Source: Bacillota bacterium (GTDB taxonomy: Bacteria > Bacillota > Clostridia > Peptostreptococcales > Anaerovoracaceae). From it: DNA of 64,000 bases. Shown here in pieces: positions 1 through 64,000 of this stretch (the first letter of the stretch is position 1; the number at the start of each line of letters is the position of its first letter). The translations under genes and the position numbers were made by a program. The notes below the pieces were generated by a model, which saw only the letters and a list, made by a program, of their open reading frames with translations, had not been told where the DNA came from and made no database searches. The stretch lies in the NCBI GenBank assembly GCA_017433375.1, contig JAFRHG010000029.1:21425-85424 (forward strand), given 5' to 3'.

Positions 1-2
1 CC

Positions 3-569
3 CGGATCAGCATTTCCGCCGGCGCAGCGGTCCAGGCCTGCAACACCATCAACAGCCTGTTCTCCATGGCGGCCTTCAGCGTGGGGGACGCGGTGCTGAT
101 CCTGGTGGGCCAGAAACTGGGCGAGGGCAAGACCGATGAAGCCTGGAAGATGTCCGTGATCCTGCTGAAGATCGGCGTCCTTGTCGGCCTTGTCCTCGGC
201 GGCCTGACCCTGCTCTTCGGCCGGCCCATTTTGGGGCTCTTTGATTTCACCGCCGAGGGGGAGACGGATGCATGGCGCATTCTCGTCGTCTACGCGGCGA
301 CCCTGTTCATGGAAGTGTACAACGCTGTGCAGGTCACCGGCTGCCTGCGCTGCGGAGGGGATACCCGCTTCGCCATGATCACCGAGGTCTCCGCCGTCTG
401 GCTGATCGGCGTACCCCTGGCCTTCATTACGTCCCTGGTGCTGCACTGGCCCGTTTACCTGGCGGTGCTGGCCGTCAAGACCGAGGGTGTGGTCAAGGGC
501 GTGATCCTGACCCGCCGCTACCTGAGCCGGAAGTGGATGAACAATATGATCGGGGGATTGGATGACTAA
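3..569 (+). CDS. MATE family multidrug/Na+ efflux transporter, C-terminal part
   Basis: The reading frame is open from base 3, so the gene begins upstream of the window and only about 188 C-terminal residues are present. The protein is hydrophobic with several membrane helices. It carries the MATE-like stretch SVGDAVLILVGQKLGEGK and a late helix near TGCLRCGGDTRFAMI, both typical of the second half of MATE exporters, which move cationic drugs or metabolites out of the cell against an H+ or Na+ gradient. The stop codon overlaps the start of the following helicase gene by 8 bases, so the two are probably co-transcribed. The substrate cannot be read from the fragment. Confidence 0.85.
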   Translation, partial: RISISAGAAVQACNTINSLFSMAAFSVGDAVLILVGQKLGEGKTDEAWKMSVILLKIGVLVGLVLGGLTLLFGRPILGLFDFTAEGETDAWRILVVYAATLFMEVYNAVQVTGCLRCGGDTRFAMITEVSAVWLIGVPLAFITSLVLHWPVYLAVLAVKTEGVVKGVILTRRYLSRKWMNNMIGGLDD

Positions 570-2214
570 AAGAAAAGCAAACAGCGACATCGTATCCTTC
601 CTGCGGAACTTCGATATTGCCGAATACCAGGAGAAGGCCCGCTGGCTGGACCGCCGGTTCATTCTTCACGTGGGCCCGACCAACTCGGGCAAAACCTACG
701 ATGCCCTGCAGGCCCTGAAGAAGGCGGGGACCGGCGTTTACCTGGGCCCCCTGCGGCTCCTCGCCCTGGAAATGTACGACACGCTGAACGCCGCCGGCGC
801 CCTCTGCGAGCTGCTGACGGGGGAGGAATTCATCCGGGTGCCCGGAGCCCAGCTCACCGCCTCAACCATTGAACTCTGCGATTACCGAAAGCGCTACGAC
901 GTGGCCGTCATCGACGAGGCCCAGATGATCGCCGATCCCCACCGGGGCGGCAACTGGACCAAGGCCATCTTCCTCGTGGATGCGGCGGAGGTGCACATCT
1001 GCCTTTCCCCCGACGCGGAGGAACTCATCTGCCGGATCCTGGACGGCTTCGACGGGCAGTACGAGATCCGCCGCCACGAGCGGCTGGCGCCCCTGGTCTA
1101 CGCCGGCCAGATGGAGAGCATGAGCGAGGTGGAGGACGGCGACGCGGTGATTGTCTTTTCCCGGCGGTCGGTCCTGGCGACGGCGGGAGAACTGCAGCAG
1201 CTGGGGAAAAAGGCCAGCGTGATCTACGGAGCGCTGCCCCCCGCATCCCGGCGGGAGGAGGTGCGCAAATTCGCCTCGGGAGAGAACACGGTGGTGGTAT
1301 CCACCGACGCCATCGGCATGGGGATCTCCCTGCCCATCCGGCGGATCATCTTCCGGGAGATGACCAAGTTTGACGGTGAGGATGACCGCACCCTGAACGG
1401 CAGCGAGATCCGGCAGATCGCCGGCCGTGCCGGCCGCTACGGCATCTATGATCAGGGAGAGGTCCTGACCATGGCCAAGCCGGAGGTGGTGGAGGAGGCC
1501 CTGAAGGAGACGGGCCGGCCGCTGCAGGTGGTGACCATCCCCTTCCCCAAAGAGGCCGTGGACACCGGCTTCACCTTCTGGCGCCTCTTCGATGAGTGGC
1601 AGAACCTGCCCCATGTGCCCGGCTTCTCCCGGGAGGATATGAGCGAGGCCATGTTCCTGCTGAAGGAGCTGGGGGACAGGATCGCCCGCCAGCTTCCCCG
1701 GGAACTTCTCTACGAACTGATCACCTGTCCTGTGGACATCAAGAACGAGCGGCTGGTCCTCTACTGGCTGGAAAGCTGCATCGCCATCGGCGTCGGCGCC
1801 GAGCCGGAGGTACCCATGTTCGACACGGACACCCTGGAGGGATGCGAGCTGCAGTACAAGGCTCTGGATGTCCGCCATCAACTGCTGCGCCGGATCGGCA
1901 TCGAGGATCCCCGCATGGAGGAGAAGCTGGAGCTCTGCGAAAAGATCAATCAGCTCCTTCTGGAGGACAAACGGAATCTGCGCAGGCGCTGCCCCCGCTG
2001 CGGCCGGTCCCTTCCCGCCGACTGGCCCTACGGGATCTGCGACCGCTGCTACGGCGGCCACCGGCGCAGGCGCGGCGGCAATGACCGCCACCCGGGCAAG
2101 GGCGGCTCGGGCAAGAGTGGCTCTGGTCAGGGTAGCTCCGGCAAGGGCGGCTCTTCCAGCAAAGATGGCAAGCGCAAAAGACGAAAGAATCCCCGCCGCC
2201 GCAGAAGGCGCTAG
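562..2214 (+). CDS. SUV3-like ATP-dependent RNA helicase with zinc-ribbon and basic tail
   Basis: Superfamily 2 helicase of the SUV3 type, 550 residues. Walker A GPTNSGKT is at residues 38-45 and the DEAQ motif II at 118-121. The later motifs VVSTDAIGMGISLP and QIAGRAGRYG fit RNA-dependent ATPase activity. In mitochondria SUV3 works with exoribonucleases in RNA decay; a role in RNA turnover here is inferred. The C-terminus has a four-cysteine knuckle (C477, C480, C493, C496) followed by a Gly/Ser/Lys-rich and finally Arg-rich tail, probably a disordered RNA-binding extension. The start overlaps the preceding transporter gene by 8 bases. The helicase call is firm; the biological role is not. 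Confidence 0.88.
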   Translation: MTKRKANSDIVSFLRNFDIAEYQEKARWLDRRFILHVGPTNSGKTYDALQALKKAGTGVYLGPLRLLALEMYDTLNAAGALCELLTGEEFIRVPGAQLTASTIELCDYRKRYDVAVIDEAQMIADPHRGGNWTKAIFLVDAAEVHICLSPDAEELICRILDGFDGQYEIRRHERLAPLVYAGQMESMSEVEDGDAVIVFSRRSVLATAGELQQLGKKASVIYGALPPASRREEVRKFASGENTVVVSTDAIGMGISLPIRRIIFREMTKFDGEDDRTLNGSEIRQIAGRAGRYGIYDQGEVLTMAKPEVVEEALKETGRPLQVVTIPFPKEAVDTGFTFWRLFDEWQNLPHVPGFSREDMSEAMFLLKELGDRIARQLPRELLYELITCPVDIKNERLVLYWLESCIAIGVGAEPEVPMFDTDTLEGCELQYKALDVRHQLLRRIGIEDPRMEEKLELCEKINQLLLEDKRNLRRRCPRCGRSLPADWPYGICDRCYGGHRRRRGGNDRHPGKGGSGKSGSGQGSSGKGGSSSKDGKRKRRKNPRRRRRR

Positions 2215-2265
2215 ACCACATTTGGTCTCATCGTCTTCTCCGCATTCGGCCCATCGCCGCTTAAC

Positions 2266-2358
2266 GTGTCTGCCAAATCCCGCGATATAAGGACTTTGGC
2301 AGACACAGAACTCTTTGTTGTCTACCAAACTGTTGATTCAAGGGTTTTTAGCAGACAC
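2266..2358. repeat. Two tandem 41-bp palindromic units, 52-bp period
   Basis: Four half-sites resembling GTGTCTGCCAAA lie at 2266-2277 (+), 2295-2306 (-), 2318-2329 (+) and 2347-2358 (-). Each pair is an inverted repeat with a 17-base gap, and the pairs repeat with a 52-base period. The first pair is perfectly complementary; in the second the arms differ at three positions, so a conserved DNA site is likelier than a conserved RNA hairpin. No U-tract follows. The array fills most of the gap between the helicase and the HipA-like gene (2215-2547), which otherwise holds only the operators below. Confidence 0.6.
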
Positions 2359-2462
2359 GTGAGTGCCCTTCGCCGTTCACGTAAGTATGCGGATTAGGTT
2401 CAGCCTCCTCTTGATCCGGTGCGGCCGGGGAGGCCAATGACGGAAAGATATTTGACACGAGT

Positions 2463-2509
2463 AACCATATATGATAACATCACGGCAGCGGGTGATATCA
2501 TATATGATA
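2463..2509 (+). promoter_or_regulatory. Two palindromic operators upstream of the XRE-HipA gene
   Basis: TATCATATATGATA at 2496-2509 is a perfect 14-bp palindrome. A 12/14 match (AACCATATATGATA) lies at 2463-2476, 33 bases away, or about three helical turns. Paired palindromes just before a gene whose product begins with an XRE helix-turn-helix are typical of autoregulated toxin-antitoxin promoters; E. coli HipB binds comparable palindromes. Binding here is inferred. Confidence 0.6.
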
Positions 2510-2547
2510 CATCGCGAAAGAGTTACTGGGAAAAGGGGGCAAACTGT

Positions 2548-4062
2548 ATGGATAAGAAAGCGGCGAAACCGGCGAATAAAGCCAGAAAACCGAAACCGGC
2601 GAAGGCAGCCGGGGAAGCTAAGGCGGCGAAGGAAGCCGGGGAAGCGAAGCCATCCGGGAAAAAAACAGGAAGCCAAAAGAAGGACGAGAAGAAAACCCGG
2701 CTGCGGCGGGACGTGACCAGCCATCTGGCGGCAGAGCGGATCATGGCGCGGATGACCCAGGAGGAGATGGCCGAAGCGCTGGGGACGAGCAAGTCCAGCA
2801 TCTCCCGGATCGAAAGCGGCGGGCAGAACCTGACCGTGGACTACATTCAGGCCATGGCCGAGGCGCTGCAGAAGAATGTGAGCTTCGTGATGGAGGATCC
2901 CCGTATCGAATACGGGGATGAATCGGAGTACAGCCTAAAGCTGTACGATGAAGAATTGATCCGGTTTCGGATGAAGAGGGGCGTAAGCCTGCATGCGGAG
3001 ATTGTATATGTCAATGATGACAGGAAAAATGTGTTTCCCATGGATTTGGAACTAACAGAGGAAGGACTTCTGGAGTGGCTCAGGCGAAGGGTCGTGCCCG
3101 GGAACCGTGAGCTGGTAGGGAGCATACTGCATTCTCTCGGCCTGACTATGGGAAATCTGAAGGGGATCATCGACGTCTGCATGGGTCTGTCCCTGAATGA
3201 CAGCTACTGGATTCCACAAAGCAATTTTACCGGATCATTTGCGCAATACAATCTATACCAGAATCGCTTTGATGAAGCCCTTTCACTTATTGCCTATCTG
3301 GGAAGAGGAAGCAGAAGGAAGAAATACGGAACGACTCCGGAACTGACCACGGGAGGCATGCTTCGAAAGGCCTGGCATTTTTCCGATCGTAACGGCATAT
3401 GGCTCTACAAAAGCGGGACCAGCGGATACGCCAATGCGGGAAACGAGCCCTACTCGGAGTTCATGGCGTATCAGATCGCCCGGCGAATGGGTCTGCACGT
3501 CGTGCCCTATGAGCTGGCAAACTGGTATGGGATCCTGGCATCAAAGTGCAAGTTGTTTACCGATATTGACACTTCGTTTATCCCTGCCGGCAGGGTAGTG
3601 AAGACAGGGGGGATCGATGCGTGTCTGGATTACTATAAGAAACTGGGCGACGACTTCTATCAGGAACTGGTCAGCATGCTGATCTTTGACGCACTCATTG
3701 TAAATGAGGACCGGCATTTCGGCAATTTCGGTCTGCTCCGGGACAATCACACCGGCGAGATCATTTCACCGGCACCCATCTTTGACAATGGGCTTTCCCT
3801 GCTATGTTATGGAATGAAAAAAGAGTTTATTGACGACACGGAGTACAGGGAGTATCTGGCAGGAAGGACGAATCCATACGGAGAGGGGAGCCAGTTCATG
3901 GACCTTGCCCGCCGGATCATCGGCCCTGTCCAGAAGGGACAGCTCCGCCGCCTGGCCGGCTTCACCTTCGAGGAAAGCGACGTGACCAACCTGCCCCGCT
4001 GGCGGACGCAGCGGCTGGAGGAGATGGTCCGGGACCGTGCAAATGCAATGCTGGCCATGTAA
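2548..4062 (+). CDS. XRE helix-turn-helix fused to HipA-like Ser/Thr kinase
   Basis: A 504-residue single-chain protein. Residues 1-50 are Lys/Ala-rich and probably disordered. An XRE helix-turn-helix follows (about 55-115, including TQEEMAEALGTSKSSISRIE), then a divergent region and a HipA/CtkA-type kinase domain. Catalytic features are NEDRHFGNFG with the candidate base D388, and PIFDNG with the metal-binding D413. HipA kinases phosphorylate cellular targets and arrest growth, while HipB-type DNA-binding partners restrain them; here both parts sit in one polypeptide. I chose ATG 2548, not the upstream GTG 2419, because AAAGGGGG precedes it and the palindromic operators (2463-2509) would otherwise be coding. 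Alternative view: a CtkA-like kinase rather than a true toxin. Confidence 0.82.
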   Translation: MDKKAAKPANKARKPKPAKAAGEAKAAKEAGEAKPSGKKTGSQKKDEKKTRLRRDVTSHLAAERIMARMTQEEMAEALGTSKSSISRIESGGQNLTVDYIQAMAEALQKNVSFVMEDPRIEYGDESEYSLKLYDEELIRFRMKRGVSLHAEIVYVNDDRKNVFPMDLELTEEGLLEWLRRRVVPGNRELVGSILHSLGLTMGNLKGIIDVCMGLSLNDSYWIPQSNFTGSFAQYNLYQNRFDEALSLIAYLGRGSRRKKYGTTPELTTGGMLRKAWHFSDRNGIWLYKSGTSGYANAGNEPYSEFMAYQIARRMGLHVVPYELANWYGILASKCKLFTDIDTSFIPAGRVVKTGGIDACLDYYKKLGDDFYQELVSMLIFDALIVNEDRHFGNFGLLRDNHTGEIISPAPIFDNGLSLLCYGMKKEFIDDTEYREYLAGRTNPYGEGSQFMDLARRIIGPVQKGQLRRLAGFTFEESDVTNLPRWRTQRLEEMVRDRANAMLAM

Positions 4063-4081
4063 TTTAAACAAGGAGACCACA

Positions 4082-4894
4082 ATGAACAGAGACATCTTCC
4101 TATCCACCTTTTCTCATAACGCGACGAAGGAGATCGCCTTCTACGGCATCGGGATCGAATTCAACCAGTTCTGCATTTCCAAGTGGCTGGACGATGAGGT
4201 GATCGGCGATACTTTGGCCAGGATGCGCCGGCAGGCTGAACGCTGCGGTGTTTGCCTCCCGCAGGCGGAGGGCGGGCCCGATGCGGCTGCCACGCTGATC
4301 GATCCCGCAAAGGCAATCGTTCACGGCCCCTTCACCGACCTGGCTCCGGCAGCCTTCGACCACCGCTTCCGGGACCTGACCCGCGCCCGCTTCGATCAGG
4401 CTGCGGCGGGGACGCTGGCCCTGGGCCTCTCCCGCATGGTCGTCCACACCGGCTACATCCCCCTGGTCTTCGACCCCCGGTGGCAGGTGAAGGAGTCCAT
4501 CGGATTCTGGCAGGAATTCCTGGAGGACAAGCCGGAGGATTTCCAGATCTATCTGGAAAACGTCATGGACGAAAAGCCGGCGTTGCTTTTGGACATCGTG
4601 GAGGGTGTGAACGATCCCCGCATGAACATCTGCCTGGACGTGGGCCACGTCAACGCCATCTCGGAAATGAGTGTGCCCCGGTGGATCGAGGCTCTGGGCC
4701 CAAAGATCCGCCATCTCCATCTGCACAACAATGACGGGAACCATGACCTCCACCAGGCCCTGACCGAAGGGACTCTGGACATGGAAGAGATCCTCTGCGC
4801 CGTGGACGCCTGCTGTCCCCCGGAGACCACGCTCACCATCGAAAGCCGCGACTGCCACGACTCCATTCACTGGCTGCTGGAACGGTGCGGCTGA
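4082..4894 (+). CDS. Sugar phosphate isomerase/epimerase-like TIM-barrel protein
   Basis: 270 residues with the pattern of the xylose-isomerase-like (AP endonuclease 2) TIM-barrel family. Likely metal ligands sit in YLENVMD (Glu), CLDVGHV (Asp, His), HLHLHNNDG (His, Asp) and TIESRD (Glu). Such enzymes isomerise or epimerise sugars or polyols, or act as endonuclease IV; substrate-specific features cannot be recognised. The start at 4082 follows AAGGAGA, 19 bases after the HipA-like gene stop, so the two may share a transcript. The stop overlaps a possible small ORF as TGATG. Confidence 0.75.
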   Translation: MNRDIFLSTFSHNATKEIAFYGIGIEFNQFCISKWLDDEVIGDTLARMRRQAERCGVCLPQAEGGPDAAATLIDPAKAIVHGPFTDLAPAAFDHRFRDLTRARFDQAAAGTLALGLSRMVVHTGYIPLVFDPRWQVKESIGFWQEFLEDKPEDFQIYLENVMDEKPALLLDIVEGVNDPRMNICLDVGHVNAISEMSVPRWIEALGPKIRHLHLHNNDGNHDLHQALTEGTLDMEEILCAVDACCPPETTLTIESRDCHDSIHWLLERCG

Positions 4895-4991
4895 TGGAAA
4901 AGGTACAGAATCCGGTAAAAAAACTGTTGGAAAACGCACAGAAAAACGCGCAAAAGAAGCCGGGCGGGTTTGCCCCATGCAGCATCCTCTA
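4893..4991 (+). CDS. Possible 32-residue peptide, stop-start overlapped
   Basis: The ATG overlaps the TGA of the preceding gene (TGATG), and the frame encodes a basic, amphipathic peptide (containing VKKLLENAQKNAQKK) that ends inside the first 23-bp repeat. No separate ribosome-binding site is visible, so it would depend on translational coupling. It could be chance readthrough sequence. No family recognised. Confidence 0.2.
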
Positions 4992-5059
4992 AAATACAGG
5001 ACACATATCCTCTAAAATATATCTGTTTTTCCCTCTAAAATGATTGACAATTCTCCTCT
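4986..5059 (+). repeat. Four direct repeats at exact 23-bp spacing
   Basis: CCTCTAAAAT starts at 4986, 5009 and 5032, and a degenerate fourth copy (CCTCTGTTTT) starts at 5055. All are exactly 23 bases apart, while the sequence between them is variable and AT-rich. The array stops where the truncated ATPase reading frame begins. I read it as an operator or iteron array left over from that gene's promoter. It is too short and too degenerate for a CRISPR. Confidence 0.6.
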
Positions 5060-5901
5060 GTTTTCAGGGAGAATTCAACCCCGCCTCCGTTCAGCAGAAA
5101 CTGATTCCACTGGCCCATATGATCTGCAGGGGCGGATGGCCTGCCGTGATCAAAGAGAAGCGAACGGAGACCGGCGCGTTGCTGGAAGCTTATTTCGATG
5201 CCTTGTTCGAGGTCAACATTCCCCGAAAAAAACTGAAGGGAAATGAATCGAGAAGGGTAGCCCAGGCGCTTGCCAGAAACACCGGTCATGCGCTGACATT
5301 GAAGACGATTGCCGCGGATGCGCAGTTGCCGGCCTCAGATTCTACCCAGACGGCGGCAAAGGTTTCTGACCACATCGCTGCGCTGGAGGAGCTGTATGTC
5401 ATTGAATCCGTCCGCGGGTGGGATGCGCCCATCCGTTCAAAGAGCCGTTTGAGAACCAAGCCCAAATACTACTTTTCCGATCCCTCGCTGACAGCGGCCC
5501 TTCTGCAGATCACGCCGGAAAGGCTGATTGAGGAAGGTCAGCTGTTCGGAATGCTTTTTGAATCATTGGCCATGCACGACCTGGCGGTTTACACGGAAGC
5601 CCTGCCTGGCGCGTCAGGCGATGCTCTTCACTATTACAGGGATTCCGACGGCCTGGAGATCGACGCCGTCATAGAATTGAGGACAGGACAGTGGGCAGGA
5701 CTGGAAATCAAGCTGGGAGAAAACAGATGGCGGGAGGGCGCGAAGGCGCTGAACAGGCTCAGGAAAAAGGTGGCCGCAAATTCGGCCGCCAGGAATCCGT
5801 CACCGGCGTTCATGGCGGTGATCGTCGGAGCAGGAGAAGCGGCCAGATACGATAAGGAGGAGGACGTGTACATTATTCCGTTAACGGCCCTCGGCGCGTA
5901 G
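5044..5901 (+). pseudogene. 5'-truncated AAA-family ATPase (DUF4143 C-terminal half)
   Basis: The frame encodes about 280 residues matching the C-terminal half of the predicted AAA ATPases with a DUF4143 domain: the stretch ALTLKTIAADAQL, a winged-helix-like segment, and a nuclease-like end with DGLEIDAVIE and GLEIKLGE. The N-terminal AAA domain with Walker A and B is absent. The only in-frame starts are a TTG at 5044 and later ATG codons, none with a good ribosome-binding site. The 23-bp repeat array runs directly into this frame, as if an internal deletion joined the old promoter to the C-terminal half. Probably non-functional. Confidence 0.7.
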
Positions 5902-6003
5902 GGCAGGCTTGCGGCAGCCGAAAGAAGTGCCGCGGCAGGACTCGCTTCTGGTAATTCCTTCAAATTCATGAAAAATACTCCAAAACCACCATTTTTTGTG
6001 GAA

Positions 6004-6032
6004 TTGACACTGCAAAGTGAAAAGGCTAGAAT
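6004..6032 (+). promoter_or_regulatory. Promoter of the cobalamin operon
   Basis: TTGACA at 6004-6009 and TAGAAT at 6027-6032 with a 17-base spacer, a near-consensus vegetative promoter. Transcription would start near 6039, just before the riboswitch. Confidence 0.7.
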
Positions 6033-6051
6033 GGGGTCGACAGTATAGAAA

Positions 6052-6251
6052 CATTCCATGTTCCCCCATTGATTTGGGGGCCAAGAGGGAATCAGGAGAG
6101 AAGCCTGAGCGGTCCCGCCACTGTGTTTAGGGAGTCTTCGTTCACTGCAAAGGCAATCCACTGGCTGAGCATCATCCGCGTTGAGGGATGGGCCCGGCTG
6201 GGAAGGAGAACGAAGGTGAAGATCTATGAGCCAGGAGACCTGCATGGAATA
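6052..6251 (+). promoter_or_regulatory. Cobalamin riboswitch aptamer
   Basis: Stem P1 pairs 6053-6060 with 6243-6250 (ATTCCATG/CATGGAAT). Inside lie the conserved blocks of the class: GGGAATC...CCTGAGCGG, CCCGCCACTGT, AATCCACTGG, CTGGGAAGG, and the B12 box GAGCCAGGAGACCTGC near 6229-6244. It binds adenosylcobalamin or a related corrinoid and, with the terminator at 6322, should switch the downstream operon off when cobalamin is plentiful. A copy of the iterated GCAAAGGCAAT motif lies in the peripheral part (about 6147). Confidence 0.93.
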
Positions 6252-6321
6252 TGGTTCTTGATCTGTGCGGTGAACACAGAGGCGAGAGAGCGAGCATAAA
6301 AAATGATGTAGCGAAAACGGG

Positions 6322-6350
6322 CTGCAGTCGAAGGTGACTGCAGTTTTTTT
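6322..6350 (+). terminator. Riboswitch expression-platform terminator
   Basis: CTGCAGTC (6322-6329) pairs with GACTGCAG (6336-6343), followed by seven T residues (6344-6350). It lies 70 bases after the aptamer and about 45 bases before the first start codon, as expected for transcriptional control by the riboswitch. Confidence 0.88.
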
Positions 6351-6395
6351 GTGCCTGCTCTCCACTCACCTCAGGTGAGAAGAAGGAGGTGTCTT

Positions 6396-9300
6396 ATGAC
6401 AAACAAAACGTTATTGCAAAAGCCGGGGATCCGGTGGGCGCTGGCGGCAGTGCTTGCCCTGCTCATGACGGCGGCCTTTTTACCCGTCCAATCATTTGCG
6501 GAAGATGGTGATCCCTCTGCAGGGACGGAAGGCTTCCTGTCGGAGATCCGGATAGGCGCGGCGCCGGGATATGCCATCGATCCGGCGTTCTCGGGAGAGC
6601 CGGGAGAATATACCTTTGAGGTGCTGGACAGCATTAACACGGTGGCCGTCACGCCGACTCTGTCGGAGGCCGGGGCAGGCGGGACCATCACGGTAAAGTG
6701 GACGAACCTGAACAATGAGCAGCCCCAGGAGAAGACTGTCCAGAGCGGGAAAAACCAGAACATGACCTGGTTCCGCAAGGCGGACACCCCCTCCGGAACC
6801 TCCTTCACCGTGGAGGTGACCAAGGATAAGGAAACCCAGGTTTACACCTTCACGGACAAGGTGGTCAGCCATCTGACCGGGCTGTCAGTAACTGAGAACG
6901 GACAAAAAGTGGTCATCGATCCGGCCTTCAATACCAATACACTGGAGTACTCCGCCACGGTGCTGGCAAGTACGGAAACGGTGAACATCAAGGCCACGCC
7001 CTACGGGGAAGGATATTCCGTCACCATCGCAGGCGCTGCCGCGCAGGGAGGCCAGGCCGATGCCGCACTGACCGGAGACACGACACAGATCCCGATCGTC
7101 GTACAGGGAACAGGGTTTGAGCCCCTGACCTACACACTGACAGTGAACAAGGTGCCTGCGGTCAAAGCCGTATTCGATACGACGCCGGAAGATGCCGGTG
7201 TGCTGCTCAGGGACAACAACGGAGACCGGATCCTGCCGGGCGCCGACGGGGCCTTTACCATCAAGGCCGGCGTTGAACACACATACTATGTCACGAAGGC
7301 GGGGTATGTTTCCGCCAGCGGGACCATCAATCTGAGCGAGGATACGGTCACGGAGGTGGATCTGGCCGAAGCGGCGGACAATCCGAACATCGACAAAGAC
7401 ACGCCCGCCCAGTGGAAAAACTTCCGCAACAGCGACAGCAACATGGCCATCGTCAGCGATCCTACGCCCAAGTCTGCAAAGGCAACGGAATTCCACTGGG
7501 CAAAAAAACTGGGTACCGGATGGAGCGCTGCAGTGAACCAGCCGATCATCGTTGACGGCAGGCTCATCACCATGTCGGGCAAGAAGATCTACGCGCTGAA
7601 CCTGACCACCGGCGAAGTGGAAATGGAAGGCGATCTTGTCGCTGCCCCCAGTTACAGCTACACCCCCATGACCTGTGTGGACGGGATCATCCTCTGCCCC
7701 CTGTCCAACGGGATCGTGCAGGCGGTCAACGCCAGCACGCTGGAATCCCTCTGGGTCTATACCGATGCGCTGAAGGGACAGGCGCTGTCCCCCATTGCCG
7801 TCAATGACGGATATGCGTACACCGGTTTCTGGAACCAGGAGAGCAAAGACGCAAACTATGCCTGCTTCTCCCTGACCGATGAAGATCCGGATGATCCCCT
7901 GGAGCAGAAGGCGCCCACCTGGACCTACACCAACAATGGAGGGTTCTATTGGGCCGGAGGGATCGCCGCGGGGGATTATATTCTCGTGGGAACCGATGAC
8001 GGCTGCCCCGAAGGAAGCCCCGGACCGGCCAGAATCCTGGCGCTGGATGCGAAGAGCGGAATCGTTGCCGACAGCGCGGGCGTGACGGGAGATCAGCGTT
8101 CATCGATCTCCTACGATCCCCAGTCCCAAAGATACTTTGGAACGACCAAGGCGGGAGAACTGTTCTCCTTCGGTTTTGATCAGGAAACCGGAAAGATCCT
8201 GGATTTCCGTTCCAAGGTCTACGGCGGGATGAGCACCAGCACACCACTGGTCTATAAAGGCGCGGTATACTGGGGCAACTCTTCCGGGCTGAACTTCTCA
8301 GGAAATAATTCCGTCATCGCCTCCGATGTCACCACCCTGGAGGAAAACTGGCGTGTCCCGCTGCAGGGTTATCCCCAGTGCTCCATGCTCCTCTCTACCG
8401 CATACGAGGAGACGGAAGGCTACGTCTATATTTACTCCACATACAACAGCCAGCCGGGCGGCATTACCCTGATCAAGGCGAAGCCCGACGCGAAGTCGAC
8501 GGAGGATGACAACGTCATCAAGGAAGAGATCTACGACGCGGAAGGATATCAGCAGTACTGCATCTCCAGCATCATCTCCGATGAGAACGGGCAGCTGTTC
8601 TACAAGAACGACTCATGCAACATGCTGGCCGTCGGGCCGGTGAACGCATCGCTGGATTCACTGACCGCAGAAGGCGGCGATCCGAAATGGGACAAGGAGT
8701 TCCAGAGTTCAAAGGAAAACTATGAGATCACCGTTGACCCGGGCACCCAGAGCGTTGCCTTTGCATTCGAACCTACTGAAGGAAGCAGTGTGGAGATCAA
8801 CGGGAAGACCGTGACGGACGGAACGTGGAACGTGAAAGTCCGCGATGGAAGCGGGCTGCTGGAGATCACGGCCGTATCGGGAACACACAGAAAAACCTAC
8901 ACGGTGAATATCCGCGAACGGTCACAGGACGCGACGCTGGGCGCATTGGTGGTCAATGAGTCCAACGCCTACGGCAGCGCGAAAACCATGTCCCCGGTCT
9001 TTGATTCCCAGGGGAAGGAATTCACGGTCTACGGTGCGGGTGCATCCAGAAGCTTCGAGAACGTGTGGCCCGACGCGACGGACAAAAACGCTGCGGTCAA
9101 GGTGTTCGCGATCTCCGGCGTTCCCGAGAACCGGCTGGACGATAAGACCACGGGAGAGATCTATGTGACGGCGGTCAATAACGGCCACAACCGGTACGCC
9201 TGCTATTTCGACGCCTCTACTGCGGCGGCCTCCCCAATCAAGCTGAAGATCCAGGTGACTTCCGAATCCGAAGACACGGTCCGGGATTATTACCTGACCG

Positions 9301-10118
9301 TAACGAAGAGCAAAAACGCCGACCGGACGGAGGCGCAGGCCTACTGCGACAGCATGGATCCGTCGGAGTATACCGGAGCGGATAAGGAAGCCATCCAGGA
9401 AGCCAAAGACGCCCTGCAGGACGCCATCACCGACGGAACCGATGCAGACGTGACGGCGGCGCTGACGGCAGCCATGAAGGCAGTCAATGAGAGCAAGACC
9501 ACACAGGAGAAACTGGATGAGCTGACCAGCGCGCTGGAAAAGGCCAATCGGGATCTGGATGCGGCCAAGCAGGATATCGCAGACGCCCAGGACAGCGCCG
9601 ATGATGCGCTGGCGGCGGCGGTAGCGGCGAAAGAGGAAGCGGAACAGAGGCTTGCCGAGGCGGAAGCGGCCATCGAAGATCTGAAGAAGGCCCAGCAGGA
9701 TAAGAACGCTGAACTGGAGGAGAAGCTGCAGAGCGCCCAGGCGGCTGCCGAGGCGGCCCAGAAAGCTGCAGATGCGGCAAAAGCAATGGCTGCGGAAGCG
9801 GGCAATCAGCTGAAGATCAACGAAGCAAAAGCCCAGACGGTCAAAGCCTTCAGGGTGAAGAAGGCGAAGAAACACAGCGCGAAGCTGAGGTGGAAGAAGA
9901 ACGGAAACGTTGGCGGCTACCAGATCGCCCGCGCGGCAAAGAAAAAAGGATCGTACAAAGTCATCGCCACGCTGAACAGCAACGGGGAGACAAAGTATAC
10001 GAACAAAAAGCTGAAGAAGGGCAAAAGGTATTACTACAAAGTCCGTACCTTCACGAAGATCAACGGCGAAGTGTATTACGGCAAGTGGACAAAAGTGAAA
10101 AAGGTCAGGGCCCGCTAG
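6396..10118 (+). CDS. Giant secreted PQQ-like beta-propeller protein
   Basis: 1240 residues from ATG 6396, which follows AAGGAGG. A signal peptide (about 1-34) is followed by two cadherin-like beta-sandwich domains (about 49-252), a PEGA-like segment (257-325), and a PQQ/quinoprotein-type beta-propeller (about 334-749, with repeats such as KIYALNLTTGEVE and ALDAKSG). Two more beta-sandwich domains (751-972), a helical region with a long coiled coil (about 1039-1145) and a Lys-rich fibronectin-like domain end it. No LPXTG or membrane anchor is visible, so it is probably released or held on the wall by its basic end. It is the first gene after the cobalamin riboswitch, which implies a role in corrinoid capture; a propeller (BtuG) does this job on the Bacteroides surface. 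The cobalamin link is inference from regulation. Confidence 0.8.
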   Translation: MTNKTLLQKPGIRWALAAVLALLMTAAFLPVQSFAEDGDPSAGTEGFLSEIRIGAAPGYAIDPAFSGEPGEYTFEVLDSINTVAVTPTLSEAGAGGTITVKWTNLNNEQPQEKTVQSGKNQNMTWFRKADTPSGTSFTVEVTKDKETQVYTFTDKVVSHLTGLSVTENGQKVVIDPAFNTNTLEYSATVLASTETVNIKATPYGEGYSVTIAGAAAQGGQADAALTGDTTQIPIVVQGTGFEPLTYTLTVNKVPAVKAVFDTTPEDAGVLLRDNNGDRILPGADGAFTIKAGVEHTYYVTKAGYVSASGTINLSEDTVTEVDLAEAADNPNIDKDTPAQWKNFRNSDSNMAIVSDPTPKSAKATEFHWAKKLGTGWSAAVNQPIIVDGRLITMSGKKIYALNLTTGEVEMEGDLVAAPSYSYTPMTCVDGIILCPLSNGIVQAVNASTLESLWVYTDALKGQALSPIAVNDGYAYTGFWNQESKDANYACFSLTDEDPDDPLEQKAPTWTYTNNGGFYWAGGIAAGDYILVGTDDGCPEGSPGPARILALDAKSGIVADSAGVTGDQRSSISYDPQSQRYFGTTKAGELFSFGFDQETGKILDFRSKVYGGMSTSTPLVYKGAVYWGNSSGLNFSGNNSVIASDVTTLEENWRVPLQGYPQCSMLLSTAYEETEGYVYIYSTYNSQPGGITLIKAKPDAKSTEDDNVIKEEIYDAEGYQQYCISSIISDENGQLFYKNDSCNMLAVGPVNASLDSLTAEGGDPKWDKEFQSSKENYEITVDPGTQSVAFAFEPTEGSSVEINGKTVTDGTWNVKVRDGSGLLEITAVSGTHRKTYTVNIRERSQDATLGALVVNESNAYGSAKTMSPVFDSQGKEFTVYGAGASRSFENVWPDATDKNAAVKVFAISGVPENRLDDKTTGEIYVTAVNNGHNRYACYFDASTAAASPIKLKIQVTSESEDTVRDYYLTVTKSKNADRTEAQAYCDSMDPSEYTGADKEAIQEAKDALQDAITDGTDADVTAALTAAMKAVNESKTTQEKLDELTSALEKANRDLDAAKQDIADAQDSADDALAAAVAAKEEAEQRLAEAEAAIEDLKKAQQDKNAELEEKLQSAQAAAEAAQKAADAAKAMAAEAGNQLKINEAKAQTVKAFRVKKAKKHSAKLRWKKNGNVGGYQIARAAKKKGSYKVIATLNSNGETKYTNKKLKKGKRYYYKVRTFTKINGEVYYGKWTKVKKVRAR

Positions 10119-10161
10119 AGCCTTGACCGCCCCTCCAGGGGCATGAAAAAGGAGAAATGCG

Positions 10162-11481
10162 ATGATAGTAAAGATGCTGTCAGCCCGGAGGGCTGATGTC
10201 AGGATATTGTTTCTGGCGTTGATCCTCCTGGCCTGTATGCTGTTTCTGCCGGCGAAGGTCATGGCGGAGGAGTATCCGGGATCGGCGTTCATCTCGCTGA
10301 GCAATGACGGTAAATTCGTTGTTTCCGATGGAGCGAGGAGCGGGGTGACCATAGCCCATCTGGAAGTCCCCCTGCAGGATGTGGCTGACGTGAAGCTGGA
10401 AGACTGGAACCTGGAGAAGTACAGCTATACCGACTACAACACAGGTGAGCCCGACCCAAATGCGCCGACTGTGCTGAAACTGTACCTGTATTTACTGGAA
10501 AACTATTATGGAAGTGCCGGAAACGGGAATGCTCTGGTGACAAGCGGGGATCCCCACTCCTTCTTTATGAACACCTTCTGGGGGCATGACTGCAACCTGC
10601 TGTATTATGTGAACGGACAGTATCCGCTGTTCAAGCCCGGCTGGGGCGCGACCGCTGACGGCATCATTCTTGAGGAAGGCGATTTCGTCGATGTGGCCAT
10701 GTTTACCGACTGGGGATTCTATTTGGACTCGGCGGCGGGCTTCAATTACTTTGTCCGCGCCGGCAGCGATCCTGTGGACGGTGAGATCACGTTCGCCTAC
10801 AAGGCGGTCGCGGGAGAACCGCTGACCGTTCAGGCGGTGCGTGGCATGGGCAACGTTTCCGAAGGGAAAGATACGGCCTACAGCGCCGCGGACGATCTGG
10901 CCCTTCACTACGGACCGGCGGTGGACGTTGATGATGTGAGCCGGATAACCCTTCAGGAGGGCAAAGCAGACATCGTCTTTGAGAAACCGGGCGAGTATTA
11001 TGTCTGGATCGACGGTGGCATAGGACCGGACACGGGAGAAGTCGTCTCCAGCCCGAACGTGGCAAAGGTTACGGTGACCGGCCCAGTGAAACCGGAAGGA
11101 GAGGATCCGAAACCTGCGAAGGAGCCGGCGAAGTCCGTCAGAACCGTTACGCTGGATGGAAAAACCATCAGCGCCGGCATGGTGGATAATGCAGTAAAAG
11201 CAGCCGGAGGTTCCGCGCAGACGGTAACCACCTTCATTATCGGCAAAAAGGTCAAAAAGATCAGCAAGGGCGCCTTCAGCAAGTACGGCAACGTGACTGT
11301 ACTGGAAGTCCAAAGCAAGAAACTCAAGAAAAAGAGCGTCAAGGGTTCCCTGAAGGGATCCGCGGTCACGACCGTCAAGGTCAGTGTCGGCAGCAAGAAG
11401 GTGAACAAGAAGTACGTGAAGAAGTACAAGAAGATCTTCACCAAAAAGAACGCCGGCAAGAAAGTTAACGTAACAAAATAG
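10162..11481 (+). CDS. Secreted DUF4430-like protein with Lys-rich C-terminal tail
   Basis: 439 residues; the start follows AAAAAGGAGAAATGCG. After a signal peptide (about 1-35) comes a domain like the transcobalamin C-terminal fold (DUF4430), with the hallmark LLYYVNGQYPLFKPGWG...LEEGDFVDVAMF (roughly 40-200). A beta-rich region and a P/E/K linker follow, then a tail of about 115 residues, very rich in lysine, that is nearly identical to the tail of the next gene. The tail resembles BspA-type leucine-rich repeats (GKKVKKISKGAF) and may bind the wall. In animal transcobalamin this C-terminal domain caps the cobalamin. It sits 43 bases after the propeller gene with no terminator between. Confidence 0.7.
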   Translation: MIVKMLSARRADVRILFLALILLACMLFLPAKVMAEEYPGSAFISLSNDGKFVVSDGARSGVTIAHLEVPLQDVADVKLEDWNLEKYSYTDYNTGEPDPNAPTVLKLYLYLLENYYGSAGNGNALVTSGDPHSFFMNTFWGHDCNLLYYVNGQYPLFKPGWGATADGIILEEGDFVDVAMFTDWGFYLDSAAGFNYFVRAGSDPVDGEITFAYKAVAGEPLTVQAVRGMGNVSEGKDTAYSAADDLALHYGPAVDVDDVSRITLQEGKADIVFEKPGEYYVWIDGGIGPDTGEVVSSPNVAKVTVTGPVKPEGEDPKPAKEPAKSVRTVTLDGKTISAGMVDNAVKAAGGSAQTVTTFIIGKKVKKISKGAFSKYGNVTVLEVQSKKLKKKSVKGSLKGSAVTTVKVSVGSKKVNKKYVKKYKKIFTKKNAGKKVNVTK

Positions 11482-11576
11482 GAACGCCGGCGCGGAGGAG
11501 CTGCCCTTCGACCCCGCAGCCGTCCCTACCGCGATCCGTCAAAGCAATTGCAACTGAGAAGAAGGAGGATTGTACG

Positions 11577-13532
11577 ATGAAGCAACTACGAAAACGTATC
11601 ACGGCAGTGATGCTTTCCCTGGCTATGGTGCTGGCCTTCATGCCGGTCCTGGGGGGAGTGTCCTATGCGAGTGATCAGGTCAAGAGCATCAAAGTCAGCG
11701 TTCTGACCCAGAAGGATGAGAACACGCTGCTGCAGGCCTTCCCCGAATTGACGGTGCGGGCGGATGCGGCGGAGTCCTACGGCTTTGCAAAACCGGACAC
11801 GGTCAGAGATCCGGACGAATCCGCCCAGTATCCTCTGGCGAATGAGGTGACGACACTGGATGTCCTGGTGGAGGCCAGCCATCAGATCTATGGCGACGCC
11901 TTTACACCCGAGACCGCCGGGGACTATCTCGCGGTGAACAGCGCAGGAACCATGACGAAGATCTTTGGTGAGACGACCACGCTTGCCGGATTCACGGTCA
12001 ACGGCGTGAACCCTACGTACTCTGACGAAACCACCGGAAGCCTGATCGATGACAGCATCGTTGAGGAAGGGGATTCCCTTCGATTCTTCAGGACCTTCGA
12101 AGACGATCTCGATTGCGGCGGACTGTTCACATCCATGCTCTACTTTGAAAACAAAGATCAGGCTGCCTATGAGGCATTACAGGGAGAGTCTCTGTGCGTC
12201 AGTGTAAGCGCTGCGTATGCCTTCGATAAGATGATGGGCGGCGGCGGTCCCCTCGATCCGGATGACGCAGTGGTGGCCATGAAAAACGAACAAGGCGAGA
12301 CCGTAGATACAGCAACGGCAGATGAAGATGGAGATGCCGTATTCACTGACCTTCAGCTGGGAAACTACACCCTGGTGATTAGTGCGTACAACGGAAATGA
12401 TTGGGATAGCCACTTCGTGACCCCCTATGCAACGGTTACGGTCACTGAGCCGAAGGAGGTCACGGGAACGGTCAAGGCCGCGGTCCGGAACTACGAGGCG
12501 GCAGATCAGTTTGACATTGTTCCTCAGAGGATCCGCGTCTCCAGCATGGCAGCCGAGAGCTACGGGGATATGGGTGACCGTGCAGCCGGATGCGGAGACA
12601 AGATCACCGTTGCCGACGTACTGTACACCCTGCATGCGCAGAAGTACGGCAACGCCTTCACCAAAGCGTCGGCAAAGGATTATCTCGCGATCGGGCCGGG
12701 CGGATGGATCACCAAATGCTTCGGCGTAGAGACAAGCGATCAGGTCTACATTATCAACAACAAACTTTCGATGTCGGGCTCAACTCACGATACTATCCTC
12801 AAAGACGGCGACCGGTATGACCACTTCATGTACCGGGACGGCTGGAACGATGTTGCGACCTGTTTTGGCGAGGATGACATCACCGTCAACATGGGAGAAA
12901 CGTTCAAACTGAATCTGAAGAGGCTCAACTGGGATGGAACGACAGAGGCCCTGAAGAGTGCGGAAAAAGAAGAAATCATCGCGGTGAAGATGGACAGCAG
13001 CGGCAAGCTCACTCCCATCAGCGGAGCGAAGATGGACAGCAATGGCGCGGTCAGCCTGACGCTGAACGACACCGGCACCTATGAGATCTCCGCGACTGGA
13101 AAAGCTGTAGGGGAATACGGCGACGGCAAAATCGCCGCGCCTCACTGCACCGTCACGGTGGTAGATCCTCTGGCCCAGGTCAAGTCGGTCAAAACCGTCA
13201 CCATCAATGTGAAGAAGGTCACGCCCAAGGCTGTGGACAACGCGGTCGCCAAGGCGGGCGGCTCTTCCCAGTTCGTGACCACATTCGTCATCGGCAAGAA
13301 GGTCAAAAAGATCAGCAAGGGCGCCTTCAAAAAGTATGGCAGTGTGACCACCCTGGAGGTCAAGTCCAAGAAGCTGAAGAAGAAGAGTGTCAAGGGCTCC
13401 CTGAAGGGATCCGCGGTCACGACCGTCAAGGTCAAGGTCGGCAGCAAGAAGGTGAACAAGAAGTACGTCAAGAAGTACAAGAAGATCTTCACCAAGAAGA
13501 ACGCCGGCAAGAAAGCTAAAGTAACCCGGTAG
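11577..13532 (+). CDS. Secreted protein with two DUF4430-like domains and Lys-rich tail
   Basis: 651 residues; ATG 11577 follows GAAGGAGG. Signal peptide about 1-31. Two related halves each contain a motif block (ADAAESYGFAKPD... and MAAESYGDMGDRA...) followed by TLDVL/TVADVLYTLHAQKYGNAFT and a turn resembling the VNG...GD signature of DUF4430 domains. Between and after them are Ig-like segments, then the same lysine-rich tail as in the preceding gene. Internal duplication of the N-terminal domain and sharing of the tail suggest repeated domain shuffling in this operon. The DUF4430 assignment is weaker than for the other members. A corrinoid-binding or corrinoid-handover role is inferred from operon context. 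Confidence 0.62.
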   Translation: MKQLRKRITAVMLSLAMVLAFMPVLGGVSYASDQVKSIKVSVLTQKDENTLLQAFPELTVRADAAESYGFAKPDTVRDPDESAQYPLANEVTTLDVLVEASHQIYGDAFTPETAGDYLAVNSAGTMTKIFGETTTLAGFTVNGVNPTYSDETTGSLIDDSIVEEGDSLRFFRTFEDDLDCGGLFTSMLYFENKDQAAYEALQGESLCVSVSAAYAFDKMMGGGGPLDPDDAVVAMKNEQGETVDTATADEDGDAVFTDLQLGNYTLVISAYNGNDWDSHFVTPYATVTVTEPKEVTGTVKAAVRNYEAADQFDIVPQRIRVSSMAAESYGDMGDRAAGCGDKITVADVLYTLHAQKYGNAFTKASAKDYLAIGPGGWITKCFGVETSDQVYIINNKLSMSGSTHDTILKDGDRYDHFMYRDGWNDVATCFGEDDITVNMGETFKLNLKRLNWDGTTEALKSAEKEEIIAVKMDSSGKLTPISGAKMDSNGAVSLTLNDTGTYEISATGKAVGEYGDGKIAAPHCTVTVVDPLAQVKSVKTVTINVKKVTPKAVDNAVAKAGGSSQFVTTFVIGKKVKKISKGAFKKYGSVTTLEVKSKKLKKKSVKGSLKGSAVTTVKVKVGSKKVNKKYVKKYKKIFTKKNAGKKAKVTR

Positions 13533-13559
13533 ATTCAAAGCAAAGGAGCATCCGTCATC

Positions 13560-14495
13560 ATGCATGAGATCATCCGCGCCATCGAGGCGGAAGCGGGAAA
13601 AGCCATTCTGGGAAAAGAGGAGATCATACGAAAGGTCCTGACGGTGATCATCGCCGGCGGGCACATTCTGCTGGAGGATATTCCGGGGGTCGGCAAAACG
13701 ACGCTGGCCCTCGCCTTCAGCCGGGCCATGGACCTGCAGTTCAACCGCGTCCAGTTCACGCCGGACGTGGTCCCCTCGGACATCACCGGCTTCACCGTCT
13801 ACAGCAAGAAGAGCGAAAAGTTCGTCTACCGCCCCGGCGCGGCCATGTGCAACATCCTGCTGGCGGATGAGATCAACCGGACATCAAGCAAAACACAGTC
13901 TTCCCTCCTGGAAGTCATGCAGGAGGGAAGCATCACCGTGGATGGGAGGACGTGGAAGGTGCCTGAACCCTTCGTGGTCATCGCCACACAGAATCCCATC
14001 GGTACGGCGGGAACACAGATGCTCCCCGAGGCGCAGCTGGATCGCTTCATGATCCAGCTGTCCATCGGGTATCCCGACGAGGAAGCGGAGATCAATATCC
14101 TGAAGGACCGGAAGCAGACGGATCCCCTCCAGAGCATCGTGCGGGTGGCCGGGGCGGAGGATGTGATGGCCATGGGCAGGGAGGCCCGGGAGGTGTTCAT
14201 CCATGACATGATCTACGGCTACATCACCGCCCTCTGCCGCAGAAGCCGGGAGCACGAGCTGATCCGACTGGGCTTAAGCCCCCGGGGAGCCCTGTCCCTG
14301 ACGGCCATGGCCCAGGCCTGGGCCTATGTGCAGGGCAGGGAGTTTGTGATCCCCCAGGATATCTGGGCCGTCTTTCCCGACGTGGCCAGGCACCGGCTCA
14401 TGCTGCACACCCGGGCAGGGGTGCAGGGAAAGGATAAGGAGAGCATCATCGCCGAGCTCCTGCAGGACGTGCCTCTGCCTCAGCTGAACCAATGA
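13560..14495 (+). CDS. MoxR-type AAA+ ATPase
   Basis: 311 residues with Walker A GVGKTT at 43-48, Walker B LLADEINR near residue 103, the sensor motif ATQNP, and the arginine-containing DRFM stretch of MoxR ATPases. These act as chaperone-like ATPases that assemble or activate partner proteins, usually with a DUF58 protein encoded next door. That partner follows here with an ATGA overlap, and a transglutaminase-like membrane protein follows that: the common MoxR-DUF58-TgpA trio. Its position inside the cobalamin-controlled operon suggests a role in assembling or cross-linking the secreted proteins; this is inference. Confidence 0.93.
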   Translation: MHEIIRAIEAEAGKAILGKEEIIRKVLTVIIAGGHILLEDIPGVGKTTLALAFSRAMDLQFNRVQFTPDVVPSDITGFTVYSKKSEKFVYRPGAAMCNILLADEINRTSSKTQSSLLEVMQEGSITVDGRTWKVPEPFVVIATQNPIGTAGTQMLPEAQLDRFMIQLSIGYPDEEAEINILKDRKQTDPLQSIVRVAGAEDVMAMGREAREVFIHDMIYGYITALCRRSREHELIRLGLSPRGALSLTAMAQAWAYVQGREFVIPQDIWAVFPDVARHRLMLHTRAGVQGKDKESIIAELLQDVPLPQLNQ

Positions 14496-15613
14496 GGGAG
14501 AGGATCCGCCGGATCGCCGGCCGGCTGAAGCGGCGGCAGACAGCAAACCGGGTGGTCTTCGCCGGGTGGACTTTTGTGCTGCTGGCGCTGTTTTTCTGGC
14601 GGGGATATCCGGCGGTGACCGCCGCCCTGCTGTTCACTCTGGCGTACGCGGCGGCGGCGTTTGTTTTCGTTCTGGCGGGAGGAACGGATCTGCGGATCAG
14701 CCTGTCCGGAGGGGACATGATCGAGAAGGGCGGGACCATGGGGATCCGCGTCCGGATCGAAAACCGGGGCAGGCTCCCGGTCTTTCTCTGCTGCGGGCGG
14801 GTGAGCGCACTGAACCGCCTCACCGGAGAGAGCAGGCAGCTGCCCCTGCGCCTGTCCGCAGGGCCGGGTGGATCGGCGGAGCAGGTATTCGACCTGACCG
14901 ACGAGTACTGCGGACGGATCGATACCCGGATCCGGGAGCTATCCATCCGCGATCCCCTGGAACTGTTTTCCGCGAAGCGGAACAGCGCGGGCCGGACGAC
15001 GGGATACATCGCGCCGCAGATCAGCATGGCCGGCATTCCGGATAGCTGGCTGGATTCCTACAACATGGAAAGCTATCAGTATTCCCAGTACGAAAAGGGC
15101 AGCGATCCCGGAGAAGTGTTCGGCGTGCGGGAGTATCAGGAGGGAGACAGCCTGAAGCAGATCCACTGGAAGCTGTCGGCAAAGCTGGGAAACGTGACGG
15201 TGAAGATCCCCTCCTTTCCCGTGGAAAACAACATACTGATCATTCTGGACAACCTGCTGGAGCCGGACACGGATCTCACCCCTGCCCAAAAGAGCCGCCT
15301 GATGGAGGAATTCTATTCCCTCTCCGCGGCGCTGCTGGAGCGGGAGATACCCCACAGCCTGGGCTGGTTCGACGGAGAAGATCAGGCCTTCCTTCTGCGG
15401 CGGGTCCGCAGTACGGAAGAAATGTGGGCGACGGTGCCGGAGGCTCTGGGCTGCGGATTCTCTCCCAGCCAGGTCTCGACGGTCTACCGCTATCTGGAGA
15501 GCTGGGATGCCGGCCGGTTTTCCAACCACTTCCTGGTCACCGGCCAGGAGGGACGGGATACAGAACGATTGGAGAGCCGGGGTGCAGTTAAGGTCTTCCG
15601 GACAACCGAATAA
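14492..15613 (+). CDS. DUF58 protein, MoxR partner
   Basis: 373 residues. Two N-terminal membrane helices (about 25-70) precede a beta-rich domain and a DUF58 core containing VFGVREYQEGDSLKQIHWK, the defining motif of the family, and a von Willebrand A-like fold after it. The ATG overlaps the stop of the MoxR gene. DUF58 proteins are thought to be MoxR clients or adaptors on the cytoplasmic face of the membrane. The end overlaps the next gene by about 30 bases, indicating tight translational coupling. Confidence 0.88.
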   Translation: MRERIRRIAGRLKRRQTANRVVFAGWTFVLLALFFWRGYPAVTAALLFTLAYAAAAFVFVLAGGTDLRISLSGGDMIEKGGTMGIRVRIENRGRLPVFLCCGRVSALNRLTGESRQLPLRLSAGPGGSAEQVFDLTDEYCGRIDTRIRELSIRDPLELFSAKRNSAGRTTGYIAPQISMAGIPDSWLDSYNMESYQYSQYEKGSDPGEVFGVREYQEGDSLKQIHWKLSAKLGNVTVKIPSFPVENNILIILDNLLEPDTDLTPAQKSRLMEEFYSLSAALLEREIPHSLGWFDGEDQAFLLRRVRSTEEMWATVPEALGCGFSPSQVSTVYRYLESWDAGRFSNHFLVTGQEGRDTERLESRGAVKVFRTTE

Positions 15614-17753
15614 GAAAGGGAAGAGGGACTGGCTGCCGGTCCTGGGCGGCGCGGTCCTCGGGACGGGATGGTTCATCCTGTTCTGCTCGGCCTTCGGCCT
15701 TCGCTGGTCGCCGGCACAGGCTTTTTCCGGCAGTCCCCTGCAGGGCCTGCTCAGCGTGTGCAACGCGGCGGCCGACCATCTGGGGCGCTCGGACTACATC
15801 CTGCTGAAAAAATACGCCGGCGGCGTGACGGCGGGAGGGGATCCGGCAGCCCAGGGGTTTTTCCTGACCATTCTGCTGGTCCTGCTGTGCCTGCTGTCCT
15901 GGATGATCCTGCGCAGCGGATGCCGCTGGCTCCTGCTGATCCCGGCGGCGCCGGCCGCGGCGCTGATGCTCTTCACCCACGCGGCGCCGGGGATCTGGGC
16001 CGGCGCGGGGTTTGCCTTTGCTCTGGTCTGCGCCTTCGCCCTCATGTCCGTCGGCAGGACGGCTTCCCCCTGGCTTCTGGCGGTTCCGCTGCTGGCGCTG
16101 GCCCTCTGTATCGGCGCGGCGGCGGTCATGGATCAGGGCGGCGGGTTCGCCCGGACCGGCCTGCAGGAAAAGACCGGCGCGGCGCTGGATGAGCTGGCCG
16201 CCAAACGGTACGGGGAAAACCCTCTGGGCAGTGGCAGGCTGGCGGAGCTGGACGGCGGGAAACTGGCCGGAGCCAGGGGAAGCATGGCGGATCCGGCCAG
16301 CGCCATGGGGGAAGGGGACCGGACGAAGACGGCCATGGAGGTGACCATGAGCCGGCCGGAGCCCATGTACCTGCGGGGCTTCATCGGCGAGATCTACACG
16401 GGAAAAGGCTGGTCGTCCCTGAGCGATTCCACGCTGTACGATCAGCGGGACGCCCTCTACTGGCTCAACCGCCAGGGCTTCGACGGGCTCTCCCAGCTGT
16501 CCGAGGCTGCGGCGGCGGCCGGGGAGGCGGGAGAGGCGCAGTCGGTGCAGATCGCGGTGAAGTCGGCGAACCGGGCCCAGATCTATACGCCCTATGAGAT
16601 CACGGGCACGGACGCGGCCGTTCCCGAGGGAACGAAAAACTGCGCCGGCGGATTCCTGCGCACGGACCGGTTTACCGGCACCCGGACCTGCAGCTATCAG
16701 GTGATCCCCGGCCTGTCCGCCTCCTGGACGGACTGGGCCGGACGGCTCTACAGCGCGGGGGACAGCCGGGCTCTGCAGGAGTACTTCGCCAGCGAGAGCC
16801 ACTACAACGTCTGGTGCTATGCCAGCTTTACGGGGATCCCCGGCGCCATGGCCGGCCTGCTTCAGGCGGCGGTGGGCAGCCCCGGGGACCTGAGCGATAG
16901 CCACGCGGACTACAAGGAAACCATCGCGTCCATCCGGACATATCTGGAGGACAATTATCTTTACACGGAGAACTTTACGGCGCCGGAAGCGGGTGAGGAT
17001 GCGGTCGAGCACTTCATGGTCACGGGCAGGGGCTGCGATGCCCACTACGCCTCCCTGGCCGCCCTGCTCTTTCGCTACTACGGGATCCCCGCCCGGTACG
17101 TGGAGGGCTATCTGGTCACGCCGGAGGATACGGAGGGTGCAAAGGCAACCCGGCCCGTGGCCATCGGCGCCAGCCACGCTCACGCCTGGACAGAGATCTA
17201 TATCGACGGGCTGGGCTGGATCCCGGTGGAGATGACCGGCGTCTACCGGGACATCATGCCGGAGGCGGACATGGAGAAGGGACTGCAGGCCGTGCAGTAT
17301 GCCGCGGCGAAACAGGACCGGGAGGATCCGCCGGAGGAGGAACTGTCCGAAGAACAGGGCGAATCATCCTACGGCAGGCTTCTCCTCCGCATCCTGCTGA
17401 CGGCGGCGGGACTGCTGCTGGCGTTGCTTTTGCTCTGGATCGCATACCGGCTGATCGGGGATCACCGGGAAAAGCGGGCCAGGCTGCGGTCCTTTGCCGA
17501 TCCGGATCCGCGGAAGGGTGTCTGCGCCATGTACGGGCACCTTCTGCGGGAGGGCATTCCCTGCACCGGGGAGGCCGAAGAGATCGGCGACCGGGCGTCC
17601 TTCAGCCGGGAGGAGATCGACGAAAATGATCGGACGCGGATGCGCGTGGAAATGGAGTGGGGAGAACGTGAGAAAAAAGCTCAGGAAAAACGGAATCATC
17701 GGACTGCTGCTGATCGTCTGTCTGCTGTTTGGCGCTGGCTGCGGCGGAAGTGA
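15582..17753 (+). CDS. TgpA-like membrane-bound transglutaminase-domain protein
   Basis: About 723 residues if translation starts at GTG 15582, preceded by GGAGAG; an ATG at 15507 would add 25 residues but lies deep in the upstream gene. Several N-terminal membrane helices are followed by a large external domain with a transglutaminase-like core: catalytic Cys in GRGCDAHYA (C485), His in SHAHAWTEIY (H534), and a third position in WIPVEMTG where Glu stands where Asp is usual. A further helix and a basic cytoplasmic tail end it. Such proteins may hydrolyse or cross-link amide groups. Together with MoxR and DUF58 it could act on the exported capture proteins (inference). Confidence 0.85.
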   Translation: MQLRSSGQPNKKGKRDWLPVLGGAVLGTGWFILFCSAFGLRWSPAQAFSGSPLQGLLSVCNAAADHLGRSDYILLKKYAGGVTAGGDPAAQGFFLTILLVLLCLLSWMILRSGCRWLLLIPAAPAAALMLFTHAAPGIWAGAGFAFALVCAFALMSVGRTASPWLLAVPLLALALCIGAAAVMDQGGGFARTGLQEKTGAALDELAAKRYGENPLGSGRLAELDGGKLAGARGSMADPASAMGEGDRTKTAMEVTMSRPEPMYLRGFIGEIYTGKGWSSLSDSTLYDQRDALYWLNRQGFDGLSQLSEAAAAAGEAGEAQSVQIAVKSANRAQIYTPYEITGTDAAVPEGTKNCAGGFLRTDRFTGTRTCSYQVIPGLSASWTDWAGRLYSAGDSRALQEYFASESHYNVWCYASFTGIPGAMAGLLQAAVGSPGDLSDSHADYKETIASIRTYLEDNYLYTENFTAPEAGEDAVEHFMVTGRGCDAHYASLAALLFRYYGIPARYVEGYLVTPEDTEGAKATRPVAIGASHAHAWTEIYIDGLGWIPVEMTGVYRDIMPEADMEKGLQAVQYAAAKQDREDPPEEELSEEQGESSYGRLLLRILLTAAGLLLALLLLWIAYRLIGDHREKRARLRSFADPDPRKGVCAMYGHLLREGIPCTGEAEEIGDRASFSREEIDENDRTRMRVEMEWGEREKKAQEKRNHRTAADRLSAVWRWLRRK

Positions 17754-18636
17754 GCCGGGCGGGCAGGAGGCGTCCTCATCGGATCAGCCCGTCACCCAGG
17801 AACAGCTGGCCCAGGCGGAGAAAGAGACCGCGGCCCGGCTGATCCGGGATCTGACCGAAGGGGGAGACCCGGGCCCGGGAAGGGAGTGGAGCATCATCGC
17901 CGTTGCCCGCTCCTCCCTGGCGAAGACCCCGGAGGCCCAGGCCCTTTATGCCGCCTACCAGGAGAATCTGCGGCTGCAGGTCAAACGAGGCAAAGGCGTC
18001 CTGGATGCGGAACGCCCCACGGACAACGCCAGGGCGGCCATCGCTCTGAAGATGACGGGAATGGATCCTTCCTCTGTGGAAGGATATGACCTGCTTGCCC
18101 AGCTGGAGGATAAGGACGCGGTGAGGGAGCAGGGCATCAACGCGGAGATCTGGGCCCTGACCGCCGCCGCGGCCTGCGCGCGGGACCTTGAGGCTGCCGG
18201 TGTATACCGGGCGGACATCCGCGCCATGCAGGGAAGGGACGGCGGCATCACCTATGACGGGACCCGGCAGGACGTGGACATTACGGCTATGGCCGTCCAG
18301 GCCCTGGCCCTGTCCGGAAAAGAGGAGGATGAGGATCTGATCATCGCCGCCCGGGGATGGCTGACCGGTCAGCAGGGCGCAGACGGCAGCTACGGCAACG
18401 CTGAGTCCACAGCCCAGGTGATCCTGGCGCTGAACTGCCTGGGAGAGGATCCTGCGGCAGCGGAGGATTTCGTCCGCGATGGCAGGACCCTGGCGGACGG
18501 ACTGATGGTCTACCGCGCCGGCGACGGATTCCGCCACCAGGATGAAGAGGAGGCGGACGGCATGGCGACGGAACAGTCCCAGTGCGCCCTGGACGCGCTG
18601 ATGATGGGAAGCGGGGAGCGCTTCTACATCCCGTAA
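17668..18636 (+). CDS. Lipoprotein with alpha/alpha-barrel (transcobalamin N-terminal-like)
   Basis: About 322 residues from GTG 17668, preceded by GGGGAG and overlapping the transglutaminase gene by 86 bases. A basic N-terminus, a hydrophobic stretch and LFGAGC give a lipoprotein signal with the acylated Cys at about residue 25. The rest is helical repeats of the prenyltransferase/terpenoid-cyclase alpha/alpha barrel, e.g. DVDITAMAVQALALSG and NAESTAQVILALNCLG with Gly-Ser-Tyr-Gly turns. The cobalamin-binding N-terminal half of animal transcobalamin and intrinsic factor has this fold, and the C-terminal half corresponds to DUF4430, encoded next door. No cyclase-type Asp-rich active site is seen. 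A corrinoid-binding role is a strong inference from fold plus riboswitch. Confidence 0.8.
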   Translation: MRKKLRKNGIIGLLLIVCLLFGAGCGGSEPGGQEASSSDQPVTQEQLAQAEKETAARLIRDLTEGGDPGPGREWSIIAVARSSLAKTPEAQALYAAYQENLRLQVKRGKGVLDAERPTDNARAAIALKMTGMDPSSVEGYDLLAQLEDKDAVREQGINAEIWALTAAAACARDLEAAGVYRADIRAMQGRDGGITYDGTRQDVDITAMAVQALALSGKEEDEDLIIAARGWLTGQQGADGSYGNAESTAQVILALNCLGEDPAAAEDFVRDGRTLADGLMVYRAGDGFRHQDEEEADGMATEQSQCALDALMMGSGERFYIP

Positions 18637-18660
18637 CCGGAAGGAAAGGAGGAGGACCGG

Positions 18661-19878
18661 ATGAGCAAAGGCAGATGGTTTCTGACCGCGTCGCTGGCGA
18701 TGGTCTTTCTCCTCGTGATCGGAACGACGGTGTTCCTCTACGGGCAGGAGGAGTATGAGCCCCCCAACCGGGTGGCGGGAACGGACGCCCAGCGGTCCCA
18801 GGTCTACGTGACCGGGACCGGATACACGGTGGATCAGCAGCGGGAAAAGATCCATCAGAAGGAAGAAAAACAGAAGCGGGAGGAGCAGGCGAAGAAGCCG
18901 GAGAAAGAGCAGCAGACCGCCCAGAAGCCGAAGGCCTCGGCCAGATCTTCTTCGGCGAAGACCATCCGGAACCGGCAGGCCTCCCGCAGCTCGACGAAGA
19001 AAACGAAGGGAAAACCGACAGCCGGTAAAAAGAACGGAGGCGGATCGTCCAACGGTCCGGCTCCGACTGCGCCGGCGAAGCAGGAAACGGATCCGACAAA
19101 GAGCGATCCCGGCGGAGGCGGGGGAGAGTCCGAGGAAGACCGGGCGAAGAAGCCGGTCATCCGGGTCAGCGTCGCCAGCGGGGAGCGGATCAGCGGCCGG
19201 ATGGTGGACTTCACCGTCTCGGTAACGGATTACAAAGGGCGGAACGTGCCCGTGTTTTCCGAGGATGACGGCTCCTTCACCGTGACCCTCAACGGGACCC
19301 GGCTGTACAGCACGGGGACCAGCGGCAGCCAGACGGCTTTTCGCGAAGCCATGGCGGAGGGCAGCAACGAGATCCGGGTGAGCGCCGCCGACCGGGAGGG
19401 GAACACGTCGGTAAAGACCGTCCGGTTCACGGGAAACACCACCGAAGAGGCGGAGAGGACCGGCGGCGTCTCCGTCAGCATCGAAGCGCCGATCCTGCAT
19501 CTGGAAGTGATCTACGCCACGGAGGTGCCCCTGCACCGGGGAGATACGGCGAAGGATGTGCTGGAGACGGCCTTCCGCGAGGCGGGCATCAAACCGACCT
19601 TCAGCGGCAGTTATCTGGCCGGCATCAGCCGGGCCGGGATCTCCCAGGACGCCTGGGTCGACGACGATGTCCGGGCCCTCATGGAGGAGATGCGCAAGAC
19701 GGAAAAGGATCCGGAGAAGCAGGACAGAAACCAGCTGAAGGAACATGACTTCTATGACTCCTCCGGCTGGATCTACAACGTGAACGGCGAATTCCCGGAG
19801 ATTGGTCTGGGGTCGTACAAGATGGAGGACGGCGACGCCCTGTATCTCATCTTCCAGCTGGCGGAGGATGTGTATTGA
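18661..19878 (+). CDS. Membrane-anchored DUF4430 (transcobalamin C-terminal-like) protein
   Basis: 405 residues; the start follows AAAGGAGGAGG, 24 bases after the barrel lipoprotein gene. A single N-terminal helix (about 8-28) anchors it. A long charged and Pro/Lys/Ser-rich linker (about 60-160) spans the wall, followed by an Ig-like domain (about 160-265) and a DUF4430 domain (about 270-405). The last shows FYDSSGWIYNVNGEFPEIG and YKMEDGDALYLIF, the signature of the domain that clamps the upper face of cobalamin in transcobalamin. Partnering with the preceding barrel protein to form a split transcobalamin is proposed from this adjacency. Confidence 0.85.
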   Translation: MSKGRWFLTASLAMVFLLVIGTTVFLYGQEEYEPPNRVAGTDAQRSQVYVTGTGYTVDQQREKIHQKEEKQKREEQAKKPEKEQQTAQKPKASARSSSAKTIRNRQASRSSTKKTKGKPTAGKKNGGGSSNGPAPTAPAKQETDPTKSDPGGGGGESEEDRAKKPVIRVSVASGERISGRMVDFTVSVTDYKGRNVPVFSEDDGSFTVTLNGTRLYSTGTSGSQTAFREAMAEGSNEIRVSAADREGNTSVKTVRFTGNTTEEAERTGGVSVSIEAPILHLEVIYATEVPLHRGDTAKDVLETAFREAGIKPTFSGSYLAGISRAGISQDAWVDDDVRALMEEMRKTEKDPEKQDRNQLKEHDFYDSSGWIYNVNGEFPEIGLGSYKMEDGDALYLIFQLAEDVY

Positions 19879-19940
19879 CAGGGCAGGCCCCGGACATGGG
19901 GCTGGCCGGACAGCAGGACAGGATAACACGAGGTGACGGC

Positions 19941-22900
19941 ATGAGACAGAGAAACACAGGACGGAAATCTATCAGGCGGTGCCTGCCGGTCATCGGGCTG
20001 GCGGTGATGCTGACCATGGCCTGGATCGCCTTTGGGGGAGGCGCGGCAAGCGCCGCGGACCGGGACATCGAGTGGGGAAGCTACCAGAACAGCGCGGAGA
20101 ACAACGGCGTTGTCGGCGGCATCCCGACGCCCCAGTCCTATGAGGAGACCTCCCTCCTCTGGGGGAAGAAAATGGTCGACGGCTACACCGTGTCCTTCAC
20201 GCCGCCGCTGATCATCGACGGGGATCTGATCACCGCGTCCAACAAACACGTTTACCGGATCGACAAGCGCACCGGGGACATAAAAGCAACCAGCGCGGAG
20301 CTGAAGCTCAACGTAGGATACGCCATGAATCCCATCACCTATGACCGGGAGAAGGATCAGTTTTATGTGCCCATCATGAACGGGCGTGTGCAGTGCCTGG
20401 ACGGGGAGGACCTTTCCTCGAAATGGATCTCCCGGGAGTACAAATACAACCAGACCCTGTCGCCCATCGCCTGCAAAGGCGGCCTGGTCTACACGGGGAT
20501 CTGGGAGACGGAGACCGATGACGGCGTGTTCTTCTGCCTGGACGGGGATACCGGGGAAGAGGTCTGGACCTTCCGGCCGTCGGAGCACGGGGATCTGCCC
20601 CACGGATTCTACTGGGCGGGGGCCTACGTCAACGACGACCATGTGGTCGTCGGTTCCGACGACGGAGCGAACAACACCTTCGCGGAGGCGTCCGATGAGG
20701 CCTATCCGGCGACGGCGGTGGCCTACTGCTTCGACCGGAGAACGGGGGCGGTCATCGACCGGATCACCGGGATCAAGGGGGACGTCCGGAGCACGGTGGC
20801 TTACCATAAGGGCTTCGTCTATTTCGTGTCCAAGGGAGGATGCCTCTACAAAGCGGCCCTCGGCGCGGACGGCAAGTTCAGCCAGGTCTCTTCGATCCAG
20901 CTGAAGGATGACCGGGGCGTGGACGTGATGATGACCTCCACCCCGGTGATCCACAAGGGCAGGATCTATGCCGGCGCGGCAGGATCGGGAGGACAGTTCA
21001 GCGCCGACGGTGGGCACATGTTCGCCGTGATCCGGGACGATCCGTCTCTGTCGGCCGGCTCCCTGATCTACAGGGTGCCCATCTCCGGCTATCCCCAGGC
21101 GGCGCCCCTGCTCTCCACGGCCACCGAGGACACCGACGGCAAGGTCCGCCTCTACTTCACCTTCAATGCCTTCCCCGGCGGGATCTACTGCCTGGAGGAC
21201 TCGGCGGAGGCGACGGCGGAGCATCATGAGAAGGCCCACCTGCTGTACCGGCCGGAAAAGGAGATGCAGCAGTACTGCATCAGCCCCCTGTGCTGTGACC
21301 GGGAGGGGACCTTCTACTTTAAAAACGACAGCGGGTACATGATGGCGGTCAGCATGAACAAAGCCTGGCTCAGCGGCATCGACGTCACCTGCGCCCAGGG
21401 CGGGGTGGTCTGGGAGAACGCCTTCACCTCCGGGACTCTGAACTATACCCTGAACGCGCCCGGCGGAGCGGAGGAGGTGAAGATCACCCCGCAGATTCCT
21501 GAGGGAAGCGGGATGACGGTCAGGGTGGACGGGAAGGACTTTACCGGACAGCCGGTGGCCGCTGCGGTCGGAACCCAGTCCCGGGCCGTCCCCGTGGAGG
21601 TGACGAAGACCGCGGGAGACCGGAGCTGGACCAGGACCTACACGCTGAACATCAGCTCCGCTTCGGACAACGCGAACCTGGCCGGGATCGCCATAAACGA
21701 TAACAACACGAAGCCCCAGATCGTTGACACGGAAGACCGAAAGGCCAGCGGGATCGGCGTGGGGTACGACCCGGACTTTGACGCCGCCATCGCCGACTAC
21801 ACGGGCAGGACTTACGGAGGAAAGAATACCTACCTCAACATCTGGCTGCAGACGGCAGACAGCAAGGCTTCCCTTCGGGTCATCCCCGTGAGCAACGTGG
21901 GCAACAGTTCGCCCGGCAAATTCATGAACGAGGACGGCACCCTCAGGCCGGGAAACGACAAGAGCAGATATCCGGTCTACTGGGTCAAGGGGGCCAACTC
22001 CGCGGAAGTGGATGTGGAGGTGACCTCCGCCAGCGGGCAGAGCAAGAAGGTGTACCATGTGACCCTGGTCCGGGGCAAGGATCATCTGGATGTCGGTGAG
22101 GAGCCCCTGACCCTGACGCCGCCTTCGGCGGTGCTGGCCACCGCCGGCAGGCAGCAGAGCGTACAGATCTCGGCAAGCTTCCGCGGAGAAGATGTGACCG
22201 GGGAGTGCGCCTTCGAATCGACGGATCCGGCCGTGGCGACGGTCAGCGGCGGCGGGAAGATCACCGCCGTCAGCGCCGGTGAAGCGGAGATCTGGGTCGA
22301 GCTTACCCGGGAGAACCGGCGGGGACGGATCCATGTCGAGGTGGAAAGCCTGCAGCTGGAGCCGCCGACGGCCTCCCTGCGCAGCGGTACCTATGCGCAG
22401 CCCCTGCAGCTGGCGCTCCAGTCGGATCAGCCCGGCGCCCAGATCCGCTACAATATTGCCGAGGGCGAAGACGAGCCGCCGGCGCCCACCACGACGACCG
22501 GGACGGTCTACGACGGGCCCATCGCCATCGGAAGGAACGGGGAGTCCGTCTCCGTGACCATCCGCGCCATTGCCTGCGGCAAGGGCTTCTCCAAAAGCGA
22601 CCCTGCGGAGTTCCGCTACACGGTGGACTTGAGGGAGGGCCCGAAGACGGAACCCAACACCGTATCCCTGGAACCGGGCAGCATCGCCGTGGCGGAAAAG
22701 GATGCGGCGGCCTTCGCGGCCCTGCCCCCAGGGACATCTTATGAAGCGCTGGCCGGGAAGCTGGCGGCGGTGAAGACCGTCCGGGTGACCCTGACCAAAG
22801 GCTCGGATGTGAGCGGCGTCGACCTGTCGGATCCCGATCATCCCCGGATCAGCGCCGATGTGACGTGGGACGGCGAGGAGACCTACGCCTATGATCCAGC

Positions 22901-23570
22901 GGACAGCCGGGAGCAGAAATTCCTGGTCGGCGGTACGGTCACTCTGCCCGAGGGCGTCAGCGACGGCGGCAGCACTCTGCGGGTATACCTTTCGGTGACC
23001 GTCTGCGCGGCGCCGAAGCCTGCGCCTGCGCCCGTGCCGGCGCCCGGCGCCGTGAATGGCTTCTCGGCGAAGGTGAGCGCGAAGAGCAAAGCAATCATCG
23101 TCAGCTGGAATCCTGTCGCGGGTGCCGGCGGCTATGTGGTCGGCTGGCGCAAGGCAGGCGACAGATGGAACACGGCACAGGTATCCGGGACATCCCATAC
23201 CCTGTCCGGCCTGGCCTCCGGCGGATGCTACGAGGTGCGGACGGCGGCGGTGAACGCCTCCGGCCAGAGCGGCTGGAGCCCGTCGGAATACTGCCTGATC
23301 CAGAAGACGACTCTGAAAGTGAAGGCGGGCAAAAAGTCCTTCACCGCCAAGATGAAAAAGGTGAAGAAGGTCAGCGGCTACCAGGTCCGGTATTCCCTGC
23401 AGAACAATATGGCCGGCGCGAAGAAGAAGAACGGAAAGAAGCCGAAGATCACGGTGAAAAAGCTGCAGAAAAAGAAAGTGTACTATGTGCAGGCCATGCC
23501 ATATAAGAAGACCGGCGGGGCAGTCTATTACGGCGAGGCCGTTTCGAAAAAGGTGAAGATCAAAAAATAG
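19941..23570 (+). CDS. Second giant PQQ-like beta-propeller surface protein
   Basis: 1209 residues from ATG 19941 (GAGGTG just upstream). Signal peptide about 1-41. A PQQ-type propeller (about 43-477) is clearly related to that of the first gene: both share the SYQ/FRN-x-N opening, the G-Y-P-Q segment and the QQYCIS...FKNDS end. Then come cadherin-like sandwiches (477-715), a Big-2 domain (722-802), a chitobiase-C-terminal-like domain (802-897), a beta domain, a Pro/Ala linker, a fibronectin type III domain (1037-1123) and a Lys-rich fibronectin-like end. No sorting motif. The two propeller genes bracket the transcobalamin-like genes, supporting a shared role at the surface. Confidence 0.8.
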   Translation: MRQRNTGRKSIRRCLPVIGLAVMLTMAWIAFGGGAASAADRDIEWGSYQNSAENNGVVGGIPTPQSYEETSLLWGKKMVDGYTVSFTPPLIIDGDLITASNKHVYRIDKRTGDIKATSAELKLNVGYAMNPITYDREKDQFYVPIMNGRVQCLDGEDLSSKWISREYKYNQTLSPIACKGGLVYTGIWETETDDGVFFCLDGDTGEEVWTFRPSEHGDLPHGFYWAGAYVNDDHVVVGSDDGANNTFAEASDEAYPATAVAYCFDRRTGAVIDRITGIKGDVRSTVAYHKGFVYFVSKGGCLYKAALGADGKFSQVSSIQLKDDRGVDVMMTSTPVIHKGRIYAGAAGSGGQFSADGGHMFAVIRDDPSLSAGSLIYRVPISGYPQAAPLLSTATEDTDGKVRLYFTFNAFPGGIYCLEDSAEATAEHHEKAHLLYRPEKEMQQYCISPLCCDREGTFYFKNDSGYMMAVSMNKAWLSGIDVTCAQGGVVWENAFTSGTLNYTLNAPGGAEEVKITPQIPEGSGMTVRVDGKDFTGQPVAAAVGTQSRAVPVEVTKTAGDRSWTRTYTLNISSASDNANLAGIAINDNNTKPQIVDTEDRKASGIGVGYDPDFDAAIADYTGRTYGGKNTYLNIWLQTADSKASLRVIPVSNVGNSSPGKFMNEDGTLRPGNDKSRYPVYWVKGANSAEVDVEVTSASGQSKKVYHVTLVRGKDHLDVGEEPLTLTPPSAVLATAGRQQSVQISASFRGEDVTGECAFESTDPAVATVSGGGKITAVSAGEAEIWVELTRENRRGRIHVEVESLQLEPPTASLRSGTYAQPLQLALQSDQPGAQIRYNIAEGEDEPPAPTTTTGTVYDGPIAIGRNGESVSVTIRAIACGKGFSKSDPAEFRYTVDLREGPKTEPNTVSLEPGSIAVAEKDAAAFAALPPGTSYEALAGKLAAVKTVRVTLTKGSDVSGVDLSDPDHPRISADVTWDGEETYAYDPADSREQKFLVGGTVTLPEGVSDGGSTLRVYLSVTVCAAPKPAPAPVPAPGAVNGFSAKVSAKSKAIIVSWNPVAGAGGYVVGWRKAGDRWNTAQVSGTSHTLSGLASGGCYEVRTAAVNASGQSGWSPSEYCLIQKTTLKVKAGKKSFTAKMKKVKKVSGYQVRYSLQNNMAGAKKKNGKKPKITVKKLQKKKVYYVQAMPYKKTGGAVYYGEAVSKKVKIKK

Positions 23571-23582
23571 GGATCCGGGGAG

Positions 23583-24245
23583 ATGGAACAGGAACTGCTG
23601 AACAAAGCCAGAAAAAAACGGCGGAGGGCTTGGGGGATCATCGCGGTCCTGGCGGTCTTTGCCGCCCTGGCGGCCTTCGGCCTGCTGCGGCAGGGCGGGG
23701 CGGATCCCCAGGGCGCCGGCGGGGGCGGGGATGCAGCGCTGTCTGCGGACGGATCTTACGTCACCATGGAGGTCACCTGCCGGGATCTGTCGGAGCACAT
23801 GGACCGGCTGACCGATGAAGGGGTGCGGGAGTACATCCCGGAGGACGGAGAGATCCTGGCCCCGGAGAGGGTTGCCTTTGCAGAAGGGGAGACGGTCTAC
23901 GATGTGCTGTACCGGACGTGCCGGGAGAAGAAGATCCATATGGAGTCCAGCGAGGATCCCGTGTATCAGTCCCGCTACGTGGAGGGGATCGGCCACCTGT
24001 ACGAAAAGGACGCCGGCAAGCGGAGCGGCTGGATCTATGAGGTGGACGGCGAGCAGCCGAACTATGGCTGCTCGAAGTACAGGCTGAAGAAGGGGCAGAC
24101 GGTCCGCTGGGTCTACGTCACCGACTATACGGAGCAGACCGGCGCGCCGGACGGCGGTGACGCCGGGGACGGCGGCGCAGACAGTGCGGGCAGCGGCGCA
24201 GAGAGTGACGGCAGCGCGGACAGCGCCGGGAAGGAGGCGGACTGA
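23583..24245 (+). CDS. Small membrane-anchored DUF4430 protein
   Basis: 220 residues. A basic N-terminus and one hydrophobic helix (about 15-38) anchor it; the DUF4430 domain spans about 55-190 with ERVAFAEGETVYDVLYRTC and RSGWIYEVDGEQPNYG...LKKGQTVRWVYV. The last 30 residues are Gly/Ala/Asp/Ser repeats. The stop overlaps the start of the EcfT gene (TGATG), so it is translationally coupled to the transporter. Being the short, membrane-close member, it may hand the ligand to the S component; this is inference. Confidence 0.83.
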   Translation: MEQELLNKARKKRRRAWGIIAVLAVFAALAAFGLLRQGGADPQGAGGGGDAALSADGSYVTMEVTCRDLSEHMDRLTDEGVREYIPEDGEILAPERVAFAEGETVYDVLYRTCREKKIHMESSEDPVYQSRYVEGIGHLYEKDAGKRSGWIYEVDGEQPNYGCSKYRLKKGQTVRWVYVTDYTEQTGAPDGGDAGDGGADSAGSGAESDGSADSAGKEAD

Positions 24246-25279
24246 TGTTCCGGGAAGGGCTCGGTGAGCGCTCGGCCTTCGGGGAGTACCACCCGGCGGT
24301 CAATCTGACCTACTATATCCTTGCCATCGGCATCACGGTCTTTTCCCTGTCGCCCTGGTTCCTGGTGGCCACCTTCCTGCTGGCCTGGGTCTATTCGGTG
24401 ATGCTGAGGGGAACTTCCGCCGTGCGCATGAATCTGGTGTTCATTCTCTGGATCATCGTCCTCATGGCGCTGATCAACGTGTTCTTCACCCACCAGGGTG
24501 AGACGGTCCTCTGTTATCTCCACGGCAACCGGATCACCGCGGAGGCGCTGATCTACGGCCTGTCCGCGGCGGTCATGCTCAGCGCCGTGCTCGTCTGGTT
24601 CACCAGCTTCAACGCCATCATGACGGCGGAGAAGCTGATCTACATCTTCGGCCGGGCGGCGCCGGTGCTGGGGCTGACCCTGTCCATGATCTTCCGCTAC
24701 ATCCCCCTGCTGAAGGACCGTTACGGGGAGATCCGCATGGGGCAGATGTGCATGGGCCGGGGCGGGCCGGCGGGGCCCGGGGAAGGGGCCGGCGCTGCGC
24801 GTGGGATCGGTGAAGAGGCGGACGGATCCGGGGTTGTCTCTGCACAGAGAACCGGTGATGCGGCGGAAGACGCGCCGTCCCGAAAGACCCCTCGGAAGGC
24901 CCCCTTCCTCCAGCGGCTGCGCCAGGGCGGAAAGAACGTGTCCGTGCTGATCTCCTGGTCCCTGGAGTCCTCCATCGAAAACGCGGATTCCATGGAGGCC
25001 AGGGGCTACGGCCTGAAGGGGAGGACCAGTTTCCATCTCTACCGGTTCACGGGCCGGGACGCTCTGATGGAGACCTGGCTTTGCGCCCTGGGGGCTGCCT
25101 GCATCGCCGGGTGCGCCCTGGGTAAAACCGGCGCCTTCTTTTACCCCCGCTATGTTCCCCATCCTCTGGACGGGGGCGCCGCCTTAACACTCGTTGCCTT
25201 TGTATGCCTTCTGGCTACGCCGGTTTTTCTGGACCTGCTCGGAGAAATAAAATGGAAGCGATCCGATTTGACAACCTGA
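24245..25279 (+). CDS. ecfT: ECF transporter transmembrane subunit EcfT (CbiQ family)
   Basis: 344 residues. N-terminal membrane helices, then the CbiQ/EcfT segments YIFGRAAPVLGLTLSMIFRYIPLLKDRY and SIENADSMEARGYG, whose Ala-Arg-Gly triplet belongs to the coupling helices that contact the ATPases. Between these is an unusual insert of about 50 residues, Gly/Ala/Asp-rich and probably disordered. EcfT transmits ATP-driven movement to the substrate-binding S component. Its start overlaps the DUF4430 gene and its end overlaps the EcfA gene. Confidence 0.92.
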   Translation: MFREGLGERSAFGEYHPAVNLTYYILAIGITVFSLSPWFLVATFLLAWVYSVMLRGTSAVRMNLVFILWIIVLMALINVFFTHQGETVLCYLHGNRITAEALIYGLSAAVMLSAVLVWFTSFNAIMTAEKLIYIFGRAAPVLGLTLSMIFRYIPLLKDRYGEIRMGQMCMGRGGPAGPGEGAGAARGIGEEADGSGVVSAQRTGDAAEDAPSRKTPRKAPFLQRLRQGGKNVSVLISWSLESSIENADSMEARGYGLKGRTSFHLYRFTGRDALMETWLCALGAACIAGCALGKTGAFFYPRYVPHPLDGGAALTLVAFVCLLATPVFLDLLGEIKWKRSDLTT

Positions 25280-27045
25280 CCTTCACCTATCCCATGAGCC
25301 CTTCGCCGGTGCTGGAGGGGATCTCCTTCTCCGTGGAGGAGTCGGAGTTCCTCCTGGTCTGCGGCAAGTCCGGCTGCGGCAAGACCACCCTGCTCCGCCA
25401 GATCAAAAAGAGCCTGATTCCCTACGGACAGCGGAAGGGGGAGGTCCTCTATTACGGCGGGCCGGCGGATCAGCTGGACGACCGGCGGGGCGCGTCGGAG
25501 ATCGGCTTCGTGCAGCAGAATCCGGACAACCAGATCGTTACCGATAAGGTGTGGCACGAGCTGGCCTTCGGGCTGGAGAGCCTGGGTATGGAAGGGGCGG
25601 CCATCCGCAGGAGGGTGGCGGAGATGGCCAGCTATTTCGACATCCAGGGCTGGTTCCGCAGGGATGTGGCCAGTCTTTCCGGGGGGCAAAAGCAACTCCT
25701 CAACCTGGCCTCCATCATGGTGATGCAGCCAAAACTGCTGGTGCTGGACGAGCCCACGTCCCAGCTGGATCCCATCGCCGCCTCCGAGTTCCTGCAGACC
25801 ATCCGGCGGATCAACCAGGAACTGGGCATCACGGTCATCCTCTCCGAGCACCGGCTGGAGGAGGCTTTCTCCATGGCGGACCGGGTGATGGTGATGGACC
25901 GGGGGAAGGTGCTGGCCTGGGGCGGCCCCCGGCGGATCGGCGGCCAGCTGGCCCGGATGGAGCACCCCATGTTCCACGGCCTGCCGGCGGTGACGAAGAT
26001 CTACCACGCCGCGGCAGATGGGAACGCGGCGGCTGCAACCGGCGAAGGCCCCCTCACCGTGCGGGAAGGCCGGCTCTGGCTCCGGGAAAAGGCGAATGAA
26101 GCCGGCCTGGATAAAGGGCCCGCCGCGGAGCTCTGGGAAAAGGTCTGCGGGAGAAATGCCGGTGGAGATCCCTCCGTCGGATCCGTTTTCTCCGGCAGCG
26201 AAGGACCCTTCGGGAGTGAGGCCGGGAGAATGACCGGGCAGGGGGGACTTCCCGATAAGAGAGAGAGCCGCTCCGGGCGTTCGGGAAAAGACCGGACCGG
26301 GCCGGCGATCCGCATGAAGAACGTCTGGTTCCGCTACGAAAAAAACGGCGCCGATGTGCTGCGTGATCTGAATCTGGAGGTCTTCCCCGGGCAGCTGTAC
26401 GCCCTCCTCGGCGGCAACGGCGTGGGCAAGACTACGGCACTGAAGGCGGTGATGGGTCTGATCGCTCCCCGGCGGGGGAAGGTGAGCGCCGGCGGCCGCA
26501 TCGCCATGCTCCCCCAGAATCCCCAGGCCCTGTTCTCGGAGATCACCGTGGAGGACGAACTTTTGGAGGTCCTCCACGGGACGGGCAAAACCGATGAGGA
26601 AATGGCGGCCGCGGTATCGGCGATGATCGAACGAATGGAGATCCGGCATCTGCGCCAGTCCCACCCTTATGATCTGTCCGGCGGCGAGCAGCAGAGGCTG
26701 GCCCTGGGTAAGGTGCTGCTGCTGGAACCGGAGATCCTCCTTCTGGACGAGCCCACCAAGGGACTGGATCCCTTCTTCAAGCTGACTCTGGCGGAGATCC
26801 TGAAGGACCTGTCCGGCCGGGGGATCGCCGTGCTCATGGTGTCCCACGACATCGAGTTCTGCGCCCGGCACGCCCACCGGTGCGCCATGTTCTTCGATGG
26901 CGGCATGGTCTCCGAAGGGGACCCCCGAAGCTTTTTCGCCGGCAACAGCTTCTACACGACCACAGCCAATCGGATGGCCCGGGAGTACTTCCCCGGCGCC
27001 GTGACCTGGGAGGAGGTGGCGGCATGCGTCCGGAACATGAGGTGA
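25252..27045 (+). CDS. ecfA: ECF transporter ATPase, fused EcfA-EcfA
   Basis: 597 residues with two complete ABC domains in one chain. The first has Walker A GKSGCGKTT (38-46), signature LSGGQKQ and Walker B LLVLDEPTSQLD. The second has Walker A GGNGVGKT (387-394), signature LSGGEQQR and ILLLDEPTKGLDP. Most ECF systems use two separate ATPases. A linker of about 100 residues joins the halves. ATG 25252 lies inside the end of ecfT and is preceded by GGAGAAATA. Together with EcfT and the S component it would drive vitamin import. Confidence 0.92.
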   Translation: MEAIRFDNLTFTYPMSPSPVLEGISFSVEESEFLLVCGKSGCGKTTLLRQIKKSLIPYGQRKGEVLYYGGPADQLDDRRGASEIGFVQQNPDNQIVTDKVWHELAFGLESLGMEGAAIRRRVAEMASYFDIQGWFRRDVASLSGGQKQLLNLASIMVMQPKLLVLDEPTSQLDPIAASEFLQTIRRINQELGITVILSEHRLEEAFSMADRVMVMDRGKVLAWGGPRRIGGQLARMEHPMFHGLPAVTKIYHAAADGNAAAATGEGPLTVREGRLWLREKANEAGLDKGPAAELWEKVCGRNAGGDPSVGSVFSGSEGPFGSEAGRMTGQGGLPDKRESRSGRSGKDRTGPAIRMKNVWFRYEKNGADVLRDLNLEVFPGQLYALLGGNGVGKTTALKAVMGLIAPRRGKVSAGGRIAMLPQNPQALFSEITVEDELLEVLHGTGKTDEEMAAAVSAMIERMEIRHLRQSHPYDLSGGEQQRLALGKVLLLEPEILLLDEPTKGLDPFFKLTLAEILKDLSGRGIAVLMVSHDIEFCARHAHRCAMFFDGGMVSEGDPRSFFAGNSFYTTTANRMAREYFPGAVTWEEVAACVRNMR

Positions 27046-28070
27046 GGCCGGCGGCCCCCGGCGACAGGGATCCGGGAAGCCCCGGCGCAGAGCCGCGAAA
27101 GGACAGGTACCGGCAGGACCTGACTCAGTACGAGGCGGCGGCCAGGAAGCGCACCCTGGTCTCCGCCCTGATCATCTTCCTCCTGATCCCCGCCACCATG
27201 CTCTTCGGCGTGGCAGTGCTGGACCAGAACCTGTACATGGTCATCAGCATGCTGGTGGTCATCTACACCCTGATCCCCTTTTTCATGGTCTACGAGCGGA
27301 GAAGGCCCAAGGCCAGGGAGATCGTGCTCATCGCCATGATGGCCGCGCTGACCACGGTGATCCACGTCTTCTTCCACGTGACGATCCCCGTCCAGGCGGG
27401 GACGGCCATGGTGATCATCTCGGGGATCGCCCTGGGACCGGAGGCGGGATTTCTGGTGGGCGCCCTGGCTCGGCTGGTCTGCAACTTCTACCTCGGGCAG
27501 GGGCCCTGGACGCCCTGGCAGATGGTCTGCTGGGGTCTGCTGGGATTCCTGGCCGGGCTTGCCTTCAACCGGGTGGATCCGGCGACCCTGAAGAAGCGGG
27601 AAAAACCGCTGATGGAGATCAGCGCCGGCAGCTTCCGCAGTCTCCTTGCGCCGCTGATCTGCCTGCTCTTCGCCGCGGCTGCGGCCTGGGTCAGCTATCT
27701 GATCTGGCCGGGAAAGGACGCAACCTTCTTCGGATGGCGGCTCTACGTCTTCGGCGCCATAGGCCTTCTGGCCGGCGTCCTCCTGCAGCGGAGGCGGCTG
27801 CCGGCGGACAGCCTGACCATGGCCGTCTTTACCTTCTTCACCACCTTCATCATCTACGGCGGGATCATGAACATCTGCGCCATGGTCAACGCCTCGGTCA
27901 TGCCCGGCGCCGACCCGGTCAGCTTCGCCGCCCTGCGCCTCCTCTATGTGGCCGGCGTTCCCTACGACGCGGTCCACGCCGCCACCGCCGCGGCCTTCAT
28001 CTTTCTCTTCGGCAGCCTTTTCGTGCAGAAGCTGGAGCGGGTCCGGATTAAATACGGGATTTACCGATGA
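27024..28070 (+). CDS. ECF transporter S component, probably for cobalamin
   Basis: 348 residues from ATG 27024, which follows GGGAGGAGG and overlaps the EcfA gene by 22 bases. About 35 charged residues precede eight or so membrane helices. The segment GPEAGFLVGALARLVCNF followed by GQGPWTPWQM is characteristic of S components related to the cobalamin-type CbrT group. S components bind the vitamin and topple in the membrane. Control by the cobalamin riboswitch and neighbouring DUF4430 proteins point to a corrinoid as substrate, although the sequence alone does not prove it. This is the last gene of the operon. Confidence 0.83.
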   Translation: MRPEHEVRPAAPGDRDPGSPGAEPRKDRYRQDLTQYEAAARKRTLVSALIIFLLIPATMLFGVAVLDQNLYMVISMLVVIYTLIPFFMVYERRRPKAREIVLIAMMAALTTVIHVFFHVTIPVQAGTAMVIISGIALGPEAGFLVGALARLVCNFYLGQGPWTPWQMVCWGLLGFLAGLAFNRVDPATLKKREKPLMEISAGSFRSLLAPLICLLFAAAAAWVSYLIWPGKDATFFGWRLYVFGAIGLLAGVLLQRRRLPADSLTMAVFTFFTTFIIYGGIMNICAMVNASVMPGADPVSFAALRLLYVAGVPYDAVHAATAAAFIFLFGSLFVQKLERVRIKYGIYR

Positions 28071-28176
28071 AGCCCGGCTCCCCGCGCGGGATTCCCGGAG
28101 GGCATTCTGACCGCAAGATTGTTGCCTTTCCACTCCAAACACGGTCTAGTTAAATAATAAACTATTGGAAATGCAG

Positions 28177-28204
28177 TTGAATAAAAGGCAATAAGGTGTA
28201 TAAT
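28177..28204 (+). promoter_or_regulatory. Promoter of the ATP synthase operon
   Basis: TTGAAT (28177-28182) and TATAAT (28199-28204), spacer 16, lie in an AT-rich stretch between the cobalamin operon and atpI. A copy of AAAGGCAA (28184-28191) falls within the spacer. No clear terminator is seen for the preceding operon; a GC-rich imperfect hairpin near 28075-28110 lacks a U-tract. Confidence 0.65.
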
Positions 28205-28235
28205 ATTTACCAAGATAGTACAGAGGGGAATGCCC

Positions 28236-28688
28236 ATGGAGGATCTGGGGAGTTTCAAAAAAGAGATACTTCTGGCGGCTCTCGGCGTAGCCGTTTTTGC
28301 CGAAATTGTCTCCCTGATCGTCTATAAGCCCAGCCTGTGGTTCGCCGCAGGACTCGCGGCGGGGACGGCGACCACCATGGGGTGTTTCCTGATTTTGGCC
28401 AGAACGGGGATGCTGACGGAGATCACCAAGAAAGGCGGAACCATCGTACTGAGCTACTTCGCAAGAATGCTTTTGTACGGGGTTGTCTTTTTTATCTGTA
28501 TCAAGATCCGTGTTCCCTGCGGATTCGGCTGCCTGGTGGGATTTGTTTCCCTCCATTTCGGGATTCTGATCCTGTACGGCATCGTGTACCGCTTTTTCCG
28601 AAAGAAGAAGAATCCTCTCAACGACTGGACCGAACCGAAGGAATGGAACGATCTCAGTATCTACGATGACGAAGAGGATGACTGGTAG
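28236..28688 (+). CDS. atpI: ATP synthase subunit I-like membrane protein
   Basis: 150 residues, four predicted membrane helices and a charged C-terminal tail, in the first position of the ATP synthase operon, as expected for the poorly conserved AtpI/UncI protein that helps assemble the c ring. ATG 28236 is preferred over ATG 28230 because GAGGGG then lies seven bases upstream. Sequence identity of AtpI proteins is always low, so the name rests mostly on position and topology. Confidence 0.78.
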   Translation: MEDLGSFKKEILLAALGVAVFAEIVSLIVYKPSLWFAAGLAAGTATTMGCFLILARTGMLTEITKKGGTIVLSYFARMLLYGVVFFICIKIRVPCGFGCLVGFVSLHFGILILYGIVYRFFRKKKNPLNDWTEPKEWNDLSIYDDEEDDW

Positions 28689-28699
28689 GAGGAAGATAT

Positions 28700-29401
28700 A
28701 TGGAAGTAGGCCCAAGAATAATATTCAGCATCGGAAGTGTCAACTTTACGGAGACCGTCATCTTCGGCTGGATCATCAGCATCATCATCCTGATCTTCGC
28801 CTTCTGCGCGACCAGAAACATGCAGCGTGTGCCCAAGGGGGCCCAGCTTCTGGGCGAGCTCCTTGTGGGTTTCATGTATAAAATGGTCAAGGATACCATG
28901 GGAGAGATCGGCGAAAAGTTCACGCCTTACATGGGCACGCTGATCGTCTTCCTGGGCTTCGGCAGCATGCTGGGGCTTCTGGAGCTGCGGCCCATTACGG
29001 CGGACCTGAACTGCACCGGACCGCTGGCCCTGATCTCCTTTATCATGATCCATTACAATTCTATCCGGGCGAGAGGCTTTATCGGCTACAACAAGCACAT
29101 GGCCTCCCCCTATCTGTGGATGTGGCCCCTCAATCTCATGAGTGAGTGCATGTTCCCCATCACGCTGGCCTGCCGTATCTTCGGCAACATCTTCGCGGGC
29201 GTTATCGTCATGACCCTGGTCTACAGCGGACTGGAGACCGCCTCCCACGCGCTGGGTTCGCCTATCCCGTTCTTCCAGATCGGGTTCCCGCTGCCGCTGA
29301 ACTTCTGGTTCGACATGTTCGAGCCGATTCTGCAGGCATACATTTTCACTATGTTAACAATGGTGTTCATCGCCACCGGCAGAACCGTTGACGAGGACTA
29401 A
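28700..29401 (+). CDS. atpB: ATP synthase Fo subunit a
   Basis: 233 residues, five to six membrane helices. The essential half-channel arginine lies in LACRIFGNIFAG (R159), and the C-terminal helix carries FEPILQAYIFTMLTMVF, the usual a-subunit end. With the c ring it forms the ion path through the membrane. AGGAGG lies just upstream of the start, 11 bases after atpI. Confidence 0.95.
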   Translation: MEVGPRIIFSIGSVNFTETVIFGWIISIIILIFAFCATRNMQRVPKGAQLLGELLVGFMYKMVKDTMGEIGEKFTPYMGTLIVFLGFGSMLGLLELRPITADLNCTGPLALISFIMIHYNSIRARGFIGYNKHMASPYLWMWPLNLMSECMFPITLACRIFGNIFAGVIVMTLVYSGLETASHALGSPIPFFQIGFPLPLNFWFDMFEPILQAYIFTMLTMVFIATGRTVDED

Positions 29402-29408
29402 CCGTTAA

Positions 29409-29690
<282 letters not shown>

Positions 29691-29738
29691 GCTGAGGAAA
29701 GTGTGCGCAGATGAAGAATAAAGGAAGGAGGAAATACG

Positions 29739-30254
29739 ATGGTTGAGTTGCATCAGGGTTTGATTGAACTGAACTGGACATCACTGATGGTCGTCCTGAA
29801 CCTTCTCATCCTGTATATCATCCTGAAAAAATATTTCTGGGAAAAGATCAGAAAATTCATGACGGACCGGGAAAATGCGGTGCAGGACGCTTTTGACAGC
29901 GCCGAGGCCATGAACCGGCGTGCCGACGAGAAGATGCGCAACTACAGCGCGCGGATCGCGGGCGTCGAGGAGGAAGGCCGGGAGATCATCCGCCAGGCGA
30001 AACAGCAGGCGGACGCCCAGGCGCAGGAAATTCTGGCGGACGCACGGCAGCAGGCCAGCGAGATGATGGTCAAGGCCGAGAAGAACATCGAGCTGGAAAA
30101 GGCAAAGGCAATGGAAGAGATGCGGCAGGAAATCGGGTCTCTGGCTTTGCTTGCGGCTGAGAAAATCGTCGGCAGAGAGATTGAGAACGTCGGACAGGAA
30201 GCCATTGTTGACGACGTCATCAATCAGGCAAGGAGCACGGGATGGCAGAATTAA
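29739..30254 (+). CDS. atpF: ATP synthase Fo subunit b
   Basis: 171 residues: one N-terminal membrane helix (about 12-32), then a long charged helix rich in Ala, Glu and Gln forming the peripheral stalk that holds the alpha3beta3 head still against the rotor. The start follows AAGGAGG. It overlaps atpH by 13 bases. Confidence 0.94.
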   Translation: MVELHQGLIELNWTSLMVVLNLLILYIILKKYFWEKIRKFMTDRENAVQDAFDSAEAMNRRADEKMRNYSARIAGVEEEGREIIRQAKQQADAQAQEILADARQQASEMMVKAEKNIELEKAKAMEEMRQEIGSLALLAAEKIVGREIENVGQEAIVDDVINQARSTGWQN

Positions 30255-30781
30255 CAGTAGATATGACCTACGGGACTGCGCTGTTTGAAGCCGCCTCGGA
30301 GCAGGGGAAGACGGAGCAGATCAGGGAAGAGGCCGGACAGATCATCGAGATCTTCGAGCACGAGCCGGAACTTCGCGCCTTCGTCAATTACCCGGCCATC
30401 TCCGCGGACGAAAAGAAGAAGGTCCTGCAGGATATTTTTGAAGGACAGATCTGCAGCGAGCTGCTGAACTTCCTGTATGTGCTCATCGACAAGAGGCGCA
30501 TCGGGCAGTTCGAGCGGATCATCCGGGTTTACCGGGATCTGGCCGATCATGAAGAGGGCGTTGCCTACGGCATGGTCTATTCTGCTGTGCCCCTGGACAA
30601 GGGACGGCTTGCGGAGATCGAGGAACAGACCTCCAAGCTCATGCAGCAGAAGGTCAGACTGACCAATGAAACGGATCCGGGTCTTCTGGCGGGGTTCAAA
30701 GTCCTCGTGGAAGGCAAGGTGATCGATGCTTCCTACAGAAAGAGATTTGACGAGATGGCAAGTCAATTGAATATATCCTAG
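30242..30781 (+). CDS. atpH: ATP synthase F1 subunit delta
   Basis: 179 residues, the normal length for delta. An N-terminal helical bundle (YGTALFEAASEQGK) and the C-terminal segment DPGLLAGFKVLVEGKVIDASYRKRF match the family. It links the b dimer to the top of F1. Start within the end of atpF, so translation is coupled. Confidence 0.94.
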   Translation: MAELTVDMTYGTALFEAASEQGKTEQIREEAGQIIEIFEHEPELRAFVNYPAISADEKKKVLQDIFEGQICSELLNFLYVLIDKRRIGQFERIIRVYRDLADHEEGVAYGMVYSAVPLDKGRLAEIEEQTSKLMQQKVRLTNETDPGLLAGFKVLVEGKVIDASYRKRFDEMASQLNIS

Positions 30782-32368
<1,587 letters not shown>

Positions 32369-32446
32369 CGTCCGCAAAGCCGGGGTTGCCTTTGCACGGG
32401 CGAAGGCCGCCCACCGGAGAGAATCTGAGAAAAAGGAGGTGAGCGC

Positions 32447-33316
32447 GTGGCAAGCGAAAGCATACAGGATATCAAGCGGCGTATCCGAAGCGTAACCAGC
32501 ACGGAGCATATTACCAACGCCATGAAGCTGGTTTCCGCCGGCAAGCTGCGGAAAGCGAAAGCCATATACGAAAAGACCAACGCGAACTCACACTATCTGA
32601 CCAATACCATCCGGGAGATGTTCAACACCAACACCGGAGATATTCCCCAGGAGTACCTGGCCGGCAACAGGGAGATCAAGACAACCTGTTACATCATCTG
32701 CACCAGCAGCCGGGGCCTCTGCGGGGGATTCAACAACAACATCCTGAAGAATGCCCAGGCGGACATCGACGACGATCCGGAGAAGCCGGTGATCGTGGCC
32801 ATCGGAAGCAAAGGCAAGGAATACTTTGAGAAACGCGGTTTTGAGGTCCACAGTTCCTACCTTTCCCCGCCGGAGAGCATTTCCTTCCTGGAGAGCAAGG
32901 CGCTGAGCGAGCCCATCATCGAGATGTACCGCAACGAGGAAATCGACGAGGTCGTCCTGATCTACACGGCGTTCATCAGCAGCATGGAGCAGGAAGTCAG
33001 GAACGTGACGCTGCTGCCTTTTGAAATCGAGGCAGACCCGGAGTTTGAACGCTCCTACAACCAGATGGAGTACGAACCGTCGGTAGAAGAGGTGTTCAAC
33101 TATCTGGTTCCCAAGTATGTGGAGACCATGATCTATTCGGCCGTCGTGGAGTCAGCCACCTGCGAGCACGCGGCCAGACGAATGGCAATGGAAAACGCAA
33201 CGGACAATGCGAGAGAAATGCTGGAAGGACTGAACCTGACCTACAACCGGGCCAGACAGTCGGCGATCACCGATGAGATCATCGAAATCGTCGCCGGTTC
33301 CGAGGCGCAGAATTAG
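32447..33316 (+). CDS. atpG: ATP synthase F1 subunit gamma
   Basis: 289 residues, the central rotor shaft. It starts at GTG 32447 behind AAGGAGGTGA. N-terminal QDIKRRIRSVTSTEHITNAMKLVSAGKL and C-terminal MENATDNAREMLEGLNLTYNRARQSAITDEIIEIVAGSEA are the family's coiled coil. The 78 bases before it contain no gene. Confidence 0.96.
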   Translation: MASESIQDIKRRIRSVTSTEHITNAMKLVSAGKLRKAKAIYEKTNANSHYLTNTIREMFNTNTGDIPQEYLAGNREIKTTCYIICTSSRGLCGGFNNNILKNAQADIDDDPEKPVIVAIGSKGKEYFEKRGFEVHSSYLSPPESISFLESKALSEPIIEMYRNEEIDEVVLIYTAFISSMEQEVRNVTLLPFEIEADPEFERSYNQMEYEPSVEEVFNYLVPKYVETMIYSAVVESATCEHAARRMAMENATDNAREMLEGLNLTYNRARQSAITDEIIEIVAGSEAQN

Positions 33317-33330
33317 CACGAGGAGGATAA

Positions 33331-34731
<1,401 letters not shown>

Positions 34732-34744
34732 GATAGGTTGAATT

Positions 34745-35182
34745 ATGGCAGTAAACAGCGTAAAACTGGAAATCATTACCCCGTCCAAGCTCTTTTACCG
34801 GGGCGAGGTCGACCTGGTGATCGTCACCACGCTGGATGGAGATGAAGGCTTCATGGCCGGCCACTGCTGGGGCTGCAAGCTGCTGGATATCGGAGAACTC
34901 TGGATCCAGGAGAAGGGCGCCGGCAAGGATGACTGGCGGGTCGCCGCCCTGTCCGGCGGTTTCATCGAAATCAAGGACAGCATCATCATCTACACCGACG
35001 CGGTGGAATGGTCCGAGGACATCGACATGGAACGCGTCCTCAGCCAGAAAGCCATGGCGGAAGACTGGCTTACGGAGCACGAGGAGACCGGCGATCCCAA
35101 CGACGTCATGAAGGCGAAGATCATCATCGCCAAGTCCCTGACGCGAAGCAACGTAGCCAGCGGCGGCGTGCGGCATCACTGA
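34745..35182 (+). CDS. atpC: ATP synthase F1 subunit epsilon
   Basis: 145 residues. The N-terminal beta sandwich (LEIITPSKLFYRGEVDLVIVTTLDGDEGFMAGH) is recognisable. The C-terminal helices are divergent and end in a His-rich tail. It is the last gene of the operon. Epsilon couples the rotor to the c ring and can inhibit hydrolysis. No strong terminator follows immediately. Confidence 0.92.
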   Translation: MAVNSVKLEIITPSKLFYRGEVDLVIVTTLDGDEGFMAGHCWGCKLLDIGELWIQEKGAGKDDWRVAALSGGFIEIKDSIIIYTDAVEWSEDIDMERVLSQKAMAEDWLTEHEETGDPNDVMKAKIIIAKSLTRSNVASGGVRHH

Positions 35183-35647
35183 TTGCCGAGGCGTATTGCC
35201 TTGGCGCGGCCCGGCACATTGCCCCGGCGCGGTCCGGCTTCACGGAGGACAATAGAACACAGAACAGCAAAGAGGCTGTCGATCAGCATGGAATCATGGA
35301 TGCTGGGCGGCAGCTTCTTTTCATTGCGGCGGCGGTACGGCTCGCTCACTGTCCCATTCGCCGCCGCAGTGCATGAGATGATTCGGTCAGCGCCGTCTGG
35401 TGAATGAAAGCGTCCTCATGTATCGATTCATTCACCAGATGGCTGGTTTTACCCTCTGAAAAGGCCCGTTCAGGCCGATCTCGTGAATAAAATGCAACCA
35501 TCGCTGAATCCATACACCGATTTTGAAGAAACTGGTGTATGGATTTTGATTCGTGGTCATTTCATTCACAAAATGGAAATAAATGGAACTTTTTGGCGCC
35601 AAATCGGGCGGTCTGGTGAATAAATGGAATGGTCAGACGATGTTTTT
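35183..35647. other. Gene-free stretch with dispersed repeats
   Basis: No convincing coding sequence is seen in these 465 bases between atpC and the minus-strand signal peptidase gene. The first 180 bases are GC-rich; after 35390 composition turns AT-rich and repetitive (see the repeat entry). A perfect 12-bp inverted repeat, AATCCATACACC at 35507-35518 with its complement at 35534-35545, followed by TTTG, could serve as a weak terminator for the atp operon. Confidence 0.55.
35396..35627. repeat. Five copies of a GTGAATNAA repeat
   Basis: Copies resembling TCTGGTGAATAAATG lie at 35396-35408 (+), 35427-35439 (-), 35479-35494 (+), 35558-35575 (-) and 35612-35627 (+). The first two form a perfect 13-bp inverted repeat with an 18-base loop. 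Alternating orientation resembles a decayed array of operator sites or a small palindromic element. No gene inside. Confidence 0.55.
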
Positions 35648-36160
35648 TCACGAGTCCCTTGTCGGGAGGCGTCGGGCCAGGTCGCACATCAGGGCGCCGG
35701 CGAAGATAAGGGCGATCATGCCGATTTTTCCGAGGAGAGTTCCCAGGGGAGCCAGCAGACGGCCCAATCCGGGAACGTGGCGGGTGACTACGCCGATGAT
35801 GTTGGAGTAGGGGACGGGGGAAACATCGACCAAGTCGTTGGCATCACCCCGTGTGGTAACCTCGCGGGCGGAAGTGTCGTTTTTCACGATGCGGTGGGTT
35901 ACGGGGATATCGCCGCTGCCGCTGTAGAAGACGATGATGTCGCCGGGAACCAGAGAGGCCGGATCCGCCTCCTTTGCGTAGACGACGGAGCCCACGGGGA
36001 TGGTCGGTTCCATGCTTCCGGTCAGCACCGTGTAGCCGGAGTAACCCATGAACTTCGGCACGGCGAGGACCAGGCAGAGCGCAACGGCCAGAACCATGAT
36101 CATGATGCCCAGGATATTCAGGATGTGTGCCGCCGGGGAGGCGGCCTGCTTCTTAACCAT
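35648..36160 (-). CDS. ER-type signal peptidase I (SipW-like)
   Basis: 170 residues. N-terminal membrane helix, the catalytic Ser in TVLTGSMEPTIPVG (S49), His in place of Lys as general base in PVTHRIV (H89), an Asp in TTRGDAND, and a C-terminal helix with a basic tail. Ser-His signal peptidases of this type process special substrates such as biofilm fibre proteins or pilins. ATG 36160 is chosen because GGAGGA lies upstream and the predicted transcription start near 36170 excludes ATG 36172. No dedicated substrate gene is adjacent; the VaFE-like protein at 50 kb is one candidate. Confidence 0.88.
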   Translation of the reverse strand: MVKKQAASPAAHILNILGIMIMVLAVALCLVLAVPKFMGYSGYTVLTGSMEPTIPVGSVVYAKEADPASLVPGDIIVFYSGSGDIPVTHRIVKNDTSAREVTTRGDANDLVDVSPVPYSNIIGVVTRHVPGLGRLLAPLGTLLGKIGMIALIFAGALMCDLARRLPTRDS

Positions 36161-36176
36161 AGTTTCCTCCATGCCG

Positions 36177-36205
36177 ATTATACTCCCCGGGCTGGATCAG
36201 TTCAA
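36177..36205 (-). promoter_or_regulatory. Promoter of the signal peptidase gene
   Basis: Read on the minus strand: TTGAAC (36205-36200), 17-base spacer, TATAAT (36182-36177). Transcription would begin about 10 bases before the chosen start codon, giving a very short leader. Confidence 0.65.
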
Positions 36206-36364
36206 CCGGCGGGAAGGGGGGACTGCCGCCAGATCCATCTTGATGTGGCGGCACAGGGAAACGATAATGCGGCGTCCCGGGAAAAATGATGAGGCGCCGA
36301 CCCGTGGGAGCGTTATTGGGGGCAGCCGGAAGAAAAGATAGTGTACGCGGCGGGGAGAGTGGGA

Positions 36365-36370
36365 TATAAT
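36365..36370 (+). promoter_or_regulatory. -10 element upstream of desulfoferrodoxin gene
   Basis: TATAAT in an AT-rich context (GGATATAATAGTATATAACC); no good -35 box is visible. A strong ribosome-binding site (AAAGGGGAG) and an ATG at 36399 follow in a different frame from the desulfoferrodoxin, so a short upstream reading frame may be translated first. Confidence 0.45.
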
Positions 36371-36439
36371 AGTATATAACCGAAAGGGGAGAGCAAAAAT
36401 GACGCGCGGAAAGAGCGCGAAGAAGAAACGGAGGACATC

Positions 36440-36814
36440 ATGGAACAGAAATTCTACATCTGCAAGCACTGTGGAAACATTATCGCGAAGCTCAAGGATT
36501 CCGGCGTGCCGGTCGTCTGCTGCGGAGAGCCCATGGCGGAGCTCATTCCGGGAACCACGGACGCGGCGGTGGAAAAGCACGTGCCGGAGTATTCCGTTGA
36601 TGGAAATGTGGTCACCGTCAAGGTGGGATCCGTGGAGCATCCCATGACGGAGGAGCATTACATCGAGTGGATCCTGCTGCACACGAAGCAGGGCAATCAG
36701 AGAAAGGTGCTGACGCCTCAGGATAAGCCCCAGGCATGCTTCGCCCTTTGCGACGGAGACGAGGTAGAGGCGGTCTACGCCTACTGCAACCTTCACAGTC
36801 TCTGGATGAAATAG
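36440..36814 (+). CDS. dfx: Desulfoferrodoxin, superoxide reductase
   Basis: 124 residues. The N-terminal desulforedoxin site is C8, C11, C27, C28. The catalytic Fe(His)4Cys site is formed by H47 (EKHVPEY), H67 and H73 (EHPMTEEHY), C116 and H119 (CNLHSLW). It reduces superoxide to hydrogen peroxide without making oxygen, as anaerobes prefer. The position of Glu in EKHVP next to the site matches the catalytic Glu of two-iron superoxide reductases. ACGGAGG precedes the start. The P-type ATPase-like gene follows after 46 bases without a terminator. Confidence 0.95.
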   Translation: MEQKFYICKHCGNIIAKLKDSGVPVVCCGEPMAELIPGTTDAAVEKHVPEYSVDGNVVTVKVGSVEHPMTEEHYIEWILLHTKQGNQRKVLTPQDKPQACFALCDGDEVEAVYAYCNLHSLWMK

Positions 36815-36860
36815 GAGCGAACCCGGCAGGCGAACCGCGAACCGCAGCCGGAAGAACGAA

Positions 36861-38822
36861 ATGAAGCAGACAGCTGACACCAAGGAAAAAAGCATAAGAA
36901 CACGCATCGAGGATTCGTCTCTGGGAAGCTTCCTGGAGGCGATTTCCCATGATGAGGGAGAGACGGAACTGACCGATCTGAGGAAGAGGATGGTGCTGTC
37001 CCTGGTCTTTCTGGCCGCCCAGGTTGCCGTGTGGATTCTGGACACCCGGTTTTCCGCGGACCTGCAGTGGAATCCGAAAGTCCTTCTTTTGGTGGAAGCG
37101 GTTCTGCTGATTCCGCTGATCGCGCTGAACCACCGGTGTTTTGTCGACGGCTTCCGGGCCATCCGGCGGGCCCAGCCGGAGAAGAATACCCTGGCGGCTC
37201 TGGGGTCGGTTCTGGCCGTCGCCATTCTGCATTTTGTGACGGCGGGGGTCGTGCTGACCACCATAGCCGTATGCCGGTACTGGGAAGCCTGGATCCGCTG
37301 CCGCCTCACCGTCCACCTGGCCGACCTCATCGACAGGGAGCCGGATGACGAGGGCATAAAGAAAGGAGACATCCTGACCGTCGGGCCCGGGGAGATCTTT
37401 CCCGCTGACGGCGTGGTCCTGTCGGGCGGTTCCTCCGTCGACGAGGAACTGATCACCGGCGCGAGAGTACCCGCCAGGAAGGATGACGGGGACGAGGTGT
37501 TCGCCGGTACCCAGAACGTCACCGCGGAGGTTTCTGTCCGGGTGATCAACACGGGGGAGGACCGGGTCATCTCCCGGATCATCCTGCACATCAGCCGGGC
37601 GTTCCTGACCAAACCGCCGCTGGCGGCCAGGGCGGAGCGGACGGCACGGCGGTTCGTGGCGGCGGTGATCGTCATTGCGGCCCTGGTCACCGCAATGTGG
37701 ATGCTGGCGGAAACGCCTTTCCCCCAGGCGATGCTGATGGGCATTTCCATTCTGATCATCGCCAACCCCTACGCCTTTTCCGTTGCGCCGCCCATGGGCG
37801 TTCTGGCGTCCACCGCACGGGGCGCGGAATACGGCATTCTGATCAGTTCGGCGAGACTTTTGGATAAGATCCGGGATATCAATACCATCGTGATCAACAA
37901 GACGGGGACCATCACCTCCGGCCAGCCGGAAATCAGCGATGTGATTCCCTATCAGGAGGGCTTCGATCTGAAGCTGGCGGGCATTCTGGAAACCGACGCG
38001 AAGCATCCCTTCGGGAAGATGATCCGCCGGGAGGCGAAGGAGCAGTTCGGGGAGATCCCGGAGGCGGAGGTGACGGAGATCATCGAAGGCCGGGGCTTCC
38101 GATGCCGGTACCAGGGAAAGGATTATCTGGTGGGCAATTCCGCCCTCATGGGAGAGAACGGCATATCCACCGAAGACGAGCAGACGCGGAAACTTTTCCG
38201 CCAGGGCAAGAGCCTGGTCTTCTTCGCCGGGGATAGAGGCGTGGAAGGCATCATCGCCCTGCGTGACATTCCCAAGCCCTCCAGCCTCAAAGCGATCACG
38301 AGGCTCGAGGAGGCGGGCATCGACGTGGTGATGATCACCGGGGACAGCCGGGAAACGGCTGAGGCCATCCGCAGCGAAGTGGGGATCGACCACATCTTCG
38401 CCGAGACCCTGCCGGAGCAAAAGCAATCCATCGTGGAAAAGATCCGGAAGGAAAAGAAGAAGATCGTCGCAGTGGTGGGTGACGGGGTCCAGGACGCGCC
38501 GGCCCTCGACGCGGCGGATCTGGGCATCGCCATCGGCACGGGAAGGGACATCTATATCGGACCGGCGGACATCGTTCTGGTATCCGATGACCTGCTGGAT
38601 GTCAACCGGGCTATGCGGCTTTCCCGGATGACCCTGCGTAACCTGCGGCAGAGCATTGCCTTTGCATATATATACAACTCACTGGCTATCATTGCAGCCG
38701 CGGGGCTTCTGGTGCTGATCACCGGCATCACCATCGCGCCGGTGGCGTCCGCCCTGTGCATGTGCGCCAGCCAGATCCTCGTCGCCCTCAACGCCCTGCG
38801 GATCCGGCGTGTCAGGCTGTAA
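36861..38822 (+). CDS. P-type ATPase-like protein lacking catalytic residues
   Basis: 653 residues with the overall layout of a heavy-metal (P1B) ATPase without N-terminal metal-binding domains: membrane helices, actuator domain, two helices, phosphorylation/nucleotide domain (TGDSRETAEAI, GDGVQDAPALDAADLGIAIG), and two final helices. Three defining motifs are altered. DKTGT reads NKTGT, so the phosphorylated Asp is Asn (N346). TGES reads TGAR (199-202), removing the dephosphorylating Glu. The membrane CPC reads NPY (302-304). The frame is intact and the fold residues are kept, so this looks like a maintained pseudoenzyme rather than a decaying gene. It probably cannot pump metal by the normal cycle; a sensing or scaffold role is speculation. 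Likely co-transcribed with desulfoferrodoxin. Confidence 0.85.
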   Translation: MKQTADTKEKSIRTRIEDSSLGSFLEAISHDEGETELTDLRKRMVLSLVFLAAQVAVWILDTRFSADLQWNPKVLLLVEAVLLIPLIALNHRCFVDGFRAIRRAQPEKNTLAALGSVLAVAILHFVTAGVVLTTIAVCRYWEAWIRCRLTVHLADLIDREPDDEGIKKGDILTVGPGEIFPADGVVLSGGSSVDEELITGARVPARKDDGDEVFAGTQNVTAEVSVRVINTGEDRVISRIILHISRAFLTKPPLAARAERTARRFVAAVIVIAALVTAMWMLAETPFPQAMLMGISILIIANPYAFSVAPPMGVLASTARGAEYGILISSARLLDKIRDINTIVINKTGTITSGQPEISDVIPYQEGFDLKLAGILETDAKHPFGKMIRREAKEQFGEIPEAEVTEIIEGRGFRCRYQGKDYLVGNSALMGENGISTEDEQTRKLFRQGKSLVFFAGDRGVEGIIALRDIPKPSSLKAITRLEEAGIDVVMITGDSRETAEAIRSEVGIDHIFAETLPEQKQSIVEKIRKEKKKIVAVVGDGVQDAPALDAADLGIAIGTGRDIYIGPADIVLVSDDLLDVNRAMRLSRMTLRNLRQSIAFAYIYNSLAIIAAAGLLVLITGITIAPVASALCMCASQILVALNALRIRRVRL

Positions 38823-38918
38823 TCCCGGGGATTCGGCGGCGCGGGCCGGCCGGTGCATCGCTTTACACCGAAAAATCAATTTGCCCGGGATAATCGGAAA
38901 CTTACAGCACATTTGTTA

Positions 38919-38948
38919 TTTACAACATTGCGGTTATGGCGGTATAAT
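38919..38948 (+). promoter_or_regulatory. Promoter of the putrescine aminotransferase gene
   Basis: TTTACA (38919-38924), 18-base spacer, TATAAT (38943-38948), in an AT-rich stretch of the 175-base gap before the gene. Confidence 0.6.
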
Positions 38949-38997
38949 AATGCCAGACTATAGTACATTGTAGTGTATTGATTAAGGAGGTCACTAA

Positions 38998-40386
38998 ATG
39001 ACTGAAAGAAACATGCAGAAAGCTTTGGAAGAAGCGAAGAGAGTCGTTGGAATGATCGAAGCGGACGAGCTTACGCCCGAACAGAAGAAAGCGATCCATG
39101 ATGACTCCATCAAGAACTTCAATGAGAACGTCAACCCCGGCTGGCTGGAGTACAGAAAGTCTGTATCCACCGATGCAGCGTTCGTTGAGTGGGAAGACGA
39201 GGGCGATGTATTCAGAGATCTGAATGGCGTTGAGTTCATCGACTGCCTGGGCGGATTCGGAATCTTTGCCTGCGGACACGGCAATCCGGAAATCAAGAAG
39301 ACCGTTATGGCGCAGCTGGACAGATACTCCCTGCACTCTCAGGAACTGGTTGACCCGCTGAGAGGTTACCTGGCAAACCTGCTGGGCATGGTTACCCCGG
39401 GAGATCTGCAGTACTGCTTCTTCACCAACGGTGGTGCTGAGGCTGTCGAAATGGCGCTGAAGCTGGCCAGACTGGCCACCGGCGGCAGATGGTACATCTC
39501 CACCGTAGGCGCGTTCCACGGCAAATCCATGGGTGCCATCTCCATGGGCGGCAAGGGCGCATACAGAGAAGACTACATCCCGATGATCCAGCAGGTACAG
39601 CACGTTGAGTTCGGTAATGCGGACGCGACGAGAGTTGCTATCGAGAACCTGGAAGCTGTCGGTGAAAAGGTTGCGGGCGTCATCGTAGAGCCGATTCAGG
39701 GTGAAGCGGGCGTCATGATTCCGCCGGATGGCTATCTTGCGGAACTGAGAAAGATCTGCGACGAGCACGGTGTTGCTCTGATCTTCGACGAGATCCAGAC
39801 TGGCCTCGGCCGTACCGGTACCCTCTGGAGATGCGACCACGAAGGCGTATGCCCCGACATCATGACCTATGGTAAGGCTTCCTCCGGCGGCCTGGTACCC
39901 ATCACCGGTATCATCGCAAGACCCTGGACCTATGAGAACTCCGGCGTCGGCACCGGCGAAAAGGGCAAGATGTTCGAGAATCCCTGGATCCTCGGCTCCC
40001 CGACCTTCGGCGGCAACCCGCTGGCTTGCGCGGCATTCATCTCCACACTGAGATACATGCTGGAGAACGATCTGCCCGGACAGTCCAAGGCAAAGGGCGA
40101 CAAGTACCTGGCTGGCCTGCAGAAGCTGCATGAGAAGTATCCGACAGTCCTGACCGCGTTCAGAGGCTCCGGCATGCTGATCTGCATGGAATTCCCGACA
40201 GACGAAATCGGCCACGAAGTCACCAAGGCTCTGTTCGCGAGAAAGGTCATGACGGCAGGTACGCTGGTCAATGCGCAGACTGTCCGTATCGAGCCGCCTC
40301 TCGTACAGGCTGACGAGACCATCGATAAGGTTCTGACTGCTCTGGACGAAGCCCTGGCGGAAGTCAAGGAAGCGTTCAAGCTGTAA
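38998..40386 (+). CDS. patA: Putrescine aminotransferase (class III, PLP-dependent)
   Basis: 462 residues, the length and sequence of YgjG/PatA-type enzymes, which transfer an amino group from putrescine to 2-oxoglutarate and yield 4-aminobutanal. The PLP pocket includes FFTNGGAEAVEMALKLAR, the Asp in IFDEIQTGLGRTG, and the Schiff-base lysine in YGKASSGG (K293). AAGGAGG precedes the start. Codon choice differs sharply from most neighbours: arginine is almost always AGA, as expected of a very highly expressed catabolic gene. With the CoA-transferase at 54.4 kb it could belong to an amine or 4-aminobutyrate fermentation, which is only a suggestion. Monocistronic, closed by a terminator. Confidence 0.92.
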   Translation: MTERNMQKALEEAKRVVGMIEADELTPEQKKAIHDDSIKNFNENVNPGWLEYRKSVSTDAAFVEWEDEGDVFRDLNGVEFIDCLGGFGIFACGHGNPEIKKTVMAQLDRYSLHSQELVDPLRGYLANLLGMVTPGDLQYCFFTNGGAEAVEMALKLARLATGGRWYISTVGAFHGKSMGAISMGGKGAYREDYIPMIQQVQHVEFGNADATRVAIENLEAVGEKVAGVIVEPIQGEAGVMIPPDGYLAELRKICDEHGVALIFDEIQTGLGRTGTLWRCDHEGVCPDIMTYGKASSGGLVPITGIIARPWTYENSGVGTGEKGKMFENPWILGSPTFGGNPLACAAFISTLRYMLENDLPGQSKAKGDKYLAGLQKLHEKYPTVLTAFRGSGMLICMEFPTDEIGHEVTKALFARKVMTAGTLVNAQTVRIEPPLVQADETIDKVLTALDEALAEVKEAFKL

Positions 40387-40411
40387 GTCGCTTATCCAAA
40401 GGCAACAAATT

Positions 40412-40439
40412 AGAGGGCTGCTGAGCAGCCCTCTTTTTT
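40412..40439 (+). terminator. Terminator of putrescine aminotransferase gene
   Basis: AGAGGGCTGC, loop TGA, GCAGCCCTCT, then TTTTT: a strong intrinsic terminator 25 bases after the stop codon. A copy of AAAGGCAA lies just before it (40398). Confidence 0.92.
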
Positions 40440-40498
40440 CGTTGGTGCGCGGATCGCGTATGTCTGTTTCCGATAATGATCCGCGGAACAGGCGCCCC

Positions 40499-41053
40499 CT
40501 ACAGCGGATTGCCGTCCTTATCGAAGAGGGGCAGTTTGGCCAGGACGGTGATGTCATCCCGTTCGAAGGCGTCGCCTTCGGCGAGGACGGCCATCCTGCC
40601 GGCGACGATCCCGCCGCATTTGTCTGCGACCAGCTCTTCCATGGCCTGCAGGGAAGCGCCCGTGCTGATCACGTCATCGATGATCAGGACACGGCGGCCC
40701 TTCAGACGGTCGGCCTCGGCCTTGCCCAGATTCAGGGTCTGGTCATTCTGGGTGGTGATGGAACGCACGCTGGCCTGGACCACGTCTTCCATGTAAACTT
40801 TGACTCCCTTGCGGGCGATGATGTAATCGTTCTGCCCCGCCTGGCGCGCCATCTCGTAGGCCAGGGGAATGCTCTTCGCCTCGGCGGTAAAGATCACGTC
40901 GAAGGGAGGAGCAAGCTCTAAAAGCTTCTTTGCCGCGTGCTGGGTGATCTCCACATCACTAAATAAAATGAAGGCAGCAATCTGCAGATCGTCGCTGACG
41001 GGGAACAGTTTCAGGTCGCGTTTCATGCCCGCGATATCGATGGAATAATACAT
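40499..41053 (-). CDS. Adenine-phosphoribosyltransferase-like PRTase
   Basis: 184 residues with the PRPP-binding loop VLIIDDVISTGAS and an upstream VIFTAEAKSIPLAYEMAR stretch as in adenine or xanthine phosphoribosyltransferases. It would couple a purine base to PRPP for salvage. The start at 41053 is chosen because GGAAAGG lies about eight bases upstream; earlier in-frame ATGs sit on or before that site. It is divergent from the guanine-riboswitch-controlled nucleoside importer, which supports a purine role. The exact base specificity cannot be read. Confidence 0.82.
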   Translation of the reverse strand: MYYSIDIAGMKRDLKLFPVSDDLQIAAFILFSDVEITQHAAKKLLELAPPFDVIFTAEAKSIPLAYEMARQAGQNDYIIARKGVKVYMEDVVQASVRSITTQNDQTLNLGKAEADRLKGRRVLIIDDVISTGASLQAMEELVADKCGGIVAGRMAVLAEGDAFERDDITVLAKLPLFDKDGNPL

Positions 41054-41093
41054 GATCATGTCCTTTCCTGCCATAAATTTCAACTACAGGAAA

Positions 41094-41122
41094 AGTATAC
41101 AATACGCACAAAAATAAGTCCA
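41094..41122 (-). promoter_or_regulatory. Promoter of the phosphoribosyltransferase gene
   Basis: On the minus strand: TGGACT (41122-41117), 17-base spacer, TATACT (41099-41094), about 40 bases before the start codon. Confidence 0.5.
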
Positions 41123-41152
41123 TGATTTTGCCCCAATTTACCAGTTCCTTCC

Positions 41153-41181
41153 TTGACCGAGGTATTATTCTCAAGTAGAAT
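41153..41181 (+). promoter_or_regulatory. Promoter of the nucleoside importer operon
   Basis: TTGACC (41153-41158), 17-base spacer, TAGAAT (41176-41181). It lies about 50 bases before the purine riboswitch and overlaps little with the divergent promoter. Confidence 0.65.
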
Positions 41182-41229
41182 TTAACCACAGGGGAAAGGG
41201 CTGAAGCCCCTGTGACAATACTATATATG

Positions 41230-41293
41230 CCAATATAAGCACGAAGATATGGTTAGTGCGTTTCTACCGTAACACCTTATTTACGACTATTGG
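41230..41293 (+). promoter_or_regulatory. Guanine-type purine riboswitch
   Basis: P1 is CCAATA (41230-41235) with TATTGG (41288-41293). Conserved core: GATATGG loop L2, J2/3 GTTTCTACC, P3 CGTAA...TTACG, and J3/1 reading GACTAT. The specificity base in J3/1 is C (about 41287), the guanine/hypoxanthine form; adenine switches have T. A terminator follows at 41340, so guanine should turn the importer off. Confidence 0.85.
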
Positions 41294-41339
41294 TTGATTG
41301 TCCGAAATCTTCTTCGGGGCGTTCAATCCGTATTGGCAG

Positions 41340-41372
41340 ACAGGCTGGGGAATGCCTGTTTTGTTGTTTTTT
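41340..41372 (+). terminator. Expression-platform terminator of the purine riboswitch
   Basis: ACAGGC (41340-41345) and GCCTGT (41354-41359) form a short hairpin followed by a T-rich run (TTTTGTTGTTTTTT). A second TATTGG at 41331-41336 repeats the 3' arm of P1 and may take part in the alternative fold. Confidence 0.7.
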
Positions 41373-41401
41373 CAGTCATTTCATTTACAGGAGGACTAAG
41401 A

Positions 41402-42670
41402 ATGAAAAAAGTAATTGTACTGATCCTGAGTCTGGCGATGATGTTTGCCTGCGGCGCGCTGCTGACGTCATGCGGAGGCTCCGGCGGCGAAGGTGAATCC
41501 GGTCAGGCCATGCAGGTCGGACTCGTCTGTCTGCACGATGAGAACTCAGGCTACGACCTGAACTTCATCAACGGATTCAAAGAAGCCTGCGAAGAAGAAG
41601 GCATCGAGTATCAGATCAAGACCAACATCCCCGAAGGACAGGAATGCTATGATGCGGCGGCAGAGCTGGTTGACTCCGGCTGCGGAATCGTCTTTTCCGA
41701 TTCTTACGGCCACCAGCCCTACATGATCCAGGCAGCCACGGACTTCCCCGATGTGCAGTTCGTTTCCTGCACCGGCGACAGAGCCAAGACCGAAGGCCTG
41801 GACAACTTCCACAACGCTTTTGCGACCATCTATGAGGGACGTTATCTGGCCGGCGTCGCAGCGGGCATGAAACTGAACGAGATGATCGACGAAGGCAAGA
41901 TCACCAAGGATCAGGCGAAGATGGGATACGTCGGCGCCCTGACCTATGCGGAGGTAATCTCCGGCTACACTTCCTTCTATCTGGGCGCCAAATCCATCTG
42001 CCCGGATGTGACGATGGAAGTTACCTTCACCGGTTCCTGGCTCAACGAGACCGCTGAGAAGGAAGCGGCCAACAAGCTGATCGACAACGGCTGTGTGCTG
42101 ATTTCCCAGCACGCCGATTCCATGGGTGCGCCGACGGCATGCGAGAAGGCCGGCGTTCCCGACGTTTCCTATAACGGCAGCACCATCGATGCCTGCCCGA
42201 ACACCTACATCATCTCCTCCAGAATCAACTGGACGCCCTACTACAAGTACGCCATCGAGGGCATGATGAACGAGGGATCCTTCGACACCGATTGGACCGG
42301 CACGAGAGAGACCGAGTCCGTACTGCTGACCGAGATCAACGATAAGGTCGCGGCGAAGGGCACCCAGGAGAAGATCGACGAGGTCGCGGCGAAGCTGGAT
42401 TCCGGCGAGATCAAGGTCTTCGATACGTCCACATTCACCGTATCGACCATCGATGAGAAGACCTTCACCAACCTGGGCGCGAAGACTGACGCTGACGGAC
42501 ATCTGACCAGCTACATGGCGGACGTGGAATACGATGAGAAGTTCACCGGCGATACCGAGGCGGTCAAGGACGGTTACTTCCACGAATCCGAGTTCCGTTC
42601 GGCTCCCTACTTCAATGTACAGATCGACGGCATCAAGCTTCTGGATACCAAGTTCGAGGCTATCGATTAA
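41402..42670 (+). CDS. BMP-family nucleoside-binding lipoprotein
   Basis: 422 residues from ATG 41402 behind AGGAGGAC. Lipoprotein signal ending LLTSC with the acylated C24, then a BMP/PnrA-type periplasmic-binding fold (VGLVCLHDENSGYDLNFINGF, VAAGMKLNEMIDEGK, TYAEVISGYTSFYLGA). Family members bind purine or pyrimidine nucleosides for ABC import. The guanine riboswitch upstream suggests guanosine or inosine as ligand. The three transporter genes follow. Confidence 0.92.
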   Translation: MKKVIVLILSLAMMFACGALLTSCGGSGGEGESGQAMQVGLVCLHDENSGYDLNFINGFKEACEEEGIEYQIKTNIPEGQECYDAAAELVDSGCGIVFSDSYGHQPYMIQAATDFPDVQFVSCTGDRAKTEGLDNFHNAFATIYEGRYLAGVAAGMKLNEMIDEGKITKDQAKMGYVGALTYAEVISGYTSFYLGAKSICPDVTMEVTFTGSWLNETAEKEAANKLIDNGCVLISQHADSMGAPTACEKAGVPDVSYNGSTIDACPNTYIISSRINWTPYYKYAIEGMMNEGSFDTDWTGTRETESVLLTEINDKVAAKGTQEKIDEVAAKLDSGEIKVFDTSTFTVSTIDEKTFTNLGAKTDADGHLTSYMADVEYDEKFTGDTEAVKDGYFHESEFRSAPYFNVQIDGIKLLDTKFEAID

Positions 42671-42686
42671 TCAGCAAATCAACTGC

Positions 42687-42726
42687 AGGGAAACTCCGGA
42701 TCGTCCGGGGTTTCCCTTATTCTTTT
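42687..42726 (+). terminator. Partial terminator between receptor and transporter genes
   Basis: AGGGAAAC TCCGGA, loop TCG, TCCGGG GTTTCCCT followed by TATTCTTTT. A hairpin of this strength between the receptor and ATPase genes probably allows only part of the transcripts through, giving more receptor than transporter. Confidence 0.65.
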
Positions 42727-42742
42727 GAAAGGAACGAACACA

Positions 42743-44281
42743 TTGGACAGCAAGACACCCGCAGTATCCATGCGGAACATCACGAAAACCTTCGGGACGA
42801 TCGTGGCCAATGATGATGTGAGCCTGGACATCTACAAGGGAGAGATCCTGTCCCTGCTGGGCGAGAACGGCAGCGGCAAGACCACCCTGATGAACATGCT
42901 CTCCGGGATCTATTATCCCGATGCCGGCCAGATTCTCATCAACGGGCAGCCGGTAACCATCAGTTCCCCCAGGGAAGCCTTCGAATACGGCATCGGCATG
43001 ATCCATCAGCACTTCAAGCTGGTGGACGTCTTCTCCGCCGCGGAGAATATCGTTCTCGGCCTGGAGGAGGAAGGGCGTCTGGACCTGGTCCGGGCGGGGG
43101 AGCGGATCCGCAAGATCTGCGATACTTACGGCTTCGACGTGGATCCGACCCAGAAGATCTACAACATGTCCGTTTCCCAGAAACAGACGGTGGAGATCGT
43201 CAAGGTCCTCTACCGGGGCGCGGACATCCTCATTCTGGATGAGCCCACGGCGGTGCTGACGCCCCAGGAAACGGAGAGGCTCTTCGCGGTCCTGCGCAAC
43301 ATGAAGAAGGACGGCAAGACCGTGGTCATCATCACCCACAAACTTCACGAGGTAGAGGAAATCTCCGACCGGGTGGCGGTTCTTCGCAAAGGCAAGTATA
43401 TCGGTGATATGATCACCAGCCAGACCAACGCCCAGGAAATGACCAACATGATGGTGGGGCGGGAGGTTTCCCTGAATATCGAGCGGCCGGAACCTGTCAA
43501 TCCCCGGCCGAGGATCCGTGTGGACGGACTGACCGTGCGCAGCGCGGACAACGTGCTGAAGCTGGATGACGTGACTTTCACCGTCAACAGCGGAGAGATC
43601 CTGGGCATTGCCGGCATCTCCGGCTGCGGGCAGAAGGAACTGCTGGAGTCCATCGCCGGTCTGCAGAAGGTGGAGAGCGGCACCATCAGTTTCGTGAACA
43701 ACGACGGATCGGAAGAGAGCCTTATCGGCAAAGACCCGCTGCAGATCGCGGAGATGGGCGTTTCCCTTTCCTTCGTTCCCGAGGACCGGCTGGGCATGGG
43801 CCTGGTCGGCAGCATGGACCTGACGGACAACATGATGCTCCGGTCATTCCGCCGGGGCAGGTCCGTGTTCACCGACCGCAAGACGCCGAAGAAACTGGCG
43901 GAGAAGGTGGTCGATGAACTGGAAGTCAATACGCCGGGCGTGTCCACGCCCGTACGGCGCCTGTCCGGCGGCAACGTCCAGAAGGTGCTGGTGGGCCGGG
44001 AAATCGCGTCCTCGCCGACGGTGCTCCTGTCGGCCTATGCTGTCCGCGGCCTGGACATCAATTCGTCCTACACGATCTACGATCTGCTGAACCAGCAGAA
44101 GAAAGACGGCGTCGCCGTGGTCTATGTAGGCGAGGACCTGGATGTGCTGCTGGAACTGTGCGACCGGATCCTGGTCCTCTGCAGCGGCCGGGTCAGCGGG
44201 ATCGTTCCCGGCAAGGAGGCGGACAAAAACAAAGTCGGCCTGATGATGACGAGACTGGGAGGAGGTGATTCCGATGAGTAA
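42743..44281 (+). CDS. Nucleoside ABC transporter, double ATPase
   Basis: About 512 residues from TTG 42743, nine bases after AAAGGA; ATG 42770 is the alternative. Two ABC domains as in RbsA/NupA-type proteins. The first has Walker A GENGSGKTT and Walker B ILILDEPTAVLT, with the signature loosened to MSVSQKQ. The second has a degenerate P-loop GISGCGQKE, signature LSGGNVQK and a Walker B without the acidic residues (LLSAYAVRGLD). This asymmetry is normal in the family but stronger than usual at the second site. Confidence 0.9.
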   Translation: MDSKTPAVSMRNITKTFGTIVANDDVSLDIYKGEILSLLGENGSGKTTLMNMLSGIYYPDAGQILINGQPVTISSPREAFEYGIGMIHQHFKLVDVFSAAENIVLGLEEEGRLDLVRAGERIRKICDTYGFDVDPTQKIYNMSVSQKQTVEIVKVLYRGADILILDEPTAVLTPQETERLFAVLRNMKKDGKTVVIITHKLHEVEEISDRVAVLRKGKYIGDMITSQTNAQEMTNMMVGREVSLNIERPEPVNPRPRIRVDGLTVRSADNVLKLDDVTFTVNSGEILGIAGISGCGQKELLESIAGLQKVESGTISFVNNDGSEESLIGKDPLQIAEMGVSLSFVPEDRLGMGLVGSMDLTDNMMLRSFRRGRSVFTDRKTPKKLAEKVVDELEVNTPGVSTPVRRLSGGNVQKVLVGREIASSPTVLLSAYAVRGLDINSSYTIYDLLNQQKKDGVAVVYVGEDLDVLLELCDRILVLCSGRVSGIVPGKEADKNKVGLMMTRLGGGDSDE

Positions 44282-45410
44282 GGCGAACAGAGAACCTCTG
44301 ATCCATATCACGAAGCGGAAGGAGATGGACTGGAAACAGGCCTGGATCATCCGCGTCATCTCCATCGTCTGCGCCCTCATCGTCTGCGCCCTGGTGACCA
44401 TGGTCATGACGGGACAGGATCCCTTGAGTATTTTCGGCGCCATCCTGGAAGGCGCTTTCGGCACGGAGCGTAAGCTCTGGATCCTGGGCAAGGAGACGGC
44501 GGTGCTGCTGTGCGTATCTGTCGCCATGGCTCCGGCCTTCCGGATGAAGTTCTGGAACCTGGGCGGTGAAGGACAGATGCTCATCGGCGCCTGGCTGACC
44601 GCCGCCTGCATGATCTATCTGGGCGGCAAGGTGCCCAGCGTGGTCATCATTCTGATTTCCCTGATCGGCGCCATCGCCATCGGCGCGGTCTGGGCCGGCA
44701 TCCCCGCCTTCTTCAAGGCGAAGTGGAACACCAACGAAGTGCTGTTCACCCTGATGATGAACTACGTGGCCATTCAGCTGGTGGCCTACTACATCATCAT
44801 CTGGGAGAATCCCAAGGGCTCCTTCAACGTGGGCATCATCAACCAGTCCACCAGGGACGGATGGCTTCCGTACATCGGCAGCTTCCAGTACCTGCTGAAC
44901 ATTCTGGTGGTGGCGGCGGTGACGGTGCTCATGTACGTTTACCTGCAGTACAGCAAACACGGCTACGAGATCGCCGTCGTCGGCGAGAGCCAGAGCACGG
45001 CCCGCTACGTGGGCATCAAAGTGGACCGGGTCATCATCCGGACCCTGCTGGTGTCCGGCGGCATCTGCGGACTGTGCGGCTTCCTCATGGTCGCGGGCAC
45101 GGACCATACCATCACCACCACGCTGGCGGGAGGCCGGGGCTTCCTGGGCATCCTGGTTGCCTGGCTGGCCCAGTTCAATTCCCTGGCCATGGTGCTGGTC
45201 AGCCTGCTCCTATGCGTAATGTCCCGGGGCGCGGGAGAGATCTCCACGGACTACGGACTGAACCAGTCCTTCGGTGACATCCTGACCGGGATCATCCTGT
45301 TCTTTATAATAGGAAGCGAATTCTTCATCAATTACCGGATCAACGTCCGGGGATCCGATAAAGTCATCAAAGAGGCCAAGTCTGCCGGACCGGAAGGAGG
45401 TCTTCACTGA
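44274..45410 (+). CDS. Nucleoside ABC transporter permease 1
   Basis: 378 residues from ATG 44274, behind GGAGGTGAT and overlapping the ATPase gene by 8 bases. About ten membrane helices with EAA-like loop sequence GESQSTARYVGIKVDRVIIRTL, as in NupB/BmpC-type permeases. It forms one half of the membrane channel. The C-terminus is cytoplasmic and charged. Confidence 0.9.
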   Translation: MSKANREPLIHITKRKEMDWKQAWIIRVISIVCALIVCALVTMVMTGQDPLSIFGAILEGAFGTERKLWILGKETAVLLCVSVAMAPAFRMKFWNLGGEGQMLIGAWLTAACMIYLGGKVPSVVIILISLIGAIAIGAVWAGIPAFFKAKWNTNEVLFTLMMNYVAIQLVAYYIIIWENPKGSFNVGIINQSTRDGWLPYIGSFQYLLNILVVAAVTVLMYVYLQYSKHGYEIAVVGESQSTARYVGIKVDRVIIRTLLVSGGICGLCGFLMVAGTDHTITTTLAGGRGFLGILVAWLAQFNSLAMVLVSLLLCVMSRGAGEISTDYGLNQSFGDILTGIILFFIIGSEFFINYRINVRGSDKVIKEAKSAGPEGGLH

Positions 45411-46399
45411 TGTTTGATCTGTTTGCCTTCATCCCCCGAGCCATCGTCCAGGGCATTCCGCTCCTGTTCGGATGTACCGGAGAGACCATTTCCGAAAAAG
45501 CCGGCAGCCTGAACCTGGGTATTCCGGGCGTCATGTACGTGGGCGGCATCTGCGGCGTCATCGGCGCCTTCCTCTACGAGCAGAGCGCGGACGGCAATGT
45601 ACAGGCCTTCCCGGCCATCGCTATCCCGCTCCTGGCCTGCCTGGCAGGATCCCTGCTCATGGGGCTTCTGTTCAGCGTGCTGACCATCACCCTGCGGGTG
45701 AACCAAAACGTGGTAGGCCTGGCCATGACCACCTTCGGCGTGGGCATCGGCAACTTCTTCGGCGGATCCCTGATCAAGCTGACGGGAAGCGACGTGCCCT
45801 CCATCATCCTGTCCTCTACCAGCGCCTACTTCAGCAAGACCCTGCCCTTTGCCCATTCCACGGGCATCTTCGGCAAGCTGGTCCTGTCCTACGGATTCCT
45901 GGCCTATGTGGCGGTCATCATCGCCATCATCACGGCCTACGTGCTGAAGCGGACCCGGGTGGGCCTGCAGCTGCGGGCGGTGGGTGAGAATCCGGCCACG
46001 GCGGACGCGGCCGGCGTGAACATCACGAAGTACAAGTACATGGCGACCTGCATCGGCTGTATGATCGCCGGGCTGGGCGGCCTCTACTACGTCATGGACT
46101 ACGCCAGCGGCGTGTGGACCAACGACGCCTTCGGAGACAGAGGATGGCTGGCCATCGCCCTGGTCATCTTCACCCTGTGGAGACCCAACGTGGCCATCTT
46201 CGGATCCTTCCTCTTCGGCGGCCTTTGCATTCTGTACCTGTTCATTCCCACGGGCACAGAGATGGCCGTCAAGGAACTCTACAAGATGCTGCCCTACGTG
46301 GTTACCATCATCGTCCTGATCCTCACCGGCATGCGCAACAAGAGGGAGAACCAGCCTCCGGAGAGCCTGGGTCTGCCCTACTTCCGGGAAGACCGGTGA
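45410..46399 (+). CDS. Nucleoside ABC transporter permease 2
   Basis: 329 residues, start overlapping the previous stop (TGATG). About nine helices, with family blocks TGETISEKAGSLNLGIPGVM and RAVGENPATADAAGVNITKYK. Second half of the membrane channel. The addB gene starts two bases after its stop codon. Confidence 0.92.
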   Translation: MFDLFAFIPRAIVQGIPLLFGCTGETISEKAGSLNLGIPGVMYVGGICGVIGAFLYEQSADGNVQAFPAIAIPLLACLAGSLLMGLLFSVLTITLRVNQNVVGLAMTTFGVGIGNFFGGSLIKLTGSDVPSIILSSTSAYFSKTLPFAHSTGIFGKLVLSYGFLAYVAVIIAIITAYVLKRTRVGLQLRAVGENPATADAAGVNITKYKYMATCIGCMIAGLGGLYYVMDYASGVWTNDAFGDRGWLAIALVIFTLWRPNVAIFGSFLFGGLCILYLFIPTGTEMAVKELYKMLPYVVTIIVLILTGMRNKRENQPPESLGLPYFREDR

Positions 46400-46401
46400 C
46401 C

Positions 46402-49400
46402 ATGCTGCGGATCTATACCGGCGACGGCGCCGCGGACAAAGAGAAATACGTTTTCGATCATATCGATCCCCATGAGAAATCCATCCTCATCGTGCCGGAT
46501 CAGTTTTCCCTGCAGGCGGAGCGTGACGCTCTGCGCCTGCTGGAACGGGAAGCGCTGACCGACCTGATGGTGGTGGATTTTTCTGCGCTCGGGTACAAGG
46601 TCGTTCAGGAGCGGGAGGGGAAGGCCCCCCAGATCATCGACCGGTACGGCCGGCATATGCTCCTGTCCGTTCTGATCCAGGAGATGTCCGACGAGCTGGT
46701 CACCTACCGGGGCATGGGCGGCAGGGTTGCCTTTGCCGATCAGATGAACACCATGATCTCGGAGATGAAGCGCTACGGCGTGGACACGGAGCAGCTGCGC
46801 GCCGTCCTGGACACCCTGAAGGCCAGGGAGGAGGAGAGCGGCCAGAAGAGGGACACCTACTTCCTTCTGAAGCTGGAGGACATCCTGCGCATCTACGAGC
46901 GCTACGAGGAGAAGATCGCCGGCGCCGGGCAGGACGCCGAGGACTACATCGACTACTACGCGGAGCGGATCCCCGACTCGCCCCTTGTGCAGGACGCGGA
47001 GGTCTGGATCTACGGCTTCGACACCTTCACCCCGAAGAACCTGGCGGTCATCCGCCAGCTGATCCGTACGGCGCGCAATGTTTCCGTGGTGCTGACCCGG
47101 GAGGAGAAAGGGGAGGGCCTTCCCCTGGTCCGGTCCCTGACCATGAACGGGGGCGCCCATCTCTTTGATCTGACGGATACGGTCATCCGCAGGCTGGAGC
47201 AGACGGCGGAGGAGGCCGGCGCGGAGCATTGCCTTTGCCCCATGGAGGGAGAGGAGCGCAGCCACATGTGGAGGGGAACGCCGGAGGAGATCCGTCGGCG
47301 GATCACCCTGTGCCGTACGACGGATCCCCACCACGAGGCGGAGCGGGCGGCGGCGTTCATCCGGCACCTGGTCCGGGACGAGGGATACCGCTACGGGGAG
47401 ATCGCCGTCATCTGCAACGACACCGACGGGCTGGGCGCCATGGTGGCCCGCAGCCTGCAGCGGATGGGGATTCCTGTCTTCGCCGATCACCGGCGCCGGG
47501 TCCTCCATCAGCCCATGGTCAGCTTCCTGCTGTCCTTCCTCGACGTGATCACCCGGGGCTACCAGGGCGAGGGGATCATGGGCATGATCAAATCCGGCCT
47601 TCTGGGCTGGACCATGGAGGACGAGAATCTGCTGGAAAACTACGTCTACCAGTTCCGCGTCCGGGGCAGCCGGTGGCGGGAGGAATTCCGCTACAACGGC
47701 GAGGAATATACGGATGAGGAGATGGCCCGGCTGAATGAAATGCGGGAGGAACTGGTGTCGGTCTGTGACCGGGCGAGGGACAGCATCGGCCGGCGGAACA
47801 CCGCCGAGGAAAAGGTCCACGGTCTGTACGGATTCCTGGAGAAGGATTTCCGGGTGCAGGAGCGGATCGGCCAGCTCATCGAGCAGCAGACCGAATGCGG
47901 ACTGGAGGAGGGCGCCGCGGAAACGGCGCAGATCTGGAACACGGTCTGTGGGCTTCTGGACCAGATCATTCGGGTCATCGGTCCGGAGAAGGTTTCCAAC
48001 ACGGTCCTCGCCGACATGATCCGGTCGGGCCTGGGGTCCATGGAGATCGGCCTGGTTCCCGTCAGCGCCGACAGCCTGCTCATGGGAACCCTGCAGCGGA
48101 CCCGGCCCGGGCGGGTCCGGGCCCTGGTGGTCGTGGGGGCGGCCGACGGCGTTCTGCCCCTGCAGGCGGAGCCGGACGGCCTGCTGACCCGGCGGGAAAT
48201 GGAGATCCTGGAGGGCATGGATCTGGAACTGGCGCGGAAGGAAAAGGTCGCCGCCCAGGAAGAGCAGATGGCCATCTACCGCATGTTCTCCCTGCCCGAA
48301 GAGCAGCTTTACGTCAGCGTCAGCACCAGCAGCAGCGGGGGAGACGCCCAGCGGCCGTCGGCGGTCTTCCGCCGTCTGGAGCAGATGCAGCCCAGCGTGC
48401 TGGGAAATCTGGAGGACGGCTCCCTTCTGGATATGGTGGTCGACCGCCGGGGAACCGTGTCCTACCTGGCCCAGGCCGTGCGGGCGGAGAGCAACGGGGA
48501 GGCCGTGAATACGGACTGGCGTACGGTGGGCAGCTGGTATCAGCATCATGATCCAAAGGCAACGGATCGTCTCCGCCAGGCCGTGGGATCCAGCAACCGG
48601 TGGGAGAGCCTGGGAGAGGAAATGGCTGACGCCCTCTACCGGGGCGATGCCGATCAGCTGAGGGTCAGCGCTTCCCGGATGGAGCTCTTCAGCGGGTGCG
48701 CCTTCGCCCACTTCATCAGCTACGGCCTGCGCGCCCATGAGCGAAGGCTCTTCGAGGTGGGAGGACGGGAGATCGGCGACGTGTATCACCGCTGCATCAT
48801 GGAATACTGCCGGGGACTGGCCGCCGATGAAGCGGCCGGGAAGGATACGGGCTGGAGCCGGATCACCCGGGAGGCCTGCGGGGAGATCATCCGGGGGATC
48901 CTGAGCGGTGCCGGCACGGATTACCGGGGCGGCCTGCTCACCAGCGACGGCAGCAATCAGCTGCGGCTGGAGCGGATCGGCGAGATCTGCAGCGATGTCG
49001 CCTGGGCTCTGACGGAACAGATCCGCCAGGGCAGCGTTGCCCGGATGCGCTTCGAGGAACCCTTCGGCCGGGGCGGGACGATCCCTCCGGTTGAAGTGGA
49101 AGTGAACGGCCGGAAGGTGCAGATCGTGGGCACCATCGACCGGCTGGATATGCTGGGCGAGGACGGCGGTGCTTATGCTGGCGCGGACGGCGCATCGTCG
49201 ATGCGGATCGTCGACTATAAGACCGGCGAGCGGGACGTGGACCTGGAGGAGATCCGCCGGGGATATCAGCTGCAGCTGCCCGTCTACATGATGGCGGCGG
49301 AGGGCATGGGCGAAAGCGCGGAGCCGGCCGGGATCCTGTACTTTCAGATCCGGGAAGTGGAGCTGGACGGCGAGAAAGATAAGCGGCCCGACCCCGATGA

Positions 49401-49803
49401 TCCGTCGGCCCTGGAGCGGCGCATGCGGAGGGAGTACCGGCTGAAGGGCGTCGTGGTCAACGATCCCCGGATCCTCGGGGACATGGACGAGGCCCTGGCC
49501 GGCGGAGACAAGGTGGAGTCCATGGTCATTCCGGTAAAATATGACCCGGAAAAGGAAGCTTATGCCTCGACGCGGAAGGGGACGGAGCTTCTGGACATGG
49601 ATGAGTTCCAGGAACTGCTGGCGGAAAGCCGCCGCCAGGTGGAACGGATCTGCGGAGAAATCTGCGAAGGAACGATTCAGCCTGTGCCCCGCCGCAAGGA
49701 AGGCGGCAGCCGGGACGGGGACGATACCGCCTGCAGGTTCTGCGATTACCGCAGCATCTGTCTCTTCGACCGGTCCTTCCCCTGGTGCAGGGAGAAGAGC
49801 TGA
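46402..49803 (+). CDS. addB: AddB-like subunit of the AddAB helicase-nuclease
   Basis: 1133 residues from ATG 46402. The C-terminal RecB-type nuclease has IVGTIDRLDML and IVDYKTG...YQLQLPVYM. The four iron-sulphur cysteines of AddB are present: C766 (SGCAFAHF) and the C1111-x2-C1114-x5-C1120 cluster. The N-terminal Walker A site typical of AddB is degenerate here (YTGDGAADKEK). AddAB resects double-strand breaks and recognises Chi. The usual addA partner does not follow; a surface-protein gene with its own promoter does. It lies two bases after the nucleoside permease gene and probably shares its transcript. Confidence 0.88.
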   Translation: MLRIYTGDGAADKEKYVFDHIDPHEKSILIVPDQFSLQAERDALRLLEREALTDLMVVDFSALGYKVVQEREGKAPQIIDRYGRHMLLSVLIQEMSDELVTYRGMGGRVAFADQMNTMISEMKRYGVDTEQLRAVLDTLKAREEESGQKRDTYFLLKLEDILRIYERYEEKIAGAGQDAEDYIDYYAERIPDSPLVQDAEVWIYGFDTFTPKNLAVIRQLIRTARNVSVVLTREEKGEGLPLVRSLTMNGGAHLFDLTDTVIRRLEQTAEEAGAEHCLCPMEGEERSHMWRGTPEEIRRRITLCRTTDPHHEAERAAAFIRHLVRDEGYRYGEIAVICNDTDGLGAMVARSLQRMGIPVFADHRRRVLHQPMVSFLLSFLDVITRGYQGEGIMGMIKSGLLGWTMEDENLLENYVYQFRVRGSRWREEFRYNGEEYTDEEMARLNEMREELVSVCDRARDSIGRRNTAEEKVHGLYGFLEKDFRVQERIGQLIEQQTECGLEEGAAETAQIWNTVCGLLDQIIRVIGPEKVSNTVLADMIRSGLGSMEIGLVPVSADSLLMGTLQRTRPGRVRALVVVGAADGVLPLQAEPDGLLTRREMEILEGMDLELARKEKVAAQEEQMAIYRMFSLPEEQLYVSVSTSSSGGDAQRPSAVFRRLEQMQPSVLGNLEDGSLLDMVVDRRGTVSYLAQAVRAESNGEAVNTDWRTVGSWYQHHDPKATDRLRQAVGSSNRWESLGEEMADALYRGDADQLRVSASRMELFSGCAFAHFISYGLRAHERRLFEVGGREIGDVYHRCIMEYCRGLAADEAAGKDTGWSRITREACGEIIRGILSGAGTDYRGGLLTSDGSNQLRLERIGEICSDVAWALTEQIRQGSVARMRFEEPFGRGGTIPPVEVEVNGRKVQIVGTIDRLDMLGEDGGAYAGADGASSMRIVDYKTGERDVDLEEIRRGYQLQLPVYMMAAEGMGESAEPAGILYFQIREVELDGEKDKRPDPDDPSALERRMRREYRLKGVVVNDPRILGDMDEALAGGDKVESMVIPVKYDPEKEAYASTRKGTELLDMDEFQELLAESRRQVERICGEICEGTIQPVPRRKEGGSRDGDDTACRFCDYRSICLFDRSFPWCREKS

Positions 49804-49894
49804 TCCGTGGAATGAGGTGAATAAGGGCGTTGCCTTTGCATTCGAGGATATCGGATGGGAAGGCAATTTTTTTTCGCAAAATTACTGGAAATAT

Positions 49895-49923
49895 TTGACA
49901 GGTACTGGAAAAATATGTATAAT
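49895..49923 (+). promoter_or_regulatory. Consensus promoter of the large surface protein gene
   Basis: TTGACA (49895-49900), 17-base spacer, TATAAT (49918-49923): a perfect consensus vegetative promoter, in an AT-rich stretch of the 172-base gap after addB. Confidence 0.85.
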
Positions 49924-49975
49924 ACCAAAAAATGGAAATCCAAAGTGAGCAGAGAAAGGGTAAAGGGACAAGGAT

Positions 49976-52900
49976 ATGAACAGAAAAAGAAGAGAACGAA
50001 GCCGGCCTTCCACGTGGATCCTGATGATCACGCTGGTGGTTGCCTTTGCATCGGCGGTGGCGCCGGAGATCTGCGAGGCCGCGGAGTACGCCTATACGGC
50101 GAAGCACACGGGGACCAACGGGGGAACCCACTTCACCGTTCCCGCCCTGGGGCTGACCGGTGTGTGCAATCAGTTCGGCGTGAAACTGAAGAACGGCAAC
50201 GCGGAGCTCACCCGGATCTCCAACGGGACGGACTACGCGAAGATCGGTTACTACTGGGGCGTGGTCAGGGGGTTTGACAAGAAGGCGCTGGGCACTTCGG
50301 AGCGGAAGCATCTGACCATGATGATGCAGTATGTGAATAATCCGAAGGCGATCAAGGACTTCGCCTACGTCAAGGCGGGGACCTGCAAGAAGGATGTGGA
50401 TAAGGCGCGGCAGGTGAACGTGCCGGAGACTTTTGAGATTTATCAGGGCATTCCCCGGAATAAGTCCCAGAGTTTCCTGGTGTGGAAGAACACCGATCCC
50501 ATCACCCTGACCCTGCGCAAGACCAGCACCAACGCCGCCTTTTCCCAGGCGGCCGGGTACAACTTCACCGGGATCAGCTATCAGGTCTACCGCTCCGACC
50601 GGGTGACGCCGGTGGGTGTGCTGACCTGCGGGGCGGACGGCACGACCAACACCCTGTCGGGCCTGGCTCAGGGAACCTATTATGCCCGGGAGGTCCGGAC
50701 CAACGGGTTCTATGCCATGAACGACGCCTGGCTGGGAGTGACGGTTTCCGCCGGAGGTGCGGGTATCTTCCAGGCGGCGGACACGCCCCTGAAGGGAAAG
50801 CTGCGCCTGGTCAAGGGAAGCACGGACAGCAATTCCATCAAGGCCGGATATGGTTTTCAGGGAATCATCTACGGCCTTTACGCTTCCCAGTCGGAAAGCA
50901 GCCGGCTCCTGGCCGAGCTGCCCCTGGACGCGGAGGGCAGTTCCCCGGTGGTCGCCGACATTCCCGTGGGAACCCGCTATTTGAAGGAAATCAAAACCAA
51001 CGATTTCTATCAGCTGTCGGACAAATGGTACCCGGTGAACATCAGCGCCGGGGCGACGGCCGTGCTTGGCTCAGAGACAGTGCAGGATGAGCCGGTGGAC
51101 GGCACCCTGGAGATCGTCAAGAAGATCACCAACGGGGAGAAGAGCGAGGACACCTTCCTTTTCGATCTGATCAGCACGGAGAACAGTGAGATCGCCTATC
51201 GGGACATCAAAGTCAAAGGCGACGGCACGCCGGTGACCGTCAAGGCCCTGGCGGGAACCTACATCCTGCGGGAGACGGACAGCGGCGACTACGCCGATGA
51301 AACCGGCGAGCAGAAGGTCACCGTGAAGGAAGGGGAGACGATCCGCGTCGAGCGGGTCAACCGGATGGCCAAACCGGGAACCCTGCAGGTCAACAAATAC
51401 ATCGATGACGGCGGCACCCGGGCAGGATTCCGCTTCCGGGTCACGGGCCAGCTGTACAACCAGGGGATTCTGACGGCGGCCCAGCTTCTGGAGGCGGCGG
51501 ATCCCCGGGTCTCCTGCGGGGAAGAAGGGAAGTACACCTTCGGGGAATGGAGCGTGAACGAAGAGGAACTGGCGGCCCTGAACCAGGCGGCAAAGGAACG
51601 GAAGACGGGGGACTATCTCGTCACCCTGACCTGCCAGGCTTCCCCGGCGGAACCCGGAGATGAAGGCGGAGATGATCCTGCCGGAGGAGACGGGTCAGGC
51701 GGACAAGAGACCGGCAATGGGGAAGAGAAGGAGGCCGAAGGGGATGACGGCCAGGCGGATGGCTCCGGCACAGGAGAAGGCGTCTCTGCTGACGGCCAGC
51801 CTGAAGGTTCCGGCGCGGGTGACGGCCAGCCCGGTGACCCTGAAGGGGCCTCCGACTCCGGCGCGGACTCCGGCACGGAAGAACCGGACGTCCAGCCCCG
51901 GACCGTCCGGGTGCAGCCGGTCATCCACCTCAGCGATGCGGTATATGATGAAGAGAACAAATGCTATACCGCCCGGGTCACGGACCGGAAGGAGGCCAGC
52001 GGCAAGGAGAACGACCTGGAGATCTCCGTCCGTGACTTCACCTGGACCGGGGCGGCCACCATGTACAGGGATCTGAAGACGGGAAAGGACTACACCATGC
52101 TGGTCACCGACCAGCGGGGCAGAGGGATGCACGAGGAAACCGGCACAGAGGGCATCGATCCCATCACCCCCGGGGAATATACGGTCACGGAGGTGCCCAC
52201 CGACGAGCAGTCGGAGCGCTATCATACGCCCCAGGCACAGAAGGTGGAATACACCGGCGGCAAAACGGCGGCCCTGGTGTTCCGCTTTGACAACAAGGCG
52301 AAGCGGACGCCCGTCAGGCTGAAGAAGACCAGCATGGACGGGAAGATCGCCGGGATCAATTTCCTGCTGAGCGGGGAGACGGCCTACGGCGACGCGGTCC
52401 GCAGGACGGGAACGACGGACGAGGAAGGAAGCATCGATTTCGGTGAGCTGCAGAAGGGAACCTACGTGATCGAAGAGATCGGATGGGATCCCCAAAAGTA
52501 CGCCAATCCCTATCCCATGGAGGGGAGGACCCGCCCGGCGAAGGAAGTGAAGGTGACCGGGGAGGAGGAAGAAACGATTACCGTTGCCTTTGAAAACGTC
52601 CCCTACGCCCAGATCCTGCTGACCAAGAAAGACAGCGAGTCGGGCAGGTTTCTCCCCGGTGCCACTTTCTCCCTGATCAACCGGACGAAGGATAAGGTCG
52701 AGGCGTCCTTTCAGATCGTGGAGGAGGACGGCTGCCCGGCGGTGAAGATGATCAGCGCCGAGGAGTCCATCCGGGAGGTGAGCGGTCAGCAGATCGACGC
52801 GAAGCAGGAGGGGGTGTTCGTCATGCTGACCGGACTGAGTTCCGGGGACAGCTACGAGGTGGTGGAAACCAACAGCCCCCTGGGCTACGGTGTGGATGAC

Positions 52901-54229
52901 CGGCGTGCGGTGATCGACGCGGACCACCGGCAAGTCCACGAGATCGTCGTGGAGGACAGCCCATCGAAGATCAGGACCACGGCGACGGACAGCCATAGCG
53001 GGGAGCATGTGGCCCTGGCCGGAACCCAGGTGCGGATCATCGACACGATCCGGTACGAGAATCTGGTGCCCGGCAAGGAGTACCGGGCGGAAGGCCGGCT
53101 CATGGACCGGACGGACTATCTGGTCTCCCGTGATCCGAAGGACATCAAACCGGCCAGGGACGCGAGGGGCCGGGAGATTACCGCAAAGGCAACGTTCACT
53201 CCGGAGACGGCCAACGGTGAGGTAAAGGTGGAGTTCGTCTTTGACGGCTCCAATCTGTCCGGCGCCTCCCTGGTCGCCTATGAAAAGCTCTACTCCGCTG
53301 AGGGACTGGTCACCGATCACGAGGATCCGGAGGACCAGGAACAGACCGTTGACTTCCCGGGGATCGAGACGACGGCGCTGGCGGAAGACACCCACATGCA
53401 CATCACCAACGCGGACGGGGAGGTCCGGATCACCGACACGGTGTCCTACCGGAACCTCGTTCCCGGCAAGACCTATCACCTGTCCGGCGTGCTGATGGAC
53501 AAACAGACGGGAGAACCCATCCGGTCCGGCGGGAAGGAGGTCCGGGCGGAAACGGAGTTCACCGCGGAACATGCCTCGGGGTCCGTGACCCTGGAGTTCG
53601 TCTTTGACGGAGGGGCGCTGGCGGGAACGACGGCGGTTGCCTTTGAGGAACTGGAGATCAACAGCCGGATCGTCGCCGAGCACAAGGATCTGGAGGACCA
53701 GGCTCAGACGGTGGAGATCCCGAAGATCGGAACGGTTGCCGACCGCCCGGCGAAGGACCGCATCGAGGATACGGTGGACTATCAGGGGCTGATTCCCGGA
53801 GAGAAATACATTATGAGCGGAGTGCTCGTGGACCGGAAGACGGGAGCGGAGATCGAAGGCACCCGTTCGGAGATCGAATTCATTCCGCCCAAATCCTCGG
53901 GAAGGGTGAAGATCATGTTTCAGATCTCCGCGGACAGCCTTCTGGCCGAGGGCATTGAGCGGGTGGTGGTTTTCGAAACCTGCAGCATCATGACCGATGT
54001 CAGCGGCGAGGAGAATCTCTCGCCGGTGGAGATCGCCTCCCACCGGGACCTGGGCGATAAGGACCAGACCGTGTATCTGCCCGAGCCAAGGGGAAGCGCG
54101 GCTACCGGCGACGGCAGCGGGCCGGGGATGCTGGCGGCCCTTTCGGGACTGCTGGCGGCCATAGCCGGACTTGCCACTCTGGCCCTGCGGAGGATCCTCC
54201 GCTGGCGACTGAGGAAAGGGGCGGAGTGA
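49976..54229 (+). CDS. Large Cna-B/VaFE-like surface adhesin
   Basis: 1417 residues. Signal peptide about 1-37. The N-terminal domain contains a Cys (TGVCNQFG) but I cannot see the TQ motif of a thioester domain. Several Cna-B/SpaA-type pilin domains follow (e.g. VRLKKTSMDGKIAGINFLL...YVIEEIG), with a disordered Gly/Asp/Glu-rich linker around residues 560-640. Three C-terminal VaFE-like repeats share VRITDTVSYRNLVPGK...LMDKQTG...FVFDG. Lys, Asn and Glu/Asp in these domains usually form internal isopeptide bonds. The C-terminus has LPEPRGSAATGD, a hydrophobic helix and basic residues: a sorting signal without standard LPXTG. No sortase gene is in the window. Confidence 0.83.
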   Translation: MNRKRRERSRPSTWILMITLVVAFASAVAPEICEAAEYAYTAKHTGTNGGTHFTVPALGLTGVCNQFGVKLKNGNAELTRISNGTDYAKIGYYWGVVRGFDKKALGTSERKHLTMMMQYVNNPKAIKDFAYVKAGTCKKDVDKARQVNVPETFEIYQGIPRNKSQSFLVWKNTDPITLTLRKTSTNAAFSQAAGYNFTGISYQVYRSDRVTPVGVLTCGADGTTNTLSGLAQGTYYAREVRTNGFYAMNDAWLGVTVSAGGAGIFQAADTPLKGKLRLVKGSTDSNSIKAGYGFQGIIYGLYASQSESSRLLAELPLDAEGSSPVVADIPVGTRYLKEIKTNDFYQLSDKWYPVNISAGATAVLGSETVQDEPVDGTLEIVKKITNGEKSEDTFLFDLISTENSEIAYRDIKVKGDGTPVTVKALAGTYILRETDSGDYADETGEQKVTVKEGETIRVERVNRMAKPGTLQVNKYIDDGGTRAGFRFRVTGQLYNQGILTAAQLLEAADPRVSCGEEGKYTFGEWSVNEEELAALNQAAKERKTGDYLVTLTCQASPAEPGDEGGDDPAGGDGSGGQETGNGEEKEAEGDDGQADGSGTGEGVSADGQPEGSGAGDGQPGDPEGASDSGADSGTEEPDVQPRTVRVQPVIHLSDAVYDEENKCYTARVTDRKEASGKENDLEISVRDFTWTGAATMYRDLKTGKDYTMLVTDQRGRGMHEETGTEGIDPITPGEYTVTEVPTDEQSERYHTPQAQKVEYTGGKTAALVFRFDNKAKRTPVRLKKTSMDGKIAGINFLLSGETAYGDAVRRTGTTDEEGSIDFGELQKGTYVIEEIGWDPQKYANPYPMEGRTRPAKEVKVTGEEEETITVAFENVPYAQILLTKKDSESGRFLPGATFSLINRTKDKVEASFQIVEEDGCPAVKMISAEESIREVSGQQIDAKQEGVFVMLTGLSSGDSYEVVETNSPLGYGVDDRRAVIDADHRQVHEIVVEDSPSKIRTTATDSHSGEHVALAGTQVRIIDTIRYENLVPGKEYRAEGRLMDRTDYLVSRDPKDIKPARDARGREITAKATFTPETANGEVKVEFVFDGSNLSGASLVAYEKLYSAEGLVTDHEDPEDQEQTVDFPGIETTALAEDTHMHITNADGEVRITDTVSYRNLVPGKTYHLSGVLMDKQTGEPIRSGGKEVRAETEFTAEHASGSVTLEFVFDGGALAGTTAVAFEELEINSRIVAEHKDLEDQAQTVEIPKIGTVADRPAKDRIEDTVDYQGLIPGEKYIMSGVLVDRKTGAEIEGTRSEIEFIPPKSSGRVKIMFQISADSLLAEGIERVVVFETCSIMTDVSGEENLSPVEIASHRDLGDKDQTVYLPEPRGSAATGDGSGPGMLAALSGLLAAIAGLATLALRRILRWRLRKGAE

Positions 54230-54336
54230 CGGCCGGGGAACGGTCGGGACTGCCGCCCGGCGAGAGGCCGGAACTGCTGTCCGGTAAATTAGTACTGGCG
54301 TGAAGCGCCGTTTCATTATATCATGGTGTAGCGAAC

Positions 54337-54368
54337 CGAAACCCTTCCGGGATTCCGGAGGGGTTTCG
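54337..54368 (+). promoter_or_regulatory. Strong hairpin upstream of CoA-transferase gene
   Basis: A 14-bp stem (CGAAACCCTTCCGG paired with CCGGAGGGGTTTCG, one wobble) with a GATT loop lies 26 bases before the start codon. No U-run follows, so it may be a factor-assisted terminator of the surface-protein gene or a stabilising 5'-UTR element. Confidence 0.5.
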
Positions 54369-54394
54369 CCATTTACGGAAAGGCGGTAAGACGC

Positions 54395-55759
54395 ATGTCA
54401 TATTACGATCAGTACAGGGAAAAACTCCGCACCCCGGAGGAAGCGGTCATGGCCGTGAAGGACGGGGACTGGATCGACTACACCATCTCCCAGGGACAGC
54501 CGGTCCTGCTGGACGCGGCGCTGGCGAAGAGAAAGGGCCAGGTTCGGGATGTCAACTGCCGGGGCTACTTCATGTTCGAGCCTCTGCAGATCGTGGAACA
54601 GGATCCGGAGCACGAGAGCTTCACCTATCACAGCTGGTATACGGCGGGGATCGAGCGGAAATACTGGAATCAGGGGCTCATCAGCCATATCCCCATGATC
54701 TACCGGAACCAGAGCAGCTATTATGAGCTGGGCTACTGCAAGGTCAACGTAGCCATGATGTGCGTATCGCCTATGGACGATGAAGGATACTTCAATCTGC
54801 ACTTCACCTGCGCCACCTCAAAGCCGGTGCTGGACGCGGCGGACATCGTCATCCTGGAGGTCAACGAACACCTGCCCCGGGTCAGCGGCCTGGCGGAGCG
54901 GAGAGCCCAGGGCATCGACGCCAACCGGATCCACATCAGCGAGGTGGACTATATCGTGGAGGGCGAGCATCACCCCATGGTGGAGATCAAGTCTCCGCCC
55001 CCGACACCGGAGGAGGTGGCCATCGCCGAAAACATCGCGCCCCACATCCATGACGGCGCCGTGCTGCAGCTGGGAGTGGGCGGCATGCCCAACATCCTGG
55101 GCGAGCATCTGGCCAAGTCGGACATCAAGGACCTGGGCTGCCACAGCGAGCTGATCACGGACGCTTTCTATAACCTTTACGAGCAGGGCAAGCTGACCAA
55201 CGACCGGAAGGAACTTTACCGGGGCAGGAGCGTCTTCGGCATCTGTGCAGGCAGCCAGAGCCTGTATGACTGGATCGATGAAAATCCGGCCTGCTGCGGA
55301 GATATGGTCAGCCACGTCAACGACCCCTATGTCATCGGACAGGTCAGCAACGTGATCGCCATCAACGGCTGCGTCAGCGCCGACCTCTACGGACAGGTCT
55401 GCTCCGAGAGCGTGGGCACGCGGCAGATCTCCGGGACGGGCGGACAGATCGACTTCGTCACCGGCGCCTACATGTCCAAAGGGGGCAAGGCCTTCCTCTG
55501 CATGAACAGCGCTTACCGGGATAAGAAGGGCGAGCTCCACAGCAACATCCTGCCGAAGTTCACCGCGGGAGACATCATCTCCACGCCCCGGTCCCAGACC
55601 CACTATCTGGTGACGGATCAGGGCATCGTGAACCTGGCCGGCAGAACCACATGGGAGAGGGCGGAGCTGATGATCTCCATCGCCCATCCCCAGTTCAGGG
55701 ACCACCTGATCGCCGAGGCGGAGAAGCAGGGAATCTGGAAGAGGTCCAACCGGCGCTGA
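54395..55759 (+). CDS. Acetyl-CoA hydrolase/transferase family CoA-transferase
   Basis: 454 residues of the Cat1/4-hydroxybutyrate/butyryl-CoA:acetate CoA-transferase family. Recognised segments are LQLGVGGMPNILG, LGCHSELITDAFYNLYEQG (catalytic Glu in HSEL), and SGTGGQIDFVTGAYMSKGGKAF (cited as separate blocks). These enzymes move CoA between acetate and butyrate, 4-hydroxybutyrate or similar acids at the end of fermentations. The exact substrate is not readable. Monocistronic, closed by the bidirectional terminator at 55814. Confidence 0.88.
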   Translation: MSYYDQYREKLRTPEEAVMAVKDGDWIDYTISQGQPVLLDAALAKRKGQVRDVNCRGYFMFEPLQIVEQDPEHESFTYHSWYTAGIERKYWNQGLISHIPMIYRNQSSYYELGYCKVNVAMMCVSPMDDEGYFNLHFTCATSKPVLDAADIVILEVNEHLPRVSGLAERRAQGIDANRIHISEVDYIVEGEHHPMVEIKSPPPTPEEVAIAENIAPHIHDGAVLQLGVGGMPNILGEHLAKSDIKDLGCHSELITDAFYNLYEQGKLTNDRKELYRGRSVFGICAGSQSLYDWIDENPACCGDMVSHVNDPYVIGQVSNVIAINGCVSADLYGQVCSESVGTRQISGTGGQIDFVTGAYMSKGGKAFLCMNSAYRDKKGELHSNILPKFTAGDIISTPRSQTHYLVTDQGIVNLAGRTTWERAELMISIAHPQFRDHLIAEAEKQGIWKRSNRR

Positions 55760-55813
55760 AACGCCGAAGACGGCAGGGAAGTGGAAAGGCAACAGACGAC
55801 AGGAGAAAAAAAC

Positions 55814-55843
55814 AACAGGCGGTCAGCAGTGGCCGCCTGTTTT
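55814..55843. terminator. Bidirectional terminator between convergent genes
   Basis: AACAGGCGG (55814-55822) pairs with CCGCCTGTT (55833-55841), flanked by an A-run on the left and TTTT on the right. It serves the CoA-transferase gene and the converging minus-strand gene, whose stop codon lies inside the loop. Confidence 0.85.
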
Positions 55844-56473
55844 AATGAATTCGCATTTTTCCCGGAGGACGCATTCGCCGCAAGTGGCGAGCCGTCCCTT
55901 CACCGGCACATCGGACAGCCCGATGAGCGCCGTGATGGACTTGCTGGGGACCATCATATTCCCGGCGGTCAGGGTGAGGCCGATTTTTCGCGGCGCATCC
56001 ACCAGGGTCAGAAGATCCCGCTGGCAGGACAGGGGATAGTCGCCGTACCCGGGACTGAAGCGGGGGGTGAAGAATCGGCCGGGGGCGCGGGCGGTGATCT
56101 CCGCCTCAAGCTGCGCCTCCGCCTCATCGGCGATCTGCTCGACCAGGACGGACGCTCCCGTGTCCAGGAGCAGGGCCATGGCCATGCCGGCCGTCTGCCA
56201 TTTCCGGATCAGGGCGTCGATCTCGGTGCCGGCGGTCACCGCCAGAAGGGCCGACTGATCGCAGCCTTCCAGGTGCTTTTGGATGGAGAAGCCGTCCTCG
56301 GGAACCTGAGACCGGGAAAGGACGCGGTAAATCCCCCGGGGCCGGACGCTGCCCAGAAGCAGCCGCTCCGCCTCGTCCATCTGCCTCCGCAGGGCGTCGT
56401 CGGGTTCGCCGTCGACGTGCAGATAGTTCAGCCATTCCTCCCGCCGCAGGGACCGGGGCACGGTCAGTTTCAT
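55823..56473 (-). CDS. Stand-alone MetH reactivation-domain-like protein
   Basis: 216 residues resembling the C-terminal reactivation domain of cobalamin-dependent methionine synthase (MetH): RFSPGYGDYP, the AdoMet-contacting RxxxGY-type block, followed by VPSKSITALIGLS. The last 30 residues carry TCGECVLREKC, a Cys cluster seen in the free-standing clostridial versions. In MetH this domain holds AdoMet and helps remethylate oxidised cob(II)alamin. Clostridial methionine synthases are often split and use a separate activator. No metH is in the window. GAAAGGAAA lies upstream of the start. Confidence 0.85.
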   Translation of the reverse strand: MKLTVPRSLRREEWLNYLHVDGEPDDALRRQMDEAERLLLGSVRPRGIYRVLSRSQVPEDGFSIQKHLEGCDQSALLAVTAGTEIDALIRKWQTAGMAMALLLDTGASVLVEQIADEAEAQLEAEITARAPGRFFTPRFSPGYGDYPLSCQRDLLTLVDAPRKIGLTLTAGNMMVPSKSITALIGLSDVPVKGRLATCGECVLREKCEFIKTGGHC

Positions 56474-56489
56474 CGCGGTTTCCTTTCTT

Positions 56490-56563
56490 CCCTCTCATCC
56501 GGCCGCCGAAAACACGGGGCGGCCCTCTCATCCGGCCGCCGAAAACACGGGGCGGCCCTCTCA
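56490..56563. repeat. 33-bp tandem direct repeat
   Basis: Two identical 33-base units (56490-56522, 56523-56555) plus eight bases of a third. On the minus strand each unit can form a small CCGCC/GGCGG hairpin. The repeat lies in the predicted 5' leader of the MetH-reactivation-like gene, between its promoter and its ribosome-binding site. Confidence 0.85.
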
Positions 56564-56572
56564 GTCTGCCTG

Positions 56573-56602
56573 ATTATACCGCCCGGCGCCGCGCCCTGTC
56601 AA
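56573..56602 (-). promoter_or_regulatory. Promoter of the MetH-reactivation-like gene
   Basis: On the minus strand: TTGACA (56602-56597), 18-base spacer, TATAAT (56578-56573). Transcription would start near 56566, giving a leader of about 95 bases that includes the tandem repeat. Confidence 0.75.
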
Positions 56603-56726
56603 CGAGGCGGCCATCGGCAGGCAAAAGCAATCATTTTGACAGGCAAAAGCAATCCCGGATGTGGTATACTTATTCCAAACAGCAACAGGAATAACATCAG
56701 GGACAGAGAACAGGAGACAGACAGCG

Positions 56727-58118
56727 ATGGCGGAAATGGGAAATCTATTTGTGAAGATGGTCGGCACTCTGGCGGTGCTGATCGTGGTCGCCTTTTTTGT
56801 CGGGGGCAGCGATGTGCTGTCCAGGCTGGCGGATGCCCGGCGGACGTGGAAGAACTCCCTTCTCCTCGGCCTCATGGGCGGCATCTTCGGCATCTACGGC
56901 AACCTGGCCGGCATCAACCTGGGCGGCGCGGTGGTTTCCATACGTGACGTGGGTCCCATGCTCGCCGGATTTCTCGGAGGACCCTACGCCGGCCTCCTTG
57001 CCGGTCTCATCGCCGGCGCCCACCGCCTGACCATGGGCGGGATCACAGCGACGGCCTGCATCATCGCCACCTGCCTCATCGGCACCATCTGCGGGCTGCT
57101 GTCCAGAAAATATCACGATAAGCTCATCCGCCCGAAATACGCATTTCCGGTGGGCGCGCTGATGGAGATGATGCATCTGTCCATCGTTCTGCTGATCGTC
57201 AAGCCCTTTTCCACGGCCTGGGATATCGTCAGCCGGATCGCCATCCCCTTTATTCTGATCAATGCGGCCGGATTCACGGCGCTGATATTCATCATCGTAT
57301 ACATCCAAAAGTACCGCAAAAACGAAATGGAACAGAGCCGGCTGCAGTCGGAGCTGGAGGCGGCCACGACCATTCAGCATTCCCTGCTGCCCCCGATTTC
57401 GGACCGCTTCCCCGGCCGGGAGGAGATCGGCCTGGCGGCGTCCATGAATGCCGCCAAGGAAGTGGGCGGCGACTTTTACGATTTCTTCTTCATAGACCGG
57501 GATCATATGGCGGTCGTCATCGCCGATGTTTCGGGCAAGGGCATCCCGGCAGCCCTGTTCATGGCCAACGCCAAGCAGACCCTGCAGAACTGCATCCGGG
57601 ATATCCCGAATTTCTCGGAAGCGGTCTCCACGGCCAACAACAGCCTCTGCGAGAACAATGAGATGGAGATGTTTGTCACGGCGTGGATCGGCATTCTGGA
57701 CATTCCCACCGGGCAGGTGGAATACATCTGCGCCGGGCACAATCCTCCCGTGCTGATTTCCGGCAGCCGCGCTGTCTTCGTGAAGGGACGCTCCGGCATC
57801 GTGCTGGCCGGTATGGAGGAGTTCTGCTACGTGAAGCAGACGGTGCAGATGAAGCCGGGGGATATGCTCTACCTCTACACCGACGGAGTGACGGAGGCGG
57901 AGGACACCGGCCATGGGCTCTACGGCGAGGATCGGCTGCTCAGCTGCCTGCAGGGCGGGGGAGACCTGTCCGCGGACGATGTGCTGCGCCGTGTCAGGGA
58001 AGATGTGGACCGCCATGTGAAAGGCGCGGATCAGTTTGACGATATGACCATGCTGTGCCTGCAGTATCGGGGCCCGGCAGGGACCGGAGGGGAACCGGAT
58101 GAAGTACAGCGTGCCTGA
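56727..58118 (+). CDS. 5TM-LYT sensor fused to SpoIIE/RsbU-type PP2C phosphatase
   Basis: 463 residues from ATG 56727 behind CAGGAGA. Six or so membrane helices with the LytS-type 5TM block (LAGINLGGAVVSIRDVGPML, GGPYAGLLAGLIAGAHR) form the sensor. A short linker leads to a SpoIIE-type phosphatase: AAKEVGGDFYDFFFI, VIADVSGKGIPAALFMA, YTDGVTEAED and FDDMTMLCL contain the metal-binding Asp residues. Such enzymes dephosphorylate anti-anti-sigma factors; the ligand sensed is unknown and no partner-switch genes are adjacent. Confidence 0.9.
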   Translation: MAEMGNLFVKMVGTLAVLIVVAFFVGGSDVLSRLADARRTWKNSLLLGLMGGIFGIYGNLAGINLGGAVVSIRDVGPMLAGFLGGPYAGLLAGLIAGAHRLTMGGITATACIIATCLIGTICGLLSRKYHDKLIRPKYAFPVGALMEMMHLSIVLLIVKPFSTAWDIVSRIAIPFILINAAGFTALIFIIVYIQKYRKNEMEQSRLQSELEAATTIQHSLLPPISDRFPGREEIGLAASMNAAKEVGGDFYDFFFIDRDHMAVVIADVSGKGIPAALFMANAKQTLQNCIRDIPNFSEAVSTANNSLCENNEMEMFVTAWIGILDIPTGQVEYICAGHNPPVLISGSRAVFVKGRSGIVLAGMEEFCYVKQTVQMKPGDMLYLYTDGVTEAEDTGHGLYGEDRLLSCLQGGGDLSADDVLRRVREDVDRHVKGADQFDDMTMLCLQYRGPAGTGGEPDEVQRA

Positions 58119-58233
58119 CCGCATGACCATGGTCATGAAAAAGGACGCGTGGGAGTGCGTCTCCGATCCGTCCAAAACAGCCCGCGAACTGCTGACGACA
58201 GTACTGGGGGACGAGCCTTATCAGGTCTGGTAG
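58099..58233 (+). CDS. Small 44-residue protein after the SpoIIE-type phosphatase
   Basis: ATG 58099 is preceded by GGAGGGG at the right distance and overlaps the phosphatase gene by 20 bases; the frame ends at TAG 58231-58233. The sequence (MKYSVPDRMTMVMKKDAWEC...) is charged and soluble. No family recognised. Good ribosome-binding site and tight coupling make it plausible, but it is short enough to be chance. Confidence 0.45.
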   Translation: MKYSVPDRMTMVMKKDAWECVSDPSKTARELLTTVLGDEPYQVW

Positions 58234-58248
58234 GCCCGCAGGCTGCCG

Positions 58249-59022
58249 ATGGAGTATTTCTGGAAACAGTATGAAGATCTGCCGGAAGGCCTGGGATACG
58301 GCCGGTTCAGCCCGGAACACTGGATGACCCTTGCGGTCGTCGCCGGGCTGATCCTCTGCGCCGCCCTGCTCTTTCGGCGGATGGACAGGAAGGGCCGGGA
58401 GCGGGTGCTCCTGGTCATTCCATTTGTGATGATCGCGCTGGAAATCGGAAAGGACCTGTTTCTCTGCAGCGCTCACCGTTTTGATGTGGGCTACCTGCCC
58501 CTGCACATGTGCAGCCTCGGCGTCTTCGTCTTCCTGCTGTCCGCCCTGGCAAAGGGCAAACGCTGGAAGGGCATATTCGGAGAGATCGCCGTCACCCTGA
58601 TCCTGCCGGGGTCCGTGGCGGCGTTGCTTTTCCCTGACTGGGCCCATCTCTATCCGGTCTGGAATTTCATGAATCTCTACGGATACGCCTGGCACGGATT
58701 CCTTGTGCTGTATCCCATTCTCTGCCTGCTGAACGGCCAGGTCCACCCGAGCATCCGGCACATTCACTACGACCTGCTGTTTCTCCTCTGCACGGTGCCG
58801 CCGGTATACGTTTTCGACCGGGCCTTTCACACCAACTACATGTTCGTGAACTGGCCGCCGAAGGGAACGCCCCTGGAGCTGATCGCCTCGGTCACGGGTC
58901 CCCAGTGGTATCTGGCGGGGTACGCCCTCTTCTCCGCGGCCGTGATCCTGGGGGTCTATCTGATCATCGAGGCGGCAGGACTGATCAGGCGGCGGAGGGG
59001 CAAAGGCAATCCTGCGCGCTGA
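58249..59022 (+). CDS. YwaF/TIGR02206-like integral membrane protein
   Basis: 257 residues with seven membrane helices. The block VGYLPLHMCSLGVFVFLL and the helix around NFMNLYGYAWHGFLVLYPIL match the YwaF family, whose function is unknown. It lies 15 bases after the small ORF and may be co-transcribed with the phosphatase gene. The only obvious polar membrane residues are the conserved His in PLHMC and AWHGF, which could bind a ligand or metal; this is speculation. Confidence 0.82.
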   Translation: MEYFWKQYEDLPEGLGYGRFSPEHWMTLAVVAGLILCAALLFRRMDRKGRERVLLVIPFVMIALEIGKDLFLCSAHRFDVGYLPLHMCSLGVFVFLLSALAKGKRWKGIFGEIAVTLILPGSVAALLFPDWAHLYPVWNFMNLYGYAWHGFLVLYPILCLLNGQVHPSIRHIHYDLLFLLCTVPPVYVFDRAFHTNYMFVNWPPKGTPLELIASVTGPQWYLAGYALFSAAVILGVYLIIEAAGLIRRRRGKGNPAR

Positions 59023-59071
59023 CACAGTAATGTGGTAGAAAATAACTGTGGTAAAGAAGCGCGTTTCCCGG

Positions 59072-59088
59072 TATAATTACTGTATAAT
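59072..59088 (+). promoter_or_regulatory. Twin -10 elements before the GGDEF/EAL gene
   Basis: TATAAT occurs at 59072-59077 and again at 59083-59088, 11 bases apart. Neither has a convincing -35 box at 17 bases, so an activator may be needed. The ribosome-binding site GGGGGAGAG and ATG 59114 follow. Confidence 0.45.
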
Positions 59089-59113
59089 AGTGTGTAAGCA
59101 GGGGGAGAGTCTC

Positions 59114-62100
59114 ATGAAGGAGCACAAGTTCAGCGAAGAACAATTCAATATGCTGGAAAGTCTGCCTGTTCCTCTGGCCGTTTATCAGTTCCTCGATAAA
59201 CGGGTCGTAGTGCGCGCCCTTTCGGCGGGTTTCTGCGAACTCTTTGGATTCGAGAACCGGGGAGAGGCCTACGAGGTGATGAGTACCGATATATACAGTA
59301 CGGCCCATCCCGACGACGCCTCCCGCATAGCTGACGCCGCGTACCGCTTTGCCATGGAGGAGGCTCCCTTCGAAGTGGTTTACCGGGTGAGGGCCGGAAA
59401 GGAGGCAGCCTATCGGATCGTCCATGCCAGGGGAGAACACGTCTACCTGAAGGACGGGACAAGGCTGGCCTATGTCTGGTATACCGACGAAGGCAACTAT
59501 ACCGGAGAGGATGACACCCAGAAGGAAGCCCTCCGGGATGTTTTCCGTTCCGCTCTTCGCGAGGAGAGCATGATCAAGGCGAACTATTATGATAATCTCA
59601 CCGGCCTGCCCAGTATGTCCTATTTCTTCGAACTGGTCGAGGCCGGGCGGAAAGAGCTTCGCCGGCAGGGCAAGACACCGGCGGTGCTGTTCTTTGACCT
59701 GAGCGGAATGAAATACTTCAATCAGAAATACGGATTCGCCCAGGGCGATCAGCTGCTCCGGGAGGTGGCAGGCGTTCTCTCCCGCCATTTCAGCAGCCAG
59801 AACTGCAGCCGCTTCGGCCAGGACCATTTCGCTGTCCTGACCGACGCCGAGAGACTGGAAGAACGGCTGGGCGATGTCATTTCCGACTACTCCCTGGTCA
59901 ATGAGTGCCAGAACCTTCCCGTTCGGATCGGAATCTATCTCGATGAAGAAGAAGGCGTGGATTCGGACCGGGCATGCGACCGGGCCAAATACGCCTGTGA
60001 CTCCATCGGCGATGCCTATACCTCCAGCTATACCTACTTCAGCGAGGATATGCTGCAGGAGGCGGAGAACCGGCAGTACATCATCAATAACCTCCAGCGG
60101 GCACTGAAAGAACAGTGGATCCAGGTCTACTACCAGCCCATCGTCCGGACGGCGAGCGGCAAGGTATGCAACGAAGAAGCGCTGGCCCGGTGGGTCGATC
60201 CCGAACTGGGACTCCTTTCCCCGGCGGAATTCATCCCCGCCCTGGAAGACGCGCGGCAGATCTACATGCTGGATCTTTATGTGGTCGAACAGGTTCTGGA
60301 GAAGATGAAGGGCCAGGCGTCGGAAGGGCTGTACGTGGTGCCGATCTCCGTGAATCTGTCCCGGGTGGACTTCGAGACGAGTGATATCGTGGAGGAGATC
60401 CGCCGGCGCGTGGACGCGGCGGGAGTTGAACGGGAGAAGCTGGTCATCGAAATCACCGAGAGCACCCTGGGCAGCAATTTTGAGTTCATGAAGGAGCAGA
60501 TCGAACGGTTCCAGAGCCTGGGCTTCCAGGTGTGGATGGATGACTTCGGCAGCGGCTATTCCTCCCTCGATCTGCTGCAGAACATACACTTCGATCTCAT
60601 CAAGTTCGATATGCAGTTCATGCGGAATTTCGACGAGCATCCGGAAGGAAGGGTCATCCTCACGGAGCTGGTGCGCATGGCCATCGGCCTGGGCACCGAC
60701 TCTCTCTGCGAAGGTGTGGAGACCATCGAGCAGATGGACTTCCTGCGGGAGATCGGCTGCACCAAGCTGCAGGGATACTACTTCTGCTGCCCCATTCCCA
60801 TGGAAAAGATCCTGGAACGGTACCGCAGGGGCCGGCAGATCGGATTCGAGAATCCGGAGGAGAGGGCATATTTCACCGCTCTTGGGCGGATCAATCTCTA
60901 CGATCCCTCCTTCATCGCCACCGAGAGCCAGGAACCGCTGAAGAACTATTTCAACACGGTTCCCATGGCGGTCTATGAAAGTACGGCGGAGATGTGCGAA
61001 ATGATTCGGTGCAACGAATCCTACCGGGAGTTCATGAAGAGATTGTTCGGTCTGGACGATTTCGCCCGGGGCGTGATCTATGCGGATGTAAAGGACGGTG
61101 TGGGATCCGGATTCATCCAGGCTATCCGGCAGTGCGGCCAGAACGGAAACCAGATCATTATCGACGAGCCGATGCCGGACAACACCACGGTTCACGCGCT
61201 GATCAAGCGTATCGCGGTCAACCCGGTGCGGCACACATCGGCGCTGGCGGTCGTCGTTCTCGGCATTCTGGAAAACTCCACGGAGAACATCGGCCTGAGT
61301 TATGCCCAGGTGGCCAACGCCCTGTCCTCCGACTACTTTGACCTCTTCTATGTGGATCTGGTCACGGAAGACTTCAATCAGTACAGCTCCAATCAGCAGC
61401 ACGGCGGCCTGGACGTGGAGCGGAACGGCAAGGACTTCTTCCGCGCCGCCCGGGAGGACGCCCTGACGATGCTCTACGAGGAGGACCGGGAATACTTCAA
61501 CCGATCCTTTACCAAGAAGAACGTTATCCACGCACTGGACACCCGGGGGACCTTTACCCTGACCTACCGCCTGCTCATGGACGGGCAGCCGATCTATGTC
61601 AACATGAAGGCCGTCCGGATGAAGGGCGATGACCGCCATATCATCATCGGCGTCAACAACGTCAACGCCCAGATGCAGGAGAAGAAAGCGCTGGAGCAGA
61701 TCGAAGAAGAGCGGGCGACCTTCGCCCGGATCTCGGCACTTGCCGGCAACTTTATTGCGATCTATACCGTGGATCCCGCGACAGACCGCTACACGGAATA
61801 CCGGTCCAGCACCGATTTCAAGGAACTGGGCATACCCAAATCCGGTGAGGACTTCTTCAACACATCCCGCAGGAACACGGAGAAGATCGTCTTCCTTGAG
61901 GACAGGGATTACGTCATGGACCGCTTTACCAAGGACAAGATCATGCAGGCGATCGCAAGGGATGGATTCTTTGAGCTGCAGTACAGGCTCATGATCGACG
62001 GCCGGCCGCAGCGCGTACGGCTCAGGGCGGCGATGGTCAAGGAAAAGACCGGCCCCCAGCTGATCATCGGCATGAACAATATCGATGCCCGAGTCGAACA

Positions 62101-62128
62101 GGGAGCAGCGGAAATGCCCAGGCACTGA
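59114..62128 (+). CDS. Degenerate GGDEF, intact EAL protein (c-di-GMP phosphodiesterase)
   Basis: 1004 residues from ATG 59114. An N-terminal PAS-like domain (about 10-145) is followed by a GGDEF fold in which the signature reads GQDHF (235-239), so it is probably not a cyclase. The EAL domain keeps its motifs: EAL (355-357), SVNLSR, IEITES, DDFGSGYSSL, IKFD, EGVET and KLQGYYF, so c-di-GMP hydrolysis is likely. Two more PAS-like modules (roughly 600-990), each with an NTxxI...EDRxYxxxxFTK pattern, form the C-terminal half, an unusual place for sensors. No transmembrane segment. Regulation by several small ligands is inferred. Confidence 0.9.
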   Translation: MKEHKFSEEQFNMLESLPVPLAVYQFLDKRVVVRALSAGFCELFGFENRGEAYEVMSTDIYSTAHPDDASRIADAAYRFAMEEAPFEVVYRVRAGKEAAYRIVHARGEHVYLKDGTRLAYVWYTDEGNYTGEDDTQKEALRDVFRSALREESMIKANYYDNLTGLPSMSYFFELVEAGRKELRRQGKTPAVLFFDLSGMKYFNQKYGFAQGDQLLREVAGVLSRHFSSQNCSRFGQDHFAVLTDAERLEERLGDVISDYSLVNECQNLPVRIGIYLDEEEGVDSDRACDRAKYACDSIGDAYTSSYTYFSEDMLQEAENRQYIINNLQRALKEQWIQVYYQPIVRTASGKVCNEEALARWVDPELGLLSPAEFIPALEDARQIYMLDLYVVEQVLEKMKGQASEGLYVVPISVNLSRVDFETSDIVEEIRRRVDAAGVEREKLVIEITESTLGSNFEFMKEQIERFQSLGFQVWMDDFGSGYSSLDLLQNIHFDLIKFDMQFMRNFDEHPEGRVILTELVRMAIGLGTDSLCEGVETIEQMDFLREIGCTKLQGYYFCCPIPMEKILERYRRGRQIGFENPEERAYFTALGRINLYDPSFIATESQEPLKNYFNTVPMAVYESTAEMCEMIRCNESYREFMKRLFGLDDFARGVIYADVKDGVGSGFIQAIRQCGQNGNQIIIDEPMPDNTTVHALIKRIAVNPVRHTSALAVVVLGILENSTENIGLSYAQVANALSSDYFDLFYVDLVTEDFNQYSSNQQHGGLDVERNGKDFFRAAREDALTMLYEEDREYFNRSFTKKNVIHALDTRGTFTLTYRLLMDGQPIYVNMKAVRMKGDDRHIIIGVNNVNAQMQEKKALEQIEEERATFARISALAGNFIAIYTVDPATDRYTEYRSSTDFKELGIPKSGEDFFNTSRRNTEKIVFLEDRDYVMDRFTKDKIMQAIARDGFFELQYRLMIDGRPQRVRLRAAMVKEKTGPQLIIGMNNIDARVEQGAAEMPRH

Positions 62129-62187
62129 CCGGCGCGGGGTGAAGCACCCGCCGGCGCGGGCGGCCGAAAAAAACAGAATGACACGAC

Positions 62188-62229
62188 AAAAGATCCCGTC
62201 GATGGGCACAGTATCGGCGGGATCTTTTT
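62188..62229. terminator. Bidirectional terminator
   Basis: AAAAGATCCCGTCGAT (62188-62203) pairs with ATCGGCGGGATCTTTT, one wobble, followed by T residues on the plus strand and mirrored by the A-run for the minus strand. It separates the EAL gene from the convergent small membrane-protein genes. Confidence 0.92.
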
Positions 62230-62250
62230 CAGGGTTTAGCGTCGTATAGT

Positions 62251-62562
62251 CTATCTCCTGGTCAATGCGGCTTTGACCGTTCCTCTCGGATCGGAAACGA
62301 GAACGATGACGGTCCAGATGATCAGCGCCAGCGCGACCACGGAGAATCCGAGGAACGCGTCGTTGAGCATATCGGAGCCTGCCGGCGCGAAGTAATCGGC
62401 CTTGAGCTCGGAAAATTCAAATACCGCGTCGATGGTCCACATCAGGGAAGCGCCCCAGAACATCCAGCAGAGAACGCCGATCTTCAGATCACGCAGACCC
62501 GGCTTCGTGTACCAGATCAGGGTAGCTGCGACAGCGGCGAAGATTGTGATCAGTAAAGTCAT
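62251..62562 (-). CDS. Small unknown membrane protein B of a pair
   Basis: 103 residues, three predicted membrane helices, with the polar segment FSELKADYFAPAGSDMLNDAF between helices two and three. Not recognised. It follows protein A after four bases on the same strand, so the two are almost certainly translated together and may form a complex. The acidic external loop and the Trp-rich helix (VLCWMFWGASLMWTID) are its main features. Confidence 0.78.
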   Translation of the reverse strand: MTLLITIFAAVAATLIWYTKPGLRDLKIGVLCWMFWGASLMWTIDAVFEFSELKADYFAPAGSDMLNDAFLGFSVVALALIIWTVIVLVSDPRGTVKAALTRR

Positions 62563-62565
62563 GTC

Positions 62566-62982
62566 CTACACCTCCTGGGTTGCTTTTTCTTCAGGCACCG
62601 CTCTCTTCTCGATGATGCCGGTCACGATAACCATTCCCACCCATACGGCGGTGATCAGCAGGGCCATGCACACGCCGACAGTGGACATCTCATGGAGCAT
62701 TTCGGCCGTATCGCCGGGATCGGCGGCGGCCGTCAGGAATGGCGGATAGGGAACCACCTCGCCGTGCCACAGATGCTCAAAGCACAGAAGGACCGCGCCG
62801 CCCCAGAGCATGTTGGACAGCCATCTGAGCTTTCTGGAGAAGGGAACCTTCTTCGGGGTCTCGGGAGCGCTGACGTGGGATTCGGTTTCGATCTTCGTCA
62901 GGTCCTGATCCTTCTTTTCAGCGGCCTTGGATATTACCGTCGTCACAACGGCTTCTGCTGCCGGTACTAAAAAACAAGCCAT
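62566..62982 (-). CDS. Small unknown membrane protein A of a pair
   Basis: 138 residues. It opens with MACFLVPAAEAVVTTVISK, has a charged cytoplasmic segment (about 20-60) and then two membrane helices with WLSNMLWGGAVLLCFEHLWHGE. I recall similar paired hypothetical proteins in other Clostridia but know no function. AAGGAGG precedes the start. A terminator-like hairpin lies only about 22 bases upstream, so expression is probably controlled by attenuation. Confidence 0.78.
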   Translation of the reverse strand: MACFLVPAAEAVVTTVISKAAEKKDQDLTKIETESHVSAPETPKKVPFSRKLRWLSNMLWGGAVLLCFEHLWHGEVVPYPPFLTAAADPGDTAEMLHEMSTVGVCMALLITAVWVGMVIVTGIIEKRAVPEEKATQEV

Positions 62983-63007
62983 AAATCATACCTCCTTAAA
63001 CATAAAA

Positions 63008-63057
63008 AACCACGGAACTCCCGCCGCGTTCCTGCGGCGAATCGAGCCTTCGTGGTT
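63008..63057 (-). promoter_or_regulatory. Attenuator-like hairpin in the leader of the membrane-protein pair
   Basis: Read on the minus strand, GAACCACGAA...TTCCGTGGTT closes a long stem, with an inner CGCCGC/GCGGCG hairpin and CTC/GAG pairing, and is followed by TTTTTT. Between this and the start codon there is only room for the ribosome-binding site, so the promoter must lie upstream and transcripts must read through. Confidence 0.65.
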
Positions 63058-63139
63058 CAAATAATACGTAAACTATTGATCAGTGCGGGCAGAGCCCTGC
63101 TCTTCTGAGCGCCGGTTCCTTCCTGAAACCTGTAGGGCA

Positions 63140-63168
63140 ATCATACCCCGAAGAGGAGAAAAAGTCAA
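63140..63168 (-). promoter_or_regulatory. Promoter for the attenuated leader
   Basis: On the minus strand: TTGACT (63168-63163), 17-base spacer, TATGAT (63145-63140). Transcription from near 63133 would give a leader of about 150 bases ending in the attenuator hairpin. Confidence 0.6.
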
Positions 63169-63224
63169 CACACTTTTTGTTCCGGAGGTGCCAGGGTGTC
63201 CGTTTTCGGCGGTGCCGGGAGCAC

Positions 63225-63776
63225 CTACTTCAGATAAGGATCCAGGGGATAGGCGTCCCCGTTGCCCATGACCACGTTGATGGTATGGGCATCGGCGCTC
63301 TGCACCGGTTCGACGCGGACGACATCCTCATAGCCGCCCAGCTTATCCATGATCTCGACTTTCTTGTCGTTCATCAGCACGGTGCTGTTGACCGCGGACA
63401 CGGTCTTGTCCTCTTTGATCATCAGGATGGAGTAGAATCCGCCGTTGCCGAAGGGTTCCACATAGAGATTGGTCACGCCCTCCGCCAGGGGGACCTCCGA
63501 TTCGACGGCCTTCTCAAGGTCTCCTTCGGTGCGCATGATCACCTGTCCTTCCGGTGTCAGGGCCACGGAGGGGACCTCCATGTTGAAACCGATGTCGCTG
63601 GTGAATTCCTTCGAGGTGCTGATACCGGAAGTCTCCGGTTCATCGGGGGCTTCCGTCTCCACTGCGGCCGTCGTCTCCTCCGCCGTCGTTTCCGTCGTGT
63701 TTTCCCCGCTGTCTCCGCAGGCGGTGAAGGCCAGGACCATGGTCAGGCCCAGCAAAAAGGCAATCCATTTCTTCAT
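63225..63776 (-). CDS. Lipoprotein of unknown function
   Basis: 183 residues from ATG 63776 behind GGAGGACG. A lipoprotein signal ends LAFTAC (acylated C20), followed by a Thr/Glu-rich linker (about 25-50) and a compact alpha/beta domain with GFNMEVPSVALTPEGQVIMRT and YSILMIKEDKTVSAVNSTVLMNDKKV. No family recognised. The linker suggests a wall-spanning spacer. About 57 bases separate its stop from the promoter of the next minus-strand unit. Confidence 0.82.
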   Translation of the reverse strand: MKKWIAFLLGLTMVLAFTACGDSGENTTETTAEETTAAVETEAPDEPETSGISTSKEFTSDIGFNMEVPSVALTPEGQVIMRTEGDLEKAVESEVPLAEGVTNLYVEPFGNGGFYSILMIKEDKTVSAVNSTVLMNDKKVEIMDKLGGYEDVVRVEPVQSADAHTINVVMGNGDAYPLDPYLK

Positions 63777-63864
63777 CAGTCGTCCTCCTGCAGACAGTAT
63801 ACCACAGAACCGCTGTTTCGTTGACATTGCCGAGTAATGCGGATAAAATTCTATACGGTAATAT

Positions 63865-64000
63865 GCGTCAACTACTCACCACCTGGGCTGAGGCCCTGAG
63901 GTGGGAGCTTGTGACTGGCCCGTGGTAAACGGCGTTTCCGCCTCCCACGTTTGGTACTGCCGAAGCAGCTGCCGTCACATCGGGGCCGGCTGACAGCGGC
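63865..64000 (+). ncRNA. Possible IscB/TnpB-type guide RNA (HEARO/omega RNA), cut by window end
   Basis: From about 63866 the sequence reads GCGTCAACTACTCACCACCT, then a nested hairpin closing with AGGTGGGAGCTTGTGAC (arms 63875-63884 and 63899-63907; inner GGGC/GCCC). That signature is familiar from the structured RNA ends of IS200/IS605 and IscB elements. More GC-rich stems follow up to the end of the window (GCCGAAGCAGCTGCCG...CCGGCTGACAGCGGC). If it is a HEARO RNA, an iscB-type nuclease gene should start just beyond base 64000. The call rests on memory of the motif, not on an alignment. Confidence 0.45.

Follow-up and report, generated by a model that had tools for sequence, protein, structure and literature searches.

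By all computational signs, the stretch of gut-bacterial DNA analysed here (64,000 nucleotides; "the window") carries a conserved and widespread operon for the capture and import of vitamin B12, outlined in 2007 and now tied to the S-component CbrT and to cobalamin riboswitches. The 22-kb cluster is very probably an operon for scavenging and importing corrinoids, repressed by B12. At low B12, the riboswitch would stay unbound, the terminator would not form, and the operon would be expressed. The DUF4430 proteins, together with a barrel lipoprotein and/or PQQ-type propellers, may then clamp corrinoids on the outer side of the membrane. Protein J, an anchored DUF4430 protein whose gene adjoins that of EcfT, would deliver them to the CbrT-like EcfS, with EcfT and the double ATPase EcfAA powering import. 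An earlier sequence-only reading had proposed transcobalamin-like capture joined to an ECF importer, and its main lines are supported by the CbrT-like EcfS, the structural model of gene J and the conserved gene neighbourhood.

Riboswitch and gene layout

The features of the operon are as follows.

6004..6032, plus strand: sigma-70-type promoter match, TTGACA-17-TAGAAT, 11/12 consensus bases
6041..6261, plus strand: cobalamin riboswitch aptamer, RF00174, 111 bits, E 5.7e-27
6319..6346, plus strand: intrinsic terminator, likely the riboswitch expression platform, 12-pair stem and T run
6396..10118, plus strand: gene A, secreted, with cadherin-like and fn3-like domains beside a PQQ-type beta-propeller (aa 333-757)
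10162..11481, plus strand: gene B, secreted protein with a single divergent DUF4430-like domain (38 columns aligned, hhalign 84 percent)
11577..13532, plus strand: gene C, secreted protein with a pair of divergent DUF4430-like domains (about 100 columns aligned, hhalign 93 percent for either)
13560..14495, plus strand: gene D, MoxR-type AAA ATPase (AAA_3, E 1.2e-55)
14492..15613, plus strand: gene E, DUF58 protein (24.1 bits, cut-off 23.4)
15507..17753, plus strand: gene F, transglutaminase-like membrane protein of uncertain start codon (Transglut_core, E 5.8e-22)
17668..18636, plus strand: gene G, alpha/alpha-barrel lipoprotein (lipobox spotted by eye at the N-terminus)
18661..19878, plus strand: gene H, N-terminal membrane anchor and DUF4430 (PF14478, 34.6 bits, cut-off 23.8)
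19941..23570, plus strand: gene I, secreted, PQQ-type beta-propeller (aa 38-482), cadherin-like, Ig-like and fn3 domains
23583..24245, plus strand: gene J, N-terminal membrane anchor and DUF4430, transcobalamin beta-type (PF14478, 63.7 bits; model mb29cd44ff836)
24245..25279, plus strand: gene K, EcfT (CbiQ family), above Pfam cut-off
25252..27045, plus strand: gene L, EcfA, a single chain that contains both ATPase domains, above Pfam cut-off
27042..28070, plus strand: gene M, CbrT-like EcfS, the membrane component for substrate binding (start codon uncertain)

The promoter match is the only one on the plus strand within 5850-28176, and the next, at 28177, lies directly beyond the last gene. 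The aptamer match is full-length (model positions 1-189 of 189) and scores far above the RF00174 gathering score of 31.5 bits, while folding of 6262-6350 gives a z of -2.7 relative to shuffles. Downstream, 13 plus-strand ORFs end at 28070, either overlapping or spaced by 12 to 95 bases. The arrangement proposed from the letters alone, a promoter, a cobalamin aptamer and a terminator ahead of 13 same-strand genes with short gaps or overlaps, is thereby borne out. The order of the three leader elements points to termination of transcription upon B12 binding, by analogy with known riboswitches. The further claim of no internal terminator holds in part: other terminator-like matches within the operon are weak and located in coding DNA, but their numbers on both strands (19 and 13 in two scans) exceed those in shuffles (11.7 and 7.3), so that continuity of the RNA from the riboswitch to the last gene is inferred rather than proven. 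The proposed gene content stands for the two propeller proteins, MoxR, the transglutaminase and EcfT/EcfA/EcfS, and barely for DUF58; the DUF4430 and barrel proteins are graded separately below.

DUF4430 proteins and their conserved neighborhood

The sequence-only reading counted four DUF4430-type proteins, of which two, H and J, pass the Pfam cut-off. The Pfam scan of B and C gave no DUF4430 match, and their three domains are called solely by profile-profile comparison (84, 93 and 93 percent), in which the compared profiles have members in common; the iterative search behind them was run with the J regions excluded, as it otherwise drifted into the J family. Within the window's own genome, Pfam DUF4430 matches occur in this operon only. 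The structure of gene J is predicted with high confidence, and the solved structures nearest to the model are haptocorrin, intrinsic factor and transcobalamin, with the predicted beta-grasp fold closest to the transcobalamin C-terminal domain. Sequence and model together confirm a predicted transcobalamin-type fold for the DUF4430 domain. The model has a beta-hairpin (strands 68-73 and 78-84) inserted behind the helix at 53-63, as read off its secondary structure without superposition. A secreted or surface location is indicated by a hydrophobic segment at the N-terminus of gene J; a simple hydropathy rule places such a segment in 69 of the 80 best DUF4430 ORFs. Fold, hairpin and location are those of the transcobalamin-like clade of SLBB proteins (PMC1796856). 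The suggested likeness to transcobalamin therefore stands for the DUF4430 domain in sequence and predicted structure, and for the barrel at the level of the fold.

A DUF4430 profile (A3, with A1 being too diverse) free of ECF and riboswitch information was scanned against one genome per species, covering 84,980 species. The scan yielded at least 598 pattern matches, 576 of them confirmed as encoding relatives, which makes the DUF4430 type widespread. The 80 loci considered here are the best-scoring of the 576 and are therefore biased to DUF4430 domains near the query; at least four (L054, L056, L060, and L066) appear to be contigs also present in the genus set. Named strains of Blautia, Ruminococcus bromii, Flavonifractor plautii and Eubacterium uniforme are among them. 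A conserved neighborhood, set beforehand as a test of the reading, is found: among these best 80 of 576 loci, EcfT is encoded in 71, EcfA in 71, EcfS in 61, and at least one of them in 72, and a barrel lies on the same strand in 48. In 45 of the 77 loci having downstream DNA, the best DUF4430 ORF lies no more than 200 bases from EcfT or EcfA.

Cobalamin riboswitches are concentrated in the same loci. The covariance model R1 was built from 14 Rfam-recognised riboswitches of the window, its genome and relatives, one of which (L050) shares a contig with L066 of the 80. In the 80 loci (1.22 Mb), R1 gives 47 matches of at least 24 bits in 39 loci, 42 of them on the strand of the module; at an E value of ≤0.01, 43 loci contain a match and 37 contain none. 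As a background, 31 genomes from the genus and order, scanned whole and together about 67 Mb in size, contain 101 matches at an E value of ≤0.001, so that 1.8 would be expected in 1.22 Mb against the 47 observed, a density ∼25-fold higher in the 80 loci. In 28 loci, a riboswitch precedes an ECF gene on that gene's strand. Rfam recognises cobalamin riboswitches in 13 of the 20 relative stretches fetched first, and in at least 2 of those 13 (L036 and L047), the riboswitch is not ahead of the ECF genes on their strand.

The surface proteins might instead do another co-regulated job, such as adhesion, host-glycoprotein binding or wall assembly and repair, with the ECF part alone importing B12. The long proteins built of several domains (cadherin-like, fn3 and Ig-like) and the MoxR-DUF58-transglutaminase trio within the operon would suit such a division, as would the finding that the purified ECF-CbrT complex of Lactobacillus works without a capture protein, according to the available portion of that study (PMC5997447). 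This explanation is nevertheless unlikely given the closeness of gene J to the animal B12 carriers, the proximity of DUF4430 ORFs to EcfT or EcfA, and the 27 ORFs (two of them counted twice) that combine barrel and DUF4430 across the 100 loci L034-L133. The preferred reading remains that of corrinoid capture, and the surface proteins may be wall-spanning, as was first suggested.

Burroughs, Balaji, Iyer and Aravind described in 2007 transcobalamin-like domains of Gram-positive bacteria in operons with CbiO-like and CbiQ-like genes, with an alpha/alpha toroid fused on either side or a fusion to a propeller (PMC1796856). They proposed that these proteins scavenge B12 and that a transfer to animals gave rise to the animal carriers (PMC1796856). 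Those operons resemble the present one in their secreted beta-type domains, toroid and propeller fusions, frequent second paralogue, and CbiO-like and CbiQ-like genes (PMC1796856). The words riboswitch, ECF, MoxR and transglutaminase are all absent from a word search of its main text (PMC1796856). Added here are the tie of the S-component to CbrT, the count of riboswitch enrichment, and the replacement of barrel by propeller.

Among the papers listed in a search of mostly open literature, none examines a Gram-positive system of this kind by experiment, and the titles of papers mentioning DUF4430, as far as these were available, include none on bacterial B12 capture. The statement that no characterised system has this composition thus agrees with the search as regards experiment, but a genome-based prediction has existed since 2007 (PMC1796856). 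No description of surface B12 capture in Gram-positive gut bacteria was found in that literature, while bench work exists on BtuG, the B12-binding surface propeller from Bacteroides, according to the part of the paper available (PMC6143338). A 2019 survey, in its accessible part, lists CbrT among the B12 importers of gut bacteria (PMC6593275). The 2007 prediction, both of B12 binding and of the derivation of the animal carriers from these proteins, can now be tested in culturable commensals and bears on the competition between host and microbes over B12. For the barrel/propeller alternation described below and for the extended gene set, this search gave no earlier description.

The importer and its probable substrate

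A profile of 34 EcfS relatives compared with all PDB sequences matches 6fnp, the ECF-CbrT structure, best (E 6.4e-21), followed by RibU (3p5n; 9.2e-8) and other S-components, including those for folate. The EcfS of the window alone gives a single convincing match, again 6fnp (E 2.8e-7). The S-component of the window is nearer to CbrT than to other solved S-components, and its Pfam families are the ECF riboflavin-type and the general ECF S families. For its start, originally placed at 26880, the GTG at 27042 is more likely. The cobalamin riboswitches and the S-component nearest to CbrT are two independent signs identifying the vitamin as B12, in agreement with the original proposal, and the importer is predicted to carry cobalamin.

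A corrinoid precursor, another tetrapyrrole or cobalt as the substrate in place of cobalamin is highly improbable. Cobalamin riboswitches also precede cobalt transport genes, which would favor such a substrate. CbrT likewise takes up cobinamide: as far as the report is available, ECF-CbrT imports both cobalamin and cobinamide, driven by ATP (PMC5997447). Against this stand the CbrT-like sequence of the S-component and its Pfam matches. Cobinamide or other cobamides are possible substrates that would suit the main reading of corrinoid import. The ECF-CbrT system of Lactobacillus delbrueckii resembles the present one in having EcfT, EcfA and a CbrT-type S-component, and CbrT there uses one ECF module common to other S-components (PMC5997447, in part). 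In the window, by comparison, EcfS shares one operon with the ECF genes and with genes for extracellular proteins, and the two ATPases of EcfA are joined in one protein.

The draft genome of the window (1.95 Mb in 38 contigs, completeness about 89 percent) encodes two PF01497 substrate-binding proteins elsewhere, neither of which reaches the curated cut-off for the name BtuF, so that the genome may or may not have a second B12 importer. A MetH-like protein falls below its cut-off, scored on a frame cut by the end of the locus. As enzymes that bear on a need for B12, D-ornithine 4,5-aminomutase and lysine 5,6-aminomutase are found above the NCBIfam cut-offs.

Barrels and propellers as possible partners of DUF4430

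Gene G, read from the start as a barrel lipoprotein, retains this description through its lipobox and fold likeness, with a family score against the squalene-cyclase models below the cut-off. Its closest folds are squalene-hopene cyclase and sugar epimerases, and its sequence matches in the PDB are terpene cyclases. These matches would be expected of an active terpene cyclase or sugar-epimerase-type enzyme, yet the barrel is secreted, in many relatives forms one chain with DUF4430, the arrangement of transcobalamin, and mostly lacks DxDD, the acid motif of squalene cyclase: it is missing from 15 of the 16 rows of alignment A1, including the window (DVDI), with the relative L053:3733-4404 (DLDD) as the sole exception. 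Enzymatic activity in place of binding is accordingly the least probable of the alternatives. The animal cobalamin-binding Pfam model is not listed at an E value of ≤1 for G of the window, L109, L113, L062 or L053, in a search in which HMMER's filters mostly remove matches above about 0.1. Folding used alignment A5, with A7, in which DUF4430-only rows are aligned onto the barrel, set aside; the barrel takes up the whole VIA list of the two-domain model, which is therefore uninformative about the DUF4430 part.

Animal transcobalamin, intrinsic factor and haptocorrin share their beta fold with the window, and their chain of barrel followed by beta domain recurs in the relatives L109, L053 and L062. 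In contrast to the animal carriers, barrel and beta domain in the window are separate anchored proteins encoded by genes G and J, and no match of the barrel to the animal family was found by sequence in the search above.

The propeller proteins A and I belong to one family. The Pfam model PQQ_2 matches gene I alone, slightly below the cut-off, and the best PDB sequence matches of the propellers are designed propellers and BamB. A relationship to BtuG is not supported by sequence, its structure (3DSM) being missing from the 52 PDB sequences matched at an E value of ≤1. The propellers are PQQ/BamB-like and not BtuG-like in a comparison of sequence, not fold; the parallel to BtuG is a functional one, that of a surface propeller tied to B12 uptake, as far as that paper is available (PMC6143338).

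The window combines one barrel with two propellers, whereas most related loci contain one kind. Among the 46 ECF loci having at least 7 kb ahead of the first ECF gene, 29 contain only a barrel, 12 only a propeller, 4 both and 1 neither (Fisher 5e-7 as a plain count). Across all 72 ECF loci, 12 of which contain neither kind, the P value is 4e-5. EcfA trees imply at least 8 switches between barrel and propeller with 62 loci, or 7 with 40 loci. On the tree of 40 of the 46 loci (6 being excluded for an EcfA that is too short), ∼4 independent pairs differ in both traits, on average 3.7 in opposite directions and 0.3 in the same direction. The tree-corrected sign test gives a median P value of 0.25 with too few pairs, and the 62-locus tree behaves similarly; with so few independent pairs, the alternation is a lead and no proven rule.

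The occurrence of barrel or propeller, seldom both, suggests that they are interchangeable capture partners, alternatives beside DUF4430. DUF4430 and propeller share a single ORF in L059, L073, L086 and L123, and one ORF of L070 contains DUF4430, propeller and barrel together. Tentatively, and perhaps not in every part, barrel and propeller could interchangeably supply the outer half of a corrinoid clamp, with DUF4430 as the half that stays constant. Gram-positive gut bacteria might then have two kinds of carrier, one transcobalamin-like and one new and propeller-based, both feeding a CbrT-type ECF importer, with the barrel kind as the ancestral stock of the animal carriers.

The role of the mid-operon genes D, E and F may, at a guess, be the assembly or processing of the surface proteins. 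Among the 80 loci, relatives of all three genes adjoin the system in L077, those of DUF58 and the transglutaminase in L106, and that of MoxR in L126; among the 20 earlier stretches, relatives of the trio are found in L034, L035 and L037.

Riboswitch and importer gene arrangements in relatives

The operon of the window contains a single EcfT gene, whereas many relatives (e.g., the loci L054, L056, L065, and L077) carry a second one 3' of the EcfS gene, giving the order EcfT-EcfAA-EcfS-EcfT. The loci L075, L099, and L070 show a DUF4430 gene divergent from a riboswitch and propeller gene, and in L075 and L099 this pair is divergent from the DUF4430-ECF block. A predicted capture protein can thus have a separate riboswitch. 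Tandem series of several cobalamin riboswitches are found at L066:6753-8972, at L055:8120-9054, and in L065, with the majority each preceding a separate DUF4430 or barrel gene. The cobalamin riboswitches of L041, L046, L049, and L052 share a variant core, which reads CACTGTGTCTCAGCAACCGT instead of GCGGTCCCGCCACTGT, show lower Rfam scores, and possibly represent a subclass.

The Gram-positive operon is also present in L074, whose record (JAMPBO010000002.1) bears the title Bacteroides sp. This draft genome could carry a wrong label or be a mixture; the EcfA tree places L074 as sister to L087, titled Lachnospiraceae.

Further cobalamin riboswitches in the window's genome

Two other contigs of this genome contain cobalamin riboswitches with downstream genes:

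L002:1502-3110 (contig C35), second riboswitch, preceding the gene for a CbiK-like protein
L003:934-1622 (contig C17), third riboswitch (Rfam match, model positions 47-167), preceding a 159-aa ORF

The CbiK-like (sirohydrochlorin cobaltochelatase) match scores under the curated cut-off, and the protein has a lipoprotein-like N-terminus.

Further genes and elements in the window

Two features of the window lie outside the operon:

4064-4894, xylose-isomerase-type TIM-barrel gene, upstream of the operon's cobalamin riboswitch
41211-41309, purine riboswitch, preceding a lipoprotein gene and an ABC transporter

A TIM-barrel gene of this type recurs near the system in L044, L046 to L049, L077, and other loci; the counts are 8 of the 80 best-scoring DUF4430 loci and 5 of the 20 loci fetched first. 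Judged by eye, the lipoprotein and ABC transporter genes behind the purine riboswitch look like a nucleoside uptake operon.
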